Shown here: piece by piece, positions 1 to 64,000 of the stretch | How the letters are laid out: each line of letters opens with the position of its first letter | Position numbering within the stretch: position 1 is the first letter of the stretch | From: Modestobacter sp. VKM Ac-2984 | GTDB taxonomy: Bacteria > Actinomycetota > Actinomycetes > Mycobacteriales > Geodermatophilaceae | Direction of reading: 5' to 3' | Assembly (NCBI RefSeq): GCF_026967985.1 | Contig: NZ_JAPVBJ010000003.1 | Coordinates: 1-64,000, forward strand | DNA length: 64,000 bases | Made by a program: the position numbers and the translations under genes | The notes under the pieces: generated by a model | Told to the model about the DNA's origin: nothing | The model's input: the letters and a program-made list of their open reading frames with translations, nothing else | Databases searched by the model: none

Positions 1-97
1 GTCGGCTCAAAGGCACGAAGCCAGTCAGACCTGGAGTCACACCTACCGCTGCCGGCGCCAGCTCACCAGCTACGAGCCGGCCCCGCCATGCTCACAG

Positions 98-1018
98 TCA
101 GTCCTCGTCGGGAGGCGCGAACCGGGCGAGGGCGTCGATCGACGGGCACGTGTAGTACGCCCCGCTCAGCGGGGTCAGGAAGCCAGTCAGCCCGTCCCGG
201 ATCCCGTCGGTCGCCCCGGCCATCCGGCGGAGCATCTCGGTGAGCCGCCACTGGTCGCGGGCGAACCCGACGAACGCCGTCCCGTGGTCGGTGACCCCGC
301 CGTAGGCGACGTTGCGCCGGAAGATCTGCTTCTCCTCGCCGTCCACCTCGACGGTCGTGCGGGCGACGTGCGCGCTCGGCAGCATCACGTCGTCGGGGAG
401 CTCGACGCTGTCGGGCTTGGTCCGGCCGATCATCATCTCCTGGCCGTGCTCGCCCAGGGACTCCCACGCCCCGCTGTCGTGCCGCCAGAGCTGGTACAGC
501 ACGATGCTCGCCCCCGCGCCCGGCTCGCCGGCCGGTACCGCCGCGACCTCGGCGGCGGTCAGCAGCGAGGGGTTCTCGGTGCCGTCGATGAACCCGGTCA
601 GGTCCCGGTCGTGCCGGTACAGCCAGCCGGTGACCTCGGCGGCCACCCGGGCGACGCCGGTCAGCGCAGCCAGCACGGCGCGCGCGTTGTCGAAGACCGC
701 GGTGCGATGCCCCCCGGCGACCCAGATCCAGGCGTCGTGCTGGGTCGCCGGCATCCGGTAGCGGCCGGCGCCGACGAGGTCCTCGGTCCAGCTCGCGGCG
801 TCCGCCGGGGCGTCGTCCGGGGCGACGGCGGCCCACAGCTCCGGCCGGAAGCCGACCACCAGGTTCACCCCACCGGTGGAGGAGAGCGGACCGGTGAGCC
901 CGGCCACGCCGCGGACCAGGTCCTCTGCGGAGCAGCCGGGCTCGAGGTCGAGCTCCAGGTAGCAGTGCTCAGGGGTGCCGAGGGCGAAGATGCCCGGCTG
1001 CGTCGTCACGCCGTCCAC
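98..1018 (-). CDS. DyP-type heme peroxidase
   Basis: Predicted dye-decolorizing peroxidase, 306 aa, which uses heme and H2O2 to oxidise bulky substrates. The family hallmark GxxDG is present as GFIDGTENP near residue 145, followed by the conserved YGG and FVGFARD segments in the C-terminal half. No signal peptide is visible, so the protein is probably cytosolic or exported by encapsulation; no encapsulin gene is in view. The start is a GTG at 1018, with a second in-frame GTG three codons later. The next gene on the same strand is a small cupin 25 bp upstream, so the two may be cotranscribed. The family call is firm; the substrate is unknown. Confidence 0.9.
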   Translation of the reverse strand: MDGVTTQPGIFALGTPEHCYLELDLEPGCSAEDLVRGVAGLTGPLSSTGGVNLVVGFRPELWAAVAPDDAPADAASWTEDLVGAGRYRMPATQHDAWIWVAGGHRTAVFDNARAVLAALTGVARVAAEVTGWLYRHDRDLTGFIDGTENPSLLTAAEVAAVPAGEPGAGASIVLYQLWRHDSGAWESLGEHGQEMMIGRTKPDSVELPDDVMLPSAHVARTTVEVDGEEKQIFRRNVAYGGVTDHGTAFVGFARDQWRLTEMLRRMAGATDGIRDGLTGFLTPLSGAYYTCPSIDALARFAPPDED

Positions 1019-1043
1019 CCTGCCCGACCGGCACGGCCGGGCC

Positions 1044-1436
1044 TCAGCTGGTCGGCGGCTCGTCCTTGCCGGCCTCCTCGAGCGCGTCGGCCTCCTCCTT
1101 GGTCTTGTGCACCGCCTTGTCGGCGTGCTCCGGCGGGCCGTAGACCGTGTAGAGCACCAGCGGGTTCACCCCGGTGTTGAGGAAGTTGTGCTTCTTGCCG
1201 GCGGGGACGACGACGAGGTCACCCTGGGCGACGTTCTTCTTCTGCCCGCCGACGACGGCCTGGCCGGTGCCGCTGACGAAGGTGAGGATCTGGTCGATCT
1301 CCTCGTGCACCTCCTCGCCGATCTCCCCACCCGGCGGGATCGTCATGATCACCAGCTGGGTGTGCTCGCCGGTCCACAGCACCCGACGGAAGTCGGCGCT
1401 CTCCTCGGCGACGGTGGCGATGGTGAAGTGCTCCAT
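1044..1436 (-). CDS. small cupin-domain protein
   Basis: Single-domain cupin of 130 aa. The middle of the protein has the cupin beta-barrel pattern: a first motif with EEVHEEIDQ (His and Glu ligands) and a second motif with VPAGKKHNF (His ligand), so a bound metal is likely. The C-terminal tail is charged (KTKEEADALEEAGKDE) and probably flexible. A GGAGGA-like ribosome binding site precedes the ATG at 1436. It lies upstream of the DyP peroxidase gene on the same strand. Such small cupins include mannose-6-phosphate-isomerase-like proteins and dioxygenases; nothing here decides the reaction. Confidence 0.82.
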   Translation of the reverse strand: MEHFTIATVAEESADFRRVLWTGEHTQLVIMTIPPGGEIGEEVHEEIDQILTFVSGTGQAVVGGQKKNVAQGDLVVVPAGKKHNFLNTGVNPLVLYTVYGPPEHADKAVHKTKEEADALEEAGKDEPPTS

Positions 1437-1712
1437 GGCTGCCGGTCCTCCTCGATCCAGTCGCTCCTGCCGGCGTGTGCCGGCTCATGATCAGTGAAGA
1501 GCAGAGCGGCCTCCGCCGCGATCCGAACCCCCGTGCCCCGGGGAGCACGCTGGCCGGGGGCGGAGCCCTGCTCGGGCCGTTCCGCGCACGGTCGCACCGG
1601 GCCACACGAGGGGAAGAGGTCTTCCGGCTCTGCCCTTCCCCGGCCCGGTAGGAGAGGCTGTCCGGTGCCGGGTACCGGCAGCGAACTCGCACACGAACAC
1701 AGGAGGACGGCG

Positions 1713-2267
1713 TTGACGCAGCAGCCAGCAGACCGGTCGGGGAACGCAGCACTCGCTGCCGAGCGGGACGAGGCGGCCACCGAGCTGGCCGGGGTCGAGG
1801 GCGAGGTGTCGACCCGTGCCGCCGTCGAGGGTGGCGTCGTCGTCGGTCACGACGGCTCGGACTGCGCGCAGGAGGCCCTGCAGTGGGCGGCGACGCTGGC
1901 CGAGCGCGCCTCCTGGCCGCTGCACGTCGTCCGCGGCTGGCGGATCGCCACCGCCCCCCAGCCGCCCAGCTGGGAGCTCGGCTACGTCCCGCCGATCGGT
2001 GAGTACGAGCAGGCGGTGCAGGCCGACCTGGAGGCCGACGTCCGGGCCGTGCTGGGCGCCGAGCGGGCCGGTCAGGTCACCTGCCACGTGGTGCACGCCG
2101 CGCCGGTGCGGTCGCTCATCGAGGCCGCGCAGAACGCCGACCTCCTGGTGGTCGGGGCCCGCGGGCGGGGCGGCTTCGCCGGGCTGCTGCTCGGCTCGGT
2201 GAGCGACCAGGTCACCCGGCACGCCCCGTGCCCGGTCACCGTCGTGCGCAGCGAGCACAAGGCCTGA
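1713..2267 (+). CDS. universal stress protein (UspA family)
   Basis: UspA-fold protein of 184 aa. The nucleotide-binding signature G-x2-G-x9-G(S/T) is seen in GARGRGGFAGLLLGS near the C-terminus, and the Walker-like start VVVGHDGSDCAQEAL is typical. Actinobacterial Usp proteins of this type bind ATP and are induced by stress or hypoxia. I chose the TTG at 1713 because an AGGAGG lies 6 bp upstream; the longer reading frame has no good site. An N-terminal extension of about 45 residues precedes the Usp domain. The downstream methyltransferase begins 5 bp after the stop, so the two are probably one operon. Confidence 0.88.
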   Translation: MTQQPADRSGNAALAAERDEAATELAGVEGEVSTRAAVEGGVVVGHDGSDCAQEALQWAATLAERASWPLHVVRGWRIATAPQPPSWELGYVPPIGEYEQAVQADLEADVRAVLGAERAGQVTCHVVHAAPVRSLIEAAQNADLLVVGARGRGGFAGLLLGSVSDQVTRHAPCPVTVVRSEHKA

Positions 2268-2272
2268 CCGGC

Positions 2273-2920
2273 GTGGCGGTCCAGCACCCCGTGCCACCGG
2301 CGTTCCTGCGGGCGCACACCCGGCTGGACCGCCCCTCGCTCGTCCCCGAGGTGCAGCTGCACGTCGCCGACGACGTCGTCGCGCTCTGGGAGGCGATGGA
2401 GACCGAGGGCGGCGGCGCCGGCGAGGACCCGCCCTTCTGGGCCGCGGCCTGGCCCGGTGGGCAGGCGCTGGCCCGGCACGTGCTCGACCACCCGGAGCTC
2501 GTCGCCGGCCGGCGGGTGCTGGACCTGGGGGCCGGCAGCGGCCTGGTGGCCGTCGCCGCGCTGCGGGCCGGGGCGAGCAGCGTGCTCGCCAGCGACGTCG
2601 ACCCGTACTCGCACACCGCGATCGGGCTGAACGCCGAGGTGAACGGGGTCGGCGGGATCGAGGTCGTCGGGGACGTGCTGGACCAGGAGCTCCCGGAGAT
2701 CGACGTCGTCCTGGCCGGCGACGTCTGCTACGACCGGGAGATGACCGCCCGGGTGCTGCCCTTCCTCGGCGCGGCCTGGCTGCGGGGGGCCACGGTGCTG
2801 CTGGGCGACCCCGGGCGGGCCTACGTCCCGAAGGAGGGGCTGGTGGCCCAGGCGGAGTACGACGTGCCCGACGCCGCCGGGGGAGAGGTGCGCCGGACGA
2901 CGGTCTGGCGGCTCCCCTGA
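2273..2920 (+). CDS. class I SAM-dependent methyltransferase
   Basis: Rossmann-fold methyltransferase, 215 aa from the GTG at 2273. Motif I is clear (VLDLGAGSGLVAVAA), followed by the acidic motif II (ASDVDPY) and motif IV (VVLAGDVCYD). The PFWAAAWPGGQALAR segment before motif I matches the Nnt1/ETFB-lysine-methyltransferase-like family, which methylates protein lysines or nicotinamide-type acceptors. It follows the universal stress protein gene by 5 bp and is likely translationally coupled to it. The target is unknown. Confidence 0.85.
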   Translation: MAVQHPVPPAFLRAHTRLDRPSLVPEVQLHVADDVVALWEAMETEGGGAGEDPPFWAAAWPGGQALARHVLDHPELVAGRRVLDLGAGSGLVAVAALRAGASSVLASDVDPYSHTAIGLNAEVNGVGGIEVVGDVLDQELPEIDVVLAGDVCYDREMTARVLPFLGAAWLRGATVLLGDPGRAYVPKEGLVAQAEYDVPDAAGGEVRRTTVWRLP

Positions 2921-3102
2921 TCCCAGGGCCGTCTCACTGGCACCTCTTGTCACATCGGTGCCACCCCGCCTCGCCAGTGGATGGGAGACGTGGCACATGG
3001 CGACGAAATCCAGCTCTGAGCATTGTCACGCCCAGGTGACGGCCTCTACGTTGGCCAGGTCCGGTCGGACGTCTCGTCCCCACCCGGGGAGCCCGCACCG
3101 GA
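2921..3102 (+). other. intergenic leader/promoter region before the riboswitch
   Basis: No coding potential is seen. The stretch holds an inverted repeat TGGCAC-N14-GTGCCA (2938-2963) just after the methyltransferase stop, which could act as a weak terminator. A second inverted repeat, GTCAC-N6-GTGAC, lies at 3025-3040. The promoter for the riboswitch and lytic enzyme should lie here, but I cannot place -35/-10 boxes with confidence. Confidence 0.4.
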
Positions 3103-3232
3103 TGCCGCCGAATCGCTGCACGCAGCGAACCGGGGACCCACCGCAGTACCGGGGTGAATCCCGCCCGGGCACCCGCCCGGCTGGGTAGGGCGACTTCCCG
3201 CCCGAACCCGTCAGCTGACTCGGTAGGCGGCC
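3103..3232 (+). ncRNA. ydaO-yuaA class cyclic di-AMP riboswitch
   Basis: The conserved core elements appear in order: GAATCGCT (near 3110), ACCGGGGACCCACC (about 3129-3142), GGGGTGAATC (3151-3160), GTAGGG (3185-3190), and CCCGAACCCGTCAGCT (about 3201-3216) followed by CGGTAGGCGG. Terminal pairing P1 can be drawn between GCCGCC at 3104-3109 and GGCGGC at 3226-3231. In actinobacteria this c-di-AMP sensing RNA typically controls resuscitation-promoting or other cell-wall lytic genes. Here it lies 28 bp ahead of a secreted transglycosylase-like gene. Ligand binding normally turns expression off. The expression platform between 3232 and the start codon is short and may mask the ribosome binding site rather than form a terminator. 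Confidence 0.92.
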
Positions 3233-3260
3233 GCGGAAGACCCACGGAGCCCCTCTCTTC

Positions 3261-4169
3261 ATGTCCCGTCGCACCACCGCGTCCTCGTCGGACGAGCAGC
3301 TGCCCGCCACCGAGGTGCTCCTCGTGCCCTCGGCCGGCGGCGATGACGCGCCGGTCGCCCTGCGGTCCCGTCGTCAGCCCCCCGGTGGCCTCCGCCGGCC
3401 CACGCTGTACCTGGGCGTCGCCGCCGCCGGGGCGATCCTGGTCAACGTCCTCGTCGCCGGCGAGCCCGGCGCTCGGGCCGAGGCCGCCGTCGAGCCGGCC
3501 AGCGTCGCCGCCCAGCTCGACCTGAGCTCGCAGCAGACCGGGACCGCCCTCGTCGACGGCCCGCTGGCCGACCGGCTCGGTCAGCTGGCCGCCAACCGCA
3601 GCCAGCGCGAGGCCGCCCAGGCCGCCGCCGCCCAGGCACAGGCGGCCGCCGACCAGGCCGTGCTCGACGCCCAGGCAGCCGCGGCGGCCCAGGCCGTCGC
3701 CGAGGCGCAGGCTGCGGAAGAGGCGCGGATCGCCGCCGAGGCCCAGGCCGCCGCCGAGGCGCAGGCCGCGGAGGAGGCCGCAGCCGCCGAGCGGGCCGCC
3801 GCCCGGGCGGCCACCGCCCCCGCCCCCGCCAGCTCTCCGAGGGCGCCGGCAGCGCCGGCTCCGGCCGCCTCGTCCGGTTCGGGTTCGTTCCAGGACTACG
3901 CCCTGGGCAAGCTCGGCGGGGACCAGGCGCAGTTCTCCTGCCTGGAGAGCCTGTGGGGCAAGGAGAGCGGCTGGAACCCGAACGCGCAGAACCCGAACAG
4001 CACCGCGTACGGCATCCCGCAGTTCCTGGACTCCACCTGGAAGAGCACCGGGATCGCCAAGACGTCGGACGGCTACCGGCAGATCGACGCGGGGCTGATC
4101 TACATCGACAACCGCTACGGCTCGCCGTGTGCGGCGTGGTCGCACTCGCAGGCCACCGGCTGGTACTGA
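3261..4169 (+). CDS. secreted lytic transglycosylase-like cell-wall hydrolase
   Basis: Exported protein of 302 aa. A basic N-terminus leads into a hydrophobic segment (about residues 48-68), then a long Ala/Gln/Glu-rich region with repeated AQAAAEAQA blocks (about 115-190, probably coiled coil) and a Pro/Ala/Ser linker. The C-terminal domain (about 205-302) carries a likely catalytic Glu in LWGKESGWNP and the AYGIPQFLDSTW signature of transglycosylase/Rpf-like muramidases. It probably cleaves peptidoglycan during growth or resuscitation. Control by the c-di-AMP riboswitch just upstream fits the known RpfA-type regulation in actinobacteria. The ATG at 3261 follows a modest GGAG. It is called Rpf-like only by context, because the catalytic domain is of the aggregation-promoting-factor type. 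Confidence 0.87.
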   Translation: MSRRTTASSSDEQLPATEVLLVPSAGGDDAPVALRSRRQPPGGLRRPTLYLGVAAAGAILVNVLVAGEPGARAEAAVEPASVAAQLDLSSQQTGTALVDGPLADRLGQLAANRSQREAAQAAAAQAQAAADQAVLDAQAAAAAQAVAEAQAAEEARIAAEAQAAAEAQAAEEAAAAERAAARAATAPAPASSPRAPAAPAPAASSGSGSFQDYALGKLGGDQAQFSCLESLWGKESGWNPNAQNPNSTAYGIPQFLDSTWKSTGIAKTSDGYRQIDAGLIYIDNRYGSPCAAWSHSQATGWY

Positions 4170-4181
4170 TCCACCGGTGCA

Positions 4182-4219
4182 CAGCGGGGCCCGGGTCCGG
4201 TCGGACCCGGGCCCCGCTG
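4182..4219 (+). terminator. intrinsic terminator hairpin
   Basis: The arms at 4182-4199 and 4202-4219 are perfectly complementary (18 nt), giving a very stable GC-rich stem 12 bp after the stop of the lytic enzyme gene. There is no U-tract, as is usual in high-GC actinobacteria. Confidence 0.85.
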
Positions 4220-4327
4220 CGTCCGATGCCGTGCTCCCGTGCCGGGCAGGTGGCCCTCCTGTGCACCGGCGGGGGACCATCGGGGAGGATCGAGGGGTTC
4301 GACCACCGAGAAGAGGAGCGCTGACCC

Positions 4328-4927
4328 GTGGGCAAGCACCGCGCACCCGAGGGCGCCGCGACGGACTTCGACGCCGCCACCAGCGCCCTGGCCGATGTGA
4401 CGGGCGACTACACCGTCGACGTCACGCACACCCGGATCGGCGTCCGGGCCCGGCACGCCATGGTGACCACCGTGCGGGGCGCCTTCACCGACTTCTCCGG
4501 CACCGCCCACCTGGACACCGCCACGCCGGCGGCCAGCAGCGTCCGCCTGCGGATCGCCACCGCCAGCATCGACACCGGGACGCCGGACCGTGACGCGCAC
4601 CTGCGCTCGGCCGACTTCCTGGACGTCGAGCAGCACCCCGAGATGGTGTTCGTCTCCACCGCCGTCGAGCAGGTCGACCGGGACGTGTACCGCGTCACCG
4701 GTGACCTCACGATCAAGGCGGTCACCCGGCCGGTGTGGATCGACTTCACGCTCACCGGCTCGGCGCTGGACCCGTTCGGCAACATGCGGGTGGGCTTCGA
4801 GGGCGCGCTGGCGATCAAGCGCAGCGAGTGGGACCTGACCTGGAACGCGATGCTGGACACCGGTGGCGTGCTGGTCAGCGACCGGATCCAGGTGGAGTTC
4901 GACGTCTCGGCGATCAAGGACGCCTGA
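4328..4927 (+). CDS. YceI-family lipocalin-like protein
   Basis: YceI-family protein of 199 aa. The family pattern of a ten-strand barrel is seen in DVTHTRIGVRARHAMVTTVRGAF, the D..HLRSADFLDVEQHPEM motif and the RSEWDLTWNAMLDTGG closing segment. YceI proteins bind polyisoprenoid or amphiphilic ligands, and many are periplasmic. This one has no signal peptide, as is common in actinobacterial members. The start is a GTG at 4328 after an AGAAGAGGAG stretch. It lies between a terminator and the mftD promoter region and is probably monocistronic. Confidence 0.92.
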   Translation: MGKHRAPEGAATDFDAATSALADVTGDYTVDVTHTRIGVRARHAMVTTVRGAFTDFSGTAHLDTATPAASSVRLRIATASIDTGTPDRDAHLRSADFLDVEQHPEMVFVSTAVEQVDRDVYRVTGDLTIKAVTRPVWIDFTLTGSALDPFGNMRVGFEGALAIKRSEWDLTWNAMLDTGGVLVSDRIQVEFDVSAIKDA

Positions 4928-4967
4928 CCGGGTCGGGCTGTGTCCCAGGACACGCCCTGCCGCTAGG

Positions 4968-4984
4968 GTGGCACTCAGTGCCAC
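4968..4984 (+). promoter_or_regulatory. palindromic operator upstream of mftD
   Basis: A perfect inverted repeat, GTGGCACT-C-AGTGCCAC, lies 93 bp ahead of the mftD start and directly follows TAGGGT, a plausible -10 box. A repressor bound here would cover the promoter. TetR-type regulators use palindromes of this size, and MftR of mycofactocin loci is a TetR protein, but no such regulator gene is nearby, so the cognate factor is unknown. Confidence 0.5.
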
Positions 4985-5077
4985 GCTGGGCGACGCCGGA
5001 TCGGCCAGTCCCTGCGACGGCGCCCCGGGCCGTCGACGGCGTCGGTCGGGACGAGGCGAGCAGCAGGAGGTCCGCAG

Positions 5078-6307
5078 GTGGCGAACGCGTGGTTCGAGTC
5101 GGTGGCAGAAGCGCAGCGTCGAGCGAAGAAGCGCCTGCCCAAGGGGGTGTACGGCGCCCTGGTGGCCGGCTCGGAGCGTGGGCTGACCGTGGACGACAAC
5201 ACGGCCGCGTTCGCCGAGCTGGGGTTCGCCCCACACACGGCGGGGTTGAGCAACGAGCGGCAGCTGGCCACCACGATCATGGGCCAGCAGGTCTCCATGC
5301 CGGTGATGATCAGCCCCACCGGGGTGCAGGCGGTCGACCCCGACGGTGAGGTCGCGGTGGCCCGTGCCGCGGCCTCCCGCGGTGTGGCGATGGGGTTGTC
5401 CTCCTTCGCCAGCAAGCCGATCGAGGAGGTCGTGGCGGCCAACCCGCAGACCTTCTTCCAGATGTACTGGGTCGGCTCCCGGGAGGAGATGCTGGGCCGG
5501 ATGCAGCGGGCGAAGGACGCCGGTGCGGTCGGCATGATCGCCACGCTGGACTGGTCCTTCGCCTACGGCCGGGACTGGGGCAGCCCGTTCATCCCGGAGA
5601 AGATCGACTTCGAGGCTGCTCGGAAGTACGCGCCCCAGGTGCTGGCCCGGCCGCGGTGGCTGCTCGACTTCGCCCGCACCCGCAAGCTCCCCGACCTCAC
5701 GGTGCCGAACATGGTGGCCAAGCCCGGAGATGAGCCCCCGACGTTCTTCGGGGCCTACGGGCAGTGGAGCGCCTCCCCGATGCCCTCCTGGGAGGACGTC
5801 GCCTGGCTGCGCTCGCAGTGGGACGGGCCGTTCATGCTCAAGGGCGTGATGCGGATCGATGACGCCAAGCGCGCCGTGGACGCCGGGGTCACCGCGATCT
5901 CGGTGTCCAACCACGGGGGCAACAACCTCGACGGCACCCCGGCCGCGATCCGGGCGCTGCCCGCGGTCGTCGCGGCGGTCGGTGACCAGGTCGAGGTCCT
6001 GATGGACGGCGGCATCCGCCGCGGCGGCGACGTCGCCAAGGCCCTCGCCCTGGGCGCCCGGGCGGTCATGATCGGCCGGGCCTACCTGTGGGGCCTGGCC
6101 GCCAACGGCGAAGCCGGGGTCGGCAACGTCCTCGACCTGCTCCGCGACGGCCTCGGGTCTGCGCTGGTCGGCCTGGGCCACCGCTCGGTCGACCAGCTCA
6201 GCCCGGCCGACCTCGTCGTCCCACCGCACTTCGAGCGGCACCTCGGCGAGGACGGCGCCGATGCACCGGCGGCGCAGCGGTCCTCCGGCAAGGGCACCAC
6301 CGCCTGA
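5078..6307 (+). CDS. mftD: mycofactocin-system FMN-dependent dehydrogenase MftD (LldD-like)
   Basis: Alpha-hydroxy-acid oxidase fold (FMN TIM barrel), 409 aa. Family signatures include PVMISPTGVQAVDPDGEVAVARAA, the active-site region SNHGGNNLDGTPA with its catalytic His, and the FMN phosphate loop DGGIRRGGDVAKALALGARAVMIGRAYLWGL. The N-terminal MANAWFE start and overall pattern match Mycobacterium Rv0694, the MftD enzyme that oxidatively deaminates the mycofactocin precursor AHDP. An AGGAGG lies 7 bp before the GTG. Unusually, no mftA, B, C, E or F is in the window. Its neighbours are YceI and a serine hydrolase. It could serve a cluster elsewhere or act as a plain L-lactate dehydrogenase. 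Confidence 0.85.
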   Translation: MANAWFESVAEAQRRAKKRLPKGVYGALVAGSERGLTVDDNTAAFAELGFAPHTAGLSNERQLATTIMGQQVSMPVMISPTGVQAVDPDGEVAVARAAASRGVAMGLSSFASKPIEEVVAANPQTFFQMYWVGSREEMLGRMQRAKDAGAVGMIATLDWSFAYGRDWGSPFIPEKIDFEAARKYAPQVLARPRWLLDFARTRKLPDLTVPNMVAKPGDEPPTFFGAYGQWSASPMPSWEDVAWLRSQWDGPFMLKGVMRIDDAKRAVDAGVTAISVSNHGGNNLDGTPAAIRALPAVVAAVGDQVEVLMDGGIRRGGDVAKALALGARAVMIGRAYLWGLAANGEAGVGNVLDLLRDGLGSALVGLGHRSVDQLSPADLVVPPHFERHLGEDGADAPAAQRSSGKGTTA

Positions 6308-6416
6308 GGGGCCGGGCGGCCGGTGCGATGACTTCCACCGGCCCCCGCCGTCCTCCCTGCTGAGCGCACCGTCCTCCGGACGCTGGGTGCGCCGTCCCTC
6401 GGACGCAGGAGCCCCC

Positions 6417-7556
6417 ATGCCGCACCCGTCCCGGTTCGTCACCGTCTGGTCAGCCCTGCAGGCCCAGGTGCAGAGCGGCCGGCTGCCCGGCTACGCCGCC
6501 GCGGTCCGGTACCGCGGGGAGGTCGAGGTGCACACCGGCGGCTCCCTCGAGCTCGGAGGTGTCGCCCGCGTGCGTCCGGACTCGCTGTTCCGGCTGGCGT
6601 CGCTCTCCAAGCCGGTCGCCGGGGTGCTGACGCTGTCGCTGGTCGAGGACGGGTTGCTGGACCTCGACGACCCGGTCGGGCGATGGCTCCCGGAGCTGGC
6701 CGAACCGCGGGTGCTGGTCGGCCGGGGCGGCGCACTCGCGGACACGGTGCCGGCGGACCGACCGATCACCGTCCGCCACCTGCTCACCAGCACGCCCGGC
6801 TTCGGTGGGCTGTGGGACGGCTCGCCGCTGGACCAGGTCCTGTACCGGGCCGGCCTCGGACCGGGTCCGCTGCCGCCGGAGCTGACGCCGGCGGAGTACC
6901 TGGCCCGGCTGGGCGAGCTGCCGCTGGCCGCGCAACCCGGGACCAGCTGGCTGTACCACCTCAGCACCGAGGTGCTCTCGGTGCTGCTGAGCCGGGTCGC
7001 CGGCTGCCCGCTGCACGACCTGCTGCGCGCCCGGGTCACCGGTCCGCTGGGTCTGGCCGACACCGGCTTCTGGGCGACCGACCCCGTGCGGCTCGGCCCG
7101 GCGTACCTGCCGGCGGGTGGCGGGTTCGAGCTCCTCGACCCGGCCGACGGGCGTTCGTCCGGCCCGCCGGTCTTCGAGGGGCTGGCGGCCGGGCTGGTCT
7201 CCAGCGCACCGGACGTGCTGGCCGTCTTCGGCGCGCTGGCCGACGGGGGCGGGCCACTGCTGAGCCCCCGGTCGGTGGCCGCCATGACCACCGGAGCGCT
7301 GACCACGGCGCAGCGGCTGGAGGCCGTCGACTTCCTCGGCGCCGGCCGCTCCTGGGGGCTGCAGGTCGGCGTGCAGGTGGAGCCGGGAGAGCCGTGGGCG
7401 CAGCCGGGCCGGTTCGGCTGGGACGGCGGGACGGGCACGACCGCCTACGCCGATCCGGACCGGGACCTCGTCGCGGTGCTGCTCACCGCGCGTGGCATGG
7501 CCGGGCCGGAGGACGGCATGGACGGGTTCTGGCGGGCGCTGTACCGCTGCCTCTGA
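6417..7556 (+). CDS. serine beta-lactamase-fold hydrolase (class C/esterase-like)
   Basis: Beta-lactamase family protein, 379 aa from the ATG at 6417, which follows AGGAG. The catalytic SxxK is present as SLSK within FRLASLSKPVAGVLTL, and the YxS motif as YHLSTEVLSVL. The third motif is replaced by a GWDGGTGT-like stretch near the end, as in class C-like esterases and penicillin-binding-protein homologues. No signal peptide is seen, so a cytosolic esterase or amidase is more likely than a resistance enzyme. It lies 109 bp after mftD and converges with an alpha/beta hydrolase gene. Confidence 0.85.
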   Translation: MPHPSRFVTVWSALQAQVQSGRLPGYAAAVRYRGEVEVHTGGSLELGGVARVRPDSLFRLASLSKPVAGVLTLSLVEDGLLDLDDPVGRWLPELAEPRVLVGRGGALADTVPADRPITVRHLLTSTPGFGGLWDGSPLDQVLYRAGLGPGPLPPELTPAEYLARLGELPLAAQPGTSWLYHLSTEVLSVLLSRVAGCPLHDLLRARVTGPLGLADTGFWATDPVRLGPAYLPAGGGFELLDPADGRSSGPPVFEGLAAGLVSSAPDVLAVFGALADGGGPLLSPRSVAAMTTGALTTAQRLEAVDFLGAGRSWGLQVGVQVEPGEPWAQPGRFGWDGGTGTTAYADPDRDLVAVLLTARGMAGPEDGMDGFWRALYRCL

Positions 7557-7585
7557 CCCACTCTTGCGGCAGCTCGCCCGGCGCC

Positions 7586-8437
7586 TCAGCGGGGTCGGTC
7601 ACCGCCCAGAGCCAGCACCGTGCGCAGCGCGGTGACCAGGGCCAGCGGCTGGTCCAGCATCGGGTGGTGGCCGCTGTCGGGCAGGTCGACCACGGGCATC
7701 CCGGCCCGGGTCAGCCCGACCATCTCGGTGGCCATCTCCGGGCTGACCAACCCGTGCTCGCAGCGCAGGAAGGTCAGCGGGACGGCGACCCCCGGCAGCA
7801 GGTCGCGCAGCCGCAGCCGGGTGCCGAAGAAGTCCGGGTCGAACTTCCACGTCCAGCCGTCCTCGACCGCGCGCAGCGATCCGGCGGCCACGTGCTCGCG
7901 GACGAAGGGGAGCAGGACCTCTTGCGGCGGCAGCGTGCGGAAGCGGGCCCTGGCCTCGTCCGGGTCCGCGTACACCCGGTGCGGCCGTCGGCGCTCCCGC
8001 AGCCGCCGCTCGTCCGGGGGCTGGTCGTTGAGCGGGGAGTCCACGACGACGACCGAACCGATGTCACCCGGGTGCTCGACGCCCACGGTGACCGCCACCC
8101 AGCCGCCCATGCTGTGGCCCACGACGACCGGCCGGTCGAGGCCCGCGTCGGCGGCGACGGCCACCACCTCCCGCGCCCACAGCAGCGGGTCGTAGTCCTC
8201 GCGGCGATCGCTGTCACCGTGCCCGGTCAGGTCCAGGGCCACCACCCGGCGTCCGGTGAGCAGGGGGGCGACGTGGTCCCACCAGCCGGAGTGGGCGGCA
8301 CCGCCGTGCACCAGGACCACGCCCGGCGCCCCGGCCGGCCCCCAGGCCCGGTAGTGCACCCGGGACCCGGCGACGACGACGTCCCGGTGTTCCGGCTGAT
8401 GGGCGAGGGCCTGGGTGAACCACGTCGGCGGGGTCAT
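7586..8437 (-). CDS. alpha/beta-fold hydrolase
   Basis: Alpha/beta hydrolase of 283 aa. The oxyanion loop VLVHGGAAHSGWWD, nucleophile elbow VVGHSMGGWVAV (Ser) and catalytic His in LPDSGHHPMLDQP are all clear. The probable acid lies in the strand before the cap region. The pattern resembles epoxide hydrolase/carboxylesterase-like members. The start was set at the ATG at 8437 (MTPPTWFTQAL), because upstream residues of the longer frame are not family-like and fall in a palindromic intergenic element. The substrate is unknown. Confidence 0.85.
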   Translation of the reverse strand: MTPPTWFTQALAHQPEHRDVVVAGSRVHYRAWGPAGAPGVVLVHGGAAHSGWWDHVAPLLTGRRVVALDLTGHGDSDRREDYDPLLWAREVVAVAADAGLDRPVVVGHSMGGWVAVTVGVEHPGDIGSVVVVDSPLNDQPPDERRLRERRRPHRVYADPDEARARFRTLPPQEVLLPFVREHVAAGSLRAVEDGWTWKFDPDFFGTRLRLRDLLPGVAVPLTFLRCEHGLVSPEMATEMVGLTRAGMPVVDLPDSGHHPMLDQPLALVTALRTVLALGGDRPR

Positions 8438-8460
8438 CCCCGGATCCTGCCCGACGGCCT

Positions 8461-8530
8461 CAGCTCGACGAGAACGGGCTGGGGGCTCCCTCCGGGGGGT
8501 GGAGGCAGCTCCCAACCCGATGTCGAGCTG
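8461..8530 (-). terminator. 70-nt imperfect palindrome downstream of the FMN reductase
   Basis: The ends read CAGCTCGAC and GTCGAGCTG. Inside, CGGGCTGGG pairs imperfectly with CCCAACCCG and GGCTCCCTCC with GGAGGCAGC. It begins 9 nt past the stop of the FMN reductase gene on the minus strand and ends 23 nt before the alpha/beta hydrolase start. A terminator or mRNA-stability element is likely; a miniature mobile element is possible. Confidence 0.55.
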
Positions 8531-8539
8531 CGGTGGACC

Positions 8540-9160
8540 TCAGCGGCCCTTCAGCAGCTCCTCGAACGAGGTGGTCGGGTCGGCGAAGGGGTCGGCCGGG
8601 CGGGTGGCCGCGGGACGACCGGTGACCAGACCGGCGAGCTCGCCGGCTGCCCGGTCGATACGGCCCGCCAAGGACCGGTCGACGCCGCCGCCGGCCCAGT
8701 CCTCCGTGGCGGCGAAGACGCCGGTGGGCGCCACGACCGCCCGCAGGTAGGCCAACAGCGGGCGCATCGCGTGCTCCACGACGAGTGAGTGGCGCGGCGT
8801 CCCGGCGGTGGCGCCCAGCAGCACGGGCTTCCCGGTCAGCGACTCCTTGTCCAGCACGTCGAAGAACGTCTTGAACAGGCCGCTGTAGGAGGCGGAGAAC
8901 ACCGGGGTGACCGCGATCAGCCCGTCGGCGCCGACGACCGTGTCAATCGCTGCCTGCAGGGGCTCGTTGGCGAACCCGCTGGTCAGGTTGTCGGCGAGGT
9001 CCCGGGCATGGCCGCGGAGCTCGACCACCTCGACGGTGGCGTCCTCCCCGCGGGCCCGCAGGGCCTCGACGGTGGCGGCGGCGAGCCGGTCGGCCAGCAG
9101 CCGGGTCGAGCTGGGGTCGCTCAGCCCGGCGCTGACGACGGCGATCGTCCGAGTGGTCAT
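8540..9160 (-). CDS. CE1759-type NAD(P)H-dependent FMN reductase
   Basis: Flavodoxin-like FMN reductase of 206 aa. It has the N-terminal phosphate-binding loop SAGLSDPSSTRLLADRL, the ITPVFSASYSGLFKTFFD region that contacts the flavin (seen as VTPVFSASYSGLFKTFFDVLD) and GKPVLLGATAGTPRHSL. It overlaps the preceding luciferase-like gene by 4 bp (ATGA), so the two are translationally coupled. This reductase most likely supplies reduced FMN to that monooxygenase. The pair matches the CE1758/CE1759 family couple known from corynebacteria and other actinobacteria. Confidence 0.88.
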   Translation of the reverse strand: MTTRTIAVVSAGLSDPSSTRLLADRLAAATVEALRARGEDATVEVVELRGHARDLADNLTSGFANEPLQAAIDTVVGADGLIAVTPVFSASYSGLFKTFFDVLDKESLTGKPVLLGATAGTPRHSLVVEHAMRPLLAYLRAVVAPTGVFAATEDWAGGGVDRSLAGRIDRAAGELAGLVTGRPAATRPADPFADPTTSFEELLKGR

Positions 9161-10302
9161 GCCCGCGCCACCGTCTCCACGGTGCGGCCGGTGACGTCGT
9201 CGGCGGCGTGCACGGTGCTGGCGTGACCGCCGCCGGCGGCAGCCACCAGGCTGGCGTGGGTCGGCGCGTCCGGCACGTGCGCGGGCTTGAGCGCGGCGAA
9301 CTCCCGGCGCAGCACCGGCACGACCTCCTCGCCGAGGATGTCCAGCTGCTCGAGCACCGTCTTCAGCGGCAGCCCGGCGTGGTCGATGAGGAACAGCTGC
9401 CGCTGGTAGTCACCGACGTAGTCGCGGAAGCCGAGGGTCCGCTCGATCACCTGCTCCGGGGACCCCACCGTCAGCGGGGTCTGCGAGGTGAACTCCTCCA
9501 GCGACGGGCCACCGCCGTAGACCGGGGCGTGGTCGAAGTAGGGGCGGAACTCCCGGACGGCGTCCTGGGAGTTCTTCCGCATGAACACCTGGCCACCCAG
9601 CCCGACGATCGCCTGGTCGGCGCTGCCGTGGCCGTAGTGCTCGAACCGGCGGCGGTAGAACTCGACCATCCGCTCGGTGTGCTCCGGCGGCCAGAAGATG
9701 TGGTTGTGGAAGAACCCGTCGCCGTAGTACGCCGCCTGCTCGGCGATCTGCGGGCTGCGGATCGAGCCGTGCCAGACGAACGGCGGGACGCCATCCAGCG
9801 GGCGCGGGGTGGAGGTGAAGCCCTGCAGCGGGGTGCGGAACTGGCCCTCCCAGTTCACGACGTCCTCCCGCCACAGCCGACGCAGCAGCTGGTAGTTCTC
9901 CACGGCCAACGGGATGCCGTCCCGGATGTCCTTGCCGAACCAGGGGTACACCGGGCCGGTGTTGCCCCGGCCCATCATCAGGTCGACGCGGCCGTCGGCG
10001 ACGTGCTGCAGGGTCGCGAAGTCCTCGGCGATCTTCACCGGGTCGGTGGTGGTGATCAGCGTCGTGGACGTCGAGAGGACCAGCTTCTCGGTCTTGGCCG
10101 CGATGTAGCCCAGCGTGGTGGTGGGGGAGGAGACCACGAACGGCGGGTTGTGGTGCTGGCCCTGGGCGAAGACGTCGAGCCCCACCTCCTCGGCCTTGAG
10201 CGCGATCGTGATGAGCGACTTCACCCGCTCGGCCTCGGTGGGGGCCCGGCCGGTGGTCGGGTCGGGGGTGACGTCGCCGACGGTGAAGATCCCGAACTGC
10301 AT
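9157..10302 (-). CDS. luciferase-like FMN-dependent monooxygenase (CE1758 type)
   Basis: LLM-class flavin-dependent oxidoreductase of 381 aa with the TIM-barrel bacterial-luciferase pattern: FGIFTVGDVTPD at the start, DVFAQGQHHNPPFVVSSP, and GRVDLMMGRGNTGPVYPWFG. It takes FMNH2 from the coupled reductase and O2 to oxidise an unidentified organic substrate. The last 40 residues are Ala/His-rich and beyond the usual fold. The upstream region holds no clear operator. First gene of a two-gene operon. Confidence 0.88.
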   Translation of the reverse strand: MQFGIFTVGDVTPDPTTGRAPTEAERVKSLITIALKAEEVGLDVFAQGQHHNPPFVVSSPTTTLGYIAAKTEKLVLSTSTTLITTTDPVKIAEDFATLQHVADGRVDLMMGRGNTGPVYPWFGKDIRDGIPLAVENYQLLRRLWREDVVNWEGQFRTPLQGFTSTPRPLDGVPPFVWHGSIRSPQIAEQAAYYGDGFFHNHIFWPPEHTERMVEFYRRRFEHYGHGSADQAIVGLGGQVFMRKNSQDAVREFRPYFDHAPVYGGGPSLEEFTSQTPLTVGSPEQVIERTLGFRDYVGDYQRQLFLIDHAGLPLKTVLEQLDILGEEVVPVLRREFAALKPAHVPDAPTHASLVAAAGGGHASTVHAADDVTGRTVETVARA

Positions 10303-10400
10303 CTCGTGCTCCCTCTCGTCTGAGCCGCACTGGTTGAGAGCGCAACTACTGGCTCGTGGAACGGTACGGCACCCGAGCGCATTCCCCGCTCCGAACGCGG

Positions 10401-10435
10401 CAGCGCCCCCCGGCCGGGTGGGCCGAAGGGCGCTG
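10401..10435 (-). terminator. terminator hairpin after the acyl-CoA dehydrogenase operon
   Basis: The arms CAGCGCCC (10401-10408) and GGGCGCTG (10428-10435) enclose CGGCC/GGCCG pairing. It lies 14 bp beyond the stop of the dehydrogenase gene on the minus strand. Confidence 0.65.
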
Positions 10436-10449
10436 TCGTGGTTCCTCGC

Positions 10450-11586
10450 TCAGGCGAGCGCGTCGACCGTCTCGTGGTCGTCGACCGTGCCGGCCAGCCG
10501 GGCCAGCGCCCAGTCGCCGTCACCGAGGAGGTGGTCGATCGCGGTGAGCCGGCTGGTGTAGTGGCCCACCTTGTACTCGGCGGTGACACCGATCCCGCCG
10601 TGCAGCTGGATCGCCTCCTTGCCGATGTGCCGCGATGCCCGGCTCGTCTGCAGCCGGGCCCGGTCGGCGGCGGCGACCACGTCACCGTCGGCGTCGACGA
10701 CCAGCGTCGCCCACATGACGGTGCTGCGGGCCAGCTCCAGGGAGACGTACATGTCCGCCGCCCGGAAGGTCAGCGCCTGGAACTTGTTCAGCGGCACCCC
10801 GAACTGCTTGCGGGCCTTGAGGTACTCCGCCGTCGTGGTCAGTGCCGTCTCCATCGCCCCCAGCGCCTCGTGCCCGTAGGCGACCCGGGCGCGGGCCTGC
10901 GCCTTCTCGATGGCCGGTGCCTGGTCGCCGGTGCCCTCGCCCAGCGGCTGGGCCGGGGTGCCGGCGAAGGAGACCTTCGCCGAGCGGGTGCCGTCGTGGT
11001 TGCGGTACCCGGTGCGGGTCAGCCCCTCGGCGTCGCCCGGCACCAGGAACAGCCGGGTGGCCCCGCCCACGAGCGCGCTGACCACCAGCAGGTCGGCGCG
11101 GGCGCCGTTCGGCACCGGCTCCTTGACCCCGGTCAGCCGCCAGGAGCCGCCGTCCTCGGTCGCGGTGACCGACTGGGCGGACGCCTGCCAGCGGGAGCCG
11201 ATCTCGGTGTGCGCGAAGGCCGGGAGCAGCGTGCCCTCGGCCAGCGCGCCGAGCACCTCGGCGCGCTGGGCGTCGGTGCCGAGGTCGGCCACCAGCCCAC
11301 CGGCGAGGACGACGGCCTCCACGAACGGCTCGGGTGCCAGCACCCGGCCGATCTCCTCGGCCACGATGGACACCTCCACCGGACCTGCGCCCATGCCCCC
11401 GTCGGACTCGGCGAAGGGGAGCCCGAGCAGGCCCATCTCGGCCAGCTGGCCCCAGGTCTTCTCGTCGAAGCCGGGGTCGGTGCCGACCACGCGCCGGCGC
11501 TGCTCGCTGTCCCCGTAGGCCCGGGACAGCAGTGCGCTCACTGCCTCCCGGAGGCCGTTCTGCTCGTCGTCGTAGCTGAACTCCAT
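10450..11586 (-). CDS. acyl-CoA dehydrogenase, probable non-catalytic partner subunit
   Basis: Acyl-CoA dehydrogenase fold, 378 aa, with the N-terminal helical domain, a middle beta-domain that is poorly conserved in the flavin loop, and a C-terminal domain with QLHGGIGVTAEYKVGHYTSRL. The usual catalytic Glu positions are not occupied: helix G reads KAQARARVAYGHEALG, and the C-terminal site has no YEG. It follows a second dehydrogenase gene by 7 bp. Mycobacterial FadE pairs for sterol side chains form alpha2beta2 complexes in which only one subunit carries the base, and this gene looks like the inactive partner. Substrate unknown. Confidence 0.85.
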   Translation of the reverse strand: MEFSYDDEQNGLREAVSALLSRAYGDSEQRRRVVGTDPGFDEKTWGQLAEMGLLGLPFAESDGGMGAGPVEVSIVAEEIGRVLAPEPFVEAVVLAGGLVADLGTDAQRAEVLGALAEGTLLPAFAHTEIGSRWQASAQSVTATEDGGSWRLTGVKEPVPNGARADLLVVSALVGGATRLFLVPGDAEGLTRTGYRNHDGTRSAKVSFAGTPAQPLGEGTGDQAPAIEKAQARARVAYGHEALGAMETALTTTAEYLKARKQFGVPLNKFQALTFRAADMYVSLELARSTVMWATLVVDADGDVVAAADRARLQTSRASRHIGKEAIQLHGGIGVTAEYKVGHYTSRLTAIDHLLGDGDWALARLAGTVDDHETVDALA

Positions 11587-11593
11587 GGTCAGA

Positions 11594-12769
<1,176 letters not shown>

Positions 12770-13012
12770 GGGACCTCATTCCTGACGGCAACCCTGCCGT
12801 CTCGACGTGGGGTGTCGAAGATCCCACATCCGCTACCCGGCAGTAACTCGGGGTCGGCGGCGGCGTCCGGGTCACCCGCCGTGGTCGCCGGGGAGGCACC
12901 CCGCCCGAAGGAGGGAAGTCGGCCCGATCGGCTGGAGCGCCGACCCCGGCAGGACGACGCTGTGGACAGGCTGCGCCGAGGCGTGCGGCTGGACGGCGGG
13001 AGGAGGGGCGAC

Positions 13013-15142
13013 ATGTCGGCACGCAGCCGAACGGTGAGCGAGCCCCACGCGTCCCCCGAGGTCGTCGCCGCCGTCTTCCACGGGGTGACCGTCAGCGACG
13101 CCGCGGCGGTGCTGGTCGTGGAGCAGGTGGGCGCGGTGCTGCGGGTGGGCTGGAGCAACGAACGGGCCGCGACCCTGCTCGGCTACGGGCCCGAGGACCT
13201 GCGCGCGGTGGCCGTCGAGCAGCTGCTGCCCTCGCTCGGTGGTGGGGAGCTCAAGCTGCTGCTCCGCCGCGAGCGGACGGTGCACATGACGCTGCCGGTC
13301 CGGTGCGCCAGCGGTGCGCTGCTGGACTGCGTGGTCTCCGCCGTCCCGGTGCCGCCACCGGCCGGGCGGCGCTGGACCGTCCGGGTGACCTCCACGGCCA
13401 ACGAGACCGAGCGGGCGCTGCGGGCGACCGCCGACGCCTCCGAACGCCGCTTCGCCACCCTCACCGAGCGCTCGCCGGTGCCCACGCTCCTCTCCGAGCA
13501 GGGCATGCGCCTGGCGCACGTGAACGACGCGTTCTGCGCGCTGGTCGGCATGCAGGCCGAGCAGCTGCTGGGCACCGGCTGGCTGGACGCCGTGCACCCC
13601 GACGACCTCGAGACGGTGATCGGCCAGGCCGTCGCGGTGCTCGAGGGCGGCGACCGGACGGCGCAGGCGCGGCTGGTCCGCCAGGACGGCAGCGAGCGCA
13701 GCACCGTGATCCGCTTCGCGCACGTCTTCACCCCGGGCGCGGGCGCGGGGTTCATCGGCACCATCGAGGACATCACCGACCGGCTGGCCTTCGAGGCGCG
13801 GTTGGCGCACCAGGCCAACCACGACCCGCTGACCGGGCTGCCCAACCGCACCCGGCTGGCCGAGCACGTGGCCGCGCGCTTCCGGCCCGGCGCCGGTGGC
13901 CTGGCGTGCATCTTCCTGGACCTGGACAACTTCAAGGTGGTCAACGACTCCCTCGGGCACACCGCGGGCGACGCCCTGCTGGTCGAGGTGGCCGACCGGC
14001 TGCGTGCGACCGTGCGACCGGGTGACCTGGTGGCCCGGTTCGGTGGCGACGAGTTCGTCGTCGTCTGCCAGCAGGTGTCCGAGGACGACGCGGTGGCCCT
14101 CGCCGAGCGGATCGGGGAGGCGCTGCACCGGCCGCTCACCCTCGCCGGCGTCGAGCTGCACCCCCGGGCCAGCGTCGGCGTCACCGTGCAGACCGCCGAG
14201 CACACCGTCGCGGAGGAGCTGATCCGCGACTGCGACATCGCCATGTACCAGGCGAAGGCAGCCGGCAAGGGCCGGATCACCGTGCTCGACTCCGAGGCGC
14301 GGGCCCAGGCCCGGGACAAGCTGCGGCTGGGCGCCGACCTGCGCGAGGCGATCGACCACCGGGAGATCACGCTGATGTACCAGCCGATCTTCAGCACCAC
14401 CGAGCGGACCGCGGTGGCGGTGGAGTCGCTGGCCCGGTGGCAGCACCCCGAGCGCGGCGCGATACCGCCCAGCACGTTCGTCCCGCTGGCCGAGGAGAGC
14501 GGCCTGGTCTCGGCGCTCGGCCTGCTGGTGCTCGACGAGACCTGCCGGCAGCTGGCCGAGTGGGACGGTCGGCTGGGGGTGAGGGCCCCCCGACGGGCCA
14601 ACGTCAACGTCTCGGCCCTCGAGCTGGACGCCAACCTGCACGGCCACGTGCGGTCGGCGCTGCTGCGCCACGGGCTGCAGCCGTCCCGGCTCTCCATCGA
14701 GATCACCGAGTCCGCCCTGATGACCGACCCCGCCGCGGCCCGCGCCGTCCTCCTGCAGCTGCGCGAGCTCGGGGTGCAGGTCTCCATCGACGACTTCGGC
14801 ACCGGCTACTCCTCGCTGGCCTACCTGCGGCACCTGCCGGTCGACTGCCTCAAGGTCGACCGGTCCTTCGTGGCCGAGCTGGCCGACGGGCACCCCGAGA
14901 TCACCACCGCGGTCATCGCGCTGGCCCGCAGCCTCGGCCTGGACACCGTGGCCGAGGGCGTGGAGACCCAGCAGCAGGCCGACGAGCTGGCCCGGCTGGG
15001 CGCCACCCACCTGCAGGGCTTCAGCCTCGCCGCGCCGTTGTCCGGCGCCGACGCCGCCACCTGGTTCGCCGCCGCCTGGTCCGCCGATGCACAGACCGCC
15101 GCCACCGGACCCGCCCGACACCCCGACCTGGAGCTGACGTGA
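13013..15142 (+). CDS. PAS-GGDEF-EAL cyclic di-GMP signalling protein
   Basis: Soluble 709-aa protein with no membrane segment. Two PAS-like domains come first (about residues 15-125 and 140-255, ending with the GTIEDITDRLAFEARL linker). A GGDEF domain follows, with intact GGDEF at residues 344-348 and an RxxD inhibitory site five residues upstream (RPGD, 335-338), and then an EAL domain. The EAL signature reads ESL (471-473), but the other catalytic features are present: NVNVSALE, EITESALM, DDFGTGYSS, LKVDRSF, AEGVET. Both cyclase and phosphodiesterase activity are possible. AGGAGG lies 6 bp before the ATG. The stop overlaps the start of the HDOD gene. Confidence 0.92.
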   Translation: MSARSRTVSEPHASPEVVAAVFHGVTVSDAAAVLVVEQVGAVLRVGWSNERAATLLGYGPEDLRAVAVEQLLPSLGGGELKLLLRRERTVHMTLPVRCASGALLDCVVSAVPVPPPAGRRWTVRVTSTANETERALRATADASERRFATLTERSPVPTLLSEQGMRLAHVNDAFCALVGMQAEQLLGTGWLDAVHPDDLETVIGQAVAVLEGGDRTAQARLVRQDGSERSTVIRFAHVFTPGAGAGFIGTIEDITDRLAFEARLAHQANHDPLTGLPNRTRLAEHVAARFRPGAGGLACIFLDLDNFKVVNDSLGHTAGDALLVEVADRLRATVRPGDLVARFGGDEFVVVCQQVSEDDAVALAERIGEALHRPLTLAGVELHPRASVGVTVQTAEHTVAEELIRDCDIAMYQAKAAGKGRITVLDSEARAQARDKLRLGADLREAIDHREITLMYQPIFSTTERTAVAVESLARWQHPERGAIPPSTFVPLAEESGLVSALGLLVLDETCRQLAEWDGRLGVRAPRRANVNVSALELDANLHGHVRSALLRHGLQPSRLSIEITESALMTDPAAARAVLLQLRELGVQVSIDDFGTGYSSLAYLRHLPVDCLKVDRSFVAELADGHPEITTAVIALARSLGLDTVAEGVETQQQADELARLGATHLQGFSLAAPLSGADAATWFAAAWSADAQTAATGPARHPDLELT

Positions 15143-15969
15143 CCCCGTCCGCGGCACCGTCCCTGACCGTCGCCCCGGTCTTCGACCTGGAGCGGGTGCT
15201 GGGCAGCATCGACAGCATGGCCGCCCAGCGGCCGGTAGCCGCCCAGGTCGTCGCCGAGACGAACTCCGACCGCAGCAGCGCCAAGGAGCTGTCCCGGCTG
15301 CTCGGCGCCGACGTCGCGCTGGCCGGCCGGGTGATGAAGCTCGCCAACTCCGCCTTCTACGGGATGCGCGGGCGGGTGACGTCGCTGCAGTTCGCGGTCA
15401 CCGTCGTCGGCTTCGGCACGGTGCGCACGATGGCGACGGTCGCCCTGACCGACCTGGACGACGAGTCGCAGCTGCCCGAGGACTTCTGGGAGGTCAGCAC
15501 CACCCTGGCGCTGGCCGCGTCCACCCTCGCGCCGCGGTTCGCCGAGCGCCCGCAGGACGCGCTCTGCCTCGGGCTGCTGGCCCAGATGGGCGTCGCACTG
15601 CTGCACCACAACGACGCGGAGGGCTACGCCGAGCTGTGGACCGCCCACCGGTCCGCGGTCTCCCGCCGGACGGCGGAGGTGCAGCGGTACGGCATCTCCG
15701 CGCTCCGGCTGACGTCGGTGGCGCTGGAGCAGTGGGGCTTCCCGGCGGGCATGCTGCTGCCGCTCCAGCAGGTGGACGACGACACCTCCTTCCAGGGCGC
15801 CCTGCTCCGCTCCGCCCTCGAGGTCGCCGGCCGGCTCACCGACGGCGAGCACGAGGAGACCCCGATCGAGCGGGTCAGCTGCGGCCAGCTGCGGGAACGC
15901 GACGTCGCCCCGCTGCTCGCCCAGGTCCGCACCGACGCCGAGGAGCTGCGCGCCGCGCTGCTCGGCTGA
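15139..15969 (+). CDS. HDOD-domain signalling protein
   Basis: 276-aa protein made mostly of one HDOD domain (metal-free HD-like output domain). Typical features are the RPVAAQVVAETN start, LSRLLGADVALAGRVMKLANSAFYGMRGRVTSLQFAVTVVG block and the later LGLLAQMGVALLHH helix where a true HD enzyme would carry its metal ligands. The GTG start overlaps the stop of the GGDEF-EAL gene by 4 bp (GTGA), so the two are made together. HDOD proteins act as non-enzymatic partners in signalling. Its stop codon is part of the large palindrome that follows. Confidence 0.88.
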   Translation: MTPSAAPSLTVAPVFDLERVLGSIDSMAAQRPVAAQVVAETNSDRSSAKELSRLLGADVALAGRVMKLANSAFYGMRGRVTSLQFAVTVVGFGTVRTMATVALTDLDDESQLPEDFWEVSTTLALAASTLAPRFAERPQDALCLGLLAQMGVALLHHNDAEGYAELWTAHRSAVSRRTAEVQRYGISALRLTSVALEQWGFPAGMLLPLQQVDDDTSFQGALLRSALEVAGRLTDGEHEETPIERVSCGQLRERDVAPLLAQVRTDAEELRAALLG

Positions 15970-16080
15970 CGAAGGACCCCCTCTCCCCCCACGCTTCGCA
16001 AGCTCAGCGCGGGCCCCTGAGAGGGGGCCTGAAGCCCGCCGCGAGCTTGCGAGTGGTGGGGAGGAGGGGGTCCTTCGTCA
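15967..16080. terminator. 114-nt palindrome spanning two stop codons
   Basis: The outer arms TGACGAAGGACCCCCTC (15967-15983) and GAGGGGGTCCTTCGTCA (16064-16080) are perfect inverted repeats, and the match continues imperfectly through the CGCAAGCTC/GAGCTTGCG and GCGGGC/GCCCGC blocks to an inner GGCCCCTGAGAGGGGGCC hairpin. The first three bases are the TGA of the HDOD gene, and the last three are the stop of the convergent amidase. It can fold on either transcript and is most simply a bidirectional terminator. Confidence 0.8.
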
Positions 16081-17796
16081 GGTGGCGGGCTCGGGGTTGT
16101 CCGGCTGCGGGTCCGCGCCCACCGTGGGCAGGTAGCCCGGCGCCTCGCGCGCCGCGGACTGGTCCTCGAAGTCCGCGGCGATGTCCAGCACCCGGGCGTC
16201 GTCCCAGCGGGCCCCGAAGAACGAGACGCCCACCGGCAGCGAGTCCCGCGGGCCGGCGAAGCCCGCCGGGACCGTGACGTTCGGGTAGCCGGACACCGCG
16301 GCCGGGCCGGAGGTGCTGTAGACGAACGCGTCGGCCTGGCCGTCCAGGTACTCGTACCGGGTCTGCCAGGCCGGGGTGTTGGTCAGCCCGACGATCGCGG
16401 CCAGGTCGTCCTCCGGGCCGGCCCCCTGGGCGAGCACCTCGTCGATCGACGCGCGGGCCAGCGTCCGGATCCGGTCGCGGGTCTCCTGGATCGCCGGGTC
16501 CTCGGCCGGCACGGTGGCCGCCTGCGCCTGCTCGAGGAGCTCCTGGCCGAAGTAGGCCAGCTCCACCGGGTCCTGCTCGTTGAACTCGATGATGCCGGCC
16601 AGGTCGGCCGGGTGGTCACCGGGCGTGGCCGCCAGGTAGGCGTTCAGGTCCCGCTTGAACTCCGCCAGCAGGGCCGGCAGCTCACCAGCACCGATCTCCT
16701 CCTGGTAGGGCAGCTGCACCGGCACGGTGGTCGCACCGGCGGCCTCCAGCTGCTTCACCGCCGCGGCGAACACCTCCTCGGTCCGGTCGTCGACGGCCGC
16801 CGACTGTTCGGGGGTGAGCGTCCAGACGCCGATCCGGGCACCCTCCAGCGCGTCGAGGTCCAGGTCGGCGAAGTCGAGGTCCAGGTCGGCGGGGATCTCC
16901 GCGGTGGCGGCGTCGGCGTCGTCGGAGCCGGCGAGCACCTCCAGCGTGAGCGCCGCGTCGACGGCGTGCCGGGCCATCGGGCCGGCGGTGTCCTGCTCGG
17001 CGGAGATCGGGACGATGCCGGTGCGGCTGACCAGGCCGAGGGTCGGCTTGAGGCCGATCACGCCGTTCGCCCCGGCCGGGCAGACGATCGAGCCGTCGGT
17101 CTCGGTGCCGATCGCCACCTGGGCCAGCGAGGCGGCGACGCCGACCGCGGAGCCCGAGGACGAGCCGCACGGGTTGCGGTCGAGCACGTAGGGGTTGGCG
17201 GTCTGGCCGCCGACGCCGCTCCAGCCGCTGGAGGAGGCGCTGCCGCGCAGGTTGGCCCACTCGGAGAGGTTGGCCTTGCCCAGCACGATCGCGCCGGCGT
17301 CGCGGAGCCGCCGGGTGATCTCGGCGTCGTCCGGGCGGCTGTCCAGCATCGCCCGGGAGCCCGCCGTGGTCGGCAGCTGCTCGGTGTCCACGTTGTCCTT
17401 CAGCAGCACCGGGATGCCCTCGAGCGGCCCGCGCGTCTGGTTCCGCTGCCGCGTCCGGTCGCTGTCCGCGGCGTCGCGCAGGGCGTCGGGGTTGACGCTG
17501 AGCACGGCGCCGAGGTCGTCGTTGACGGCGGCGATCCGCGCCAGGTACGCCCCGGTGAGCTGGACGGCGGTGAGGTCGCCGACGTCCATCCGCGCCTGCA
17601 GCTCGGGGATGGTCAGCGCGTCGAGGTCCAGGCCGCGGATCGGCAGGGTGCCGGAGCCGGCCGCGTCGGCGGCGCCGGGGCCGGCCTGGCCCGGGTCCGC
17701 CGGGGCGGCGACGGCGCTGGCCGGGACGAGCAGGACGGCGGCGAACGCAGCGGTGACCGCGGCCCTCCGACGCAGGGGAAGGACGGGGACGCGCAT
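16078..17796 (-). CDS. secreted amidase (amidase signature family)
   Basis: Amidase-signature enzyme, 572 aa, with a Sec signal peptide (LRRRAAVTAAFAAVLLVPASAVAA, cleavage near residue 30). The Ser-cisSer-Lys catalytic set is visible: Lys in VLLKDNVDT, the Gly/Ser-rich block NPCGSSSGSAVGVAASLAQ with the cis-Ser, and the nucleophile in GTETDGSIVCPA. It hydrolyses an amide bond of unknown substrate outside the membrane. Secreted amidases of this length are common in soil actinobacteria. Its final codon lies in the shared palindrome. Confidence 0.92.
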   Translation of the reverse strand: MRVPVLPLRRRAAVTAAFAAVLLVPASAVAAPADPGQAGPGAADAAGSGTLPIRGLDLDALTIPELQARMDVGDLTAVQLTGAYLARIAAVNDDLGAVLSVNPDALRDAADSDRTRQRNQTRGPLEGIPVLLKDNVDTEQLPTTAGSRAMLDSRPDDAEITRRLRDAGAIVLGKANLSEWANLRGSASSSGWSGVGGQTANPYVLDRNPCGSSSGSAVGVAASLAQVAIGTETDGSIVCPAGANGVIGLKPTLGLVSRTGIVPISAEQDTAGPMARHAVDAALTLEVLAGSDDADAATAEIPADLDLDFADLDLDALEGARIGVWTLTPEQSAAVDDRTEEVFAAAVKQLEAAGATTVPVQLPYQEEIGAGELPALLAEFKRDLNAYLAATPGDHPADLAGIIEFNEQDPVELAYFGQELLEQAQAATVPAEDPAIQETRDRIRTLARASIDEVLAQGAGPEDDLAAIVGLTNTPAWQTRYEYLDGQADAFVYSTSGPAAVSGYPNVTVPAGFAGPRDSLPVGVSFFGARWDDARVLDIAADFEDQSAAREAPGYLPTVGADPQPDNPEPAT

Positions 17797-17934
17797 GGGC
17801 TCCTCCGAGGCAGCCGGGCTGGGGTAGGTAGAAGCTAGGCCGGTCCGCGCGCCTCCGCCCGGTCAACGCAGCGGTCGCCGGGTCACAGGCCGTCCGGGTC
17901 CCCCCGAACGGCCGGGGGAGGGCATGGTGGAGGG

Positions 17935-18786
17935 GTGTTCGACAGCGACTTCGGTCCGGACCTGATGGCCCTGCTCAGCCGGGAGGTGCTCCGCGAGCGC
18001 GGCGGTGCGCTGATCGCGGAGGCCTGCGCGTGGTCGGTCGGCCTCTCCGACCACGACCACCACCTGCGGGTCCGCGGCCGCGTGACGGCCACCGGGCTGA
18101 CCCTCGGCGCCCGGGCGGTGACCGGCCAGCCGCTCAGCGGGGAGGAGGACGGTCGCCTCGAGCTGGGGGACGCCCGCCCCGGCAGCTTCCAGGACGCGTT
18201 GAACGCGGTCACCGCCGACGGCACCCTTTACGCCGAGCACTTCGACCGGGAGGTCGTCGAGCCGTTCGTGCTCGCCACCTGCGTCGCCGCGGCCGAGCGC
18301 GCCCGGGAGACCCGCCCCGCCGACTGGGCCGAGCTCCTCGACGAGCTCGGCGAGGACGGCGGCGACCTGGTCGAGGTCGTCCGGGTGGGGGAGTGGGAGG
18401 CGCCGCTGCGGATCGAGGCCGAGCACCTGGTGCTGGCGGCGCTGGGCACGGTGCCGCTGGTCGAGGTGGAGGCGGAGGGGCTGCCGCTGTCGCTGGTCCG
18501 CGCCGCCGAGGCGGTCACCCGGGCGGCGGCGCCGGCCGCCGTCCCGGAGGCCGGGCCGGCGGCGGACGAGCTGGCGGGTGCGCTCTTCCTGGCCGAGGCG
18601 GCGATCAGCTCCGCCGGGCTGCCGGTGCCCGTGCCGGTGCCCGCCGCCGACCGCCTGCTCGACGTGCTGCTGGGCGAGGGGCTGCTGCCCGAGGAGGTGC
18701 CGGCGCTGCTGCCGCACCTGCCGGTGGCGCCGGGCACCGCCGCTGAGGTGCGGGCGACGATCGCCGCCCTCGGGCACGGGGGCTGA
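17935..18786 (+). CDS. hypothetical protein, acidic, Ala/Glu/Leu-rich
   Basis: 283-aa protein with no domain I can name. It is strongly acidic and rich in Ala, Leu and Glu, with no signal peptide or membrane segment. The C-terminal third contains Pro-rich (VPVPVPA) and Leu-rich amphipathic helices. A GTG start at 17935 follows GGTGGAGGG. The gene is divergent from the secreted amidase and ends 1 bp from the convergent DUF3616 gene. The strong third-position GC bias and start signal support a real gene. Function unknown. Confidence 0.7.
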   Translation: MFDSDFGPDLMALLSREVLRERGGALIAEACAWSVGLSDHDHHLRVRGRVTATGLTLGARAVTGQPLSGEEDGRLELGDARPGSFQDALNAVTADGTLYAEHFDREVVEPFVLATCVAAAERARETRPADWAELLDELGEDGGDLVEVVRVGEWEAPLRIEAEHLVLAALGTVPLVEVEAEGLPLSLVRAAEAVTRAAAPAAVPEAGPAADELAGALFLAEAAISSAGLPVPVPVPAADRLLDVLLGEGLLPEEVPALLPHLPVAPGTAAEVRATIAALGHGG

Positions 18787-18787
18787 G

Positions 18788-19888
18788 TCAGCCGGCGGAG
18801 GTGGGCGGGGGCAGCCGCACGACGTCGGCGGTCACCCCGTGCTCGTGCAGCCGGCCGGGCGCCGGGCTGTCGTAGACGACCAGCAGCTGCGGGCCGGCCG
18901 CGTCGTCCTCCAGCAGGCCGATGCCCTCGGCGTGGTCGACCCCGACGCCGAACGGCAGGTCGACCTCGCAGCTGAGCAGGTCGTCCCGCACCACCTGCGG
19001 GGTGTCCGCGGTCAGGGCGCCGTGCCAGCGGAAGACGTGCACCGGCCCGTCCAGGTCCATCGTCGGGCCGGCGAGCACGAGCAGGTCGCCGCCGTGCGGG
19101 CACAGGTCGCGCACTCCGAGCCCGGCGAGGTCGAGCACGTGCTTGCGGTACCGGCGGCCGTCGGCGAACGGTTCGAGCTGCAGCCGGCCGGGGTCGTCCG
19201 GGTCGACCGTGGGGCGGAGCTCGAGCACCATCGCCCAGCCGCGCAGCACCGGGCCACGCAGACCCAGGTACACCCGCTCCCCGGCCACCGCGATGCCCTC
19301 GACGTCCAGGCCGTTGTCCTTGCCAGGGATCGCCAGGAACGGGGCCAGGTGCTCGTCGTCGGCGAGCAGGTCGCGCAGGTCCGGGCCGTGCGCCCCGAAG
19401 ACGGCGGCCCGCTCCGTCCGGCCCGCCACGGTGGTCTCCCGCACCGGCGTGGGCAGGCCGTCGACGTCGGCGACCGGGATCCGCACGAGCACCTGCCGGT
19501 TGGCCTGCCCGGTCACCCGGGCCAGCCGGCGCAGCGCCTTCTCCCCGTCGTGCTTGGCCTTGATCCGCTTGCGCCGCAGGCTGTGCGACCCGACGGCCCA
19601 GAGGAAGTCGCCGGCCCGGGCGATCCCCTCGATGTCGGCCTCCTCGTCGGCGTCCTCGCCCGGGAGCTCGACGAGGTCGGCGAGCCGGCAGCTGGTCTGG
19701 TCGGCGTAGTGCTGCGGCTCGCGGGGGTCGTCGGCGACGAGTCGCTCGATCGTCGCGGTCTCGTCGCCGGCGACCCAGAGCACCGGGCCGTCGCTGCGGA
19801 CGGCGGAGAGGTTCGTGTGGGTGCCCGACTCCCGGGCCCCAGCGGTGAAGGACAGCCGGACGGTGCGCTCGATGCTCACACCCGCCAC
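18788..19888 (-). CDS. DUF3616-domain protein
   Basis: 366-aa protein that matches the DUF3616 pattern, a beta-propeller-like family of unknown role: LSAVRSDGPVLWVAGDETATIERL near the start, ADIEGIARAGDFLWAVGSHS, then GLDVEGIAVAGERVYLGLRGPVLRGWAMVLEL and HAEGIGLLEDD in the last blade. The repeated DxEGIA segments are the blade signature. There is no signal peptide. A GTG start at 19888 was used; another GTG lies three codons in. It may bind or monitor a ligand, but no partner is suggested by its neighbours. Confidence 0.78.
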   Translation of the reverse strand: MAGVSIERTVRLSFTAGARESGTHTNLSAVRSDGPVLWVAGDETATIERLVADDPREPQHYADQTSCRLADLVELPGEDADEEADIEGIARAGDFLWAVGSHSLRRKRIKAKHDGEKALRRLARVTGQANRQVLVRIPVADVDGLPTPVRETTVAGRTERAAVFGAHGPDLRDLLADDEHLAPFLAIPGKDNGLDVEGIAVAGERVYLGLRGPVLRGWAMVLELRPTVDPDDPGRLQLEPFADGRRYRKHVLDLAGLGVRDLCPHGGDLLVLAGPTMDLDGPVHVFRWHGALTADTPQVVRDDLLSCEVDLPFGVGVDHAEGIGLLEDDAAGPQLLVVYDSPAPGRLHEHGVTADVVRLPPPTSAG

Positions 19889-19984
19889 CTTGGCACGGTG
19901 GCGACGGCGCGCACCGAGGCCTTCTCACGGCCGCCGCCCGGGGTGACCATGGGAGGGCACGCATCCTCTCGGAAGGACAGTGCC

Positions 19985-20209
19985 ATGAGCAGCTCTGCCG
20001 ACCACGCCCGCCGGCCGCACCCCGACCCGCTCACCATGACCCCGGCGGAGAAGGTGATCGCCGAGTGGGAGGCCCGCCACGACGTCGCCGCCCGCGGCTC
20101 CCGGGCGAGCTTCGCGACGGTGCAGCACTACCTCTCGGAGACCCGGTCCCGGGAGCGCTGCGAGGAGGCGGGCCGGCCACCCGCCGCCAAGCGGGACAAG
20201 CGGCGCTGA
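19985..20209 (+). CDS. small basic hypothetical protein
   Basis: 74-aa protein with a GGAAGGACA ribosome binding site 7-8 bp before the ATG. It is rich in Arg, His and Ala, with a central amphipathic helix (TPAEKVIAEWEARHDV) and a basic C-terminus (AAKRDKRR). No domain is recognised. A DNA- or RNA-associated role is possible from the charge alone. It lies ahead of a small zinc-finger protein gene on the same strand. Confidence 0.6.
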   Translation: MSSSADHARRPHPDPLTMTPAEKVIAEWEARHDVAARGSRASFATVQHYLSETRSRERCEEAGRPPAAKRDKRR

Positions 20210-20271
20210 GCCGGTCGGGGAACGCTGGGCCGGTCGGGGAACTACTGGACCGCGGGCCCCGTTGGCGGGCC

Positions 20272-20652
20272 ATGGACCTGGTCTGCCCGAAGTGTCAGGG
20301 GACGATGCGCACGTACGAGCGCAACGGCGTCCACGTCGACCAGTGCACCGACTGCCGGGGCATCTTCCTCGACCGCGGTGAGCTGGAGCGCCTGGTCGAC
20401 GCGGAGAACGCCTGGCACGACGGCCCGGCCGCGGCCGCCCCGCCCGCGTCCCGGCCCTCGGCCCAGCAGCCGTTCTCGCACGCGCCGGCGCAGCACCCGC
20501 AGCCGTCCCCGTCCAGCTCCCAGCCGGCCTCGCTGGGCGCCGTGGTCAGCGAGGTGCTGGGCCAGGTGCGCGCCAGCAGCTCCGGCTCGGGGCACAGTTC
20601 GTACGGCAAGCCGCGCAAGAAGAAGTCGCTGATCAGCGAGCTCTTCGGCTGA
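20272..20652 (+). CDS. TFIIB-type zinc-ribbon protein
   Basis: 126-aa protein. The N-terminal zinc ribbon (about residues 4-45) has the paired cysteines CPKCQGTM and CTDCRGIFLDRGELERL, the zf-TFIIB-like pattern found in many bacterial proteins of unknown role. A Pro/Ser/Gln-rich low-complexity linker (about 55-100) follows, and a basic tail GKPRKKKSLISELFG ends the protein. It is probably cytosolic with a disordered middle. The ATG at 20272 has only a weak ribosome binding site (GGCGGGC). Confidence 0.85.
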   Translation: MDLVCPKCQGTMRTYERNGVHVDQCTDCRGIFLDRGELERLVDAENAWHDGPAAAAPPASRPSAQQPFSHAPAQHPQPSPSSSQPASLGAVVSEVLGQVRASSSGSGHSSYGKPRKKKSLISELFG

Positions 20653-20787
20653 CACGGGGCCTGCGCCACCCACGACCCGTCCGCCGCCCCCACTGACGGC
20701 GTCGAGATCGGGCTGGTGGCGGCCTGGCCGGGCATGAGGCAGCCACCAGCCCGGTCTCGGTGCGCGGCCGGGCCGTACGGTCGCGGG

Positions 20788-21492
20788 GTGGCTGACGACG
20801 ACCTCACCCCGTTCACCCCTGCGGGGGCCGAGCGGCTGCGGACCGCCGCGGCCGAGCTGGCCGCGGCGGTGACCGCGCACGCCGAGGCGGTGACCGCGGT
20901 GACCGGGGACGCCGGCATGCCCGAGGTGTTCGCTGCCAGCGACCGGTTGCTCCCGGCGGTGCTGGCCTACGCCGACGCGCAGTTCGACCTCACCGGCAAC
21001 GACTTCCCGTTCGGCGTCCTGCACGGCTACGCCGAGGACGACGGGGAGGACGACGGGGAGGACGACGAACCGCAGGTCGGCGACGCAGCGGACGGCGACG
21101 CAGCGGACGGCGACGGGGCGGACGGCGACGGGGCGGACGGCGGGACCACCGCCTCCGGGACGACCGACGTCTCGGTCCTGCAGCGGCACGACCTGCGGGT
21201 CACCGACGAGGCCGCGGTGCTGGCCGCGGGCCGCCGGGCGTACCTGCGTTCGCAGCCTGACGGCGACGCCGCCGCGGCGGTCGCCGATGTGACGGACCTG
21301 GGCCGGGCGCTGTCCCAGCTGGCCGACGCCGGTGGCTGGGACGCCGTGGGGGAGACGCCGGGGCTGCGGACGACGGGCCGGTCGGTGCTGGTCATCGGTC
21401 GGGAGCTCGCCCCCGGGGCCGACCCGGAGGACGACACCGAGGACGACGGCGGCGAGCTGCTGTGGTCCCAGCAGGACGTGTTCCCCGGCTGA
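20788..21492 (+). CDS. hypothetical acidic protein with internal repeats
   Basis: 234-aa protein from the GTG at 20788. The N-terminal half is an Ala-rich helical region (FTPAGAERLRTAAAELAAAVTAHAEAV). The middle (residues about 83-118) is an extremely acidic, low-complexity stretch of EDDG and GDAAD units encoded by tandem DNA repeats. The C-terminal half is folded-looking, with RTTGRSVLVIGRELAPG, and ends acidic. No domain is recognised. It lies 24 bp before the next small gene and probably shares a transcript with it. Confidence 0.65.
   Translation: MADDDLTPFTPAGAERLRTAAAELAAAVTAHAEAVTAVTGDAGMPEVFAASDRLLPAVLAYADAQFDLTGNDFPFGVLHGYAEDDGEDDGEDDEPQVGDAADGDAADGDGADGDGADGGTTASGTTDVSVLQRHDLRVTDEAAVLAAGRRAYLRSQPDGDAAAAVADVTDLGRALSQLADAGGWDAVGETPGLRTTGRSVLVIGRELAPGADPEDDTEDDGGELLWSQQDVFPG
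21034..21138 (+). repeat. in-frame tandem repeats inside the acidic protein gene
   Basis: Two adjacent arrays: a 12-bp unit GAGGACGACGGG, nearly three copies at 21034-21066, and a 15-bp unit GGCGACGCAGCGGAC, four copies with point differences at 21079-21138. Both keep the reading frame and encode EDDG and GDAAD/GDGAD units, so copy number could vary without breaking the gene. Confidence 0.85.
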
Positions 21493-21516
21493 CCCGCGCG
21501 GGGTAGGGGGATCGGC

Positions 21517-21867
21517 ATGCCTGACTATGACGTGAACGAGGCCGGGGTCGCCCACGCCCGGGAGCTGATCGACGCCGGGGAGTACGACGACCAGACCGAG
21601 TGGTCCGACGCCGCGCCGTCGACCGACGAGGAGAACGAGGAGCGGGACGACGAGGGCCAGGAGGGCTACGCGCAGTGGCACCTGGCGGTCGACCCGGACA
21701 AGGGCGAGGGCACCAAGGGCCGCTACCGGTTCCCCTACGGCGACTTCGCCACGGTCAACCGGGCCGCGCTGATCCACGCCAAGCAGCGGGCCAGCCAGAA
21801 CGACCACCCGGAGATCGAGGCGGCCGCCGACGACCTGCTGCAGCGCCTGGACGCCAAGCGTTCCTGA
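21517..21867 (+). CDS. conserved hypothetical protein
   Basis: 116-aa acidic protein. A variable, charged N-terminal half (STDEENEERDDEGQEG) is followed by a compact C-terminal segment, YRFPYGDFATVNRAALIHAKQRA then EIEAAADDLLQRLD, that looks conserved and helical. I cannot assign a function. The ATG follows GGGGGATCGGC. It sits 24 bp after the acidic repeat protein and converges with the CoA-transferase gene. Confidence 0.65.
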   Translation: MPDYDVNEAGVAHARELIDAGEYDDQTEWSDAAPSTDEENEERDDEGQEGYAQWHLAVDPDKGEGTKGRYRFPYGDFATVNRAALIHAKQRASQNDHPEIEAAADDLLQRLDAKRS

Positions 21868-21885
21868 CCCGGCGCGGCTGAGGGG

Positions 21886-23403
21886 TCAGCCGGGCAGCAT
21901 GCTGCCGGTCTCCAGGTAGCGGGTGTGCCAGCTCAGCGCCTCCGCCAGCAGGTGCGGGGTGTGCCGGCCGTACGCGCCGCGCTCGGCCCGCTCGTAGTAG
22001 TCGGTCAGCAGTGGCCGGTAGTCCGGGTGCGCACACTTGTCGATCACCAGCTGCGCCCGCTTGCGCGGCGGCAGGCCGCGCAGGTCGGCGAGCCCGTGCT
22101 CGGTGACGACCACCGACACGTCGTGCTCGGTGTGGTCGACGTGGGACACCATCGGCACGATCGAGGAGATCGCGCCGTCCTTGGCCGTCGACGGGGTGAG
22201 GAAGAAGGAGACGTAGGCGTTGCGGGCGAAGTCGCCCGAGCCGCCGATCCCGTTCTGGATGCGGCTGCCCATCAGGTGCGTGGAGTTCACGTTGCCGTAC
22301 AGGTCGGCCTCGATCATCCCGTTCATCGCCAGCACCCCCAGCCGGCGGACGATCTCCGGGTGGTTGCTGATCTCCTGCGGCCGCAGCACGATCCGGTCCC
22401 GGAACTCCGCCACGTGAGCGTTGAAGTCCGCGATCGCGGTAGGGCTCAGCGAGAACGCCGTCGCCGAGGTGGAGGCGAGCGTGCCCGAGCGCAGCAGGTC
22501 CAGCATGCCGTCCTGGATCACCTCGGTGTAGGCGGTCAGCTGCTCGAACCGCGACTCCTGCAGCCCGGACAGGACGGCGTTGGCCACGTTCCCGACCCCG
22601 GACTGCAGCGGTAGCAGCTCGGCCGGCAGCCGACCCACCGTGACCTGGTGCTCGAGGTACTCGATCAGGTGCCCGGCGATGGCCCGGGCGGTGTCGTCCG
22701 GCTCGCTGAACGGGGTGTTCCGGTCCGGGGAGTGGGTCTCGACGACGGCGACGACCTTGTCCGGGTCGACCCGCAGGTGCGGCACCCCGATCCGGTCGCC
22801 GGGCCGGGTCAGCTGCACCGGCCGGCGGTTCGGGGGCAGCGCCGTCCCGTAGTAGACGTCGTGCATGCCGTCCAGCCCGGCCGGCTGCCAGCTGTTGACC
22901 TCCAGCACCACCTTCTCGGCGAGGTCCAGCCAGGTCTTGTTGTTGCCGACCGAGGAGGAGGGGATCAGCTGCCCGTCCTCGGTGATCCCGCTGACCTCCA
23001 CGACGGCGACGTCCAGCGGCCCGAGGAACCCCTCCCAGGCCAGCTGGGCGACGTGCGACAGGTGGACGTCGACGTAGTCGATCTCCCCGGCGTTGATCTT
23101 CTGCCGGGCGACCGGGTCGGACTGGTACGGCAGCCGCAACCCGATGCCGTCGGCGGCGGCGAGCGCGCCGTCCAGCTCGGGTGCGGTGGAGGCACCGGTC
23201 CACAGGTCGACCCGGAACGGCTCTCCGGCGGCATGCGCGGCGGTGATCCGCTGGGCCAGCAGCCCCGGGACCGCCTTCGGGTGCCCGGCGCCGGTGAACC
23301 CGCTCATCCCGAGCGTGTCGCCGGGCCGGATCAGCGCGGCCGCCTCGTCGGCCGGCACCACCTTGCGCGCCAGTGCTGCGTTGCGGATCCGACCGGTGTC
23401 CAT
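21886..23403 (-). CDS. acetyl-CoA hydrolase / CoA-transferase
   Basis: 505-aa member of the acetyl-CoA hydrolase/transferase family (class I, like succinyl-CoA:acetate CoA-transferase). Seen features are GMSGFTGAGHPKAVP near the N-terminus, the conserved QSGVGNVANAVL loop, the catalytic Glu in TAYTEVIQDGMLDLL and the GIGGSGDFARNAYVS oxyanion/CoA region. It exchanges CoA between acetate and another short acid such as succinate. The start was set at the ATG at 23403, since the 13 preceding residues are not family-like. It may serve acetate overflow or propionate metabolism. Confidence 0.92.
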   Translation of the reverse strand: MDTGRIRNAALARKVVPADEAAALIRPGDTLGMSGFTGAGHPKAVPGLLAQRITAAHAAGEPFRVDLWTGASTAPELDGALAAADGIGLRLPYQSDPVARQKINAGEIDYVDVHLSHVAQLAWEGFLGPLDVAVVEVSGITEDGQLIPSSSVGNNKTWLDLAEKVVLEVNSWQPAGLDGMHDVYYGTALPPNRRPVQLTRPGDRIGVPHLRVDPDKVVAVVETHSPDRNTPFSEPDDTARAIAGHLIEYLEHQVTVGRLPAELLPLQSGVGNVANAVLSGLQESRFEQLTAYTEVIQDGMLDLLRSGTLASTSATAFSLSPTAIADFNAHVAEFRDRIVLRPQEISNHPEIVRRLGVLAMNGMIEADLYGNVNSTHLMGSRIQNGIGGSGDFARNAYVSFFLTPSTAKDGAISSIVPMVSHVDHTEHDVSVVVTEHGLADLRGLPPRKRAQLVIDKCAHPDYRPLLTDYYERAERGAYGRHTPHLLAEALSWHTRYLETGSMLPG

Positions 23404-23493
23404 CGTCCTCCGACCTCGTCGTGGCGGGCCGCTCCGGCCCACCCGGACGCTACGGGCGGGACGATGGTCCTGCCCGGGGAGGCCGGAGGACCC

Positions 23494-23526
23494 GGCTGCG
23501 GGGCCGGGCCCGCCGGCCCCGCAGCC
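23494..23526 (-). terminator. terminator hairpin after phoD
   Basis: The arms GGCTGCGGGGCCGG (23494-23507) and CCGGCCCCGCAGCC (23513-23526) form a perfect 14-bp stem with a 5-nt loop, 14 bp past the phoD stop on the minus strand. Confidence 0.8.
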
Positions 23527-23539
23527 GTCCGTGCCGAGG

Positions 23540-25336
23540 TCAGGCCGTCCGGGGGGTGTCCGAGCGGGCCCCCAGCTCGGCCGTCGGCCCGCTGACCTTG
23601 CGCGAGCCCTTCACCGTGGCGAACGAGGTCTCGTAGCCGACCGTCGCCTGCGGGTCCAGCCGCGGGTCGACGGCCAGGCCCTTGTCGCCGTTGCTGCGGA
23701 TGAACCAGAAGTCCGCCTGCACCCGCTGCGGGGTCACGTCCAGGACGGCGAAGCCGTGGCCGATGCCCTCCAGGTAGCGCACCCAGGGGTTGGCGGCCTG
23801 GAACGCGGCGGTGGTCGCGGTCGCGGCGGCCGCGGAGCCGACGGCCTCCTTGAACCCGTTGCTGGTCACCGACGGGCAGACGAACTCCACACCGACCGAG
23901 TTGCCGTCACCGGGGTAGCCGCCGAAGTCGGTCGGGAGGTCGTTGGCCCAGGAGGAGTGGATGTCGCCGGTCAGCACCACCGGGTCGGCGTGCTGGGCCG
24001 CGGCCATCGCCTCCAGCACCGCGCGCTGGTCTGCCTGGTAGCCGTCCCACTGGTCGGCGTTGAACACCGAGCCGGGCACCGTGCCGGGCCGGGGGACGGC
24101 GAACACCCGCGCGAAGACCGTCTGGTTGCCGACCAGGTGCCAGTCGGTGCGCCCGGTGCGGATGCCCTTCGTCAGCCAGTCCAGCTGCGGCGGCTCGGGC
24201 AGGTGCCGCCGCGGGTCGGTCAGGGCCGGGTTGAGCGCGCCGTCGACCGTGCCCGGGACCTGCTCGCTGCGGTTCTGCCGGGTGTCGATGACCGACAGCT
24301 CGGCCAGGTCGCCGAAGCTGAAGCGGCGGAAGAACTGCCGGCCCTTGCTGGCGTGCGGCTGCCACATCGCGGGCTCGCGGATCGGCATCCACTCCAGGTA
24401 TGCCTGGAACGCCTTGGCCCGGCGGAACAGGAAGTCGCCCTCGGGCTTGATGCCGTCGGGCTTGCCCGGCTCGGTGTAGGGGGCGGCCGGGTCGTCGTCC
24501 CGCTCGTGGTTCTCCGCGCCGAAGTCGTAGGCGTCGTTGGTGATCTCGTGGTCGTCGAAGATGACGATCCACGGGTGCTGCTGGTGCGCCCGCTGCAGGT
24601 CCGGGTCGGTCTTGTAGAGCGCGTGCCGGATCCGGTAGTCCTCCAGCGTCACCATCTCGTGGACCGGCTCGTGGTCCCGGATGCCGATCAGCGCGTTGGG
24701 CCCGTACCGGTCGCCGGAGCCGGCCACGCCCGCCACCCGCGGGGCGTTGCCGTACTCGTAGAGGTAGTCGCCCAGGTGCAGCACGAAGTCCAGGTCGTCC
24801 CGGGCGGCGATCCCGCGGTAGGCGGTGAAGTACCCGCCGGTCCAGTTGCTGCAGGAGGCGAACGCCATCCGCAGCGCGTGGGTCTGGCCGGGCTCGTCCG
24901 GTGCGGTCTGGGTGCGGCCGACCGGGGAGGTCTGGCCGGCGCAGCTGAACCGGTAGAAGTAGCGCGTGTAGGGGGTCAGCCGGTTCACCACGACCTTGAC
25001 GGTGTGGTCGCGGCTGACGTCGGCGACGACGTTGCCGCTGCGCACGACGCGGGTGAACGCCTCGTCGGCGGCGACCTCCCAGCGGACCGGGACGGCGGGC
25101 CCGCGGCGGCTGCCGGGGAGGGACTCGGGGGTGGGCGTCACCCGGGTCCAGAGGAGCAGCTCGGTGGCCGTGGGGTCGCCGCTGGCGACGCCGAAGCCGA
25201 AGACGCCGGAGCGGGCGGTCTCGGCCACGGCCGCGCGGGCGGCCTCGCTGGTGAGCCCACCGAAGGTCAGGGCGGCGGCGGTGACCGCGCCGCCCTTCAG
25301 GACGGTGCGGCGGGACAGGGGTGCTTCGAGGGACAT
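23540..25336 (-). CDS. phoD: Tat-exported PhoD-type alkaline phosphatase/phosphodiesterase
   Basis: 598-aa PhoD family metalloenzyme. The twin-arginine signal SRRTVLKGGAVTAAALTFGG indicates folded export by Tat. After an N-terminal fibronectin-like domain (about 45-155), the catalytic domain shows FASCSNWTGGYFTAY, VLHLGDYLYEYG, DDHEITNDAYDFG and VLTGDIHSSWANDLP, the ligands of the Fe/Ca site. It releases phosphate from phosphate esters outside the cell. The ATG at 25336 is the only start that gives a proper signal peptide. No Pho box was identified in the divergent 198-bp region shared with gabD. Confidence 0.93.
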   Translation of the reverse strand: MSLEAPLSRRTVLKGGAVTAAALTFGGLTSEAARAAVAETARSGVFGFGVASGDPTATELLLWTRVTPTPESLPGSRRGPAVPVRWEVAADEAFTRVVRSGNVVADVSRDHTVKVVVNRLTPYTRYFYRFSCAGQTSPVGRTQTAPDEPGQTHALRMAFASCSNWTGGYFTAYRGIAARDDLDFVLHLGDYLYEYGNAPRVAGVAGSGDRYGPNALIGIRDHEPVHEMVTLEDYRIRHALYKTDPDLQRAHQQHPWIVIFDDHEITNDAYDFGAENHERDDDPAAPYTEPGKPDGIKPEGDFLFRRAKAFQAYLEWMPIREPAMWQPHASKGRQFFRRFSFGDLAELSVIDTRQNRSEQVPGTVDGALNPALTDPRRHLPEPPQLDWLTKGIRTGRTDWHLVGNQTVFARVFAVPRPGTVPGSVFNADQWDGYQADQRAVLEAMAAAQHADPVVLTGDIHSSWANDLPTDFGGYPGDGNSVGVEFVCPSVTSNGFKEAVGSAAAATATTAAFQAANPWVRYLEGIGHGFAVLDVTPQRVQADFWFIRSNGDKGLAVDPRLDPQATVGYETSFATVKGSRKVSGPTAELGARSDTPRTA

Positions 25337-25534
25337 GCGGGCACTGTGGTTGCACCGGGCGACGAGTTGGCGGTGCCTGCGTGAACGGCCGGCGTCTCCC
25401 GCTCGGCCGTTTCCCCTCCGGAGGGGGCGGGCACGTGCACGGGGCAGGCGAGCCGTGTCGGACCGCCCGAGCGCCCAGGACGGGCGCCGCCGTCCGGCAC
25501 CGACCCGCGACCCGCACGACGACGGGAGACCCCC

Positions 25535-26959
25535 ATGGCGATCGCCACGATCAACCCCACCACCGGGGAGACGCTGAAGACCTACGAGCCGCTGTCCGAC
25601 GACGCGCTCGAGGAGAAGATCGGTCGCGCAGCCGCCGCCTACCGCAGCTACCGGCGCACCTCGGTCGAGGACCGGGTGCGCTGGCTGCGGGCCGCGGCCG
25701 ACGTGCTGGACGCCGACACCGACGGCGTCGCAGAGCTGATGACCACCGAGATGGGCAAGACGCTGTCCTCGGCGAAGGCCGAGGTCGGCAAGTGCGCGAA
25801 GGCGCTGCGCTGGTACGCCGAGCACGGCCCGGCGCTGCTGGAGCCGGAGCCGAAGGACGCCGAGGCGGTCGGCGCCCAGCAGGCCTACGTCGCCTGGCAG
25901 CCGCTGGGCGTGGTGCTGGCGGTCATGCCGTGGAACTTCCCGCTCTGGCAGGCCATGCGGTTCGCCGCCCCGGCACTGATGGCCGGCAACGTCGGCCTGC
26001 TCAAGCACGCCAGCAACGTGCCGCAGACCGCGCTGTACCTGGAGGAGCTGTTCCGCAAGGCCGGCTTCCCGGACGACGTCTTCCAGACCCTGCTGATCGG
26101 CTCGGGCACGATCGAGCAGGTGCTGCGCGACGACCGGGTGGTCGCCGCGACCCTCACCGGCAGCGCGCCGGCCGGCCAGTCGGTCGCCTCGATCGCCGGT
26201 GACGCGCTCAAGCCCACGGTGCTGGAGCTGGGCGGGTCCGACCCGTTCATCGTGATGCCCTCGGCCGACCTCGAGGCCGCGGCGGGGGTGGCGGTCACCA
26301 GCCGCAACCAGAACAACGGGCAGAGCTGCATCTCGGCCAAGCGGTTCTTCGTGCACCGCGACGTCGCCGAGGAGTTCACCCGGGTCTTCGCGGAGAAGAT
26401 CGCCGCGCTGACCGTCGGCGACCCGATGGACGCCGACACCGACGTCGGCCCGCTGGCCACGGAGTCCGGTCTGCAGGACGTGCACGACTACGTGGAGGAC
26501 GCCCGCAGCAAGGGCGCCACCGTCGTCGTCGGGGGCACGCGGCTGGACCGGCCGGGCTGGTTCTACGAGCCGACGCTGCTGACCGGGGTGACCCCGGAGA
26601 TGGACCTGTACGCCGAGGAGGTCTTCGGGCCGGTGGCCGCGCTGTTCACCGTCGACAGCCTGGACGAGGCGATCGAGATCGCCAACAGCCACCCCTACGG
26701 GCTCGGGTCCAACCTGTGGAGCGAGGACGAAGGGGAGCGGGCGCAGTTCGTCCGGGACATCGAGTCGGGCATGGCGTTCGTCAACGGCATGACGACCAGC
26801 TACCCGGAGCTTCCCTTCGGCGGGGTGAAGCAGAGCGGCTACGGCCGCGAGCTCACCGAGCTGGGCATGCGCGCGTTCATGAACGGCAAGACCGTCTGGA
26901 TCGGTGCCCCCAGCAGCGAGCAGCGGCCGGGTGACAGCGCCGGTTCGGCGAACGAGTGA
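25535..26959 (+). CDS. gabD: succinate-semialdehyde dehydrogenase (NADP+)
   Basis: 474-aa aldehyde dehydrogenase. Catalytic Cys265 lies in NNGQSCISAKRF and the general base Glu231 in VLELGGSDPFIV. PWNFPLWQ and LKHASNVPQTAL form the cofactor and substrate pocket of the SSADH subfamily. The enzyme oxidises succinate semialdehyde to succinate in GABA breakdown, or related aldehydes. The ATG follows GACGGGAGACC. The gene is divergent from phoD and ends at a strong bidirectional terminator. The exact aldehyde is an inference from subfamily residues. Confidence 0.88.
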   Translation: MAIATINPTTGETLKTYEPLSDDALEEKIGRAAAAYRSYRRTSVEDRVRWLRAAADVLDADTDGVAELMTTEMGKTLSSAKAEVGKCAKALRWYAEHGPALLEPEPKDAEAVGAQQAYVAWQPLGVVLAVMPWNFPLWQAMRFAAPALMAGNVGLLKHASNVPQTALYLEELFRKAGFPDDVFQTLLIGSGTIEQVLRDDRVVAATLTGSAPAGQSVASIAGDALKPTVLELGGSDPFIVMPSADLEAAAGVAVTSRNQNNGQSCISAKRFFVHRDVAEEFTRVFAEKIAALTVGDPMDADTDVGPLATESGLQDVHDYVEDARSKGATVVVGGTRLDRPGWFYEPTLLTGVTPEMDLYAEEVFGPVAALFTVDSLDEAIEIANSHPYGLGSNLWSEDEGERAQFVRDIESGMAFVNGMTTSYPELPFGGVKQSGYGRELTELGMRAFMNGKTVWIGAPSSEQRPGDSAGSANE

Positions 26960-26964
26960 CCCGT

Positions 26965-26999
26965 GGAGGGGCAGGGACGGTCGCCGTCCCTGCCCCTCC
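26965..26999. terminator. bidirectional terminator between gabD and znuB
   Basis: The arms at 26965-26980 and 26984-26999 are 16 nt and perfectly complementary (GGAGGGGCAGGGACGG and its complement) with a TCG loop, placed between two convergent stop codons. Confidence 0.88.
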
Positions 27000-27001
27000 G
27001 G

Positions 27002-27880
27002 TCAGCGAGGGGAGGGGACCTCGCCGGGCCGGCTCACGGGCTGCACCGGGGTGGGGACGGCGTCCGGTCCGTGCCGGGGGCTGCCGCGGCGGGCCAGGCT
27101 GGCCATGCTGAGGACGGCGTAGGCGGCGACCGCCATCAGCACGATGGTGCCGCCCGACGGGGTGTCGGCGTAGAAGGAGACGGCGGTGCCGCTGACCGAC
27201 ACGGTCACCCCGATCAGCGCGGCGATCGCCAGGCTGCTCCGGAAGCTGCGGGCCACCAGCTGGGCGCAGCCGGCGGGCAGCACCATCAGCCCGCTGATCA
27301 GCAGCAGGCCGAGCACCCGCATGGACAGCGTCACCGTGACCGCGGTGACCACCGCGAGCAGCAGGTTCAGTCGCAGGACGGGCAGTCCGCTGGCGAGGGC
27401 GTGTTCCTCGTCGAGCGCGACGGTGAACAGCGACCGGCCGAGCCCGAGGGTGACGCCGAGGACGACGGCGGCCATCCCGGCGAAGACGACCAGGTCGCCG
27501 CGGGTCGTGGTGGTCAGCGCGCCGAACAGGTAGCCGTCCAGCGTGATCGGGGTGCCGGCCGGGGCACGGGTGACGACCACGACCCCACCGGCCAGGCCGC
27601 CGTAGAACATGATCGCCAGCGCGACGTCGGTACCGGTCGACCGGCGGGCCCGCAGCACCTCGACGACGACCGCGCCGGCGACGGTGGCCAGCAGCGCGGT
27701 GAGCACCGGCGCCGACCGGGTGGCCAGGCCGACCGCGACCCCGAGCAGCGCGACGTGCCCCAGCCCGTCGCCGATCAGCGACAGCCGGCGCTGCACCAGG
27801 TGGACGCCCACGGTCGGCGCGGTGAGGCCGACGAGCACGGCGGCCGCCAGGGCCAGCCGCATGAACTCGTAGCTCAGCAC
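27002..27880 (-). CDS. znuB: zinc/manganese ABC transporter permease
   Basis: 292-aa ABC-3 family membrane protein with about eight hydrophobic segments: LALAAAVLVGLTAPTVGVHLV at the start, then GLGHVALLGVAVGLA with the family GxGH motif, and LLLISGLMVLPAGCAQLVA near the end. It forms the channel of a high-affinity zinc importer with ZnuC and ZnuA. The GTG at 27880 lies inside the 3' end of the ATPase gene (7-bp overlap), a sign of translational coupling. Third gene of the znuACB operon behind a Zur-like box. Zinc rather than manganese is inferred from the operator. Confidence 0.9.
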   Translation of the reverse strand: MLSYEFMRLALAAAVLVGLTAPTVGVHLVQRRLSLIGDGLGHVALLGVAVGLATRSAPVLTALLATVAGAVVVEVLRARRSTGTDVALAIMFYGGLAGGVVVVTRAPAGTPITLDGYLFGALTTTTRGDLVVFAGMAAVVLGVTLGLGRSLFTVALDEEHALASGLPVLRLNLLLAVVTAVTVTLSMRVLGLLLISGLMVLPAGCAQLVARSFRSSLAIAALIGVTVSVSGTAVSFYADTPSGGTIVLMAVAAYAVLSMASLARRGSPRHGPDAVPTPVQPVSRPGEVPSPR

Positions 27881-28584
27881 GGGGCGCCCGCGCCCGGCAG
27901 TGTCACCGTCCTGGTCACCACCTCGGCCAACGGGCCCAGCTCGTGCACGACCACCACCACGGCCGCGCCGATCTCGGCCAGGCCGGCCAGGGTGCCGGCG
28001 AGCACCCGCTGACTGGCCGCGTCGACGCCGGCGGTGGGCTCGTCCAGCAGGAGCAGCTCCGGGTCGCCGGCCAGCGCGCGGGCCAGCAGCGCGCGGCGCT
28101 GCTGGCCACCGGACAGCTCCGCGACCAGCCGGCGGTCGAAGCCGGCCAGCCCGGCGCCCTCCAGGGCGCAGTCGACGGCGCACCGGTCGGCCTCGCCGAA
28201 CCGCTGCCAGGGCCGCAGCCGGCTCAGCCGGCCGGAGGAGACCAGTTCCCGCACGGTCACCGGGACGCCGCCGGCCACGGTGTGCCGCTGGGGCACGTAG
28301 CCGACCCGGTGCCAGTCGCGGAACCGCGCCCGCGGGACGTCGAAGAACCGCACCTCGCCGGCCTGTACCGCGCACAGCCCCAGCACGCCACGGACCAGCG
28401 TCGACTTGCCGGCCCCGTTGGGCCCGCGGACCGCGACCACCTCCCCGGGGCGGACGGTCAGGTCGACGCCGGTGAGGACGGCGTCCCGGCCGTGGCCGAA
28501 ACCGCCGCCGCGCACCGTGAGCGCACTGTCGCAGCCGACCGGGACGACGGCCGGCGCGCGGCGGGGACGGGTGCTCAGGAGCAC
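27874..28584 (-). CDS. znuC: zinc ABC transporter ATP-binding protein
   Basis: 236-aa ABC ATPase. Walker A is GPNGAGKST, the Q-loop lies in VGYVPQR, the signature is LSGGQQRR, Walker B is LLLLDEPTAGVD and the switch His lies in VVVHELG. It drives ZnuB-mediated metal uptake. The GTG start overlaps the end of znuA by 10 bp, and the stop overlaps znuB, so the three genes are one coupled operon. An N-terminal extension of about 20 residues precedes the domain. Confidence 0.92.
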   Translation of the reverse strand: MLLSTRPRRAPAVVPVGCDSALTVRGGGFGHGRDAVLTGVDLTVRPGEVVAVRGPNGAGKSTLVRGVLGLCAVQAGEVRFFDVPRARFRDWHRVGYVPQRHTVAGGVPVTVRELVSSGRLSRLRPWQRFGEADRCAVDCALEGAGLAGFDRRLVAELSGGQQRRALLARALAGDPELLLLDEPTAGVDAASQRVLAGTLAGLAEIGAAVVVVVHELGPLAEVVTRTVTLPGAGAPC

Positions 28585-29549
28585 TGCTGCCCCGCCCGCA
28601 GGCCGGCCAGGTTCGCCCGCATGAGCGCCAGGTAGTCCCCGTCCGCCGACTGGTCGGTCAGCCCCTCGATGGGGTCCAGCTGCTGGGTCCGGGCGCCGGT
28701 CTCCCGGGCCACGGTCTCGGCGACGGCGGGGCTGACCAGCGTCTCGAAGTAGATGGTGCGCACGTCGTGCTCGCGGACGAACCCGGTGGCCTCGGTCAGC
28801 GCATCGGTGGACGGCTCCTCGTCCGGCGCCAGCCCGCTGATGCCGAACTGCTCGAGGTCGTAGGCGTCGGCGAGGTAGCCGAAGGCGGAGTGGCTGGTCA
28901 CCAGCTCCCGGCTGGCGCAGTCGGCCAGGCCGGCGCGGAAGTCCCCGTCCAGCTCCTCGAGCTCGGCCCGCAGCTCCGCCGCGTTGGCGGTGTACTGCTC
29001 GGCGTCGGCCTCGTCCACCGTGGCCAGGTGCTCGGCCAGCGCGTCGCCGACGGCGGCCATCCGCATCGGGTCGTGCCAGAAGTGCGGGTCGGTCGCCGGC
29101 TCGTCGGGGTGCTCACCCTCGTCGGCGTGTCCGCCGTCGTGCTCGTGGGCCTCGTAGGTGAGCGACAGGTCGGCCGGCTCGCCGGCGTCGAACGCGCGCT
29201 CGGCGGCCTGCTGCTCGACGGCGGCGTCCACGGCGGGCTGCAGCGTCGGCAGGAAGACCACGACGTCGGCCTCGCTCGTCGCGGCGACGTCGCGGGGGGT
29301 GAGCTCGTGCTCGTGCGGCTCGGCGCCGTCCGGGGTGAGCGAGGTGACGTCGGCCAGGTCGCCGGCCACCTGCTCGCTGAGCCAGGCGAGGGGGTAGAAC
29401 GCCGCCACGACCGTCAGCCCGTCGTCGTCGGCAACCGCCGCGTCGGCGTCGGCCGGGCCGGAGCAACCGGTCAGCGCTACCGCCCCCGCGCAGGCGAGGG
29501 AGAGCGCGGGGAGCGTGCGGGCGGGTCGTCGTCGGGACGGTGACTGCAT
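28575..29549 (-). CDS. znuA: zinc-binding lipoprotein of the Znu ABC transporter
   Basis: 324-aa cluster A-I solute-binding protein. A lipoprotein signal ends in the lipobox LTGC (Cys near residue 29). Metal-site residues are visible: His in GAEPHEHELTPRD, the acidic His-rich loop HEHDGGHADEGEHPDE that is typical of zinc-specific ZnuA, then TDPHFWHDP, LVTSHSAFGYLA and the closing Asp region. It captures extracellular zinc for ZnuB-ZnuC. A Zur-like palindrome lies 20 bp upstream of the ATG, which predicts repression by zinc-loaded Zur. Confidence 0.92.
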   Translation of the reverse strand: MQSPSRRRPARTLPALSLACAGAVALTGCSGPADADAAVADDDGLTVVAAFYPLAWLSEQVAGDLADVTSLTPDGAEPHEHELTPRDVAATSEADVVVFLPTLQPAVDAAVEQQAAERAFDAGEPADLSLTYEAHEHDGGHADEGEHPDEPATDPHFWHDPMRMAAVGDALAEHLATVDEADAEQYTANAAELRAELEELDGDFRAGLADCASRELVTSHSAFGYLADAYDLEQFGISGLAPDEEPSTDALTEATGFVREHDVRTIYFETLVSPAVAETVARETGARTQQLDPIEGLTDQSADGDYLALMRANLAGLRAGQQCS

Positions 29550-29568
29550 GACCCGATCATCCGTGTAA

Positions 29569-29583
29569 TGACAATCGTTGTCA
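29569..29583 (-). promoter_or_regulatory. Zur-box-like operator of znuACB
   Basis: Perfect palindrome TGACAA-TCG-TTGTCA, 20 bp upstream of znuA. Its sequence and AT-rich character stand out against the GC-rich surroundings and agree with actinobacterial Zur operators of the TGAAAATCATTTTCA class. A zur gene lies 9 kb away in the same window. Confidence 0.8.
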
Positions 29584-29617
29584 AAGCTTCTCGGAGCGCT
29601 GGAGACGAGGCCTGCGG

Positions 29618-31399
29618 TCAGCCGGCTGCGGCGGGCTGCTCCGGTGCCGGGGCCGTCGTCCCGGTCGGGACTGCGGCCGGCCGTCGCGGCCGGCGGCTCA
29701 GTCCGGACAGCGAGACGGCGAGCACGGCGGCGGTGACCAGCGCCCCGGTCGGGGCGAGCACCACCCAGGGCGCCCGCTCGACGTAGGGCATCCCCTCGGC
29801 CAGCAGCAGCCCCCACTCCGGCGCCGGCGGCGCGGCACCCAACCCCAGGAAGCCCACCGCGGCCAGGGCCAGCGCGACGCCCGGCAGCCGCAGCACGGCG
29901 TTGCGGGCGGCGGCGGGCAGCACGGCCGGCACGACGTACCGCCAGGTGACCGCCGCCGGCCCCACCCCGAGCACCGGTAGCACGGTGACGTGCCGCTGGC
30001 GCCGGACCTCCTCCGACGCGGCCGCCACGTAGGCGGCGATCGGCGCCCAGGCCACCAGGGCCACGGCCAGCGCCGCGCCGGCCTGCGAGGTGCCCAGGGC
30101 GGCGGCGACCAGCACGCCGACGATGACCGGGGGTGCGGCGTTGGCGACCTCCACCGGCCCGACCGAGGCGCGCGGCAGCAGTCCGACCAGGACCCCGACC
30201 GCCAGGGTGACCAGCACGACCACCGTCGCCGTGCCGACGGTCTGCACCGCGCCGTGCGCCACCCGGGCCAGCAGGTCGCGCCCGCTGGCGTCGGCGCCGA
30301 AGGGCAGCGCGAGACTCGGGGCGGCCAGCCGCGGGTGGGCGGAGGTGAGCGGGTCGCGGCCCAGCCCGGCGGCCACCACGACCACGAGGAGCGCGGCCGC
30401 CCCGCCCGGGAGCAGCCAGTCGCGTCGCCGGGACGGGGTGGCCCGGGCCGGCACCGGCACGCTCCCGCTGCGCAGCGCCCGGCCCAGCAGCAGCGCCCGG
30501 GTCAGCGCGGCCAGCCCGCCGAACACCGCCGAGATCCCGAGGAGCAGCAGCATCCCCGCCTGCAGCGTCGGCAGGTCCTGGGCCTCCGCGGCGCCGAGCA
30601 CCGCCCGCCCCAGTCCGGGGACGGCGAACACCTGCTCGACGGGCACCGCCCCGCCGGTGAGGCCGACGAGCACCAGGGCCACCTGGGTGGTCAGCGCGGG
30701 CAGGGTGCGGCGCAGCAGGGCCCGGCCCAGCTGCCCGGGTGACGCACCGGCCACCTGCCAGGTGGACACCCAACGCTCGGTGCCGGTGATGGTGAGACCG
30801 TCGGCGACCAGCCGGCCGATCAGCCCACCCGCGGGCAGGCCCATCGCCAGCGCCGGCAGCACCACCGAGGACGGGCCTGTCCAGCCGTAGGGCTCGAACC
30901 AGCCCAGCCACACCGCGCCGACCAGCAGCAGCACCGAGGCCAGCAGGAACTCCGGCAGCGCGGTGAGCGCGGCCCCGACCGCGCCGCCGGTGCGGCCCCG
31001 CTCACCCCGGGCGACCCGGTGCAGCGGCGGCCAGCACAGCAGCGCCGCCGTGACCAGGGCGACCAGCAGGGCAGCGCCCATCAGCGTGACCGAGACGCCG
31101 AGGGCGTGGACCAGCCCCGGACCCACCGGCCCGCCGGAGATCCAGGACGTGCCCAGGTCGCCGCTGACCAGCCCGGACAGCCACTGCCCGAGCAGTCCCA
31201 GCGGGCCGGCGTCCAGGCCGAGCTCGGCCCGGATCGCCGCGAGGGCCTCCGGGGTGGCATCCTGCTCGGCCGAGCGTGCCCGGAGGATCGACAGCTCCGG
31301 GCTGCGCCCGGACAGCCACGGCAGCACCCCGATCAGCGCCACCACGCCGAGGACGGTGACCGCCCGGGAGGCAGCGGTCACCCACCCCCGCCGTGGCAC
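29618..31399 (-). CDS. fused dual permease of a nickel/peptide-type ABC importer
   Basis: 593-aa protein that joins two permeases normally encoded separately. Residues about 1-305 match the OppB/NikB type (AIRAELGLDAGPLGLLGQWL, GDLGTSWISGGPV and the GGAVPVEQVFAVPGLGRAVL ATPase-contact region). Residues about 325-580 match the OppC/NikC type (LPFGADASGRDLLARVAHGA and the VGFLGLGAAPPAPEWGLLLAEG end). Around twelve membrane segments are expected. The start lies 3 bp after the substrate-binding protein stop. Last gene of the operon ATPase-ATPase-lipoprotein-permease. Metal or metallophore import is inferred from the upstream Zur-like site. Confidence 0.88.
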   Translation of the reverse strand: MPRRGWVTAASRAVTVLGVVALIGVLPWLSGRSPELSILRARSAEQDATPEALAAIRAELGLDAGPLGLLGQWLSGLVSGDLGTSWISGGPVGPGLVHALGVSVTLMGAALLVALVTAALLCWPPLHRVARGERGRTGGAVGAALTALPEFLLASVLLLVGAVWLGWFEPYGWTGPSSVVLPALAMGLPAGGLIGRLVADGLTITGTERWVSTWQVAGASPGQLGRALLRRTLPALTTQVALVLVGLTGGAVPVEQVFAVPGLGRAVLGAAEAQDLPTLQAGMLLLLGISAVFGGLAALTRALLLGRALRSGSVPVPARATPSRRRDWLLPGGAAALLVVVVAAGLGRDPLTSAHPRLAAPSLALPFGADASGRDLLARVAHGAVQTVGTATVVVLVTLAVGVLVGLLPRASVGPVEVANAAPPVIVGVLVAAALGTSQAGAALAVALVAWAPIAAYVAAASEEVRRQRHVTVLPVLGVGPAAVTWRYVVPAVLPAAARNAVLRLPGVALALAAVGFLGLGAAPPAPEWGLLLAEGMPYVERAPWVVLAPTGALVTAAVLAVSLSGLSRRPRRPAAVPTGTTAPAPEQPAAAG

Positions 31400-31402
31400 C
31401 GC

Positions 31403-32911
31403 TCAGTCCTCGCCGACGGTGGTGTCGGCGGTGATCAGCGCGCGCTCCCGCGGGTCGCGGACGGCACCGGAGACACCCGCGGCCTCGCCCTGGATGACCC
31501 GCTCGTGCAGCATCGGCACCGCCGCGCCGGTGTCCAGGACAGCCTGCTCGGCGTCGATCACCGCGCGCTGGCGCTCCGGGCCGGGGGTGGCGGCTGCGGC
31601 CACCTCGAGGGCGGCGTCCACCGCCGGGTCGCAGAGCTGAGCGATGTTGAACGAGCCCTCGCAGGCGAAGTCGCTGTACATGTAGGCGACCGGGTCACCG
31701 GAGTCCAGCACCGTGGCGCGGGACAGGATGAAGGCGTCGAACACGCCGGCCAGGGCGTCGGCCTCGATGAAGGCGTACTCCCGGACGTCCTGCTCCACGG
31801 TGAAGCCCACCGCCTCCAGCTGCTGCTCGAGCAGCACCGCGACCTCGGGCAGCTCGGCCCGGTCGGTGAAGGTGCCCAGGGTGATCGCCGTCCCGGCCGG
31901 CACGGCGGGCGCCGGCGTGTCCGCCTGGTCCGCGCGCAGGTCGGCGGCCCAGGGGACAGCCGGGCCGAGCAGGCCCTCGGCGATGTCGGCGCGGCCCTCG
32001 TAGACGGTCTCCACGATGGTGGCCCGCTCGACCGCGGCGCGGGCGGCGGCCCGCACCGCCGGGTCGGCGAACGGCCCGGACGCCGTGTTCAGGTACAGCG
32101 TGTTGGTGCGCGGCATGGGCACCTCGTGCACCAGCTCCTCGTCGACCAGCCCGGCCTGGGAGACCGGCACCGCCTCGACGACGTCCGCCGTGCCGGTGCG
32201 CAGGGCCGCGGCCCGGGCGGTGCCGTCGGGCACGAAGGCGACGTCGATGCCGGCGGCGGCCGCGGGGTCGCCCCAGTAGCCGTCGAAGCGGTCGAGGGTG
32301 GCGCCGGAGGTGCCGTCCACGGCGACCAGCTGGAACGGGCCGGTGCCGGTGCCGACCGGGTCGACCCGGCCGTCCGCGCCGTAGGCGGCCGCGGCGAGCA
32401 CGGCCAGCTGCGGGCTGGACAGCCGCTGCGGGACCAGCGGGTCGGGCTCCCCGGTGGTGACCACGACGTCGGAGCCGTCGGCGAGCGCGGTCAGCTCGAC
32501 GCCGTCCAGGATCCGCGGGCGGGGCGAGGCCTCGTTCGCGGCGGTCAGCGCGGCGGCGGCCTGCTCGGCGGTCAGCTCCGTGCCGTCGTGGAACTCGACG
32601 CCCTCGCGGACGGTGAACCGCCAGGTGAGGTCGTCGGTCCGGGCCCACTCGGTGGCCAGCGACGGCTGGGCGTCGCCGTCGGCGTCCAGCACCACCAGGG
32701 TCTCGGCGGTGCTCCAGCGGGACAGCTTGAACGCGTCGTCGGTCAGCGGGTTCAGGCCCGAGCGGGGCGGTTGCAGCATGGCCAGCGAGATCCGGCCTCC
32801 GCCGGCCGGGGCGCTGCCGCCGTCGTCGGGTGAGCTGCTGAAGCAGCCGGTGGTGAGCAGGGCGACGGTGGCGCCGAGCACGAGCAGGCGGGGGGTGCGG
32901 GAGGGGGACAT
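31403..32911 (-). CDS. nickel/peptide-type ABC substrate-binding lipoprotein
   Basis: 502-aa cluster C solute-binding protein with a lipoprotein signal ending in LLTTGC (Cys about residue 22). Typical features are SLATEWARTDDLTWRFTVREGVEFHDGTELTAEQA in the N-lobe and GTGPFQLVAVDG before the hinge. The family binds oligopeptides, nickel complexes or metallophores, and no residue decides between them. It is 29 bp downstream of the second ATPase gene and 3 bp upstream of the fused permease. The Zur-like site at the head of the operon favours a zinc- or metallophore-linked role. Confidence 0.85.
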   Translation of the reverse strand: MSPSRTPRLLVLGATVALLTTGCFSSSPDDGGSAPAGGGRISLAMLQPPRSGLNPLTDDAFKLSRWSTAETLVVLDADGDAQPSLATEWARTDDLTWRFTVREGVEFHDGTELTAEQAAAALTAANEASPRPRILDGVELTALADGSDVVVTTGEPDPLVPQRLSSPQLAVLAAAAYGADGRVDPVGTGTGPFQLVAVDGTSGATLDRFDGYWGDPAAAAGIDVAFVPDGTARAAALRTGTADVVEAVPVSQAGLVDEELVHEVPMPRTNTLYLNTASGPFADPAVRAAARAAVERATIVETVYEGRADIAEGLLGPAVPWAADLRADQADTPAPAVPAGTAITLGTFTDRAELPEVAVLLEQQLEAVGFTVEQDVREYAFIEADALAGVFDAFILSRATVLDSGDPVAYMYSDFACEGSFNIAQLCDPAVDAALEVAAAATPGPERQRAVIDAEQAVLDTGAAVPMLHERVIQGEAAGVSGAVRDPRERALITADTTVGED

Positions 32912-32940
32912 CGTTCCGTTCTCTGGTGGGTGGAGCGTGG

Positions 32941-33741
32941 TCAGACGGGGAGGCCGGGGACGGCGGCGAGCAGGTCCCGGGTGCGGGGATGTGCGGGGTG
33001 GGTCAGGAGGTCGGCCGTGGGCCCCTGCTCGACGACGAGCCCGTCGGCGAGCACGACGGTGCGGTCGCAGAGCCGCGCGACGACGGCCAGGTCGTGGGAG
33101 ATCAGGAGCAGCCCCAGGCCCTGTCGGGCGGAGAGGTCGGCCAGCACCTCGACCACCTGGTCGCGCACCGGGAGGTCCAGGCCGCTGACCGGTTCGTCGG
33201 CCAGCAGCAGCACCGGGCCCGGGGCCAGCGCCCGCGCCAGGGCGACCCGCTGGGCCTGACCGCCGGAGAGCTCCCCGGGCCGCCGCCCGGCCAGGTCGGG
33301 GTCCAGCCCCACCCGGGTCAGCGCCGTCGTCACCGCCGCGGCGTGGTCGCCGGGCACGTGCAGGTGCCGCAGCGGCACCGACACCAGCTCGCGCACGGTC
33401 GAGCTGGGGTTCAGCGAGCCCGCCGGGTCCTGCGGCACGTACTGGACCAGCCGGCGGTACCACCGCAGCGACGCGGTCGACCCCGGCCGGACGGCGCGAC
33501 CGGCGACGGTCACCGTGCCGCGGTCGGGGCGCTCCAGCCCCAGCAGGCAGCGCAGCAGGGTCGACTTGCCGGAGCCGGAGGTGCCGACCAGCCCGACCCG
33601 TTCCCCGGCGCCGACGCTGAGGTCGACACCCCGCAGCGCGGCGACGACGTCCCGCGGGCCCCACGGCCGCCGCCGGGGCAGCGGGTAGCCGCGTTCGACG
33701 CCTGCCGCGGTGAGCACCGGGCCCTCGACCGGGCGGCTCAC
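32941..33741 (-). CDS. ABC transporter ATP-binding protein (OppF/NikE type)
   Basis: 266-aa ATPase. Walker A is GTSGSGKST, the Q-loop region is YVPQDPAGSLNPSSTV, the signature is LSGGQAQR, Walker B is VLLLADEPVSGLD and the switch His lies in LLISHDLAVVARL. The GTG start overlaps the preceding ATPase stop by 4 bp (GTGA). With its partner it energises the fused permease. The ring of residues QDPxxSLNP is characteristic of dipeptide/nickel transporters. Confidence 0.88.
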   Translation of the reverse strand: MSRPVEGPVLTAAGVERGYPLPRRRPWGPRDVVAALRGVDLSVGAGERVGLVGTSGSGKSTLLRCLLGLERPDRGTVTVAGRAVRPGSTASLRWYRRLVQYVPQDPAGSLNPSSTVRELVSVPLRHLHVPGDHAAAVTTALTRVGLDPDLAGRRPGELSGGQAQRVALARALAPGPVLLLADEPVSGLDLPVRDQVVEVLADLSARQGLGLLLISHDLAVVARLCDRTVVLADGLVVEQGPTADLLTHPAHPRTRDLLAAVPGLPV

Positions 33742-34550
33742 GAGGCGGCACCGACCCGGGCCGGGAGGGCTCCGGCCCGAGCGGCGCGCACCAGGGCGGC
33801 GCTCTGCTCGTGGCACGGGTCGGTGAGCAGGCGGGCGATCGGGGCGTCCTCGACCACGGCCCCCTGGTGCAGGACGACCGCGCGGTCGCACAGCGAGGCC
33901 GCGACCGCGAGGTCGTGGGTGATGAACAGCAGCGCCGTGTCCCGGGTGGCATCGCGCAGCACGCCGACGACCTGGGCCTGGGTGACCAGGTCGAGGGCGG
34001 TCGTCGGCTCGTCGGCGACCAGCAGTCCGGCGCGGGAGGCGAGCGCCATGGCGATGCAGACCCGCTGCCGCTGGCCGCCGGACAGCTCGCCGGGGGAGCT
34101 GCGCAACACCCGCTCGGCGTCGTCCAGGCCGACCGCCGACAGCAGCTCGGCGCGCTGCCGGGCGAGCTCGGCGCCGCGGAGCCCGCGGTGGTTGCGCAGC
34201 GGAAGGGCCAGCTGCGCGCCCACGGCCACCAGCGGGTTGAGGGCGGCCGCCGGGTCCTGGCCCACCGCGGCGACCCGGGCGGCAGGTGGCCGGCGGGCGG
34301 GTGACAGCCCGGTGACGTCGACCCCGGCCACCCGCACGCTGCCGCGGACCTCGGCGCCGGCGGGCAGGGTGCCCAGCAGCGCGGCGGCGGTGAGCGACTT
34401 CCCCGACCCGGAGGCGCCGATCAGCGCCACCCGCTCGGCGGCCGCGAGCTCCAGTGCGACGCCGCGGACGACGGCCCGGCCGCCGAGGGTCACCGTGAGG
34501 CCGTCGACGACGAGCGCGGGGGTGCGCCGTCTCCTAGGATTGATAACCAT
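33738..34550 (-). CDS. ABC transporter ATP-binding protein (OppD/NikD type)
   Basis: 270-aa ATPase and first gene of the importer operon. Walker A is GASGSGKS, the Q-loop lies in AVGQDPAAALNP, the signature is LSGGQRQR, Walker B is [13 protein letters not shown] and the switch His lies in LLFITHDLAVAASL. The chosen ATG at 34550 lies inside a Zur-like palindrome and has no ribosome binding site, so either the mRNA is leaderless or translation starts elsewhere. The first nine residues (MVINPRRRR) are basic. It lacks the usual C-terminal oligopeptide-type extension. Confidence 0.85.
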   Translation of the reverse strand: MVINPRRRRTPALVVDGLTVTLGGRAVVRGVALELAAAERVALIGASGSGKSLTAAALLGTLPAGAEVRGSVRVAGVDVTGLSPARRPPAARVAAVGQDPAAALNPLVAVGAQLALPLRNHRGLRGAELARQRAELLSAVGLDDAERVLRSSPGELSGGQRQRVCIAMALASRAGLLVADEPTTALDLVTQAQVVGVLRDATRDTALLFITHDLAVAASLCDRAVVLHQGAVVEDAPIARLLTDPCHEQSAALVRAARAGALPARVGAAS

Positions 34551-34555
34551 TGTCG
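34541..34555 (-). promoter_or_regulatory. second Zur-box-like site, overlapping a start codon
   Basis: TGATAACCATTGTCG; its reverse complement agrees with the znuA operator at 12 of 15 positions. The ATG of the OppD-type ATPase lies inside it. It also faces a divergent MFS transporter gene 200 bp away. AT-rich sequence of this kind is rare in the window. Confidence 0.6.
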
Positions 34556-34754
34556 GTAACTTACCCGGCGGGCGGTGGCGCCTCGTCCGGGGGTCGTGCA
34601 CCTTGCTGCGAGCGCTTTGCAATACGGTTGCCGGGCAAGGACTCATCTCGTGGCCCGACCGGACCGTCGGGCGCCCTGTGCCGCTGGCACGTCCCGATCT
34701 CGGAGGACCCGTGGCACGACGCAGGACCGCGGGCCGGACGTCCTGTGGGCGGGC

Positions 34755-36065
34755 ATGAGCGGGCGGCTCTCCTGGGCGCCGGTCGTGCTGTTCCGCCGGC
34801 TGCCGGCCGTGCCGCGGCTGCTGCTGCTGTCCCAGCTGGCGTTCAACGTCGGCTTCTACCTGGTGGTGCCGTTCCTGGCCGTGCACCTCACCGAGGACCT
34901 CGCGCTGGCCGGTGGACTGGTCGGCCTGGTGCTGGGCGTGCGCACCTTCAGCCAGCAGGGGCTGTTCTTCCTCGGTGGCGGGCTGGCCGACCGGTTCGGC
35001 GTCAAGTCGGTCGTGGTCGTCGGCTGCCTCGTCCGGATCGCCGGGTTCGGGGTGCTGGCCGTCGCCACGTCACTGCCCGCCGTGCTGCTGGGCACGGTGC
35101 TGGTCGGCTTCGCCGCGGCGTTGTTCTCCCCGGCGGTGGAGTCCGCGCTGGCCGACCAGGGCCAGCGGCTCGAGGCCGCCGGTGTGGTCACCCGGGCCGA
35201 GGTGTTCGGGTTGGACGCCATCGCCAGCAAGCTCGGCTCGGTCACCGGACCGGCGCTGGGCGCGGTGCTGCTCACCGTGCCCTTCAGCGTCACCTGCTGG
35301 GTCGCCGCCGGGGTCTTCGCCGTCGTCCTCGCCGCCCACCTGCGCTGGCTGCCGGCCGACCTGCGGACCGAGGGCAGCGGGGAGGAGAGCGTGCTCGCCG
35401 GGTGGGGGCACGTGCTCCGCAACCGCACCTTCCTGGTCTTCACCGCCTGCTACTGCACCTACCTGCTCAGCTACAACCAGCTCTACCTGGCTCTCCCCGT
35501 CGAGCTCTCCCGGGCGACCGGCAGCCAGGGGGCGCTCGGCTGGCTGTTCGTGCTGGCCGCGGTCTCGGTGCTGGTGTTCCAGCTGCCGGTCACCGCCCGG
35601 GCCCGGCGGGCCGGCGCACACCGGGCGCTGCCGTTCGGCTTCGCCCTGATGAGCGCCTCGTTCGCGCTGGTCGCGGTCTGCGCCCCGTTCGCGCCGCCGG
35701 CCGGCATCTGGGCGCTGGCGCCGGCGACCGGCATGGTGCTGCTGCTCTACGCCGGCCAGATGGTCGCCGTCCCGCTCGCCCAGGACCTGGTGCCCCGGCT
35801 CGCCGGGGAACGGCGACTGGGTGCCCACTTCGGGTTCCTGGCCTCCGCCGGCGGCGCCGCGGTGCTGGTCGGCAGCACCGGGGTGGGGGCGCTGCTCGAC
35901 CTGGCGGGGGAGCCGCGGCCGGCCGCCGCTGTCCCGTGGCTGGTGCTCGCCGTGCTGCCGGCGGCCTCCGCCGTCGGCCTGGCGGTGCTCACCCGGCGGA
36001 TCGCCCGGACGCCGGAGGGCCGGCCCGCACCGGCGGTGCCGGCCGAGGAGCCGGTCGGGCCCTGA
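34755..36065 (+). CDS. MFS transporter
   Basis: 436-aa major facilitator with about 12 hydrophobic segments. The loop 2-3 motif is GGGLADRFGVKSVVVVG, and the protein has the general look of a drug or metabolite exporter (LGVRTFSQQGLFFLGGG and VTGPALGAVL). The ATG at 34755 was chosen; the frame is open upstream but codes for an unlikely Arg-rich leader. It is divergent from the Zur-like-controlled importer operon, so export of a metallophore or toxic metal complex is a possibility, as with CntE beside Cnt importers. This is inference only. Confidence 0.82.
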   Translation: MSGRLSWAPVVLFRRLPAVPRLLLLSQLAFNVGFYLVVPFLAVHLTEDLALAGGLVGLVLGVRTFSQQGLFFLGGGLADRFGVKSVVVVGCLVRIAGFGVLAVATSLPAVLLGTVLVGFAAALFSPAVESALADQGQRLEAAGVVTRAEVFGLDAIASKLGSVTGPALGAVLLTVPFSVTCWVAAGVFAVVLAAHLRWLPADLRTEGSGEESVLAGWGHVLRNRTFLVFTACYCTYLLSYNQLYLALPVELSRATGSQGALGWLFVLAAVSVLVFQLPVTARARRAGAHRALPFGFALMSASFALVAVCAPFAPPAGIWALAPATGMVLLLYAGQMVAVPLAQDLVPRLAGERRLGAHFGFLASAGGAAVLVGSTGVGALLDLAGEPRPAAAVPWLVLAVLPAASAVGLAVLTRRIARTPEGRPAPAVPAEEPVGP

Positions 36066-36088
36066 CCGCCGGCGCGGGCCGGGGGTGG

Positions 36089-38041
36089 TCAGCCGGGCGC
36101 CCCCTCGCCGGCGGCCTCGCGGGCGGCGGCCCGCCAGGCCGATGAGCGCAGCAGCCGCAGGCCGTTGAGCGCGACCAGCACCGTCGACCCCTCGTGCCCG
36201 GCCACGCCCAGCGGCAGCGGCAGCGTGCCGACCAGGTCCCAGGCGACCAGGACGGCGATGACGGTGCCGGCGATGACCAGGTTCTGCACCACGAGCCGGC
36301 GGGCGCGGCGGGCCAGCGCGATCACCGTCGGCAGCGCCGCGAGGTCGTCCCGGACGATGATCGCGTCGGCGCTGCGCAACGCCAGGTCCGACCCGATGCC
36401 GCCCATCGCCACCCCGACGTCGGCGGTGGCCAGTGCCGGAGCGTCGTTCACGCCGTCGCCGACCACGGTGACCCGCAGGCCGCTCCGCCGCAGGTCGGTG
36501 ACCGCCGCGGCCTTGTCCTGCGGCAGCAGGCCCGGACGCACGTCGGTCAGCCCGACCTGGTCGGCCAGCGCGCAGGCGGCACCGGCGTTGTCGCCGGTGA
36601 GCAGCACCGGCGGCGTCCCGGTCTGGCGCCACAACGCGGCCACGGTGGCAGCGGCCTCGGGGCGCACCCGGTCGGCGAGGGCGAGCACGCCGGCCGGGTG
36701 GCCGTCGACGGTGACCACGACGGCGGTGCGGCCGGCCGCCTGCTCCTCGGCGACCAGGGCGGCCACGGCGTCGTCGCCGGCGGCCGGGGCGGCCACCCGG
36801 ACGTGGCGGCCGCCGACCCGGGCGCTCACGCCGGACCCGACCGCCGCGCGGAAGTCGGTGGCCGGGGCCAGGGGGAGGTCGGCGGCGGCAGCGACGATGG
36901 CCCGACCGACCGGGTGCTCGCTGGAGGCCTCGGCGGCGGCGGCCAGCCCCAGCAGCTCGTCACCGGTGCGCCCCGGCAGCGGGCGGACGGCGACCACCGC
37001 GGGCGTGCCGTCGGTGAGCGTGCCGGTCTTGTCCAGGGCGACCACCGAGGTGGCCCCCAGTCGTTCGAGCACCACGGCGGAGCGGACCAGCACCCCGTGC
37101 CGGCTGGCCGTGGCGATGGCCGAGAGCAGCGGCGGCATCGTCGACAGCACGATCGCGCAGGGGGAGGCGACGATCATGAAGGTCATCGCCCGCAGCAACG
37201 CCTCCCGCACCGGCTCCCCGAGCAGCTGGGGGACCCCGAACACTGCGAGCGTGGCGACGACCACGCCCACCGAGTAGCGCTGTTCGACCTTCTCGATGAA
37301 CAGCTGGGTGCGCGCCTTGGTGGCGCTGGCCTCCTCGACCAGGGTGGCGATGCGGGCGACGACGGCGTCGGCCGCCGGCCGGTCGACCCGGACGGTGAGC
37401 GCGCCGGTGCCGTTGGCCGTGCCGGCCCACACCTCGTCCCCGGGCGCCTTGTCCACCGGCAGCGGCTCGCCGGTGATCGAGGCCTGATCGACGTCGGAGC
37501 CACCGGCGAGCACCGTCCCGTCGGCCGGCACCCGCTCGCCGGGCCGGACCAGCACCACGTCACCGGTGGTGAGCCCGGCGGCGGCCACCTCGCGCTCGAC
37601 ACCGTCGACGAGCTGGGTGGCCTGCTCGGGAGCCAGGTCGGTGAGGCCGCGGACGGCGTCGGCGGTGCGCCGGGTGGCGACGGTCTCCAGTGCACCGGAG
37701 GTCGCGAAGATGACGATGAGCAGGGCACCGTCGAACACCTGGCCCAGCGCCAGGGCGCCGATCGCGGCCAACACCATGAGCAGGTCGACGTCCAGCGTGC
37801 GTTCGCGCAGGGCGGTGATCCCGGCCCAGGCCGGCTCCCACCCGCCGGTGCCGTAGCAGCACAGGTACAGGGCCCAGGCCGCGAGCTGGGGTCCGTCCAG
37901 CAGCTGCACCAGGCCCCCGGCGAGGAAGAACGCCAACGCGGCGGCGGCCCAGCGCACCTCCGGTACCGCTCCCCAGCCGGGCAGCCGCGGTCGCCGAGCA
38001 GGAGCGGGGACGGCCTGCTGCGGGGCCTGCGTGAGGGTCAC
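36089..38041 (-). CDS. P1B-4-type heavy-metal translocating ATPase
   Basis: 650-aa P-type ATPase without an N-terminal metal-binding domain. The phosphorylation motif DKTGTLTDG has Asp337, the actuator has SITGEPLPVDKAPGD and the hinge GDGVNDAPALA. The membrane metal site is SPC (293-295, in VASPCAIVLS) rather than CPC, and the last helices carry HEGSTVLVALNGLRLL. SPC plus HEGS marks the P1B-4 group, which exports Co(II), Zn(II) or Fe(II). The GTG start faces an SmtB-type repressor gene across a palindromic operator, so efflux is probably induced by the metal. Confidence 0.93.
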   Translation of the reverse strand: MTLTQAPQQAVPAPARRPRLPGWGAVPEVRWAAAALAFFLAGGLVQLLDGPQLAAWALYLCCYGTGGWEPAWAGITALRERTLDVDLLMVLAAIGALALGQVFDGALLIVIFATSGALETVATRRTADAVRGLTDLAPEQATQLVDGVEREVAAAGLTTGDVVLVRPGERVPADGTVLAGGSDVDQASITGEPLPVDKAPGDEVWAGTANGTGALTVRVDRPAADAVVARIATLVEEASATKARTQLFIEKVEQRYSVGVVVATLAVFGVPQLLGEPVREALLRAMTFMIVASPCAIVLSTMPPLLSAIATASRHGVLVRSAVVLERLGATSVVALDKTGTLTDGTPAVVAVRPLPGRTGDELLGLAAAAEASSEHPVGRAIVAAAADLPLAPATDFRAAVGSGVSARVGGRHVRVAAPAAGDDAVAALVAEEQAAGRTAVVVTVDGHPAGVLALADRVRPEAAATVAALWRQTGTPPVLLTGDNAGAACALADQVGLTDVRPGLLPQDKAAAVTDLRRSGLRVTVVGDGVNDAPALATADVGVAMGGIGSDLALRSADAIIVRDDLAALPTVIALARRARRLVVQNLVIAGTVIAVLVAWDLVGTLPLPLGVAGHEGSTVLVALNGLRLLRSSAWRAAAREAAGEGAPG

Positions 38042-38050
38042 CGCGTCACC

Positions 38051-38074
38051 CTATCTGCGCAGATGCGCAGACAG
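38051..38074. promoter_or_regulatory. SmtB/ArsR-type operator between the divergent ATPase and repressor genes
   Basis: Inverted repeat CTATCTGCGCA-GA-TGCGCAGACAG: 11-nt arms with one mismatch and a 2-nt centre, the 12-2-12 architecture known for SmtB/CzrA operators. It is centred in the 63-bp gap between the two start codons, so one dimer pair could silence both promoters. Confidence 0.82.
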
Positions 38075-38104
38075 GCAAGTCCGTGGGTGACCTAGGGTGC
38101 AGGG

Positions 38105-38452
38105 GTGGCGCACACCGGCATCGACGGCTTCTCCATGCCGTCCGGCGACGCGGCCCGGCGTGCTGCGGACGCGCTGCGCATGCTGGGCGACCCGACCCGG
38201 CTCAAGGTGCTGTGGGCGCTGATGCAGGGCGAGACGTCGGTCGCCTGCCTGGCCGAGCTGGCCGGCACCTCGCCCACCGCGGTCAGCCAGCACCTGTCCA
38301 AGCTGCGACTGGCCGGGCTGGTCACCAATCGGCGCGAGGGCACCTTCGTCTACTACCAGCTGGCCGACCCGCACGTGGGCGCGCTGCTGCGCCAGGCCCT
38401 GTCCCACGCCGGGCACCCGGCCGTCGACGACCGGGTGCCCGAGCCCCGCTGA
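38105..38452 (+). CDS. ArsR/SmtB-family metal-sensing repressor
   Basis: 115-aa winged-helix repressor. The HTH is TSPTAVSQHLSKLRLAGLV. The C-terminal helix carries Asp88-x-His90-x10-His101-x2-His104, which is the alpha-5 zinc/cobalt site of SmtB, CzrA and NmtR-like sensors. Metal binding there releases DNA. The single Cys in the alpha-3 region (VACLAEL) is not the arsenic-type pair. The GTG start follows CTAGGGTGCAGGG. It is divergent from the P1B-4 ATPase, its evident target, with the operator between them. Confidence 0.92.
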   Translation: MAHTGIDGFSMPSGDAARRAADALRMLGDPTRLKVLWALMQGETSVACLAELAGTSPTAVSQHLSKLRLAGLVTNRREGTFVYYQLADPHVGALLRQALSHAGHPAVDDRVPEPR

Positions 38453-38562
38453 CCCGACGGCGGGTCAGCCGACGGGAGGCCGACCGTCGCCGTCCGGCCG
38501 GCTGCCGCGGTGCCGCACCAGCCGGGCGAGCCCTGGGTGCGAGCCGGCGGGTGGCCCCGCAG

Positions 38563-38592
38563 TCGACAACAGTTCTCACATGCTCCTATCCT
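38563..38592 (+). promoter_or_regulatory. possible promoter of zur
   Basis: TCGACA (38563-38568) and TATCCT (38587-38592), separated by 18 bp, lie 64 bp before the zur start codon. The match to SigA-type boxes is moderate and no operator palindrome is obvious. Confidence 0.35.
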
Positions 38593-38656
38593 CATGCGAA
38601 GACCGCCGGGCTCTTCCGCGCGACCACGCGGGCCGCCTCGACGAGGAGACGACCAG

Positions 38657-39061
38657 ATGATCCGCAACACCCGCCAGCGCACCGCCGTCAACGCCGTCTT
38701 CGAGGAGCTGGAGGGCTTCCACAGCGCGCAGGAGGTGCACGCCCGGATGCGCGCCGCCGGCGACTCGATCGGGCTGTCGACGGTCTACCGGGCCGTCCAG
38801 GCGCTGGTCGACGACGGCGAGCTCGACTCGATCCGCACCGACGCCGGTGAGGCGATCTACCGCCGGTGCAGCACCCGGCACCACCACCACCTGGTGTGTC
38901 GCGCCTGCGGTCGCACCGAGGAGGTCGAGGGCCCGGCCGTCGAGCGGTGGGCCGACCGGGTGGCCGGCGAGCACGGTTTCGTCGACGTCACGCACACGCT
39001 GGAGATCTTCGGCACCTGCGCGGCCTGCCACCGCGCCGGCGCAACCACCGAGACCCCCTAG
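38657..39061 (+). CDS. zur: zinc uptake regulator Zur (Fur family)
   Basis: 134-aa Fur-family protein. The N-terminal winged helix includes RNTRQRTAVNAVFEEL and GLSTVYRAVQALVDDGELD. The CSTRHHHHLVCRACG block holds the sensing His cluster, and the structural zinc is bound by CxxC pairs Cys81/Cys84 and Cys121/Cys124. The pattern is that of actinobacterial Zur, not FurA. Zinc-loaded Zur would bind the palindromes before znuA and before the nickel/peptide-type importer. GAGGAG lies 8 bp before the ATG. The SmtB gene lies 200 bp upstream on the same strand; in mycobacteria smtB and zur are an operon. Confidence 0.93.
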   Translation: MIRNTRQRTAVNAVFEELEGFHSAQEVHARMRAAGDSIGLSTVYRAVQALVDDGELDSIRTDAGEAIYRRCSTRHHHHLVCRACGRTEEVEGPAVERWADRVAGEHGFVDVTHTLEIFGTCAACHRAGATTETP

Positions 39062-39111
39062 GCCGACCGGCCGGGCCGGGGCGACCCGACCGGTCCGACG
39101 CCTCGGCGACG

Positions 39112-40149
39112 TCACATGGCGCCCTCGCGGGCGGCCTGCCACAGGTCGATGCCGGCGTCGACGGCGTGCTGGTCGATCGCGGTCAGCTCCTCGGCAGAGA
39201 ACTCCAGGTGCTCCAGCGCGGCGACGTTCTGCTCCAGCTGCCGCACGCTGCTCGCCCCGATCAGCACGGAGGTCACCCGCGGGTCACGCAGCGCCCAGGC
39301 CAGCGCCAGCTGCGGGAGGCTCTGGCCGCGGGCCTGGGCCAGCTCGTTCAGCGCCCGCACGTGCGTGACGTACTCCGGGGTGATCATCCCGGGGTCCAGC
39401 GACTTGGCCTGGCCGGCCCGCGAGCCCTCCGGCACGCCGTCGAGGTACTTGTCGGTGAGCATCCCCTGGGCCAGCGGGGAGAAGGCGATGCAGCCGGCCC
39501 CCACGTCGGTGAGGGTGTCCAGCAGCCCCTCGGTCTCGATCCAGCGGTTGAGCATCGAGTAGGAGGGCTGGTGGATCAGCAGCGGCGTCCCCAGGTCGGC
39601 CAGGATCTCCGCCGCCTGCGCCGTCATCTCCGGTGAGTAGGAGGAGATGCCGGCGTAGAGCGCCTTCCCCGACTGCACGGCCGTGTGCAGCGCCCCCATC
39701 GTCTCCGCCAGCGGCGTCGTCGGGTCGGGTCGGTGGCTGTAGAAGACGTCGACGTACTCCACGCCCATTCGTTGCAGTGACTGGTCCAAGCTGGACAGCA
39801 GGTACTTGCGGGAGCCGCCGCCCTGCCCGTACGGGCCCGGCCACATGTCGTAGCCGGCCTTGGTGGAGAGGACCAGCTCGTCCCGGTACGGGCGGAAGTC
39901 GTCGGCCAGGTGCCGGCCGAAGTTGGTCTCCGCGCTCCCGTAGGGCGGTCCGTAGTTGTTGGCCAGGTCGAAGTGGGTGATCCCCAGGTCGAAGGCGCGC
40001 CGCAGGATGTCCCGCTGGCGGTCGAAGGGGACGTCGTCCCCGAAGTTGTGCCAGAGACCGAGGCTCACCGCCGGCAGGTCCAGGCCGCTGGCGCCGGTGC
40101 GCCGGTAGGTCATCGAGTCGTAGCGGGTGCTCTCCGCGCGGTAGGCCAT
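39112..40149 (-). CDS. aldo/keto reductase (glyceraldehyde-3-phosphate reductase-like)
   Basis: 345-aa NADPH-dependent aldo/keto reductase of the AKR14 (YghZ) type. The catalytic tetrad can be placed: Asp in THFDLANNYGPPYGSAETN with its Tyr, Lys in ELVLSTKAGYDMWPGPYG and His in VFYSHRPDP. The C-terminal cofactor loop is VLIGASSVRQLEQN. YghZ reduces L-glyceraldehyde-3-phosphate and detoxifies methylglyoxal. The ATG at 40149 was chosen; ten residues further in is a second Met (MTYRRTG) that could also serve. Confidence 0.92.
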   Translation of the reverse strand: MAYRAESTRYDSMTYRRTGASGLDLPAVSLGLWHNFGDDVPFDRQRDILRRAFDLGITHFDLANNYGPPYGSAETNFGRHLADDFRPYRDELVLSTKAGYDMWPGPYGQGGGSRKYLLSSLDQSLQRMGVEYVDVFYSHRPDPTTPLAETMGALHTAVQSGKALYAGISSYSPEMTAQAAEILADLGTPLLIHQPSYSMLNRWIETEGLLDTLTDVGAGCIAFSPLAQGMLTDKYLDGVPEGSRAGQAKSLDPGMITPEYVTHVRALNELAQARGQSLPQLALAWALRDPRVTSVLIGASSVRQLEQNVAALEHLEFSAEELTAIDQHAVDAGIDLWQAAREGAM

Positions 40150-40177
40150 GCGCAGATCGTGCCGGGCGGGCAGCGGC

Positions 40178-41074
40178 TCAGCGACGACGGGGGCGTCGGC
40201 CGCGGCGCCCCCCACCTGCCGCCGTCCCGGAGGAGGTGGCCCAGTGCGCGGGCCGGGTCAGCGACTCGGGCAGCGCCGTGCCGGCGTCCCCGACGGCGGC
40301 GGTGAGCTGCGGCTGGGTCAGGAAGAGCGCACCGGTGAGGTCGGCGCCGCGCAGGTCGGCGGCCCGCAGGTCGGCACCGAGGAGGTCGGTGTGGCGCAGG
40401 TCGGCGCCGCGCAGGTCCGCCCCGATCAGGTAGGCGCCGCGCAGGCTGGCCCCGTGCAGGTCCGCGCCGCGCAGCGCGGCGCCCATCAGGTCGGCGCCGC
40501 GGCGGTCCCGGGCCCGGCCGGGCACGTCGGCCCGGGCGGCGTCGCTGACCCGGCCGAGCAGCTCGCCGACCTCGCGCCGCAGCCCGCCTGCGTCCAGGTC
40601 GATCAGCTCGTCGGCGGGTGCCCTCGTGAGCTCGTCGGTGCGGGCGTGGGCCGCGGCGACCTCGGCGGCCAGCGGCCCGGCCGACAGCAGGGTGCGCGCC
40701 TCGGTCAGGTGCCACAGCAGCTCGGTCAGCTGCCGCATCACCGGGAAGACGGCGAACACCGCCGTCCTGGTGCTCGCGTCCGTGCGCCAGTCCGCGCCGC
40801 CGAACACGTCCTGGGTGACCCGCTGGCCGGCCCCGAAGCAGTCGAAGACGACGCAGCCGGGGAACCCGCGGTCGCGCAGCTGGTCGTGGACGCCGCAGCG
40901 GGAGTCCGGCTGCAGGTTCGGGCAGGGGGTGCCGGCCGGCTTGTCGATCGCGAAGTCGGCGGAGGCGGCGAAGGCCGGCGCGACACAGCACAGCCCGGTA
41001 CAGCGACCGCAGTCAGCGGTCAGGTCCCGCCGTGCCTCCGCGAGCAGGGGCAGGGTGGTGCGCGGGTCGGACAC
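40178..41074 (-). CDS. pentapeptide-repeat protein with Cys-rich N-terminus
   Basis: 298-aa protein of two parts. Residues about 20-85 hold seven to eight cysteines ([30 protein letters not shown]), a pattern like YkgJ-type zinc/iron-cluster proteins. After a helical linker, residues about 190-255 are pentapeptide repeats of the A(D/N)LxG type ([24 protein letters not shown] and on), which fold as a right-handed beta-helix. The tail is Arg/Gly-rich. Such repeat proteins can mimic DNA or scaffold others. The GTG start at 41074 follows GAGAGGG. Function unknown. Confidence 0.88.
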
Positions 41075-41108
41075 GGGTCCCTCTCTGCAGCGTGAGCGGC
41101 TGCCGGGG

Positions 41109-41297
41109 TCAGCCGATGCGGCAGGCGCAGCCGCGGTCCAGCGTGCCCGCGGCGGTGGCCAGGCAGAACCGGGCCCCGATCGGGTCGTGGGCGTCCATCG
41201 GGTGGGCGCAGGCCGGGCAGCCGGGCTCGTCGCCGGTGCGGTCGGCGGGGGCCGGGAGGGCGGTGGTGGGCGAGGGGGCGTACGTGGGTGCGGTCAT
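41109..41297 (-). CDS. small Cys-rich RGCxC-motif protein
   Basis: 62-aa protein. The C-terminal two thirds carry a zinc-ribbon-like set: [19 protein letters not shown] and the terminal RGCACR. The spacing (two close cysteines, His, then Cys and the RGCxC end) recurs in short actinobacterial proteins of unknown role. The N-terminus is Pro/Thr-rich and probably disordered. The ATG at 41297 follows GGAGTCAGG. It stands 34 bp upstream of the pentapeptide gene on the same strand. Confidence 0.68.
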
Positions 41298-41537
41298 GGC
41301 GAGGGCCTGACTCCGCCGACGGCTCGGCGGTGGTGCCCCGGGAGGGGATCGCCGCCCCGGACGGCTGTCCGGGACCGGCGAGGTGACCGTGGGGCCGACG
41401 CTACGCCGGTGGCGAGGCCGGGCGCGCCCGCCGGGCCGCGCCACGGCACGCACCCGGACGGGAGCACTGCCTCGGCCGGGTGGGGCGGCGTACCGTCCGG
41501 CCCCTGGAGCCGACCGGTTCTGCGATGAGGAGTGGTC

Positions 41538-41657
41538 ATGGTCGACAAGAACGCATCGAAGAAGTCCGGCTCGAGCATCAAGGAGAAGCGGGCTGCCAAG
41601 AAGGCGTCCACGGACACCACCTCCGGCATGGAGAAGCTCACGCACGGCAAGAAGTGA
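41538..41657 (+). CDS. 39-residue Lys-rich small protein
   Basis: Very short open reading frame with a strong start signal: GAGGAG ends 6 bp before the ATG. The peptide begins MVDKNASKKSG, is rich in Lys, Ser and Thr, and ends KLTHGKK. It has no hydrophobic part. The stop is followed 5 bp later by a perfect terminator hairpin, so it has the layout of an independent gene. Similar Lys-rich mini-proteins occur in actinobacteria; function unknown. Confidence 0.65.
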   Translation: MVDKNASKKSGSSIKEKRAAKKASTDTTSGMEKLTHGKK

Positions 41658-41662
41658 GCCCC

Positions 41663-41693
41663 CGCCCGGTCCCCCCAGCCGGGGGACCGGGCG
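41663..41693. terminator. terminator hairpin between the small gene and the UPF0303 gene
   Basis: Perfect 13-bp stem CGCCCGGTCCCCC (41663-41675) / GGGGGACCGGGCG (41681-41693) with a 5-nt loop. It serves the 39-residue gene and probably the convergent pdxY operon as well. Confidence 0.85.
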
Positions 41694-41701
41694 TCAGGTG
41701 G

Positions 41702-42178
41702 TCAGGCCGACTGCTGGGCGACCAGCTCGCGCAGCGCGGCGACGACCATCGCGTGGTCCTCCACCTGCGGCAGCCCGGACACCACCACCACGCCCACCGG
41801 GCCGACGCCGCGCACCAGCAGCGGGAAGCCCCCGCCGTGGGCCACGTACTGCTGCGGGTCCAGCCCGAACTGCTCCTCGAACGTCGTCCCGGCCTCGCGG
41901 GCGCGCTGGCCGACGTAGAGGGAGCTGTGCCCGAACCGGTGCACGGTGGCGGCCTTGCGCGCGATCCAGGTGTCGTTGTCCGGGGTGGCCCCGGTCATCG
42001 CGGCGTGGAAGAGCTGGTGGGAGTGCCGCGAGATCTCGATCGCCACCGGCAGCCGGCCGTCCCGGGCTCGGGCGACCAGCGCGGAGCCCAGCGCCCAGGC
42101 GTCGTCGTTGGTGAAGCTGCGCAGCTGCAGCTCCTCCTCCTGGGCGGCGAGCTCGGTCAGGGCGGGGAAGTCGCTCAT
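41702..42178 (-). CDS. UPF0303-family heme-degrading-domain-like protein
   Basis: 158-aa GlcG/HbpS-fold protein of the UPF0303 group. Motifs are SFTNDDAWALGSALVARAR, the IEISRHSHQLFHAAMTGATPDNDTWIARKAATVHRFGHSS block that defines the family, and GGGFPLLVRGVGPVGVVVVSGLPQVEDH. HbpS relatives bind heme, but the role of UPF0303 is not settled. It follows pdxY by 2 bp, so both are cotranscribed. Confidence 0.88.
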   Translation of the reverse strand: MSDFPALTELAAQEEELQLRSFTNDDAWALGSALVARARDGRLPVAIEISRHSHQLFHAAMTGATPDNDTWIARKAATVHRFGHSSLYVGQRAREAGTTFEEQFGLDPQQYVAHGGGFPLLVRGVGPVGVVVVSGLPQVEDHAMVVAALRELVAQQSA

Positions 42179-42180
42179 GG

Positions 42181-43032
42181 TCAGACCTCGGTCACGTCGA
42201 AGGTGCGGGTGGGGGTGACGTACTCGTCCTGGGCGGCGACCAGCAGGATCTCGCGCGAGCCGGCGTCGGCGGTGCGCTGCAGCAGGCCGAACACCGACGC
42301 CGCGGCCCGGGCCAGCGCCTCGCCGGCCGACCGGGTGCTCAGCCAGTGCGCCAGGAAGAGCGCGGCGATGGCGTCACCGGCGCCGTTCACCGACAGGTCC
42401 AGGCGCGGCGTGCGCACCAGGAAGTGCCGGCCGCCCTCCGACGCCAGCAGGTCCACGGCGTCGTCCGGGGTGTCCTCGGCGACCAGCGAGGTCGTCAGCA
42501 CCACGCGCGGGCCGAGCGCCTGGACGGCGGCCACCGCGTCCTTGACCGACTCCAGCGACCGGGTCTCGGTCCGGGAGAGCAGGTCCAGCTCGTAGTGGTT
42601 GGGGGTGACGATGTCGGCGGCCGGGACGGCGACCTCGCGCATGAACTCCGGGATCCCCGGCCGGACGAACACCCCGCGCCCGACGTCGCCGATCACCGGG
42701 TCGCAGCACCAGACCGCCGCCGGGTTGGCGCTGCGCACCTTGGCCACCGAGCCGAGCACGGCGTGCCCGATGTCGGCCGATCCCAGGTACCCCGAGAGGA
42801 CGGCGTCGCAGCTGCCCAGCACCCCGCGGTCCTCGATGCCCTGCACCACCTCGTCGACGGCCTGCCCGTCGAACACCCGGCCGGTCCAGGCGCCGTAGCC
42901 GGTGTGGTTGGAGAACTGGACGGTGTGCACCGGCCAGACCTCCACGCCCAGCCGCTGCAGCGGGAACACCGCCGAGGCGTTGCCGGCGTGGCCGTAGGCG
43001 ACGTGGGACTGGATCGACAGGACGTTCACCAT
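42181..43032 (-). CDS. pdxY: pyridoxal kinase
   Basis: 283-aa ribokinase-fold kinase that phosphorylates pyridoxal in the vitamin B6 salvage pathway. Typical features are SIQSHVAYGHAGNASAVFPLQRLG at the start, VWCCDPVIGDVGRGVFV and VTPNHYELDLLS, and the C-terminal anion hole with catalytic Asp in SVNGAGDAIAALFLAHWL. The ATG at 43032 places the conserved VNVLSIQSHVA at the N-terminus. The gene leads a two-gene unit with UPF0303. Confidence 0.93.
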   Translation of the reverse strand: MVNVLSIQSHVAYGHAGNASAVFPLQRLGVEVWPVHTVQFSNHTGYGAWTGRVFDGQAVDEVVQGIEDRGVLGSCDAVLSGYLGSADIGHAVLGSVAKVRSANPAAVWCCDPVIGDVGRGVFVRPGIPEFMREVAVPAADIVTPNHYELDLLSRTETRSLESVKDAVAAVQALGPRVVLTTSLVAEDTPDDAVDLLASEGGRHFLVRTPRLDLSVNGAGDAIAALFLAHWLSTRSAGEALARAAASVFGLLQRTADAGSREILLVAAQDEYVTPTRTFDVTEV

Positions 43033-43065
43033 GCGGCAGAACATCGCACATCGATCCGGGGCGGG

Positions 43066-43395
43066 TCAGCCGCGGGGCTGGACCTCGCCCATCGGGCCCC
43101 AGCCGGCCAGGTCGGGGGAGTCGACGTACATGATCGACGGCGTCGCCGACACCCAGTCGGGCATCTCGGAGATGGCCTTCCGGAAGTGGTCGGAGGCGGT
43201 GTGCACCGCACCTGCCTCGGCGTCGCGGAACCCCTCCACGAGCACCCAGGTGTGCGGCTCCTCCACGCTGCGGGACCACTCGAAGAAGACGTTGCCCGGC
43301 TCGGCCCGCACCGCCTCGGTGAACTCCCGGACGAGCTCGGGCCAGCGCTCGTCGAACTCCGGACGGACCGGCCACTTCACCACGATGAGGATCAC
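43066..43395 (-). CDS. antibiotic biosynthesis monooxygenase (ABM) domain protein
   Basis: 109-aa ferredoxin-like ABM-fold protein: ILIVVKWPVRPEFDERWPELVREFTEAVRAEPGNVFFEWSRS followed by TWVLVEGFRDAEAGAVHTASDHFRKAI. Members include cofactor-free monooxygenases and stress proteins such as YgiN. The GTG at 43395 starts the domain directly; an upstream ATG adds 17 unlikely residues. It stands 33 bp upstream of pdxY. Confidence 0.85.
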   Translation of the reverse strand: MILIVVKWPVRPEFDERWPELVREFTEAVRAEPGNVFFEWSRSVEEPHTWVLVEGFRDAEAGAVHTASDHFRKAISEMPDWVSATPSIMYVDSPDLAGWGPMGEVQPRG

Positions 43396-43498
43396 CGGGT
43401 CAGCGTAGGTCGCCCGCGCCTGCCGCATCCACCGGTCGCGTCCCACTCGATGGGACGTCGTTGACCGGCCCGGTTGTGCTGAGGTTCACTCTCTCGGA

Positions 43499-43524
43499 CC
43501 AGTACCGGAAGTTCTCGGAACTGG
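43499..43524 (+). promoter_or_regulatory. palindromic operator candidate before the xylanase gene
   Basis: Twenty-six-base interrupted palindrome with outer half-sites CCAGTACCG and CGGAACTGG (8 of 9 positions complementary), 52 bp before the xylanase start codon. LacI-family sugar regulators use sites of this size. No regulator gene lies next to it. Confidence 0.4.
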
Positions 43525-43576
43525 TCAGGTCACGCAGCAGCGCTGCTCGCGCACCGACCCGAGGAGAACGGGACAC

Positions 43577-46324
43577 ATGGGACGACGACGTCTGGGAGCC
43601 GGGGCAGCGATGCTCGGCATGGTCGCCACGGCAGGGGTGGTGGCGGCGCCGGCAGCCGGTGCCGCCCCCGCGACCGTGCACACGGCCGACTTCGAGCAGG
43701 ACACCGGCGGCTGGTCCGGCCGCGGGACGGCGCAGGTCGCACCCAGCACCGCCGAGGCGCGCAGTGGTGCGCAGAGCCTGGCGGTCACCGGGCGCACCGA
43801 CACCTGGCACGGCCCGGCGCTGGACGCCGCCGCGCTGCTGCCGGCCGGCAGCTGGGAGGTCGAGGCGTGGGTGCGGCTCGCCGACACCACCCCGGAGCCG
43901 GAGACCGACCTCGTCACCATGAGCGCGGCGCGGACGCCCACGGGCGGCTCGACCAGCTACGACACCGTGGCCTGGCAGGTCGCCGTCTCCGACAGCGCCT
44001 GGACCAGGGTCAGCGGCACCTACGAGTTCGGCACCAGCAACAGCGGCCTGGAGCTCTACCTGGAGAGCCCCGACGCGACCCAGGCGTTCTTCGTCGACGA
44101 CGTGACGATCACCGGTGAGGCGGCCGCGCCGGTCGAGCCCGGCACCCGGGTCGACCTGGCCACCGACTTCGAGAGCGGCACCGGCGGCTGGGGTCCCCGT
44201 GGGGACGCCCTGGTCAGCACCACCACGGCCGACGCGCACAGCGGGTCCACGAGCCTGCTGGCGACCAACCGGCTGCAGGCCTGGCAGGGGCCCGCTCTGG
44301 ACGTCACCGACGGGCTGGCCGTCGGCGAGACCGTGCAGGTGTCGGTCTGGGCGAAGCTGGCGCCGGGACAGGCCCCGGCGTCCCTCAAGGTCTCCGTCCA
44401 GCGGGACCGGGCCGGCGCGACCACCGCCTACGAGGGCGTCTCCGGCGCCTCCGCCGTCGTCACCGCCGACGAGTGGACCCAGCTGCGCGGCACCTACACG
44501 CTCGGTGCGGCGATCGACACCGCGCAGGTGTACGTCGAGGGTGACGCGGGGGTCGACTTCCTGATCGACGACTTCGCCCTGACCGGCTTCGCCGAGACCC
44601 CGCTCCAGGACGTCCCCGGTCTCGCCGGCGTGCTGGGCGAGGACGGCTTCGAGCACGTCGGCGTGGCGATCGACCAGCGGGAGACCGTGGGCCGGCCGGC
44701 GCAGCTGGTGCAGCGGCACTTCGACGCGATCACCCCGGAGAACGACGGCAAGCCGGCCGAGATCCAGCCGGTCGAGGGCACCTTCACCTTCGGTGACCTC
44801 GACGCGCTGCTCGACTTCGCCGACGCCACCGGCACCGACGTCTACGGGCACGTGCTGGTCTGGCACAGCCAGACCCCGGACTGGTTCTTCCTCGACGGCG
44901 ACCGCCCGCTGACGAACAGCCCGGCCGACCAGGCCCTGCTGCGCGCCCGGATGGAGGCGCACATCAAGGCGATCGCCGACCACGTCGACGCCCGGTACCC
45001 CGACGGGGACTCCCCGATCTGGGCGATGGACGTCGTCAACGAGGTCATCGCCGACGGTGACAACGCCAACCCGCACGACATGCGGGACAGCCGCTGGTTC
45101 CAGGTCCTCGGCGAGGGCTTCGTCGACGAGGCGTTCCGGCTGGCCGACCGGTACTTCCCGGACACCGCGCTGTTCATCAACGACTACAACACCGAGATGC
45201 CGACCAAGCGGGCCGACTACCTCGACCTGGTGTCGAGCCTGGTCGAGCGGGGCGTGCCGATCGACGGGGTGGGCCACCAGGCGCACGTCGACTTCGCCCG
45301 CCCGGTGCAGTGGCTGGACGACTCGCTGACCGCCGTGGAGGAGCTCAGCGCCCGCACCGGGACGCCGCTGCTGCAGGCGATCACCGAGCTGGACGTCAGC
45401 AACTCCAAGGAGAACAACGGCGCGGACGTCAGCAACGGCACCGTGCCGCAGCACTCGCCGGCGATGACCGACCAGGACGCCGCCGAGACCGAGCTGGGCT
45501 ACTACTACCGCGACCTGTTCGACATGCTGCGGGGCCACTCGGACTCCATCGAGGCGGTGACCTTCTGGGGGATCAGCACCGGCCGCAGCTGGCTGCGCAC
45601 CTGGCCGGCGGCCCGGCCGTGGGAGTCGCCGCTGCCCTTCGACGACGACCTCCAGGTCCTGCCCGCCTACTGGGGCATCGTCGACCCGGCGCAGCTGGCA
45701 CCGCGTCCGGCCGACGTCCTCCCGCCGCGGATCGCCGGCACCGACGACGTCGCCGTCGACTCCACCAGCCCCGCCGGCGCCACGGTCCGGTACGCGCTGC
45801 CGGAGGCCGGGGACACCCGGGACGGGACCGTGACGGCCGACTGCACCCCGGTGCCCGGGTCGGTCTTCCCGATCGGCACCACCGAGGTGAGCTGCACGGC
45901 CACCGACAGCGCGGGCAACACGTCGAACCCGAGCACCTTCGACGTGGTGGTCACCCCGCCGGCGACGGAGACGGAGCTGTACCAGCAGATCAACAACGGG
46001 CCGGTCGTGCGGGCGAACGCCAAGCAGACCGTCCAGGTGGTGGTCCAGTTCGGCAACCGGGGCCAGGGCACCCTGCTGGGCAGTTCCTTCGAGTACTCGT
46101 GCACCCAGACCGCGGGTCCGGAGCTGGCGCTGGACCTGGCGCCCGGGTCGGCCCGGCAGGTCGGCAACCGCGACTACCCGGCGGGCCAGAACGGGAACTT
46201 CACCCTGCGGGCCCGCCCCTCGCAGGTCGGGCAGGCGACGTTCGACTGCACGATGTCGATGACCGACAGCCGCGGGGCCCCGGTGAGCAGCACGACGACG
46301 GTCACGATCGACGTCCGACGCTGA
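43577..46324 (+). CDS. secreted GH10 endo-beta-1,4-xylanase with two N-terminal carbohydrate-binding modules
   Basis: 915-aa modular enzyme. A signal peptide (1-30) is followed by two CBM4/9-type jelly-roll modules (about 34-180 and 190-338) that share the DFE...GTGGW and LQAWQGPALDV-type repeats. The GH10 barrel runs about 345-700, with acid/base Glu489 in MDVVNEVIADG and nucleophile Glu604 in AITELDVSNS. A HYR-like domain (about 715-795, ISGTDDV-like to CTATDSAGNTS) and a C-terminal beta-rich region (800-915) that I cannot name complete the protein. It attacks xylan outside the cell. AGGAG lies 10 bp before the ATG. A terminator follows. Confidence 0.93.
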   Translation: MGRRRLGAGAAMLGMVATAGVVAAPAAGAAPATVHTADFEQDTGGWSGRGTAQVAPSTAEARSGAQSLAVTGRTDTWHGPALDAAALLPAGSWEVEAWVRLADTTPEPETDLVTMSAARTPTGGSTSYDTVAWQVAVSDSAWTRVSGTYEFGTSNSGLELYLESPDATQAFFVDDVTITGEAAAPVEPGTRVDLATDFESGTGGWGPRGDALVSTTTADAHSGSTSLLATNRLQAWQGPALDVTDGLAVGETVQVSVWAKLAPGQAPASLKVSVQRDRAGATTAYEGVSGASAVVTADEWTQLRGTYTLGAAIDTAQVYVEGDAGVDFLIDDFALTGFAETPLQDVPGLAGVLGEDGFEHVGVAIDQRETVGRPAQLVQRHFDAITPENDGKPAEIQPVEGTFTFGDLDALLDFADATGTDVYGHVLVWHSQTPDWFFLDGDRPLTNSPADQALLRARMEAHIKAIADHVDARYPDGDSPIWAMDVVNEVIADGDNANPHDMRDSRWFQVLGEGFVDEAFRLADRYFPDTALFINDYNTEMPTKRADYLDLVSSLVERGVPIDGVGHQAHVDFARPVQWLDDSLTAVEELSARTGTPLLQAITELDVSNSKENNGADVSNGTVPQHSPAMTDQDAAETELGYYYRDLFDMLRGHSDSIEAVTFWGISTGRSWLRTWPAARPWESPLPFDDDLQVLPAYWGIVDPAQLAPRPADVLPPRIAGTDDVAVDSTSPAGATVRYALPEAGDTRDGTVTADCTPVPGSVFPIGTTEVSCTATDSAGNTSNPSTFDVVVTPPATETELYQQINNGPVVRANAKQTVQVVVQFGNRGQGTLLGSSFEYSCTQTAGPELALDLAPGSARQVGNRDYPAGQNGNFTLRARPSQVGQATFDCTMSMTDSRGAPVSSTTTVTIDVRR

Positions 46325-46342
46325 CCATCGGCTGACCGCACA

Positions 46343-46376
46343 GAGCCCCCGCCCACCGACCGGTGGACGGGGGCTC
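46343..46376. terminator. terminator between xylanase and kinase genes
   Basis: The arms GAGCCCCCGCCCACC (46343-46357) and GGTGGACGGGGGCTC (46362-46376) pair with one mismatch around a 4-nt loop, between convergent genes. Confidence 0.82.
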
Positions 46377-46405
46377 CGTGCGTGCGGCTGAGGTGCGTCC
46401 CGGCC

Positions 46406-47368
46406 TCAGCCGCGTGCGGCCGCCAGCTCGGCGAGGGACGGCGGGTCGGCCCCGGCGCGGGTGCAGGCGAGGGCGGCGACCAGCGCCGCGTCCTCCAGCA
46501 GGGCGGTCAGCTCCGCCGCGGGGAGGCCGCGCAGCTGGGCGGAGCTGAGCACCCCGGTGCGGACCAGCCCGGCGAACAGGCCGGCAGCCAGGCTGTCGCC
46601 GGCGCCCACGGTGTCGACCACGGTCACCGACGGGGGCTGCACCCGCAGCACCGCGCCGTCGGGGCGGGCCGCCCGCAGGGTGTCACCGCCGTCGGTGACG
46701 ACCACCAGGGCGGGTCCCTCGCCGGCCCACCGGGCGGCGGCGTCGTCCAGGTCGGCCCCGGGCTCGAGCCACGCCAGGTCCTCCGCGCTCACCTTGACGA
46801 TGTCGGCGACCCGGCGCAGCTCGGTCACCTGGGCACGCACGGCGTCGGGGTCGGCGATGAGGGTCGGGCGCACGTTGGGGTCGAAGCTGACCAGTGCAGT
46901 GCCCTCGGCGCGCACCCGGCGCACCAGGTCGGTGATCGCCGCGGAGCCCGGTGGGGTCCAGCTGGAGATCGACCCGACGTGCACGATCCGGGTGTCGGCC
47001 GGCCAGGCCGCCGCCAGCTCTGCCGCCGTCCACTGCCAGTCGGCGGCGCCCACGGTGTGGAAGGAGTAGTTCGCCGACCCCTGCTCGGCCAGCTCGACCA
47101 CGGCCAGGCTGACCGGTTCAGGAGCGGACAGCATGGCGTCGGTGGCCACGCCGTTGCCGGCCGCGTGCTCGCGCAGCAGCGCACCGAACGGGCCGGGGCC
47201 GACCCGGGACATCAGGTGCGTCGTCGCGCCGAGCCGGGCGGCCGCCACTGCGACGTTGAGCGCGTTGCCGCCGGGGAAGGCGGTGTACTGCGGCGGTGCG
47301 CCCGGAGTCGGGTCCCCAGAGGGGATCAGGTCGATGACGAGCTCGCCGCAGACGGTGATCACCGCCAC
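46406..47368 (-). CDS. PfkB-family sugar kinase (fructokinase-like)
   Basis: 320-aa ribokinase-family kinase. N-terminal ITVCGELVIDLIPSG and the GGNALNVAVAAARLG signature 1 are clear, and signature 2 is DTVGAGDSLAAGLFAGLV with the catalytic Asp. It phosphorylates a hexose, most likely fructose, from family resemblance. The GTG at 47368 starts right at the fold; an ATG at 47434 would add 22 Arg-rich residues. It converges with the xylanase gene, but a link to xylan is not implied because xylose kinases belong to another family. Confidence 0.86.
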   Translation of the reverse strand: MAVITVCGELVIDLIPSGDPTPGAPPQYTAFPGGNALNVAVAAARLGATTHLMSRVGPGPFGALLREHAAGNGVATDAMLSAPEPVSLAVVELAEQGSANYSFHTVGAADWQWTAAELAAAWPADTRIVHVGSISSWTPPGSAAITDLVRRVRAEGTALVSFDPNVRPTLIADPDAVRAQVTELRRVADIVKVSAEDLAWLEPGADLDDAAARWAGEGPALVVVTDGGDTLRAARPDGAVLRVQPPSVTVVDTVGAGDSLAAGLFAGLVRTGVLSSAQLRGLPAAELTALLEDAALVAALACTRAGADPPSLAELAAARG

Positions 47369-47503
47369 ACCGTAGCGGCGGCCCCGGGACGGTCTCCGGG
47401 CGTCCTCGCCTGATCGGGTGGTCTGTGCGGTCATCGCTCAGCAACTGGGGCGGACGTGCCGATGCACCGGGATCGGACGGTCCGTGCGGTGCGAGGAGGG
47501 GTG

Positions 47504-49162
47504 ATGGCGCAGAGCTGGCTGACCGGGTCGGCAGCCGCCGGCCCGCTGCCGCCGACCAGCGAGGGGGTGCCCGGCGAGCTGCGTCGGGAGGTGCTCCGCG
47601 ACGCCGGCGTGGTCGTGGCGCTCACGCTGGGCTGCCTGGCCGCCGGTGTCGTCTGGGACCTGCCGCAGCGGATCACCGGCTGGTCGCAGTCGACCGGCGC
47701 CCCGCTGGACCACGTGGTCTTCCTGCTCGCCGCCTCCCACCTGCTGATGATGGGGTTCGGCGCGCGCCGCGGGCGCCAGTTGAAGACCGAGGCCGCGGAG
47801 CACCGCCGGCTGGAGGCGCTGCTGCGGGACCAGGCCGACCGGGACCCGCTGACCGGGCTGGCCACCCTCACCGCCTTCCTGACCGCACTCGACCGACTCG
47901 AGCGGTCCGGCACCACCGCGGACGACGTCGCCGTGCTGCTGCTGGACGTCGACCGGTTCACCGCCGTCAACGACACGCTCGGCCACGAGGTGGGCAGCGG
48001 GCTGCTGGTCGCGCTGGCCGATCGGATCCGCCAGGTGCTCCCCGCGGGCGGGGTCGCCGCCCGGACCGGCGGCGACGTGTTCGCGCTGCTGGTGCCCGAG
48101 GCCTCCACGGCGCTGGCCACCGACGTCGTCGCGGCGCTCCGTCGGCCCTTCACGGTGGGCGAGCTGGAGCTGGAGGTCGACCTGAGCGCCGGGTTGGCCC
48201 GCGGGCTCGCACCGGGGGGCGCCGACCTGGTCCGCCGGGCCGACGTGGCCCGCAGCACCGCGAAGCGGCAGTCGGCCGGGCTGGTCGTCTACTCCCCGGA
48301 CCTGGACACGTTCGACCCGGGACAGCTGGCCCTGCACCGCGACCTGCGCCGCGCCATCCGCGAGGGCACGCTCGAGGTGCACCACCAGCCGAAGGTCTGC
48401 CTGGCCGACGGCCGGGTCGCCGGGGTGGAGGCGCTGGTCCGCTGGCCGCACCCGGAGCTGGGCCTGCTGCTGCCCGACCGGTTCATCGTGCTCGCCGAGC
48501 AGACCGGCTTGATCGCCCCGCTCACCGACCTGGTGCTCCGCCGGGCGCTGGCCGACGCCCGCAGCTGGCGCGAGGCGGGCCGGCGGCTGACCGTGGCAGT
48601 GAACCTCTCCGCCCGGCTGCTGCACGACCCGCAGCTGCCGGCCCGGGTGGGCGCGGCGCTGTGTGCCGAGCGGGTGGCGCCCGAGGACCTGGAGCTGGAG
48701 ATCACCGAGACCGCGGCGATGGAGGACCCCGAGCGCGCGATGACCGTGCTCGGCCAGCTGCGGCTGCTCGGCGTCCGGCTGTCGGTCGACGACTTCGGCA
48801 CCGGGCACGCCTCGCTGGCCCACCTGTCCCGGCTGCCGGTGGACCTGCTCAAGATCGACCGCAGCTTCGTGGCGGGCCTGGGCACGGAGCCCGCCGCCCG
48901 GGCCATCGTGCGCAGCACGGTCGACCTCGGCCACGCCCTCGGCCTGAGCGTGGTCGCCGAGGGCGTCGAGACCGTCGAGCAGTGGCACCAGCTCGCCGCT
49001 TGGGGCTGTGACCTCGCCCAGGGCTGGTGGCTGGCCAGGCCGGTGCCGGCCGCCGTCGTCCCGGCGGTGGCGGCCGAGATCGAGCGCCGGTGCGCCGGGC
49101 TCGAACCGCCGGCCGCCGTCGACGTGGCCTCGGTCGTGCCCGCTCAGCGGTCGTTCGGGTAG
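47504..49162 (+). CDS. membrane GGDEF-EAL protein with degenerate GGDEF (probable c-di-GMP phosphodiesterase)
   Basis: 552-aa protein. Two hydrophobic segments (about 34-52 and 68-85) anchor it. The GGDEF domain has lost its signature: it reads GGDVF at 189-193, so cyclase activity is unlikely. The EAL domain is intact, with EAL at 309-311, NLSARLL, EITETAAM, DDFGTGHAS, LKIDRSF and AEGVET. It probably degrades c-di-GMP, with the pseudo-GGDEF as a GTP-sensing or structural part. The ATG at 47504 follows GAGGAGG closely, and a GTG one codon earlier is possible. Its 3' end overlaps the convergent oxidoreductase gene by 19 bp. Confidence 0.9.
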   Translation: MAQSWLTGSAAAGPLPPTSEGVPGELRREVLRDAGVVVALTLGCLAAGVVWDLPQRITGWSQSTGAPLDHVVFLLAASHLLMMGFGARRGRQLKTEAAEHRRLEALLRDQADRDPLTGLATLTAFLTALDRLERSGTTADDVAVLLLDVDRFTAVNDTLGHEVGSGLLVALADRIRQVLPAGGVAARTGGDVFALLVPEASTALATDVVAALRRPFTVGELELEVDLSAGLARGLAPGGADLVRRADVARSTAKRQSAGLVVYSPDLDTFDPGQLALHRDLRRAIREGTLEVHHQPKVCLADGRVAGVEALVRWPHPELGLLLPDRFIVLAEQTGLIAPLTDLVLRRALADARSWREAGRRLTVAVNLSARLLHDPQLPARVGAALCAERVAPEDLELEITETAAMEDPERAMTVLGQLRLLGVRLSVDDFGTGHASLAHLSRLPVDLLKIDRSFVAGLGTEPAARAIVRSTVDLGHALGLSVVAEGVETVEQWHQLAAWGCDLAQGWWLARPVPAAVVPAVAAEIERRCAGLEPPAAVDVASVVPAQRSFG

Positions 49163-50226
49163 ACCACCCCGAGCTGCTCGCGGACCTCGTCCAGCAGCCG
49201 CATCGTGGCCAGCGAGTGCTCCAGCGGCATCACCGGGCTCTCGGTCAGCCCCTGCTGGAGGCAGCGGGTGACCTCTCGCAGCTCGTGCACGTAGCCCGAG
49301 CCGATCAGCCCGAACTCCTCGGTGCGGACGGCGCCGTCGCCCACCTGCACGTCCAGCCGGGTCGGCCGGTAGACCGAGTGGCCGCCGTCGGTGCGGACCC
49401 AGCCGTCGCTGCCGGAGATCAGCGCGCTGTGCGGCGAGCGGGCCAGCAGGGACGTCGTCAGCTGCGCCTGCGCGCCGGAGGCGTAGGTGAGGGTGAGCGC
49501 GTTCTGCGCGTCGACGCCCTCGGGGGTGACGGTGCCGGCGGCACGCACCGAGTCGGGCAGCCCGAGGGTGCCCCAGGCCCACAGCAGCGGGTAGACGGCC
49601 AGGTCGAGCAGCGCACCACCGCCGTCCGCGAGCGCCCAGATCCGGGCGGTGAGGTCCAGCGGTGCCGGGAACCCGACCTCCGCGGCGACCCAGTGCACCG
49701 TGCCGATCTCCCCGGAGCCGGCGATCTGCAGCGCGCGCTGGTACGCCGGCAGGAACCGGGTCCAGACCGCCTCCATCAGGAACAGCCCCCGCTCCCGGGC
49801 CAGGTCGACGAGCTCCTGGGCCTCCCGGGCGTTGACCGTGACCGGCTTCTCGCAGAGCACGGACTTGCCGGCGGTCAGCGCCGCCCGGACCACGGCGGCG
49901 TGCTGGGCGTGCGGGGTGGCGACGTAGACGACCTCGACGGCCGGGTCGGCGAGCAGGGCGTCCAGCCCCGACCGCGCCTCGTCGTCGGCGTACCAGGACG
50001 CGAAGCCGAGCTGCTCGGCGAAGGCCTGGGCCCGCGCCGGCTGCCGGGAGCTGACCGCCTGCAGGACGGCGTCGGGCAGCAGCGCCAGGTCGGCGGTGAC
50101 GGTGGCGGCGATCGCGCCGGTGGCCACCACGCCCCACCGGACCGGCCGCCCGGTCGGGGCCAGCGGATCGGCGTCGAGGAGCTCCGGCCGGGCGATGAAC
50201 GGCGAGGTGGGAGGCGCAGAGGTCAT
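49144..50226 (-). CDS. Gfo/Idh/MocA-family oxidoreductase
   Basis: 360-aa NAD(P)-dependent oxidoreductase. The Rossmann part has VRWGVVATGAIAATVTADL and VYVATPHAQHAAVVRAAL, and the family Lys lies in GKSVLCEKPVTVN. The C-terminal part has the ALLDLAVYPLLWAWGTLG loop, which carries Asp and Tyr where sugar dehydrogenases have Asp/His. Members oxidise sugars, inositols or dihydrodiols, and some remove C-linked sugars from flavonoids through a 3-keto step. It starts 9 bp after the monooxygenase stop, so it belongs to that transcript and to the proposed flavonoid regulon. Confidence 0.87.
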   Translation of the reverse strand: MTSAPPTSPFIARPELLDADPLAPTGRPVRWGVVATGAIAATVTADLALLPDAVLQAVSSRQPARAQAFAEQLGFASWYADDEARSGLDALLADPAVEVVYVATPHAQHAAVVRAALTAGKSVLCEKPVTVNAREAQELVDLARERGLFLMEAVWTRFLPAYQRALQIAGSGEIGTVHWVAAEVGFPAPLDLTARIWALADGGGALLDLAVYPLLWAWGTLGLPDSVRAAGTVTPEGVDAQNALTLTYASGAQAQLTTSLLARSPHSALISGSDGWVRTDGGHSVYRPTRLDVQVGDGAVRTEEFGLIGSGYVHELREVTRCLQQGLTESPVMPLEHSLATMRLLDEVREQLGVVYPNDR

Positions 50227-50235
50227 GCGGTCACG

Positions 50236-51864
50236 CTAGGGGAGGAGGTCGGCCAGCTCCCCGGCGCCCACGACGCGTGCGAGCAGCGCCTCGGCGTCCC
50301 CCGGCTCCGAGCCGCGCCAGGCGACGTGCTGGTCGGGGCGGACCAGCAGCAGGTCGGCCCCGTAGCGCTCCCGGAGGCCGGTGAGGTGCGCGAGGTCCAC
50401 CACCCGGAACGGGACGTTGCGCCGCGCGGCCGCCACGGCGAGCGCCTCGGTGGCCGCCGAGCGGTCCAGCCGGAGCAGGGTGAACTCCTCGCCGAGCAGG
50501 TCGTACAGCGAGCGCCCGTCCGGGAGCCAGGTGTGCGGCAGCCGCGCCCCCGGGTGGGCCGACGGCCGGAACGCGACCAGTTCGGGTGCGGGCACGGGGA
50601 GGCCGTCGGGGACGACGACCGCCGAGTCGGGGTAGTCGTAGCCGAGCACCAGACCGAGGCTGTGGAACTCGGGGTCCTTGGCCTGCAGGCCCCGGGCGAG
50701 GGTGGCGCGCAGGGCCGCGCCCTCGGCGGTCTCGGCGTCCAGGTCGCCGGTGGCGAAGGACGGCGCGAGGAAGGCCTCCTGCGCCCCGGCCGCGTCGATG
50801 GTCCGCTCGGCCACGGGCCGGCGTTCGGCCTGGTAGCTGTCCAGCAGGCACTCCGGTGCCCAGCCGCGCAGCACGGCGGCGAGCTTCCAGCCCAGGTTGA
50901 CCGCGTCGCCGACGCAGGTGTTGAAGCCGTGCCCGCCCCACGGGGGGTTCAGGTGCGCGGCGTCCCCGACCAGGAACACCCGCTGGCCCCGGTACCGGTC
51001 GACCAGCAGCATCCGCGCCGACCAGGGGTCGGTGGCGAGCACCTCGACGTCGATCTCCGCGCCGGCCAGCGTCTGCACGAGCTGCACCGGGTCGACGTCC
51101 TGGGCCTCCGCGTCGACGCCCTGGACGATCGCCCACCACGTGCCCTGCAGGTCCAGCCGCCCCATCAGCCCGCCGCACTCCGCGCCGATGACCCAGTAGT
51201 GGACGCCGAGCGCGCACAGCTCCCGCTGCTCCAGCTGCGGCGAGCGGAAGGTGATGCTCACGTTCGGCAGGCTCCCGGAGGAGCCGGCGTACCGGGCGCC
51301 GATCGCCCGGCGGGTGACCCCGCTGCTGCCGTCGCAGCCGAGCAGCCAGTCGGCGGTGACCCGGTGACGTCCGCCGTCCGGGCCCTCCAGGACCGCGGCT
51401 GCCCCGGCGGGGCCGTCGGTGACCTCGACGACGCGCCAGCCGATGACGACGGTGACCGACGGCAGCTCGGCGACGGCGTCCCGGAGCAGCTGCTCGACCA
51501 GCGGCTGCGGGGCCTGCTGGCCGGGCTCGGCGAAGTCGTCCCGCCGCTCGGTGGTGAGCCCGAACGCCTCGGGGAAGCGGGTGATCTCGTGCCCGAACAG
51601 TCCGGTGCAGAAGACGACGTCCTGCGCGTGCTCGACGGGCAGCGGCGCCAGCGCACGCAGCCGGTCGGCCAGGCCCCAGCGACGCAGGTGCTCCATCGTC
51701 CGCACGCTGGTGGTCTTGGCGCGCGGGCGGAGCGGGTCGAGGGCGCTGCGCGGTTCGACGACGAGCACCTCGATGCCACGCCGGCCGAGCTCCAGCGCGG
51801 CAGCCAGGCCACTGGGCCCCCCGCCGGCGATCAACACCGGGACGTGGGCTGGCACGGCGGTCAT
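50236..51864 (-). CDS. class A FAD-dependent aromatic hydroxylase
   Basis: 542-aa flavoprotein of the PHBH/MhpA/PgaE type. The FAD fingerprint is LIAGGGPSGLAAALELGRRG, the DG motif lies in LLGCDGSSGVTRRAIG, and the second FAD motif is VFLVGDAAHLNPPWGGHGFNTCVGDAVNLGWKLA. A thioredoxin-like C-terminal domain (about 410-542) is present as in phenol and resorcinol hydroxylases. It hydroxylates an activated phenol with NAD(P)H and O2. AGGAGA precedes the ATG. One of the four 15-bp repeat sites lies 121 bp upstream. Within the pathway, the phloroglucinol-type product of quercetin cleavage is the natural candidate substrate; this is inference. Confidence 0.9.
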   Translation of the reverse strand: MTAVPAHVPVLIAGGGPSGLAAALELGRRGIEVLVVEPRSALDPLRPRAKTTSVRTMEHLRRWGLADRLRALAPLPVEHAQDVVFCTGLFGHEITRFPEAFGLTTERRDDFAEPGQQAPQPLVEQLLRDAVAELPSVTVVIGWRVVEVTDGPAGAAAVLEGPDGGRHRVTADWLLGCDGSSGVTRRAIGARYAGSSGSLPNVSITFRSPQLEQRELCALGVHYWVIGAECGGLMGRLDLQGTWWAIVQGVDAEAQDVDPVQLVQTLAGAEIDVEVLATDPWSARMLLVDRYRGQRVFLVGDAAHLNPPWGGHGFNTCVGDAVNLGWKLAAVLRGWAPECLLDSYQAERRPVAERTIDAAGAQEAFLAPSFATGDLDAETAEGAALRATLARGLQAKDPEFHSLGLVLGYDYPDSAVVVPDGLPVPAPELVAFRPSAHPGARLPHTWLPDGRSLYDLLGEEFTLLRLDRSAATEALAVAAARRNVPFRVVDLAHLTGLRERYGADLLLVRPDQHVAWRGSEPGDAEALLARVVGAGELADLLP

Positions 51865-51984
51865 GGGATCTCCTGTCCTGGGCTGGGGTGCCCAGTGGCT
51901 GGGAAGGGGGAGGGGCGACGGGCATCGGAGGCCGATCGGCGCCCGTCCAGCATCCGTGGCGGGGGTCACGCCGCCGTAGCCCGA

Positions 51985-51999
51985 TGCCATTGACCGGCA
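51985..51999. promoter_or_regulatory. IclR-type operator site A (before the hydroxylase operon)
   Basis: TGCCATTGACCGGCA, identical in reverse complement to site C and one or two bases from sites B and D. It lies 20 bp past the DUF3500 stop and 121 bp before the hydroxylase start. TGCC and GGCA form short palindromic ends. Confidence 0.75.
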
Positions 52000-52018
52000 C
52001 AGCGAGACGGATCCGTCC

Positions 52019-53266
52019 TCAGGAGCCCTGCGCGGCCTGCCACTGCCGGACCCAGGCCCGGCCGTAGTCGTTGCCGTGCGGGGTGCGCAGCACGGTGTGC
52101 ACGTGGAAGGGCTGCGGCGTCCGGTAGTCGAGGAAGACGCCGCAGTGGTGGTCGAGCTCGGCGATGAGCACCGGCGACTGCACCCGGTAGTAGAAGACGT
52201 CGCCGGGCTCGCAGCCGCCGATCCAGCTGAACCAGGTCTCGGCCAGGTGCTCGGTCACCTCGCGCATCCGGGCCCGGCGGGGGCCCTCGGGCAGCAGGCC
52301 GACGAACTGCTCGACGACCGCCAGCACCAGCCGCTGTGCCTCGGGTGGCATCTCGGCGACGGGGACGCCCTCGACCGGGATCACCCGGTTGTCCTGGAAG
52401 GCGCCGGCCAGGTGCCGCTCGTCGCCGGGGTGCACCCGGCCCGGCGGCATGGCCGGGTCGACCATCTGCGCGTAGACGGTCGCCGCCCGCCGCTGCTCTT
52501 CGGGCAGGGCGGCCATCACGGCCAGGCCGGCGGTGATCCGCTCGGTGAAGGACTCGGTGCCGGCGTGCGGGCCCGCGTCGATCTCGTTCGGCTCGGCGCC
52601 GAGGAAGACCGGGGACAGCAGCATCCGGCCCTCGACGACCAGGCAGTTGAGGGCGCAGTGGTGACCGAACAGCTGCCAGCCCCAGGGCGCCCGCGGGTCG
52701 GGGGTGCCGTAGAGGGCGATGTTGTAGCTGAACTCGTTGAGCACGTTCGCCAGGCCGACGACCTCGCCGAGGAAGCCGTTGATCAGCATCATCGTGTGGG
52801 CGAGCTCGAAGCCCTCGGGGGACAGCGAGGCGCGGACCAGCGCCAGCGCCTTGTCCCGCACCTCCGAGGGCTGGAACTCCAGCCGCAGGCCGGTGTCGAA
52901 CTGCATGAACTCGGGGTTGGCCCAGGTCTGCCACTCGGGTGCGTCCACCGGGAAGGAGACCCGCGCCCGGCCGTCGTCGTCCAGCGCGGCGAGCAGGTCC
53001 TGCGCCGCCGTCACCATGGCCGCGACCGGCGCCTCCTCGCCCGGCTCGGCCGGGGTGAACGGGTGCAGGCCCGCGCGCAGCGTGCCGTCCTCGGTGACCC
53101 CGCGGAACTCCTGCAGGTACAGCGGCGTCCAGCCCTCGACCAGCCCGCCGGTGAAGGTGCCAGGGGTCCGGGCGTGCTCCCGGTAGGCGTGGGGGTCCAG
53201 GCCGCGGACGTCGGTGAGCCGGGGGTGGTCGGGCGGGAACAGGTACTGCCGGAAGTCACCGGACAC
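52019..53266 (-). CDS. DUF3500-family protein
   Basis: 415-aa protein with the DUF3500 pattern. His/Asn-rich blocks stand out: LFGHHCALNCLV (about residues 205-216), EPNEIDAG, GCEPGDVFYYRVQSPVLIAELDHHCGVFLD and the C-terminal HVHTVLRTPHGNDYGRAWV. The clustered His and acidic residues suggest a metal-dependent enzyme, but no reaction is established that I know of. There is no signal peptide. It overlaps the FAH-family gene by 11 bp and is last in the quercetinase operon, so it probably acts on a product of flavonoid cleavage. Confidence 0.85.
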   Translation of the reverse strand: MSGDFRQYLFPPDHPRLTDVRGLDPHAYREHARTPGTFTGGLVEGWTPLYLQEFRGVTEDGTLRAGLHPFTPAEPGEEAPVAAMVTAAQDLLAALDDDGRARVSFPVDAPEWQTWANPEFMQFDTGLRLEFQPSEVRDKALALVRASLSPEGFELAHTMMLINGFLGEVVGLANVLNEFSYNIALYGTPDPRAPWGWQLFGHHCALNCLVVEGRMLLSPVFLGAEPNEIDAGPHAGTESFTERITAGLAVMAALPEEQRRAATVYAQMVDPAMPPGRVHPGDERHLAGAFQDNRVIPVEGVPVAEMPPEAQRLVLAVVEQFVGLLPEGPRRARMREVTEHLAETWFSWIGGCEPGDVFYYRVQSPVLIAELDHHCGVFLDYRTPQPFHVHTVLRTPHGNDYGRAWVRQWQAAQGS

Positions 53267-54107
53267 GGCGCGCCTCGCTGCCCACGACGGTGTTGGTCAG
53301 CACGCCGAGCCGGTCGACCTCGACCTCCACGACGTCCCCGGGCTGCAGCAGCCACGGTGGCGTGCGGGCGTAGCCGACACCGGACGGGGTGCCGGTGGCG
53401 AGCAGGTCGCCGGGCCGCAGGGTGAAGGTGCGGGAGATGAGGGAGAGGGTGTCGCCGACGGTGTAGACCATCTCGTCGGTGCGCCCGTCCTGGACGGTCT
53501 CGCCGTTGACCCGGGTCTGCACCCGCAGCCCGTTGCGCAGGTCGCCGACCTCGGCCGCAGGGACGAGCGGCCCGAGCGGGCCTGAGCGGTCGCCGTTCTT
53601 GCCGAGGATCCACTGGCTGGTGAGCTTCTGCGCCCGCCGGGAGGTCAGGTCGTTGAACGTCGAGTAGCCGACGACGGCGGCCAGCGCCTCGTCGGGCGTG
53701 GCGTCGACCAGGGGGCTGCCGACCCAGGCCATCACCTCGCCCTCCCAGTCCAGCCCCTCCTCATCGGCCGGCACCGGGACCTCCGCGCCGTCGACGGTCA
53801 GCGACTGGGTCCAGCGGGCGAAGAGCGTCGGGTACGGCGGGACCTCCTGGTCGCGGAAGCTGCCCTCGGCGACGTGCTTCAGGTAGTTCAGCCCGATGCA
53901 GACGACCCGGGCGCCGGGCAGCACCGGTGGCACGAACTCGAGGTCGGCGGCGGCGAGCGTCTCGCCGCGGGGCTCGCGGGACAGGTGCCCGGCGGCGTCG
54001 GCCCAGAAGTCGTCCAGGCCGGCGACGACGGTGACCGAGGCGCCGTCGTCCGACAGCGTGGCCACCTGCACCCCGCTGCCGTCCCGGTGGATGCCGACGA
54101 TCCTCAT
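53256..54107 (-). CDS. fumarylacetoacetate hydrolase-family protein
   Basis: 283-aa FAH-fold hydrolase/isomerase. The N-terminal cap is short. The catalytic domain has VVCIGLNYLKHVAE, the metal ligands Glu-x-Glu in DWEGEVMAWVG and Asp in GYSTFNDLTSRRAQ, the WILGKNGDRSGPLGP substrate loop and the LLATGTPSGVGYARTP end. The family cleaves acylpyruvates or isomerises ring-fission products of aromatic compounds. The start overlaps the esterase stop by 4 bp (ATGA), so it is coupled. It likely handles the ring-opened product of the flavonoid pathway. Confidence 0.9.
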   Translation of the reverse strand: MRIVGIHRDGSGVQVATLSDDGASVTVVAGLDDFWADAAGHLSREPRGETLAAADLEFVPPVLPGARVVCIGLNYLKHVAEGSFRDQEVPPYPTLFARWTQSLTVDGAEVPVPADEEGLDWEGEVMAWVGSPLVDATPDEALAAVVGYSTFNDLTSRRAQKLTSQWILGKNGDRSGPLGPLVPAAEVGDLRNGLRVQTRVNGETVQDGRTDEMVYTVGDTLSLISRTFTLRPGDLLATGTPSGVGYARTPPWLLQPGDVVEVEVDRLGVLTNTVVGSEARRVR

Positions 54108-55027
54108 GCTCGGTCTCCTTCGTCGATCAGGTGGCGCCGCAGGAAGGTGATCGTGCGGTCGAGTGCGTCGGTGGCGACCTCGGGCGTGCCGAGCCACATG
54201 TGGTCGGCGCCGTCGTAGGTGTGCAGCTCCACGTCCGTCCCCGCGGCGGCCAAGGCGTCGTGCAGCCGCTGGCTCTGTGCGGTAGCGACGAACCGGTCGG
54301 CCCGGCCGTGCAGCAACAGGACCGGCGGCGCGGCGGGGGAGACGTGCGTGATCGGGCTGGCCTCGGCGGCCCGGTCGGCGACCGCGGAGACCGGGGCGCC
54401 GAGGAGCTGGGACTCCCGGCTGTCGGGGTCCGCCGGGTCGTTGCCGATGTCGGTCGCCACCACCGCGACGTCGCTGGGGGCGTACCAGGCGACCACGGTG
54501 GAGACCGCGGACGACGGACCGGTGACGCCGACCTCGCCCTCCAGCGCGGCGTCCGTCGTGAGACCGAGCAGCTCGGCCAGGTGCCCACCGGCCGACTCGC
54601 CCCAGGCGGCGATCCGGTCGGCGTCGACGCCCAGCTCACCGGCGCGTGAGCGCAGCCAGCGGACGGCGGCCTTCGCGTCGTGCAGCTGCGCCGGCCACAG
54701 CGCTTCACCCGACAGTCGGTAGTCGAGGCTGGCCACCGCGATGCCGGCGGCGGCCACCTGCTCGAACGGCGGGGGGTTGGCGTCCCGGTACATCGGGCCG
54801 GCGGTGTGCCGGCTGCCCAGCCGCCACCCGCCACCGTGCAGGAACAACGCGACCGGATGCGGTCCGTCCCCGGCCGGCAGGTACAGGTCCAGCTCCAGCG
54901 GCCGGGCGCCGGGCAGCGCCGCGTACGGCACGCCGGAGAGAACCCGGACGCCGGCGGCGCCGCTGCGAGCGGGCGGCAGCGGCGCCTCGTGGGCGGGCGG
55001 GGGGAGCGGGAGGGCGGGCGTGGGCAC
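54104..55027 (-). CDS. alpha/beta esterase (HSL/acetyl-esterase type)
   Basis: 307-aa hydrolase. The oxyanion motif HGGGW is at about residues 64-68, nucleophile Ser145 lies in WGESAGGHLAEL, acid Asp244 in LHGRADRFVA and His276 in DGADHMWLG, a complete triad. It hydrolyses small esters. As the gene directly after the quercetinase in the operon, it is well placed to split the depside 2-protocatechuoyl-phloroglucinol carboxylate into protocatechuate and a trihydroxybenzoate. That substrate is inferred from position only. No signal peptide; the N-terminus is Pro-rich. Confidence 0.88.
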   Translation of the reverse strand: MPTPALPLPPPAHEAPLPPARSGAAGVRVLSGVPYAALPGARPLELDLYLPAGDGPHPVALFLHGGGWRLGSRHTAGPMYRDANPPPFEQVAAAGIAVASLDYRLSGEALWPAQLHDAKAAVRWLRSRAGELGVDADRIAAWGESAGGHLAELLGLTTDAALEGEVGVTGPSSAVSTVVAWYAPSDVAVVATDIGNDPADPDSRESQLLGAPVSAVADRAAEASPITHVSPAAPPVLLLHGRADRFVATAQSQRLHDALAAAGTDVELHTYDGADHMWLGTPEVATDALDRTITFLRRHLIDEGDRA

Positions 55028-55047
55028 GGGTCTCCTCAGGGCGCGCG

Positions 55048-55083
55048 TCCGGCGCCGAGGGCGCGTGGGCTCTCGGCGCCGGA
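55048..55083 (-). terminator. intra-operon hairpin between quercetinase and esterase genes
   Basis: Perfect 12-bp stem TCCGGCGCCGAG (55048-55059) / CTCGGCGCCGGA (55072-55083) with a 12-nt loop, 22 bp past the quercetinase stop. It may partly stop transcription or protect the upstream mRNA, giving more dioxygenase than the enzymes behind it. Confidence 0.6.
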
Positions 55084-55105
55084 AGGGGGCGGTGGTCGGC
55101 GCGGG

Positions 55106-55666
55106 TCAGGCGGTGGGCTCAGGCCACTCGAAGTCGGGCTTGAACTGCATGTTGTGCTGCTGCGCGGCTGCCTGCATGCGCGGGAAGTCCGGGATGAACG
55201 GCGGCTGGTCGGGGCTGGTCGAGTCGGTCGGGGTGCCCATGTGCTGGAAGAACCGCTCGAAGCCGCCGGAGAGCGTGCCCATCATCCGGGCGTGCTCGAC
55301 GATCTGGTACGCGTGCGCGAACCCGGCCGGCACGTAGCCGAAGTCGCCCGGGGTGAGCAGCTGCGACTGCTTGCCGCCCTCGGCGTCCTCGAAGAACAGC
55401 CGGACCTTGCCCTCGAGCACGTAGAACGTCTCGTGGGTCTCGTTGTGCGAGTGGGTCGGGATGACGTCGCCGGCGGGGGAGTCCGCGGTGACGATGCCGA
55501 ACTGGCCGTCGGTCTCGTCGCCGGAGAGCAGCACGGTGAAGAGGTCGCCGAACAGCTTGGCGTGCTCCCCCTCGCCGCGGCGGAGCACGTAGGGCTGCGG
55601 CTTGCCGGGCAGGACGCCCTGCCACTGCGGGCCCTTCGCGGGGTCGATCAGGTACTCGAAGCTCAT
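55106..55666 (-). CDS. queD: quercetin 2,3-dioxygenase (monocupin quercetinase)
   Basis: 186-aa single cupin with the length and layout of the Streptomyces sp. FLA quercetinase QueD. The metal ligands follow the same spacing: His72 and His74, then Glu79 in THSHNETHETFYVLEG, and His118 in VPAGFAHAYQ. The C-terminal FERFFQHMGTP, then FIPDFPRM and FKPDFEWPEP tail is also characteristic. The enzyme opens ring C of flavonols with release of CO, using Ni, Co or Mn. The ATG at 55666 follows GGGAGC. Site B of the 15-bp repeat lies 75 bp upstream. Other small cupins have different tails, which favours this call. Confidence 0.85.
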   Translation of the reverse strand: MSFEYLIDPAKGPQWQGVLPGKPQPYVLRRGEGEHAKLFGDLFTVLLSGDETDGQFGIVTADSPAGDVIPTHSHNETHETFYVLEGKVRLFFEDAEGGKQSQLLTPGDFGYVPAGFAHAYQIVEHARMMGTLSGGFERFFQHMGTPTDSTSPDQPPFIPDFPRMQAAAQQHNMQFKPDFEWPEPTA

Positions 55667-55740
55667 GGGGTGCTCCCGGGTCGGTGTCGGCGTTGACGGT
55701 GCCGAGCCTCGGTGACCGGTGTCACCGGCGCCCAGCGAGG

Positions 55741-55755
55741 TGCCATTGGACGGCA
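55741..55755. promoter_or_regulatory. IclR-type operator site B (before queD)
   Basis: TGCCATTGGACGGCA, two bases different from sites A and C. It lies between the beta-glucosidase stop and queD, 75 bp ahead of the queD start. Confidence 0.7.
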
Positions 55756-55761
55756 GGTGGA

Positions 55762-56934
<1,173 letters not shown>

Positions 56935-57048
56935 GCGGTGGGCCTCCAGCGGTGTCGGGAGGCCGTGCCCCACGGGCAGGGCGCGGCGCTCCTCGTCGAT
57001 CGACGTCCCGCGAGCATGCGTGACGCCGCTCACCGTGATCAGTGCCGC

Positions 57049-57063
57049 TGCCGGTCAATGGCA
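57049..57063. promoter_or_regulatory. IclR-type operator site C (before the beta-glucosidase)
   Basis: TGCCGGTCAATGGCA, the exact reverse complement of site A, in the short gap between the iclR stop and the beta-glucosidase leader. Confidence 0.75.
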
Positions 57064-57074
57064 GAGGAGTCGGA

Positions 57075-57881
57075 TCAGGGGGTCCCGGGTGCCCGCCAGG
57101 CGCCGAGCCCACGGGAGATGCCCCGGGCGGCCGTGCGCACCGCCGGCCCGAGCAGTCGTGGCTCGGCGTTCTCCGCGGGCACCAGCACCGACAGCGCGGC
57201 GACGACCGCGCCCTGCGCGTCGTGCACCGGGGCGGCGACGGAGACGATCGGCTCCGGGGCGCCCCGGCGGAAGGTGGCCAGCCCGTCCCGCCGGATCTCC
57301 GCCAGCGTGCGGCGCAGCGCCGCGGGGGACACCGGGATCTTCTCCGGCAGGTGCATCAGCGGCTGCCCGAGCACCTGCTCCTGGAACCCGGACTCCGCGA
57401 AGGCGAGGAGCACCAGTCCGACCCCGGTGGAGTGCAGGGGCATCCGCCCGCCGGGCCGGTAGAGGGCGGCGACGGCCCCGTGGGAGGAGAGCCGCTCCAC
57501 CATCACCGCCTCCTCGCCCTCCAGGACGGCGAGGAGCACGTGCTGGCGGGTCACCTCCTCCAGGTCGCCCATGAAGGGGAGGGCCACCCGGCGCAGCTCG
57601 TGGCTGCGGGGGGTGAGTGACGCCACCTCCCACAGTCGCATGCCGATGGAGAAGCGGCCGTCGGCGCCGCGCTCGAGGGCGCCCCACTCCAGCAGCCGGC
57701 CGGCCAGCCGCAGCGCCGAGCTGGCCGGGATGCCCGTGCGCCGGCTGAGCTCGCTGAGGGTCAGGTACGGGTGGTTGCTGTCGAAGGCGCCGAGCAGGGC
57801 GAGCGCCCGGTCGACGACGGGATCGCCCTGCGGAGGGCGCCGGCCGCGGACCCGTGTGGTGGGGGAGACGTCGTCCGTCAC
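57075..57881 (-). CDS. IclR-family transcriptional regulator
   Basis: 268-aa regulator. The N-terminal winged helix (about 22-80) has DRALALLGAFDSNHPYLTLSELSRRTGIPASSALRLAGRLLEWGALERG. The effector domain (about 95-260) has HVLLAVLEGEEAVMVERL, MPLHSTGVGLVLLAF (the pocket loop), IRRDGLATFRRG and IVSVAAPVHDAQGAVVAALSV. IclR proteins often control aromatic-compound operons and sense a pathway intermediate. Four near-identical 15-bp sites surround the units of this cluster, one 48 bp upstream of this gene, so it probably controls all of them and itself. The GTG start at 57881 follows GGAG. Confidence 0.92.
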   Translation of the reverse strand: MTDDVSPTTRVRGRRPPQGDPVVDRALALLGAFDSNHPYLTLSELSRRTGIPASSALRLAGRLLEWGALERGADGRFSIGMRLWEVASLTPRSHELRRVALPFMGDLEEVTRQHVLLAVLEGEEAVMVERLSSHGAVAALYRPGGRMPLHSTGVGLVLLAFAESGFQEQVLGQPLMHLPEKIPVSPAALRRTLAEIRRDGLATFRRGAPEPIVSVAAPVHDAQGAVVAALSVLVPAENAEPRLLGPAVRTAARGISRGLGAWRAPGTP

Positions 57882-57928
57882 GCAAGGGGCTCCGGGATCT
57901 CGTCGGTGAGGCGCAGGCCACAGTTGTC

Positions 57929-57943
57929 TTCCATTGACCGGCA
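57929..57943. promoter_or_regulatory. IclR-type operator site D (between iclR and the ABC operon)
   Basis: TTCCATTGACCGGCA, one base different from sites A and C. It is 48 bp upstream of iclR and 119 bp upstream of the divergent substrate-binding protein gene, so it can serve both. Confidence 0.75.
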
Positions 57944-58061
57944 TTGTGCCTGACGTCACGGCGAGGCCCGCCGCACTGTTGCTGCCAAGCCGGTTCCCCG
58001 GCGCGGCCGAGTCCCCGGCCGACATGACCCCTCCGTAATGAAGCGAAGGAGCCAGACCGGT

Positions 58062-59654
58062 ATGAAGCTGTTCCGGACTCGTGACCCCCTGGTCGTCCCC
58101 CGCCCCTCCCTGACGCGGACCGGTGTCGCCGTCCTGGCCGCCGGTGCGCTCACCTCGCTCGCCGCGTGCGGTGGCGGCAGCAACGGCGGCGGCACCGCCG
58201 GCCAGAGCCCGAGCGACACCCTGACCTTCGCCTACGACGCGGACGCCGCCCCGACCGGTTACGACCCGCTGGAGTACTCGCAGGGCCAGTTCACCTTCTT
58301 CAGCGCCCTGTACGACTCGCTGTTCGTGACCCAGCCGGACGGCACCGTGGCGCCGAGCCTGGTCACCGAGTTCAGCAACAACGCCGACGACACCCAGACG
58401 ACGCTGACCCTGCGCGACGGCGTCACGTTCGCCGACGGCTCGGAGCTGACCGCGGAGATCGTCAAGGCCAACCTGGACCGGCGCAACGACCCCGACCTGG
58501 AGGCCTACGGCGCGCTCGCGACCGGCGGGGCCAGCGAGATCGTCGACGTGGCCGCGCCCGACCCGCAGACCGTCGTCATCACCTGGGCACAGCCGCAGGC
58601 CAGCCCGGAGAACAACCTCACCGACACCGTCGGGGTCATCGTCGGGCCCGACGGTCTCGCCGACCCCGCCTCGCTGGAGACCACCCCGGACGGGTCGGGC
58701 GCCTACACGCTCAACGCGGGGGAGACCACGCGGGCCAGCACCTACACGCTGGACAAGAACGAGCAGGCGTGGAACGCCGACGAGTGGGCCTACGACAGCG
58801 TCGTGTTCAACGTGATCACCGACCCGCAGGCGCTGGCCAACGCGGTCGTCTCCGGTCAGGCCGACGTCGCCACCATCCTCAAGCCGACCACGATCGACAT
58901 GGTCGAGCAGCGGTCGAGCCTGGCGAAGGTCGGCGGCACCATCGTCGGCTTCCCGGTCATCGACAAGACCGGTGCCACGAACCCCGCCTTCGCCGACGAG
59001 CGGGTCCGGCAGGCGATCAGCCACGCCATCGACCGGGAGGCGATCGTCGAGCAGCTGCACCCCGGCGCGCAGCCGACGGCGCAGCTGTTCCCCGCCGAGG
59101 CCGAGGGCTTCGACCCCGCGCTGAACGAGGAGTTCGGGTACGACCCCGAGCGTGCCCGCGAGCTGCTCGCCGAGGCCGGTCTGCCCGACGGGTTCGCCTT
59201 CGACATCACGGTGCTCGGCCAGCCGACGGAGGACCAGGTGGTCATCCAGCAGCAGCTGGCCGAGGTCGGCATCGAGATGAACTTCGTGACCGCCACCTCG
59301 ACCGACCAGGTGTTCGCTGCGGTGCGCACCGACCCGCTGATCTTCGGGCCGATGGCCGTCGGTGGTCAGCCGGCCGGCTGGGTCGCCGGGGTGCTCTACG
59401 GCGGCTTCATGAACATGCAGGGTGCGACGGAGCCGGAGATCCAGAGCGCGCTGGGCGCTGCCCTCGGCTCGACCGGCGAGGCGAAGGACCAGGCGCTCGG
59501 CGAGCTGAACCGGGCCATCGCGGAGAACGGCTGGTACATCCCGGTCTACGAGGACTACGCCTACACCGGCTACAACGCCGAGAAGGTGGCCGAGCCCTCC
59601 TACGCGGGGACGAACAACTACCTGGTCCTCTCCGAGGTCGAGCCGGCGGCCTGA
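58062..59654 (+). CDS. ABC transporter substrate-binding lipoprotein (peptide/oligosaccharide type)
   Basis: 530-aa cluster C binding protein. The signal ends in the lipobox LAAC (Cys36), followed by a Gly/Ser linker. TLTFAYDADAAPTGYDPLEYSQ, VTEFSNNADDTQTTLTLRDGVTFADGSELTAE and AISHAIDREAIVEQLHPGAQPTAQLFP are typical. AAGGAG precedes the ATG at 58062, making it a better start than the ATG 24 bp earlier. The family also imports plant oligosaccharides, and the neighbouring glycosidases point to a flavonoid glycoside or its sugar part. It is divergent from iclR and followed by a hairpin. Confidence 0.88.
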   Translation: MKLFRTRDPLVVPRPSLTRTGVAVLAAGALTSLAACGGGSNGGGTAGQSPSDTLTFAYDADAAPTGYDPLEYSQGQFTFFSALYDSLFVTQPDGTVAPSLVTEFSNNADDTQTTLTLRDGVTFADGSELTAEIVKANLDRRNDPDLEAYGALATGGASEIVDVAAPDPQTVVITWAQPQASPENNLTDTVGVIVGPDGLADPASLETTPDGSGAYTLNAGETTRASTYTLDKNEQAWNADEWAYDSVVFNVITDPQALANAVVSGQADVATILKPTTIDMVEQRSSLAKVGGTIVGFPVIDKTGATNPAFADERVRQAISHAIDREAIVEQLHPGAQPTAQLFPAEAEGFDPALNEEFGYDPERARELLAEAGLPDGFAFDITVLGQPTEDQVVIQQQLAEVGIEMNFVTATSTDQVFAAVRTDPLIFGPMAVGGQPAGWVAGVLYGGFMNMQGATEPEIQSALGAALGSTGEAKDQALGELNRAIAENGWYIPVYEDYAYTGYNAEKVAEPSYAGTNNYLVLSEVEPAA

Positions 59655-59674
59655 GCCGCCCGGCACCGGCCGGG

Positions 59675-59696
59675 GGCCGCGGGACGTCCCGCGGCC
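59675..59696 (+). terminator. hairpin between substrate-binding protein and permease genes
   Basis: Palindrome GGCCGCGGGAC/GTCCCGCGGCC, 20 bp after the stop. In ABC operons such hairpins keep the binding protein more abundant than the membrane parts. Confidence 0.65.
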
Positions 59697-59754
59697 ACCG
59701 GCCCCTCTCGCACCGTTCCCTGGCCCGTGCACCCGTACGCCGAAGGACCCCGTG

Positions 59755-60696
59755 ATGCTCGCTTTCCTCGCCCGGCGGATGGCCATGGCCATCGGCACGG
59801 TGCTCGCCGCGGTGGTGATCAGCTTCCTGCTGGTGCACGCCACCGACACCTCCCCGGGCGCGGTCCGGCTGGGCACGAACGCGACCCCGGAGCGGATCGT
59901 CGCGGAGAACGAGGCGCTGGGCTGGAACCGCCCGCTGCCCACCCAGTTCTTCGACTACCTCGGTGACCTGGTGCGGGGTGACCTGGGCACCTCGCTCATC
60001 GACGGTCGCTCGATCGCCGCCGACCTCGCCGACCGGGTGCCGGTGACGGCGTCGATCGCGCTGTTCGCCACCCTCCTCTCCGGTGTCCTCGGCGTCGTCC
60101 TGGGCGTCACCGCGGCCGTCCGCGGTGGCCGGCTGGCCCGCCTGATCACCACCGGCAGCGGGGTGGCGCTGTCCCTGCCGGTCTTCTGGGTCGGCATCCT
60201 GTTGGTCTACGTGCTGGCGCTCCAGCTGGGGTGGCTGCCCGCCACCGGGTACGTGCCGTTCACCGTGGACCCGGTCGGGTGGTTCACCAGCCTGCTCATC
60301 CCGGTGCTCGCGCTGACCATCGGCGGGGCGGCGATCGTCGCGCGGACGGCGAACGCCGGCCTGCGGCAGGCGCTGGCCCAGGAGCACGTGCGGACGCTGC
60401 GTGCGATGGGCACGCCGGAGTGGCGGATCCGTTACGTGCACGCCCTGCGGTTCGCCAGCCTCCCCGTCGTCTCGGTGCTCGGCATCCAGTTCATCGCCCT
60501 CTTCGGCGGCTCGGTGATCATCGAGAACCTCTTCGCACTGCCCGGGCTGGGGCAGGCCGGACAGGCCGCCGCGGCCTCCAGCGACTTCCCGGCCCTGGTC
60601 GGCGTCGTGGTGGTGGCCACCGTCGTCGTCGTGCTCATCAACCTGCTGCTCGACCTGTTCGTGGCGGCACTGGACCCGAAGGTGCGTGCATCGTGA
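59755..60696 (+). CDS. ABC transporter permease (OppB type)
   Basis: 313-aa permease with about six membrane segments. Features are FLARRMAMAIGTVLAAVVISFLLVH at the start, GDLGTSLIDGRSIAADLADRVPVTASIAL, the ATPase-contact loop VRTLRAMGTPEWRIRYVHALR and the GGSVIIENLFALPGLGQ end. The ATG at 59755 has AAGGA 6-7 bp upstream; a GTG one codon earlier is possible. The stop overlaps the next gene by 4 bp (GTGA). Confidence 0.9.
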   Translation: MLAFLARRMAMAIGTVLAAVVISFLLVHATDTSPGAVRLGTNATPERIVAENEALGWNRPLPTQFFDYLGDLVRGDLGTSLIDGRSIAADLADRVPVTASIALFATLLSGVLGVVLGVTAAVRGGRLARLITTGSGVALSLPVFWVGILLVYVLALQLGWLPATGYVPFTVDPVGWFTSLLIPVLALTIGGAAIVARTANAGLRQALAQEHVRTLRAMGTPEWRIRYVHALRFASLPVVSVLGIQFIALFGGSVIIENLFALPGLGQAGQAAAASSDFPALVGVVVVATVVVVLINLLLDLFVAALDPKVRAS

Positions 60697-62699
60697 GCGT
60701 GCTCCCGCTGGACGCCGCCGACGGCGTCACGGAGGACCCCGGCCCGCCGGCCCGCCGGCGCGTGCCCGAGGTGCTCCGCCGGCCTGGTGGGCTGCTGGCC
60801 GCCGGCTGGCTGCTGTTCATGGTCGTGGCGTCGCTGACCGCACCGTGGTGGCGCCCCTACGGCGTCGCCGAGCAGGACCTCGCCAACCGGCTGGCGCTGC
60901 CGTCGGCCGAGCACTGGTTGGGCACCGACCCGCTCGGCCGGGACCTGCTCAGCCGGATCTTCACCGCCGGCACCGAGCCGCTGCTCTCCTCCGCGGTGAC
61001 CGTCCTGGTCGCCTTCGGGATCGGCCTGCCGCTGGCCCTGATCGCCGCCGAGCGCGGGCCCCGCGTCGAGCGGGTGATCAGCCGGGTGACCGAGGTGTTC
61101 CTCGCGCTGCCCTCGACGATCCTGCTGCTGGCCGTCATCGGCGTGATCGGGGTGCGGATCTTCATCATCATGGCCGTCCTCGGCGTGCTGATCTCCGCCG
61201 CGGTCTACCGGGTGATGCTCGGCGTGGCCCAGTCGGTCCGCACCCGGCTCTTCGTGGACGCCGCCCGGGTCAACGGTCTGGGCTCGCTGCGGGTGAACGT
61301 GGTCCACGTGCTGCCGTCGATGGCCACCGTCATCGCCGTGCAGGCGGCCCAGCTGTACGGGATCGGCCTGCTCATCGTCGCGGGCCTGGCCTTCCTCGGC
61401 TTCGGTCCGGCCGAGCCCGACCCCAGCTGGGGGTTCATGATCCAGGACGCGTCGTCCTACGTGTTCAACGCGCCGTGGCTGATGGTGCCCACCGGGCTGG
61501 TCCTCGCGCTCACCGTGATCGCCGCCAACGAGCTGGCCGACGCGATCGCGGGCAAGGCCGCGGGGGAGGCCGCACCGGCCCGCCGGCGGCGCCGGTCGCC
61601 GGCGCGGACCGCCCCGCTCGACGGCGCGGCGGAGCTCGCCCCGGCCGACCCGGCCGCCGTCCTGGAGGTCCGGGACCTCACCATCTCCGTCGACGACGGC
61701 GCCGACCTGGTCACCGGGGTCTCGTTCGCGCTGCGGCCGGGCCGGGTGCTCGGTCTGGTCGGTGAGTCCGGGTGCGGCAAGACGATGACCGCGCGGTCGC
61801 TGCTCGGTCTGCTGCCCGACGGTGTGTCGGTGCGCGGCGGGGCGATCCACTGGCGTGGTCAGGACCTGGTCGGTCGCACGGAGAAGGAGCTGAGCGCTGT
61901 CCGGGGGCGGGAGATCGCGCTGATCTCCCAGGAGCCGATGGTGGCGCTGGACCCGATGTTCTCCGTCGCCTACCAGCTCACCCAGCCGATCCGCCGGTTC
62001 CGCGGCGTCGGCCGGGGCGAGGCGCGGCGGATCGCCGCGGAGCTGCTGCGCAACGTGGGCATCGTCGACGCCGAGCGGGTGCTGGGGAGCTACCCGCACC
62101 AGCTCTCCGGCGGCATGGCCCAGCGCGTGTGCATCGCGCTGGCGCTCACCGGTGAGCCGGACCTGCTGATCGCCGACGAGCCGACGACCGCGCTGGACGT
62201 CACCGTGCAGGCGGAGATCCTCACCCTGCTGCGGGCGCTGGTCCAGGACACCGGGCTGTCGGTGGTGGTCGTCAGCCACGACCTCGGGGTCGTCGCCGAC
62301 ATCTGCGACGACGTGGCCGTGATGTACGCCGGCGCGGTGGTCGAGTCCGGCACCACGGCCGCCGTCCTCGACGCGCCGGAGCACCCGTACACCCAGGCGC
62401 TGCTGGCGGCGAACCCGCACGTGCCCGACGGCGTCGCGGTGCCGGTGCGGCTGGCGTCGATCCCCGGGACGGTGCCCCCGCCCGGCTCATGGCCGGCCGG
62501 CTGCCGGTTCGCCACCCGCTGCCAGTTCGCCCAGGACCAGTGCCGGTCCCCGTTCCCGGCCCGGCCTGCCCACGCCACCGGCTCGGTGCTCTGCGTCCGG
62601 GCCGACGAGCTCGCCGACGCCCACGTCAGCTGGGACGCCGACCACGTCGGTGCGGCGCAGGCCCCCGCCACCACCCCGACCGCAGGAGCGTCCCGATGA
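60693..62699 (+). CDS. fused ABC permease-ATPase (OppC-OppD)
   Basis: 668-aa fusion. Residues about 1-290 are an OppC-type permease ([22 protein letters not shown] and the [22 protein letters not shown] end). An Arg/Pro/Ala-rich linker of about 30 residues leads into a full OppD-type ATPase: Walker [10 protein letters not shown]-loop [14 protein letters not shown], signature LSGGMAQR, Walker [13 protein letters not shown], switch [11 protein letters not shown]. The C-terminal Cys-containing segment ([14 protein letters not shown]) may hold an iron-sulfur or zinc site as in other OppD proteins. The GTG start overlaps the OppB stop and the end overlaps the last ATPase gene, so the operon is tightly coupled. 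Confidence 0.92.
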
Positions 62700-63718
62700 C
62701 CGCGCTGGCCGACCCCACCCGCGAGGTCCACCCGGGCGAGCAGGCACCCGCACTCCGGGTCCGCGACCTGGTCGTCCGCTACGGCTCGGGTCGCCGGGCG
62801 CGCAGCACCCCGCCGGCGGTGGACGGCGTCAGCTTCGACATCGCGCCCGGGGAGACGCTCGGCCTGGTCGGGGAGTCCGGGTCGGGCAAGTCCACGATCG
62901 GCAAGGCGGTCCTGGGCCTGCAGCGACCGACCGCCGGCACGGTCGAGGTGGCCGGGCAGGACGTCACCGCCATGTCGCTCAAGCAGCGCAGCCGCCAGGT
63001 GGCGGACCTGCGGGTGGTCTTCCAGGACCCGTACTCCTCGCTGAACCCCGCCCGCACCATCGGCCAGACCCTGGTCGAGCCGCTGCGGCTGATGGGCGTG
63101 ACCGGCGCCGAGGCGCTGGCCCGGGCCCGGTCCGGGCTGGAGTCCGTGGGCCTCCCGGCCGAGGCCGTGGACCGTCGCCCGGCGCAGTTCTCCGGGGGCC
63201 AGCGGCAGCGCATCGCCATCGCCCGGGCGCTGGTCTGCGACCCCAAGGTGGTCGTGCTGGACGAGCCGGTGTCCGCCCTGGACCTGTCCACCCAGGCGCA
63301 GGTGCTCAACCTGCTGGCCGACCTCCGCGACCAGCGCGGGCTGTCCTTCCTCTTCATCGCCCACGACCTGGGCGTGGTGCGCTTCCTGTCCCAGCGCACC
63401 GTCGTCCTCTACCGCGGCCAGGTCATGGAGACCGGCCCGGCCGAGCAGGTGGCCCAACAGCCCCGGCACCCGTACACCCTGGCGCTGACCGCGGCGGCTC
63501 CGGTGCCGCGCCCCGCCGAGCAGGCCGCGCGTCGTGCGGCCCGGGAGGCCGCCGGCTTCGGCACCGCGGGCGCCGCCTCCCCGTCGGTCACCGGCTGCCC
63601 CTTCGTGCCGCGCTGCCCGTTCTCCACCGACGTCTGTGTGGAGCAGCGGCCGCCGCTCCGGCTGCTCGACGGCTCGCTCACCGCCTGCCACCACGCCGAG
63701 CGGGTCCCCAGGCCGTGA
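62696..63718 (+). CDS. ABC transporter ATP-binding protein (OppF type)
   Basis: 340-aa ATPase. Walker A is GESGSGKST, the Q-loop region [16 protein letters not shown], the signature FSGGQRQR, Walker [13 protein letters not shown] and the switch His lies in [12 protein letters not shown]. The C-terminal oligopeptide-type extension carries [14 protein letters not shown], a Cys cluster like that of OppF/DppF. AGGAG precedes the ATG, which overlaps the fused gene stop by 4 bp. Its own stop overlaps the rhamnosidase start, linking import and hydrolysis. Confidence 0.92.
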
Positions 63719-64000
63719 GGGAGGACCCCCCTGCCCCCCACCACCTGCGGGTCGAGCACCTCGACCAGGCACTCGGCATCCGGAGCAGCACGCCGCGGCT
63801 GTCCTGGCAGCTGCCGGCCGGTGCCCGCGAGCAGCTGGCCGCCCGGATCACCACCGACACCGGCTGGGACACCGGCTGGGTGGAGCACGACCGGAGCCTG
63901 CTGGTGCCCTACGCCGGTCCGCCGCTGGGGTCGTGCCAGCGGGTGCAGTGGCGGGTGGCGGTCCGCACCGACCTCGGCGAGAGCCCCGCGTCGGAGCCGG
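63715..64000 (+). CDS. GH78 alpha-L-rhamnosidase, N-terminal fragment (cut by window end)
   Basis: The frame opens with a GTG overlapping the ABC ATPase stop (GTGA) and stays open to the end, 95 codons. The start [25 protein letters not shown] is the typical opening of bacterial alpha-L-rhamnosidases, followed by the [14 protein letters not shown] beta-strands of the N-terminal fibronectin-like domain. The catalytic barrel lies outside the window. It would remove terminal rhamnose, for example from a rutinoside or neohesperidoside. Its position ties it to the importer and to the glucosidase and quercetinase genes. Confidence 0.85.

What the first reader, a model, noticed from the sequence alone, without database searches (positions are those of the whole stretch)
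49144..64000. Candidate flavonoid-rutinoside catabolic regulon
One 15-kb block encodes, by family, each step from rutin to ring-opened aromatics: GH78 rhamnosidase, GH1 glucosidase, QueD-like quercetinase, esterase, class A hydroxylase, FAH hydrolase, plus an importer, an IclR regulator, a DUF3500 protein and a Gfo/Idh oxidoreductase. Sequence shows the families and the coupling by overlaps. The known QueD reaction gives CO and a depside. The assembled pathway is inference, and I do not know a described bacterial gene set of this composition.
Basis: partly seen in the sequence, partly recalled or inferred. Interest (0 to 1): 0.88.

Follow-up and report, generated by a model that had tools for sequence, protein, structure and literature searches.

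The report
Flavonol-glycoside breakdown regulon with DUF3500
A soil-type actinobacterium close to Modestobacter carries a jointly controlled gene set that probably imports sugar-bearing plant flavonoids, strips the sugars and breaks the aromatic rings, and it points to a likely job for a protein family of unknown function, DUF3500.

Summary
The block is real and runs past the window end. Families and overlaps are as described. The cupin is QueD-like, with the recalled metal ligands aligned. "Regulon" now has evidence: a 15-bp site, TGCCATTGACCGGCA, lies in five intergenic gaps of the cluster; all four genome matches with 0-1 mismatch are among them. In ten chosen relatives, 21 of 22 such matches are at the cluster, and a GH78 orthologue lies within 17 kb in 10 of 10. 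Of 80 DUF3500 loci, 77 carry the FAH hydrolase. With a quercetinase (46 loci, two cupin architectures) the hydroxylase is present in 46 and the esterase in 45; without one, in 11 and 7 of 34. So DUF3500-FAH looks like a lower module, and the esterase goes with the quercetinase. Best reading: the A-ring passes through 2,4,6-trihydroxybenzoate and 1,2,3,5-tetrahydroxybenzene, DUF3500 opens it, and FAH cleaves the diketoacid, as in a proposed fungal pathway. Substrates and ring opening are inferred; the only solved relative is titled a dehydratase. New variant of known kinds.

The parts
49144..50226 (-). Gfo/Idh/MocA oxidoreductase, probably a sugar dehydrogenase
   Evidence: PF01408 2e-25, PF22725 1.1e-18; the 10 NCBIfam hits are all far below their cut-offs
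50236..51864 (-). class A FAD aromatic hydroxylase (RebC / PRK06126-like); proposed 2,4,6-trihydroxybenzoate oxidative decarboxylase or phloroglucinol hydroxylase
   Evidence: PF01494 1.3e-68 and PF21274 6.2e-14; NF004780 595 bits over its cut-off of 445. Start chosen at 51864 behind a GGAG; the longest frame begins at 51990, inside the 15-bp site
51985..51999 (+). 15-bp regulatory site, 0 mismatches, upstream of hydroxylase-Gfo
   Evidence: same gap in L033 and L070 exact, L032, L035 and L045 with 1-2 mismatches
52019..53266 (-). DUF3500 protein; proposed ring-opening enzyme for the flavonol A-ring
   Evidence: PF12006 1.7e-104; model mean pLDDT 84.5, pTM 0.89; only clear PDB relative 9x86
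53256..54107 (-). FAH-superfamily hydrolase; proposed 2,4-diketoacid hydrolase
   Evidence: PF01557 5.9e-64; 2,4-diketo-3-deoxyrhamnonate hydrolase among its nearest relatives
54104..55027 (-). BD-FAE-type alpha/beta hydrolase with GESAG motif; proposed depside esterase
   Evidence: PF20434 1.8e-53; motif; present in 45 of 46 loci with a quercetinase
55106..55666 (-). QueD-type monocupin quercetinase; aligned ligand residues H72, H74, E79, H118
   Evidence: Streptomyces QueD 5fli 1.5e-45; His positions, E79 read from the alignment
55741..55755 (+). 15-bp regulatory site, 2 mismatches, upstream of quercetinase
   Evidence: corresponding site in L032, L033, L070, L074, L035, L045 with 1-2 mismatches
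55762..56934 (-). GH1 glycosidase with NEP and TENG motifs
   Evidence: PF00232 2.2e-63; motifs
57049..57063 (-). 15-bp regulatory site, 0 mismatches, upstream of GH1
57075..57881 (-). IclR-family regulator
   Evidence: PF01614 1.2e-26, PF09339 6.7e-12
57929..57943 (+). 15-bp regulatory site, 1 mismatch, in the IclR/transporter divergent region
58038..59654 (+). ABC substrate-binding protein, family 5 (Opp/Dpp type)
   Evidence: PF00496 4.7e-59
59755..60696 (+). ABC permease
   Evidence: PF00528 7.8e-33
60693..62699 (+). ABC permease fused to ATPase
   Evidence: PF00528 and PF00005 in one open frame
62696..63718 (+). second ABC ATPase
   Evidence: PF00005 1.6e-33
63715..64000 (+). GH78 alpha-L-rhamnosidase, start only; continues to window-equivalent 66372 in L002
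   Evidence: L002:716-3373, PF17389 4.8e-107; orthologue within 17 kb of DUF3500 in 10 of 10 chosen relatives

Best explanation
This is a regulon, probably IclR-controlled, for catabolism of flavonol rhamno-glycosides. The Opp/Dpp-type ABC importer takes up the intact glycoside; GH78 and GH1 remove rhamnose and glucose in the cytoplasm (N-termini looked at by eye only, no signal-peptide predictor run). The QueD-type monocupin opens the C-ring to CO and a depside, and the alpha/beta hydrolase splits the depside into protocatechuate (B-ring) and 2,4,6-trihydroxybenzoate (A-ring). The class A flavin hydroxylase converts the latter by oxidative decarboxylation (or, after decarboxylation, hydroxylates phloroglucinol) to 1,2,3,5-tetrahydroxybenzene. 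DUF3500 opens that ring to 2,4-dioxoadipate or its lactone. The FAH-family protein hydrolyses this 2,4-diketoacid to pyruvate and malonate. Protocatechuate leaves by pca-type genes on another contig. Shown by computation: families, aligned motifs, gene coupling, conserved clustering, shared site, intradiol dioxygenase genes elsewhere. Inferred: every substrate, the hydroxylase reaction, DUF3500 chemistry, the FAH products, and IclR as the protein that binds the site.
For: QueD match with ligand residues aligned. Site: 4 matches with up to 2 mismatches in the window against 0.07 expected, none of 100 shuffles reaching 4; the four genome-wide matches with 0-1 mismatch all lie in this cluster; 21 of 22 such matches in ten chosen relatives lie at the cluster, backwards control pattern 0. 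Of 80 DUF3500 loci FAH is in 77; with quercetinase, hydroxylase 46/46 and esterase 45/46; without, 11/34 and 7/34. Bicupin relatives take the monocupin's place in 31 loci; the one searched, from L111, is nearest to B. subtilis quercetinase 2h0v/1y3t. GH78 orthologue within 17 kb of DUF3500 in 10 of 10. Adjacent intradiol dioxygenase genes on C12. A review says that a DUF3500 protein is the proposed dioxygenase for 1,2,3,5-tetrahydroxybenzene in A. nidulans (passage read, PMC12388069).
Against: No activity, expression or metabolite data. The only solved DUF3500 relative is titled a dehydratase. The original fungal paper could not be read. In a class-wide sample 6 of 14 quercetinase genomes have no DUF3500, and of the 8 with both only the window's shows them adjacent. 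The quercetinase-esterase link rests partly on related strains: 8 independent pairs on supported branches, on average 4.2 concordant and 0.0 opposed, median p 0.125. FAH is also near the rhamnose-pathway diketoacid hydrolase. One of the ten relatives (G461) has no 0-1 mismatch site, and 5 of 34 loci without quercetinase do have a site with up to 2 mismatches.
Confidence: 0.6

Rival explanations
1. Flavonol-glycoside regulon as above, but DUF3500 is not the ring-opening oxygenase: it acts as a lyase, hydratase or hydrolase on a keto form or a ring-opened product, and another enzyme or spontaneous oxidation opens the ring.
For: The only solved relative is titled dehydratase and shares many core residues with DUF3500, among them H202, H203, N207, E370, D372, H388 and H390. 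No known ring-cleavage dioxygenase is among the 50 Foldseek rows shown of 277.
Against: Among the neighbour families that I had scanned none other is a ring-cleavage dioxygenase; not every neighbour was scanned. Fungal work, as reported in PMC12388069, proposes a dioxygenase.
Confidence: 0.25
2. The FAH, Gfo/Idh and SDR genes serve a non-phosphorylating L-rhamnose pathway (2,4-diketo-3-deoxyrhamnonate hydrolase), fed by GH78, and not the aromatic branch.
For: Best NCBIfam match of FAH is 2,4-didehydro-3-deoxy-L-rhamnonate hydrolase and 8gsr is a close PDB relative; an IlvD/Edd dehydratase occurs in five related loci.
Against: The match is 139.7 bits against a cut-off of 500. FAH stays beside DUF3500 in 32 of 34 loci without quercetinase, and only 1 of those 34 has a GH78.
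Confidence: 0.1
3. A catabolic cluster for another plant phenolic ester or glycoside (gallate, phloroglucinol or similar), with the cupin acting on something else.
For: 34 of 80 DUF3500 loci have no quercetinase within reach, so the DUF3500-FAH module can be fed by other compounds; gallate feeds the fungal route.
Against: Here the cupin matches QueD over residues 20-183 of 187 with ligand residues aligned, and a bicupin of the B. subtilis quercetinase type fills the same place in Micrococcaceae, with a more distant one (40-45% to it) in Brevibacterium.
Confidence: 0.1

Closest known systems
Fungal 1,2,3,5-tetrahydroxybenzene pathway (Martins et al. 2024, Microb Biotechnol; known here through passages of the review PMC12388069; abstract recalled, paper not held)
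   Same: DUF3500 protein proposed to open 1,2,3,5-tetrahydroxybenzene. From recall only: monooxygenase and FAH-like gene in the same cluster, and 2,4,6-trihydroxybenzoate named as a substrate.
   Different: Bacterial; joined to a quercetinase, a putative depside esterase, importer and glycosidases, with one shared site. A fungal short protein (recalled) was not identified here; no search with its sequence was made.
QueD monocupin quercetinase of Streptomyces sp. FLA (5FLH-5FLJ)
   Same: Monocupin with the 3 His and 1 Glu positions aligned (ligand roles recalled).
   Different: In the passage read (PMC11069340) it is cited as an enzyme; no downstream gene set is stated there.
Bacillus subtilis YxaG bicupin quercetinase (2H0V, 1Y3T)
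   Same: Relatives stand in the same neighbourhood in Arthrobacter, Pseudarthrobacter and, more distant, Brevibacterium.
   Different: Different cupin architecture; no match in the window's genome at E<=1e-40.
fde genes of Herbaspirillum and ifc genes of Variovorax (PMC11069340, passages read)
   Same: Bacterial oxidative flavonoid catabolic gene sets with FAD monooxygenases; ifc also has cupins.
   Different: They hydroxylate and open the A-ring of the flavonoid itself; here the C-ring would open first and the free A-ring acid be degraded.

Membership tests
QueD-type monocupin quercetin 2,3(2,4)-dioxygenase | single cupin with HxH...E...H set aligned with QueD | tested here: met
QueD-type monocupin quercetin 2,3(2,4)-dioxygenase | releases CO and depside from quercetin | not testable with these tools
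   needs purified enzyme
GH78 alpha-L-rhamnosidase | GH78 N, concanavalin-like, six-hairpin and C domains | tested here: met
   both genes in L002
GH1 glycosidase | family profile and the NEP and TENG motifs with the catalytic glutamates (roles recalled) | tested here: met
DUF3500 (PF12006) | profile over gathering score, full length | tested here: met
   350 bits against 27.2, profile positions 2-297 of 297
1,2,3,5-tetrahydroxybenzene pathway | DUF3500, flavin monooxygenase and FAH-like gene together (composition recalled from the fungal paper) | tested here: met
   window; FAH in 77 of 80 loci, FAD2 or FAD15 hydroxylase in 66 of 80
1,2,3,5-tetrahydroxybenzene pathway | tetrahydroxybenzene as intermediate and ring cleavage by DUF3500 | not testable with these tools
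   needs biochemistry
L-2,4-diketo-3-deoxyrhamnonate hydrolase | NCBIfam NF053535 cut-off | tested here: not met
   139.7 bits against 500
IclR-controlled regulon | shared site in front of the transcription units, best matches confined to them in the genome | tested here: met
IclR-controlled regulon | the IclR protein binds that site | not tested
   needs gel shift or footprint

The most novel reading that the evidence does not exclude
DUF3500 is a ring-opening enzyme family of a fold unlike the known ring-cleavage dioxygenases. With the FAH hydrolase it forms a bacterial central pathway, through 1,2,3,5-tetrahydroxybenzene to pyruvate and malonate, that takes the flavonol A-ring after quercetinase and, in other actinobacteria, other phloroglucinol-type rings.
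Probability: 0.45. Interest if true: 0.82.

Novelty: new variant of a known kind. Interest (0 to 1): 0.7.

Why it matters
A 2024 paper divides bacterial oxidative flavonoid catabolism into A-ring and C-ring cleaving routes; for the latter the passage cites the quercetinases of Streptomyces and Bacillus and the Pseudomonas putida PML2 route (PMC11069340, passages read). This cluster offers a whole C-ring-first route from uptake to central metabolism, with a testable enzyme for each step and a testable operator. It would give a function to a Pfam family of unknown function that is found in 52 of 345 genomes sampled across the class.

Tried and rejected
Short conserved frames beside DUF3500 (clusters 26 and 33) were considered as counterparts of a fungal short protein (recalled). 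From their sequences I judged them to be antisense or spurious frames; one scanned by Pfam had no match. They were dropped.

Literature: ten searches listed no described bacterial gene set of this composition. Listings were capped and most subscription journals are not held, so this does not show that none is in print. The listings for 'Amc20' (20 of 73) and 'amipurimycin / ApmL' (20 of 337) held no paper on the solved DUF3500 relative. C. glutamicum phloroglucinol catabolism gave nothing useful. An Aspergillus flavus cluster with a quercetin dioxygenase gene was looked at (PMC7663156, passages): the words esterase and monooxygenase do not occur there and DUF3500 was not among its hits.

tRNA scan of 40000-64000: none. 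VIA-align was not available. No model file was in the Python box, so a metal site in DUF3500 could not be measured.

A malonate product is only weakly supported: by clustering, family III CoA-transferase genes lie near 12 and AccA/AccD-like carboxyltransferases near 6 of the DUF3500 loci (families), mostly without quercetinase (CoA-transferase 2 of 46 against 9 of 34 by tblastn).

Selection: the 80 loci are the best 80 of 115 found by similarity to the window's DUF3500. The 34 'without quercetinase' include cut-off loci (for example L038, L075, L103), so that number is an upper bound. The ten relatives were chosen by me from the 15 loci with a monocupin. At up to 3 mismatches the window has 8 sites against 1.54 expected; the four extra ones (27187, 44766, 55835, 59024) I did not count as sites.


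Full report
What is there. The window lies at the start of contig C15 of a 4.56-Mb genome; its nearest named DUF3500 relatives are Modestobacter strains. On the minus strand, in transcription order, lie IclR, GH1, the cupin, an alpha/beta hydrolase, FAH, DUF3500, a class A FAD hydroxylase and a Gfo/Idh oxidoreductase. Divergently, on the plus strand, lie a family-5 ABC substrate-binding protein, a permease, a fused permease-ATPase, an ATPase and, with a 4-bp overlap, GH78. L002 shows the first GH78 complete, then a second GH78, GH43, a nucleoside-hydrolase-like protein, an SDR on the other strand, GH2 and DUF1349; a GH3-like frame follows, recognised by eye and not scanned.

Enzyme checks. The cupin matches Streptomyces QueD at 1.5e-45 with HSH, E and H aligned (the roles of these residues as metal ligands are recalled). 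GH1 has NEP and TENG motifs and the esterase GESAG. The hydroxylase is closest to RebC in the PDB; of the 25 NCBIfam families shown (of 55) it passes only the cut-off of NF004780, a subfamily of unnamed function. FAH is related to diketoacid hydrolases and to acylpyruvase, below the cut-off of all six NCBIfam families it matched.

Regulon. A repeated word was first seen by eye in intergenic gaps; the search found TGCCATTGACCGGCA at 51985 and 57049 (exact), 57929 (1 mismatch) and 55741 (2 mismatches), 4 against 0.07 expected. The pattern was taken from the window itself, so the genome-wide and relatives' searches are the fairer tests. In the whole genome there are 26 matches with up to 2 mismatches; the four with 0 or 1 are 51985, 57049, 57929 and 72178, the last between SDR and GH2; the backwards control pattern gives 5. 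The other 22 have 2 mismatches and include 55741; the rest of these were not examined one by one. In ten chosen relatives 22 matches with 0-1 mismatch were found in 9 genomes; 21 lie on the cluster's contig, from 23 bp to 22 kb from DUF3500, and one, in G457 C10, does not; G461 has none; the control gives 0. In the 10-kb-flank loci, all 14 Geodermatophilaceae loci with a monocupin have at least one match with up to 2 mismatches; the Amycolatopsis locus has none; 1 of 31 bicupin loci and 5 of 34 loci without quercetinase have one or more. The site is thus probably an operator specific to this family of bacteria; that the IclR protein binds it is inferred.

Conservation of the set. The search for related loci gave 80 loci (best of 115). 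By tblastn at E<=1e-20 a quercetinase lies in 46: 15 monocupin, 31 bicupin, none with both. FAH is in 77 of 80. With a quercetinase: hydroxylase (FAD2) 46/46, FAH 45/46, esterase 45/46, GH78 16/46, GH1 15/46. Without: 11/34, 32/34, 7/34, 1/34, 0/34. In loci of at least 20 kb (63) the first three are 40/40, 40/40, 40/40 against 7/23, 21/23, 3/23. These counts include many Arthrobacter strains (19 of the 31 bicupin loci). On a tree of DUF3500 the three labels need 13 changes (mean 36.1 in shuffles). Of 8 independent pairs on supported branches that differ in quercetinase, the esterase goes the same way in 4.2 on average, the other way in 0.0, median p 0.125; the hydroxylase in 3.2, against 0.0, median p 0.25. 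The direction is consistent; significance corrected for relatedness is not reached.

Wider samples. In 112 genomes of the family DUF3500 is in 55 (E<=0.001) and the monocupin in 31 (E<=1e-15, one of them a weak 37% match and one a fragment). 26 of 31 have the two within 10 kb and 29 of 31 have a DUF3500 somewhere (recount); Fisher for co-occurrence 1.6e-9, not corrected for relatedness. In 345 genomes of the class DUF3500 is in 52, monocupin in 8 and bicupin in 6. Of these 14, 8 have DUF3500 against 44 of the other 331, Fisher 2.3e-4. Only the window's genome shows the two adjacent; in G392 both sit at contig ends, so adjacency is open; in the other six they lie at least 190 kb apart or on different contigs. 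Adjacency is thus a habit of some lineages. A GH78 orthologue of 78-93% identity lies 10-17 kb from DUF3500 in 10 of 10 chosen relatives.

Mechanism. Established knowledge (recalled): quercetinases give CO and the depside of protocatechuate and 2,4,6-trihydroxybenzoate. Ipso-hydroxylation of 2,4,6-trihydroxybenzoate with loss of CO2 gives 1,2,3,5-tetrahydroxybenzene; intradiol opening gives 2,4-dihydroxymuconate, that is 2,4-dioxoadipate; an acylpyruvase-type FAH would give pyruvate and malonate. This is chemical inference. It fits that the FAH is near 2,4-diketoacid hydrolases, that DUF3500-FAH is kept without quercetinase, and that the esterase mostly is not. A review (PMC12388069; abstract, section list, passages and part of its reference list read) says that in A. 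nidulans a DUF3500 protein is proposed to convert 1,2,3,5-tetrahydroxybenzene to 5-hydroxydienelactone as a putative dioxygenase. The original paper is not held; my recollection of its abstract adds a monooxygenase and an FAH-like gene in the fungal cluster.

DUF3500 structure. The model has mean pLDDT 84.5 and pTM 0.89, with low confidence at 116-118 and 278-284. Foldseek gives one match under 0.001, 9x86, E 2.1e-18, TM-score 0.84 by target and 0.54 by query length, titled 'Crystal Structure of dehydratase ApmL in Amipurimycin biosynthesis'; its chain is named Amc20. In the two aligned blocks that I compared, identities include G201, H202, H203, N207, W348, Y359, R361, Q363, E370, D372, H388 and H390; the six His and acidic ones are also invariant in the 30-sequence alignment. 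This hints at an active site of His and acidic residues, perhaps with a metal, but does not tell oxygenase from lyase; it is the main reason for the first rival.

B-ring. The genome has four intradiol dioxygenase matches, two of them adjacent at C12:655198-656384, and the surrounding frames read as pobA-, IclR-, pcaHG-, pcaB-, pcaD- and pcaC-like by eye (not scanned against a library).

Independent ecology. In soil given quercetin, one Pseudarthrobacter group held only isolates (eight) from quercetin-treated soil (PMC8195599, passages read). Their genomes were not examined; this is a pointer only.

Verdict. A conserved, apparently co-regulated flavonol-glycoside catabolic block; its parts are known kinds. 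The new points are the complete C-ring-first layout in bacteria, the candidate operator, and the case for DUF3500-FAH as the A-ring lower pathway.

Noticed in passing
window-equivalent 72178 (L002:9179-9193): A fifth site, 1 mismatch, lies between the SDR and the GH2 genes, so the regulon probably includes them; an identical 15-mer lies 22 kb from DUF3500 in relative G462.
   Followed up: partly
L040:6831-8696, L050:5495-7258, L040:11553-12830, L086:11281-12525: Near DUF3500, mostly in loci without quercetinase, a fused AccD/AccA-like carboxyltransferase and a family III CoA-transferase recur, which could handle malonate.
   Followed up: partly
L035:4942-6663 and four other related loci: An IlvD/Edd sugar-acid dehydratase sits in the same neighbourhood in some Geodermatophilaceae, suggesting an oxidative branch for the released sugars.
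   Followed up: no
L046:14013-15626: A second type of class A hydroxylase (MhpA-like, over the NF004829 cut-off) accompanies DUF3500 in several loci, most without quercetinase, so other ring substrates may enter the same lower module.
   Followed up: partly
PMC8416521 (passage): A table of Rhodococcus qingshengii RL1 lists a DUF3500 gene with close locus numbers to an MhpA-type hydroxylase, an MFS transporter and an FCD-domain regulator, like the loci here without quercetinase.
   Followed up: no
PDB 9x86: The only solved DUF3500 relative is named Amc20 in the chain record and ApmL, a dehydratase, in the entry title; no paper on it was in the listings.
   Followed up: partly
window 49144-49162: The end of the Gfo/Idh gene overlaps by 19 bp the end of a convergent GGDEF/EAL-like gene (47456-49162, identified by eye only).
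   Followed up: no
G087 and G040: A TGA inside the match is reported for the quercetinase of G087 and the DUF3500 of G040, perhaps decayed or badly sequenced copies.
   Followed up: no
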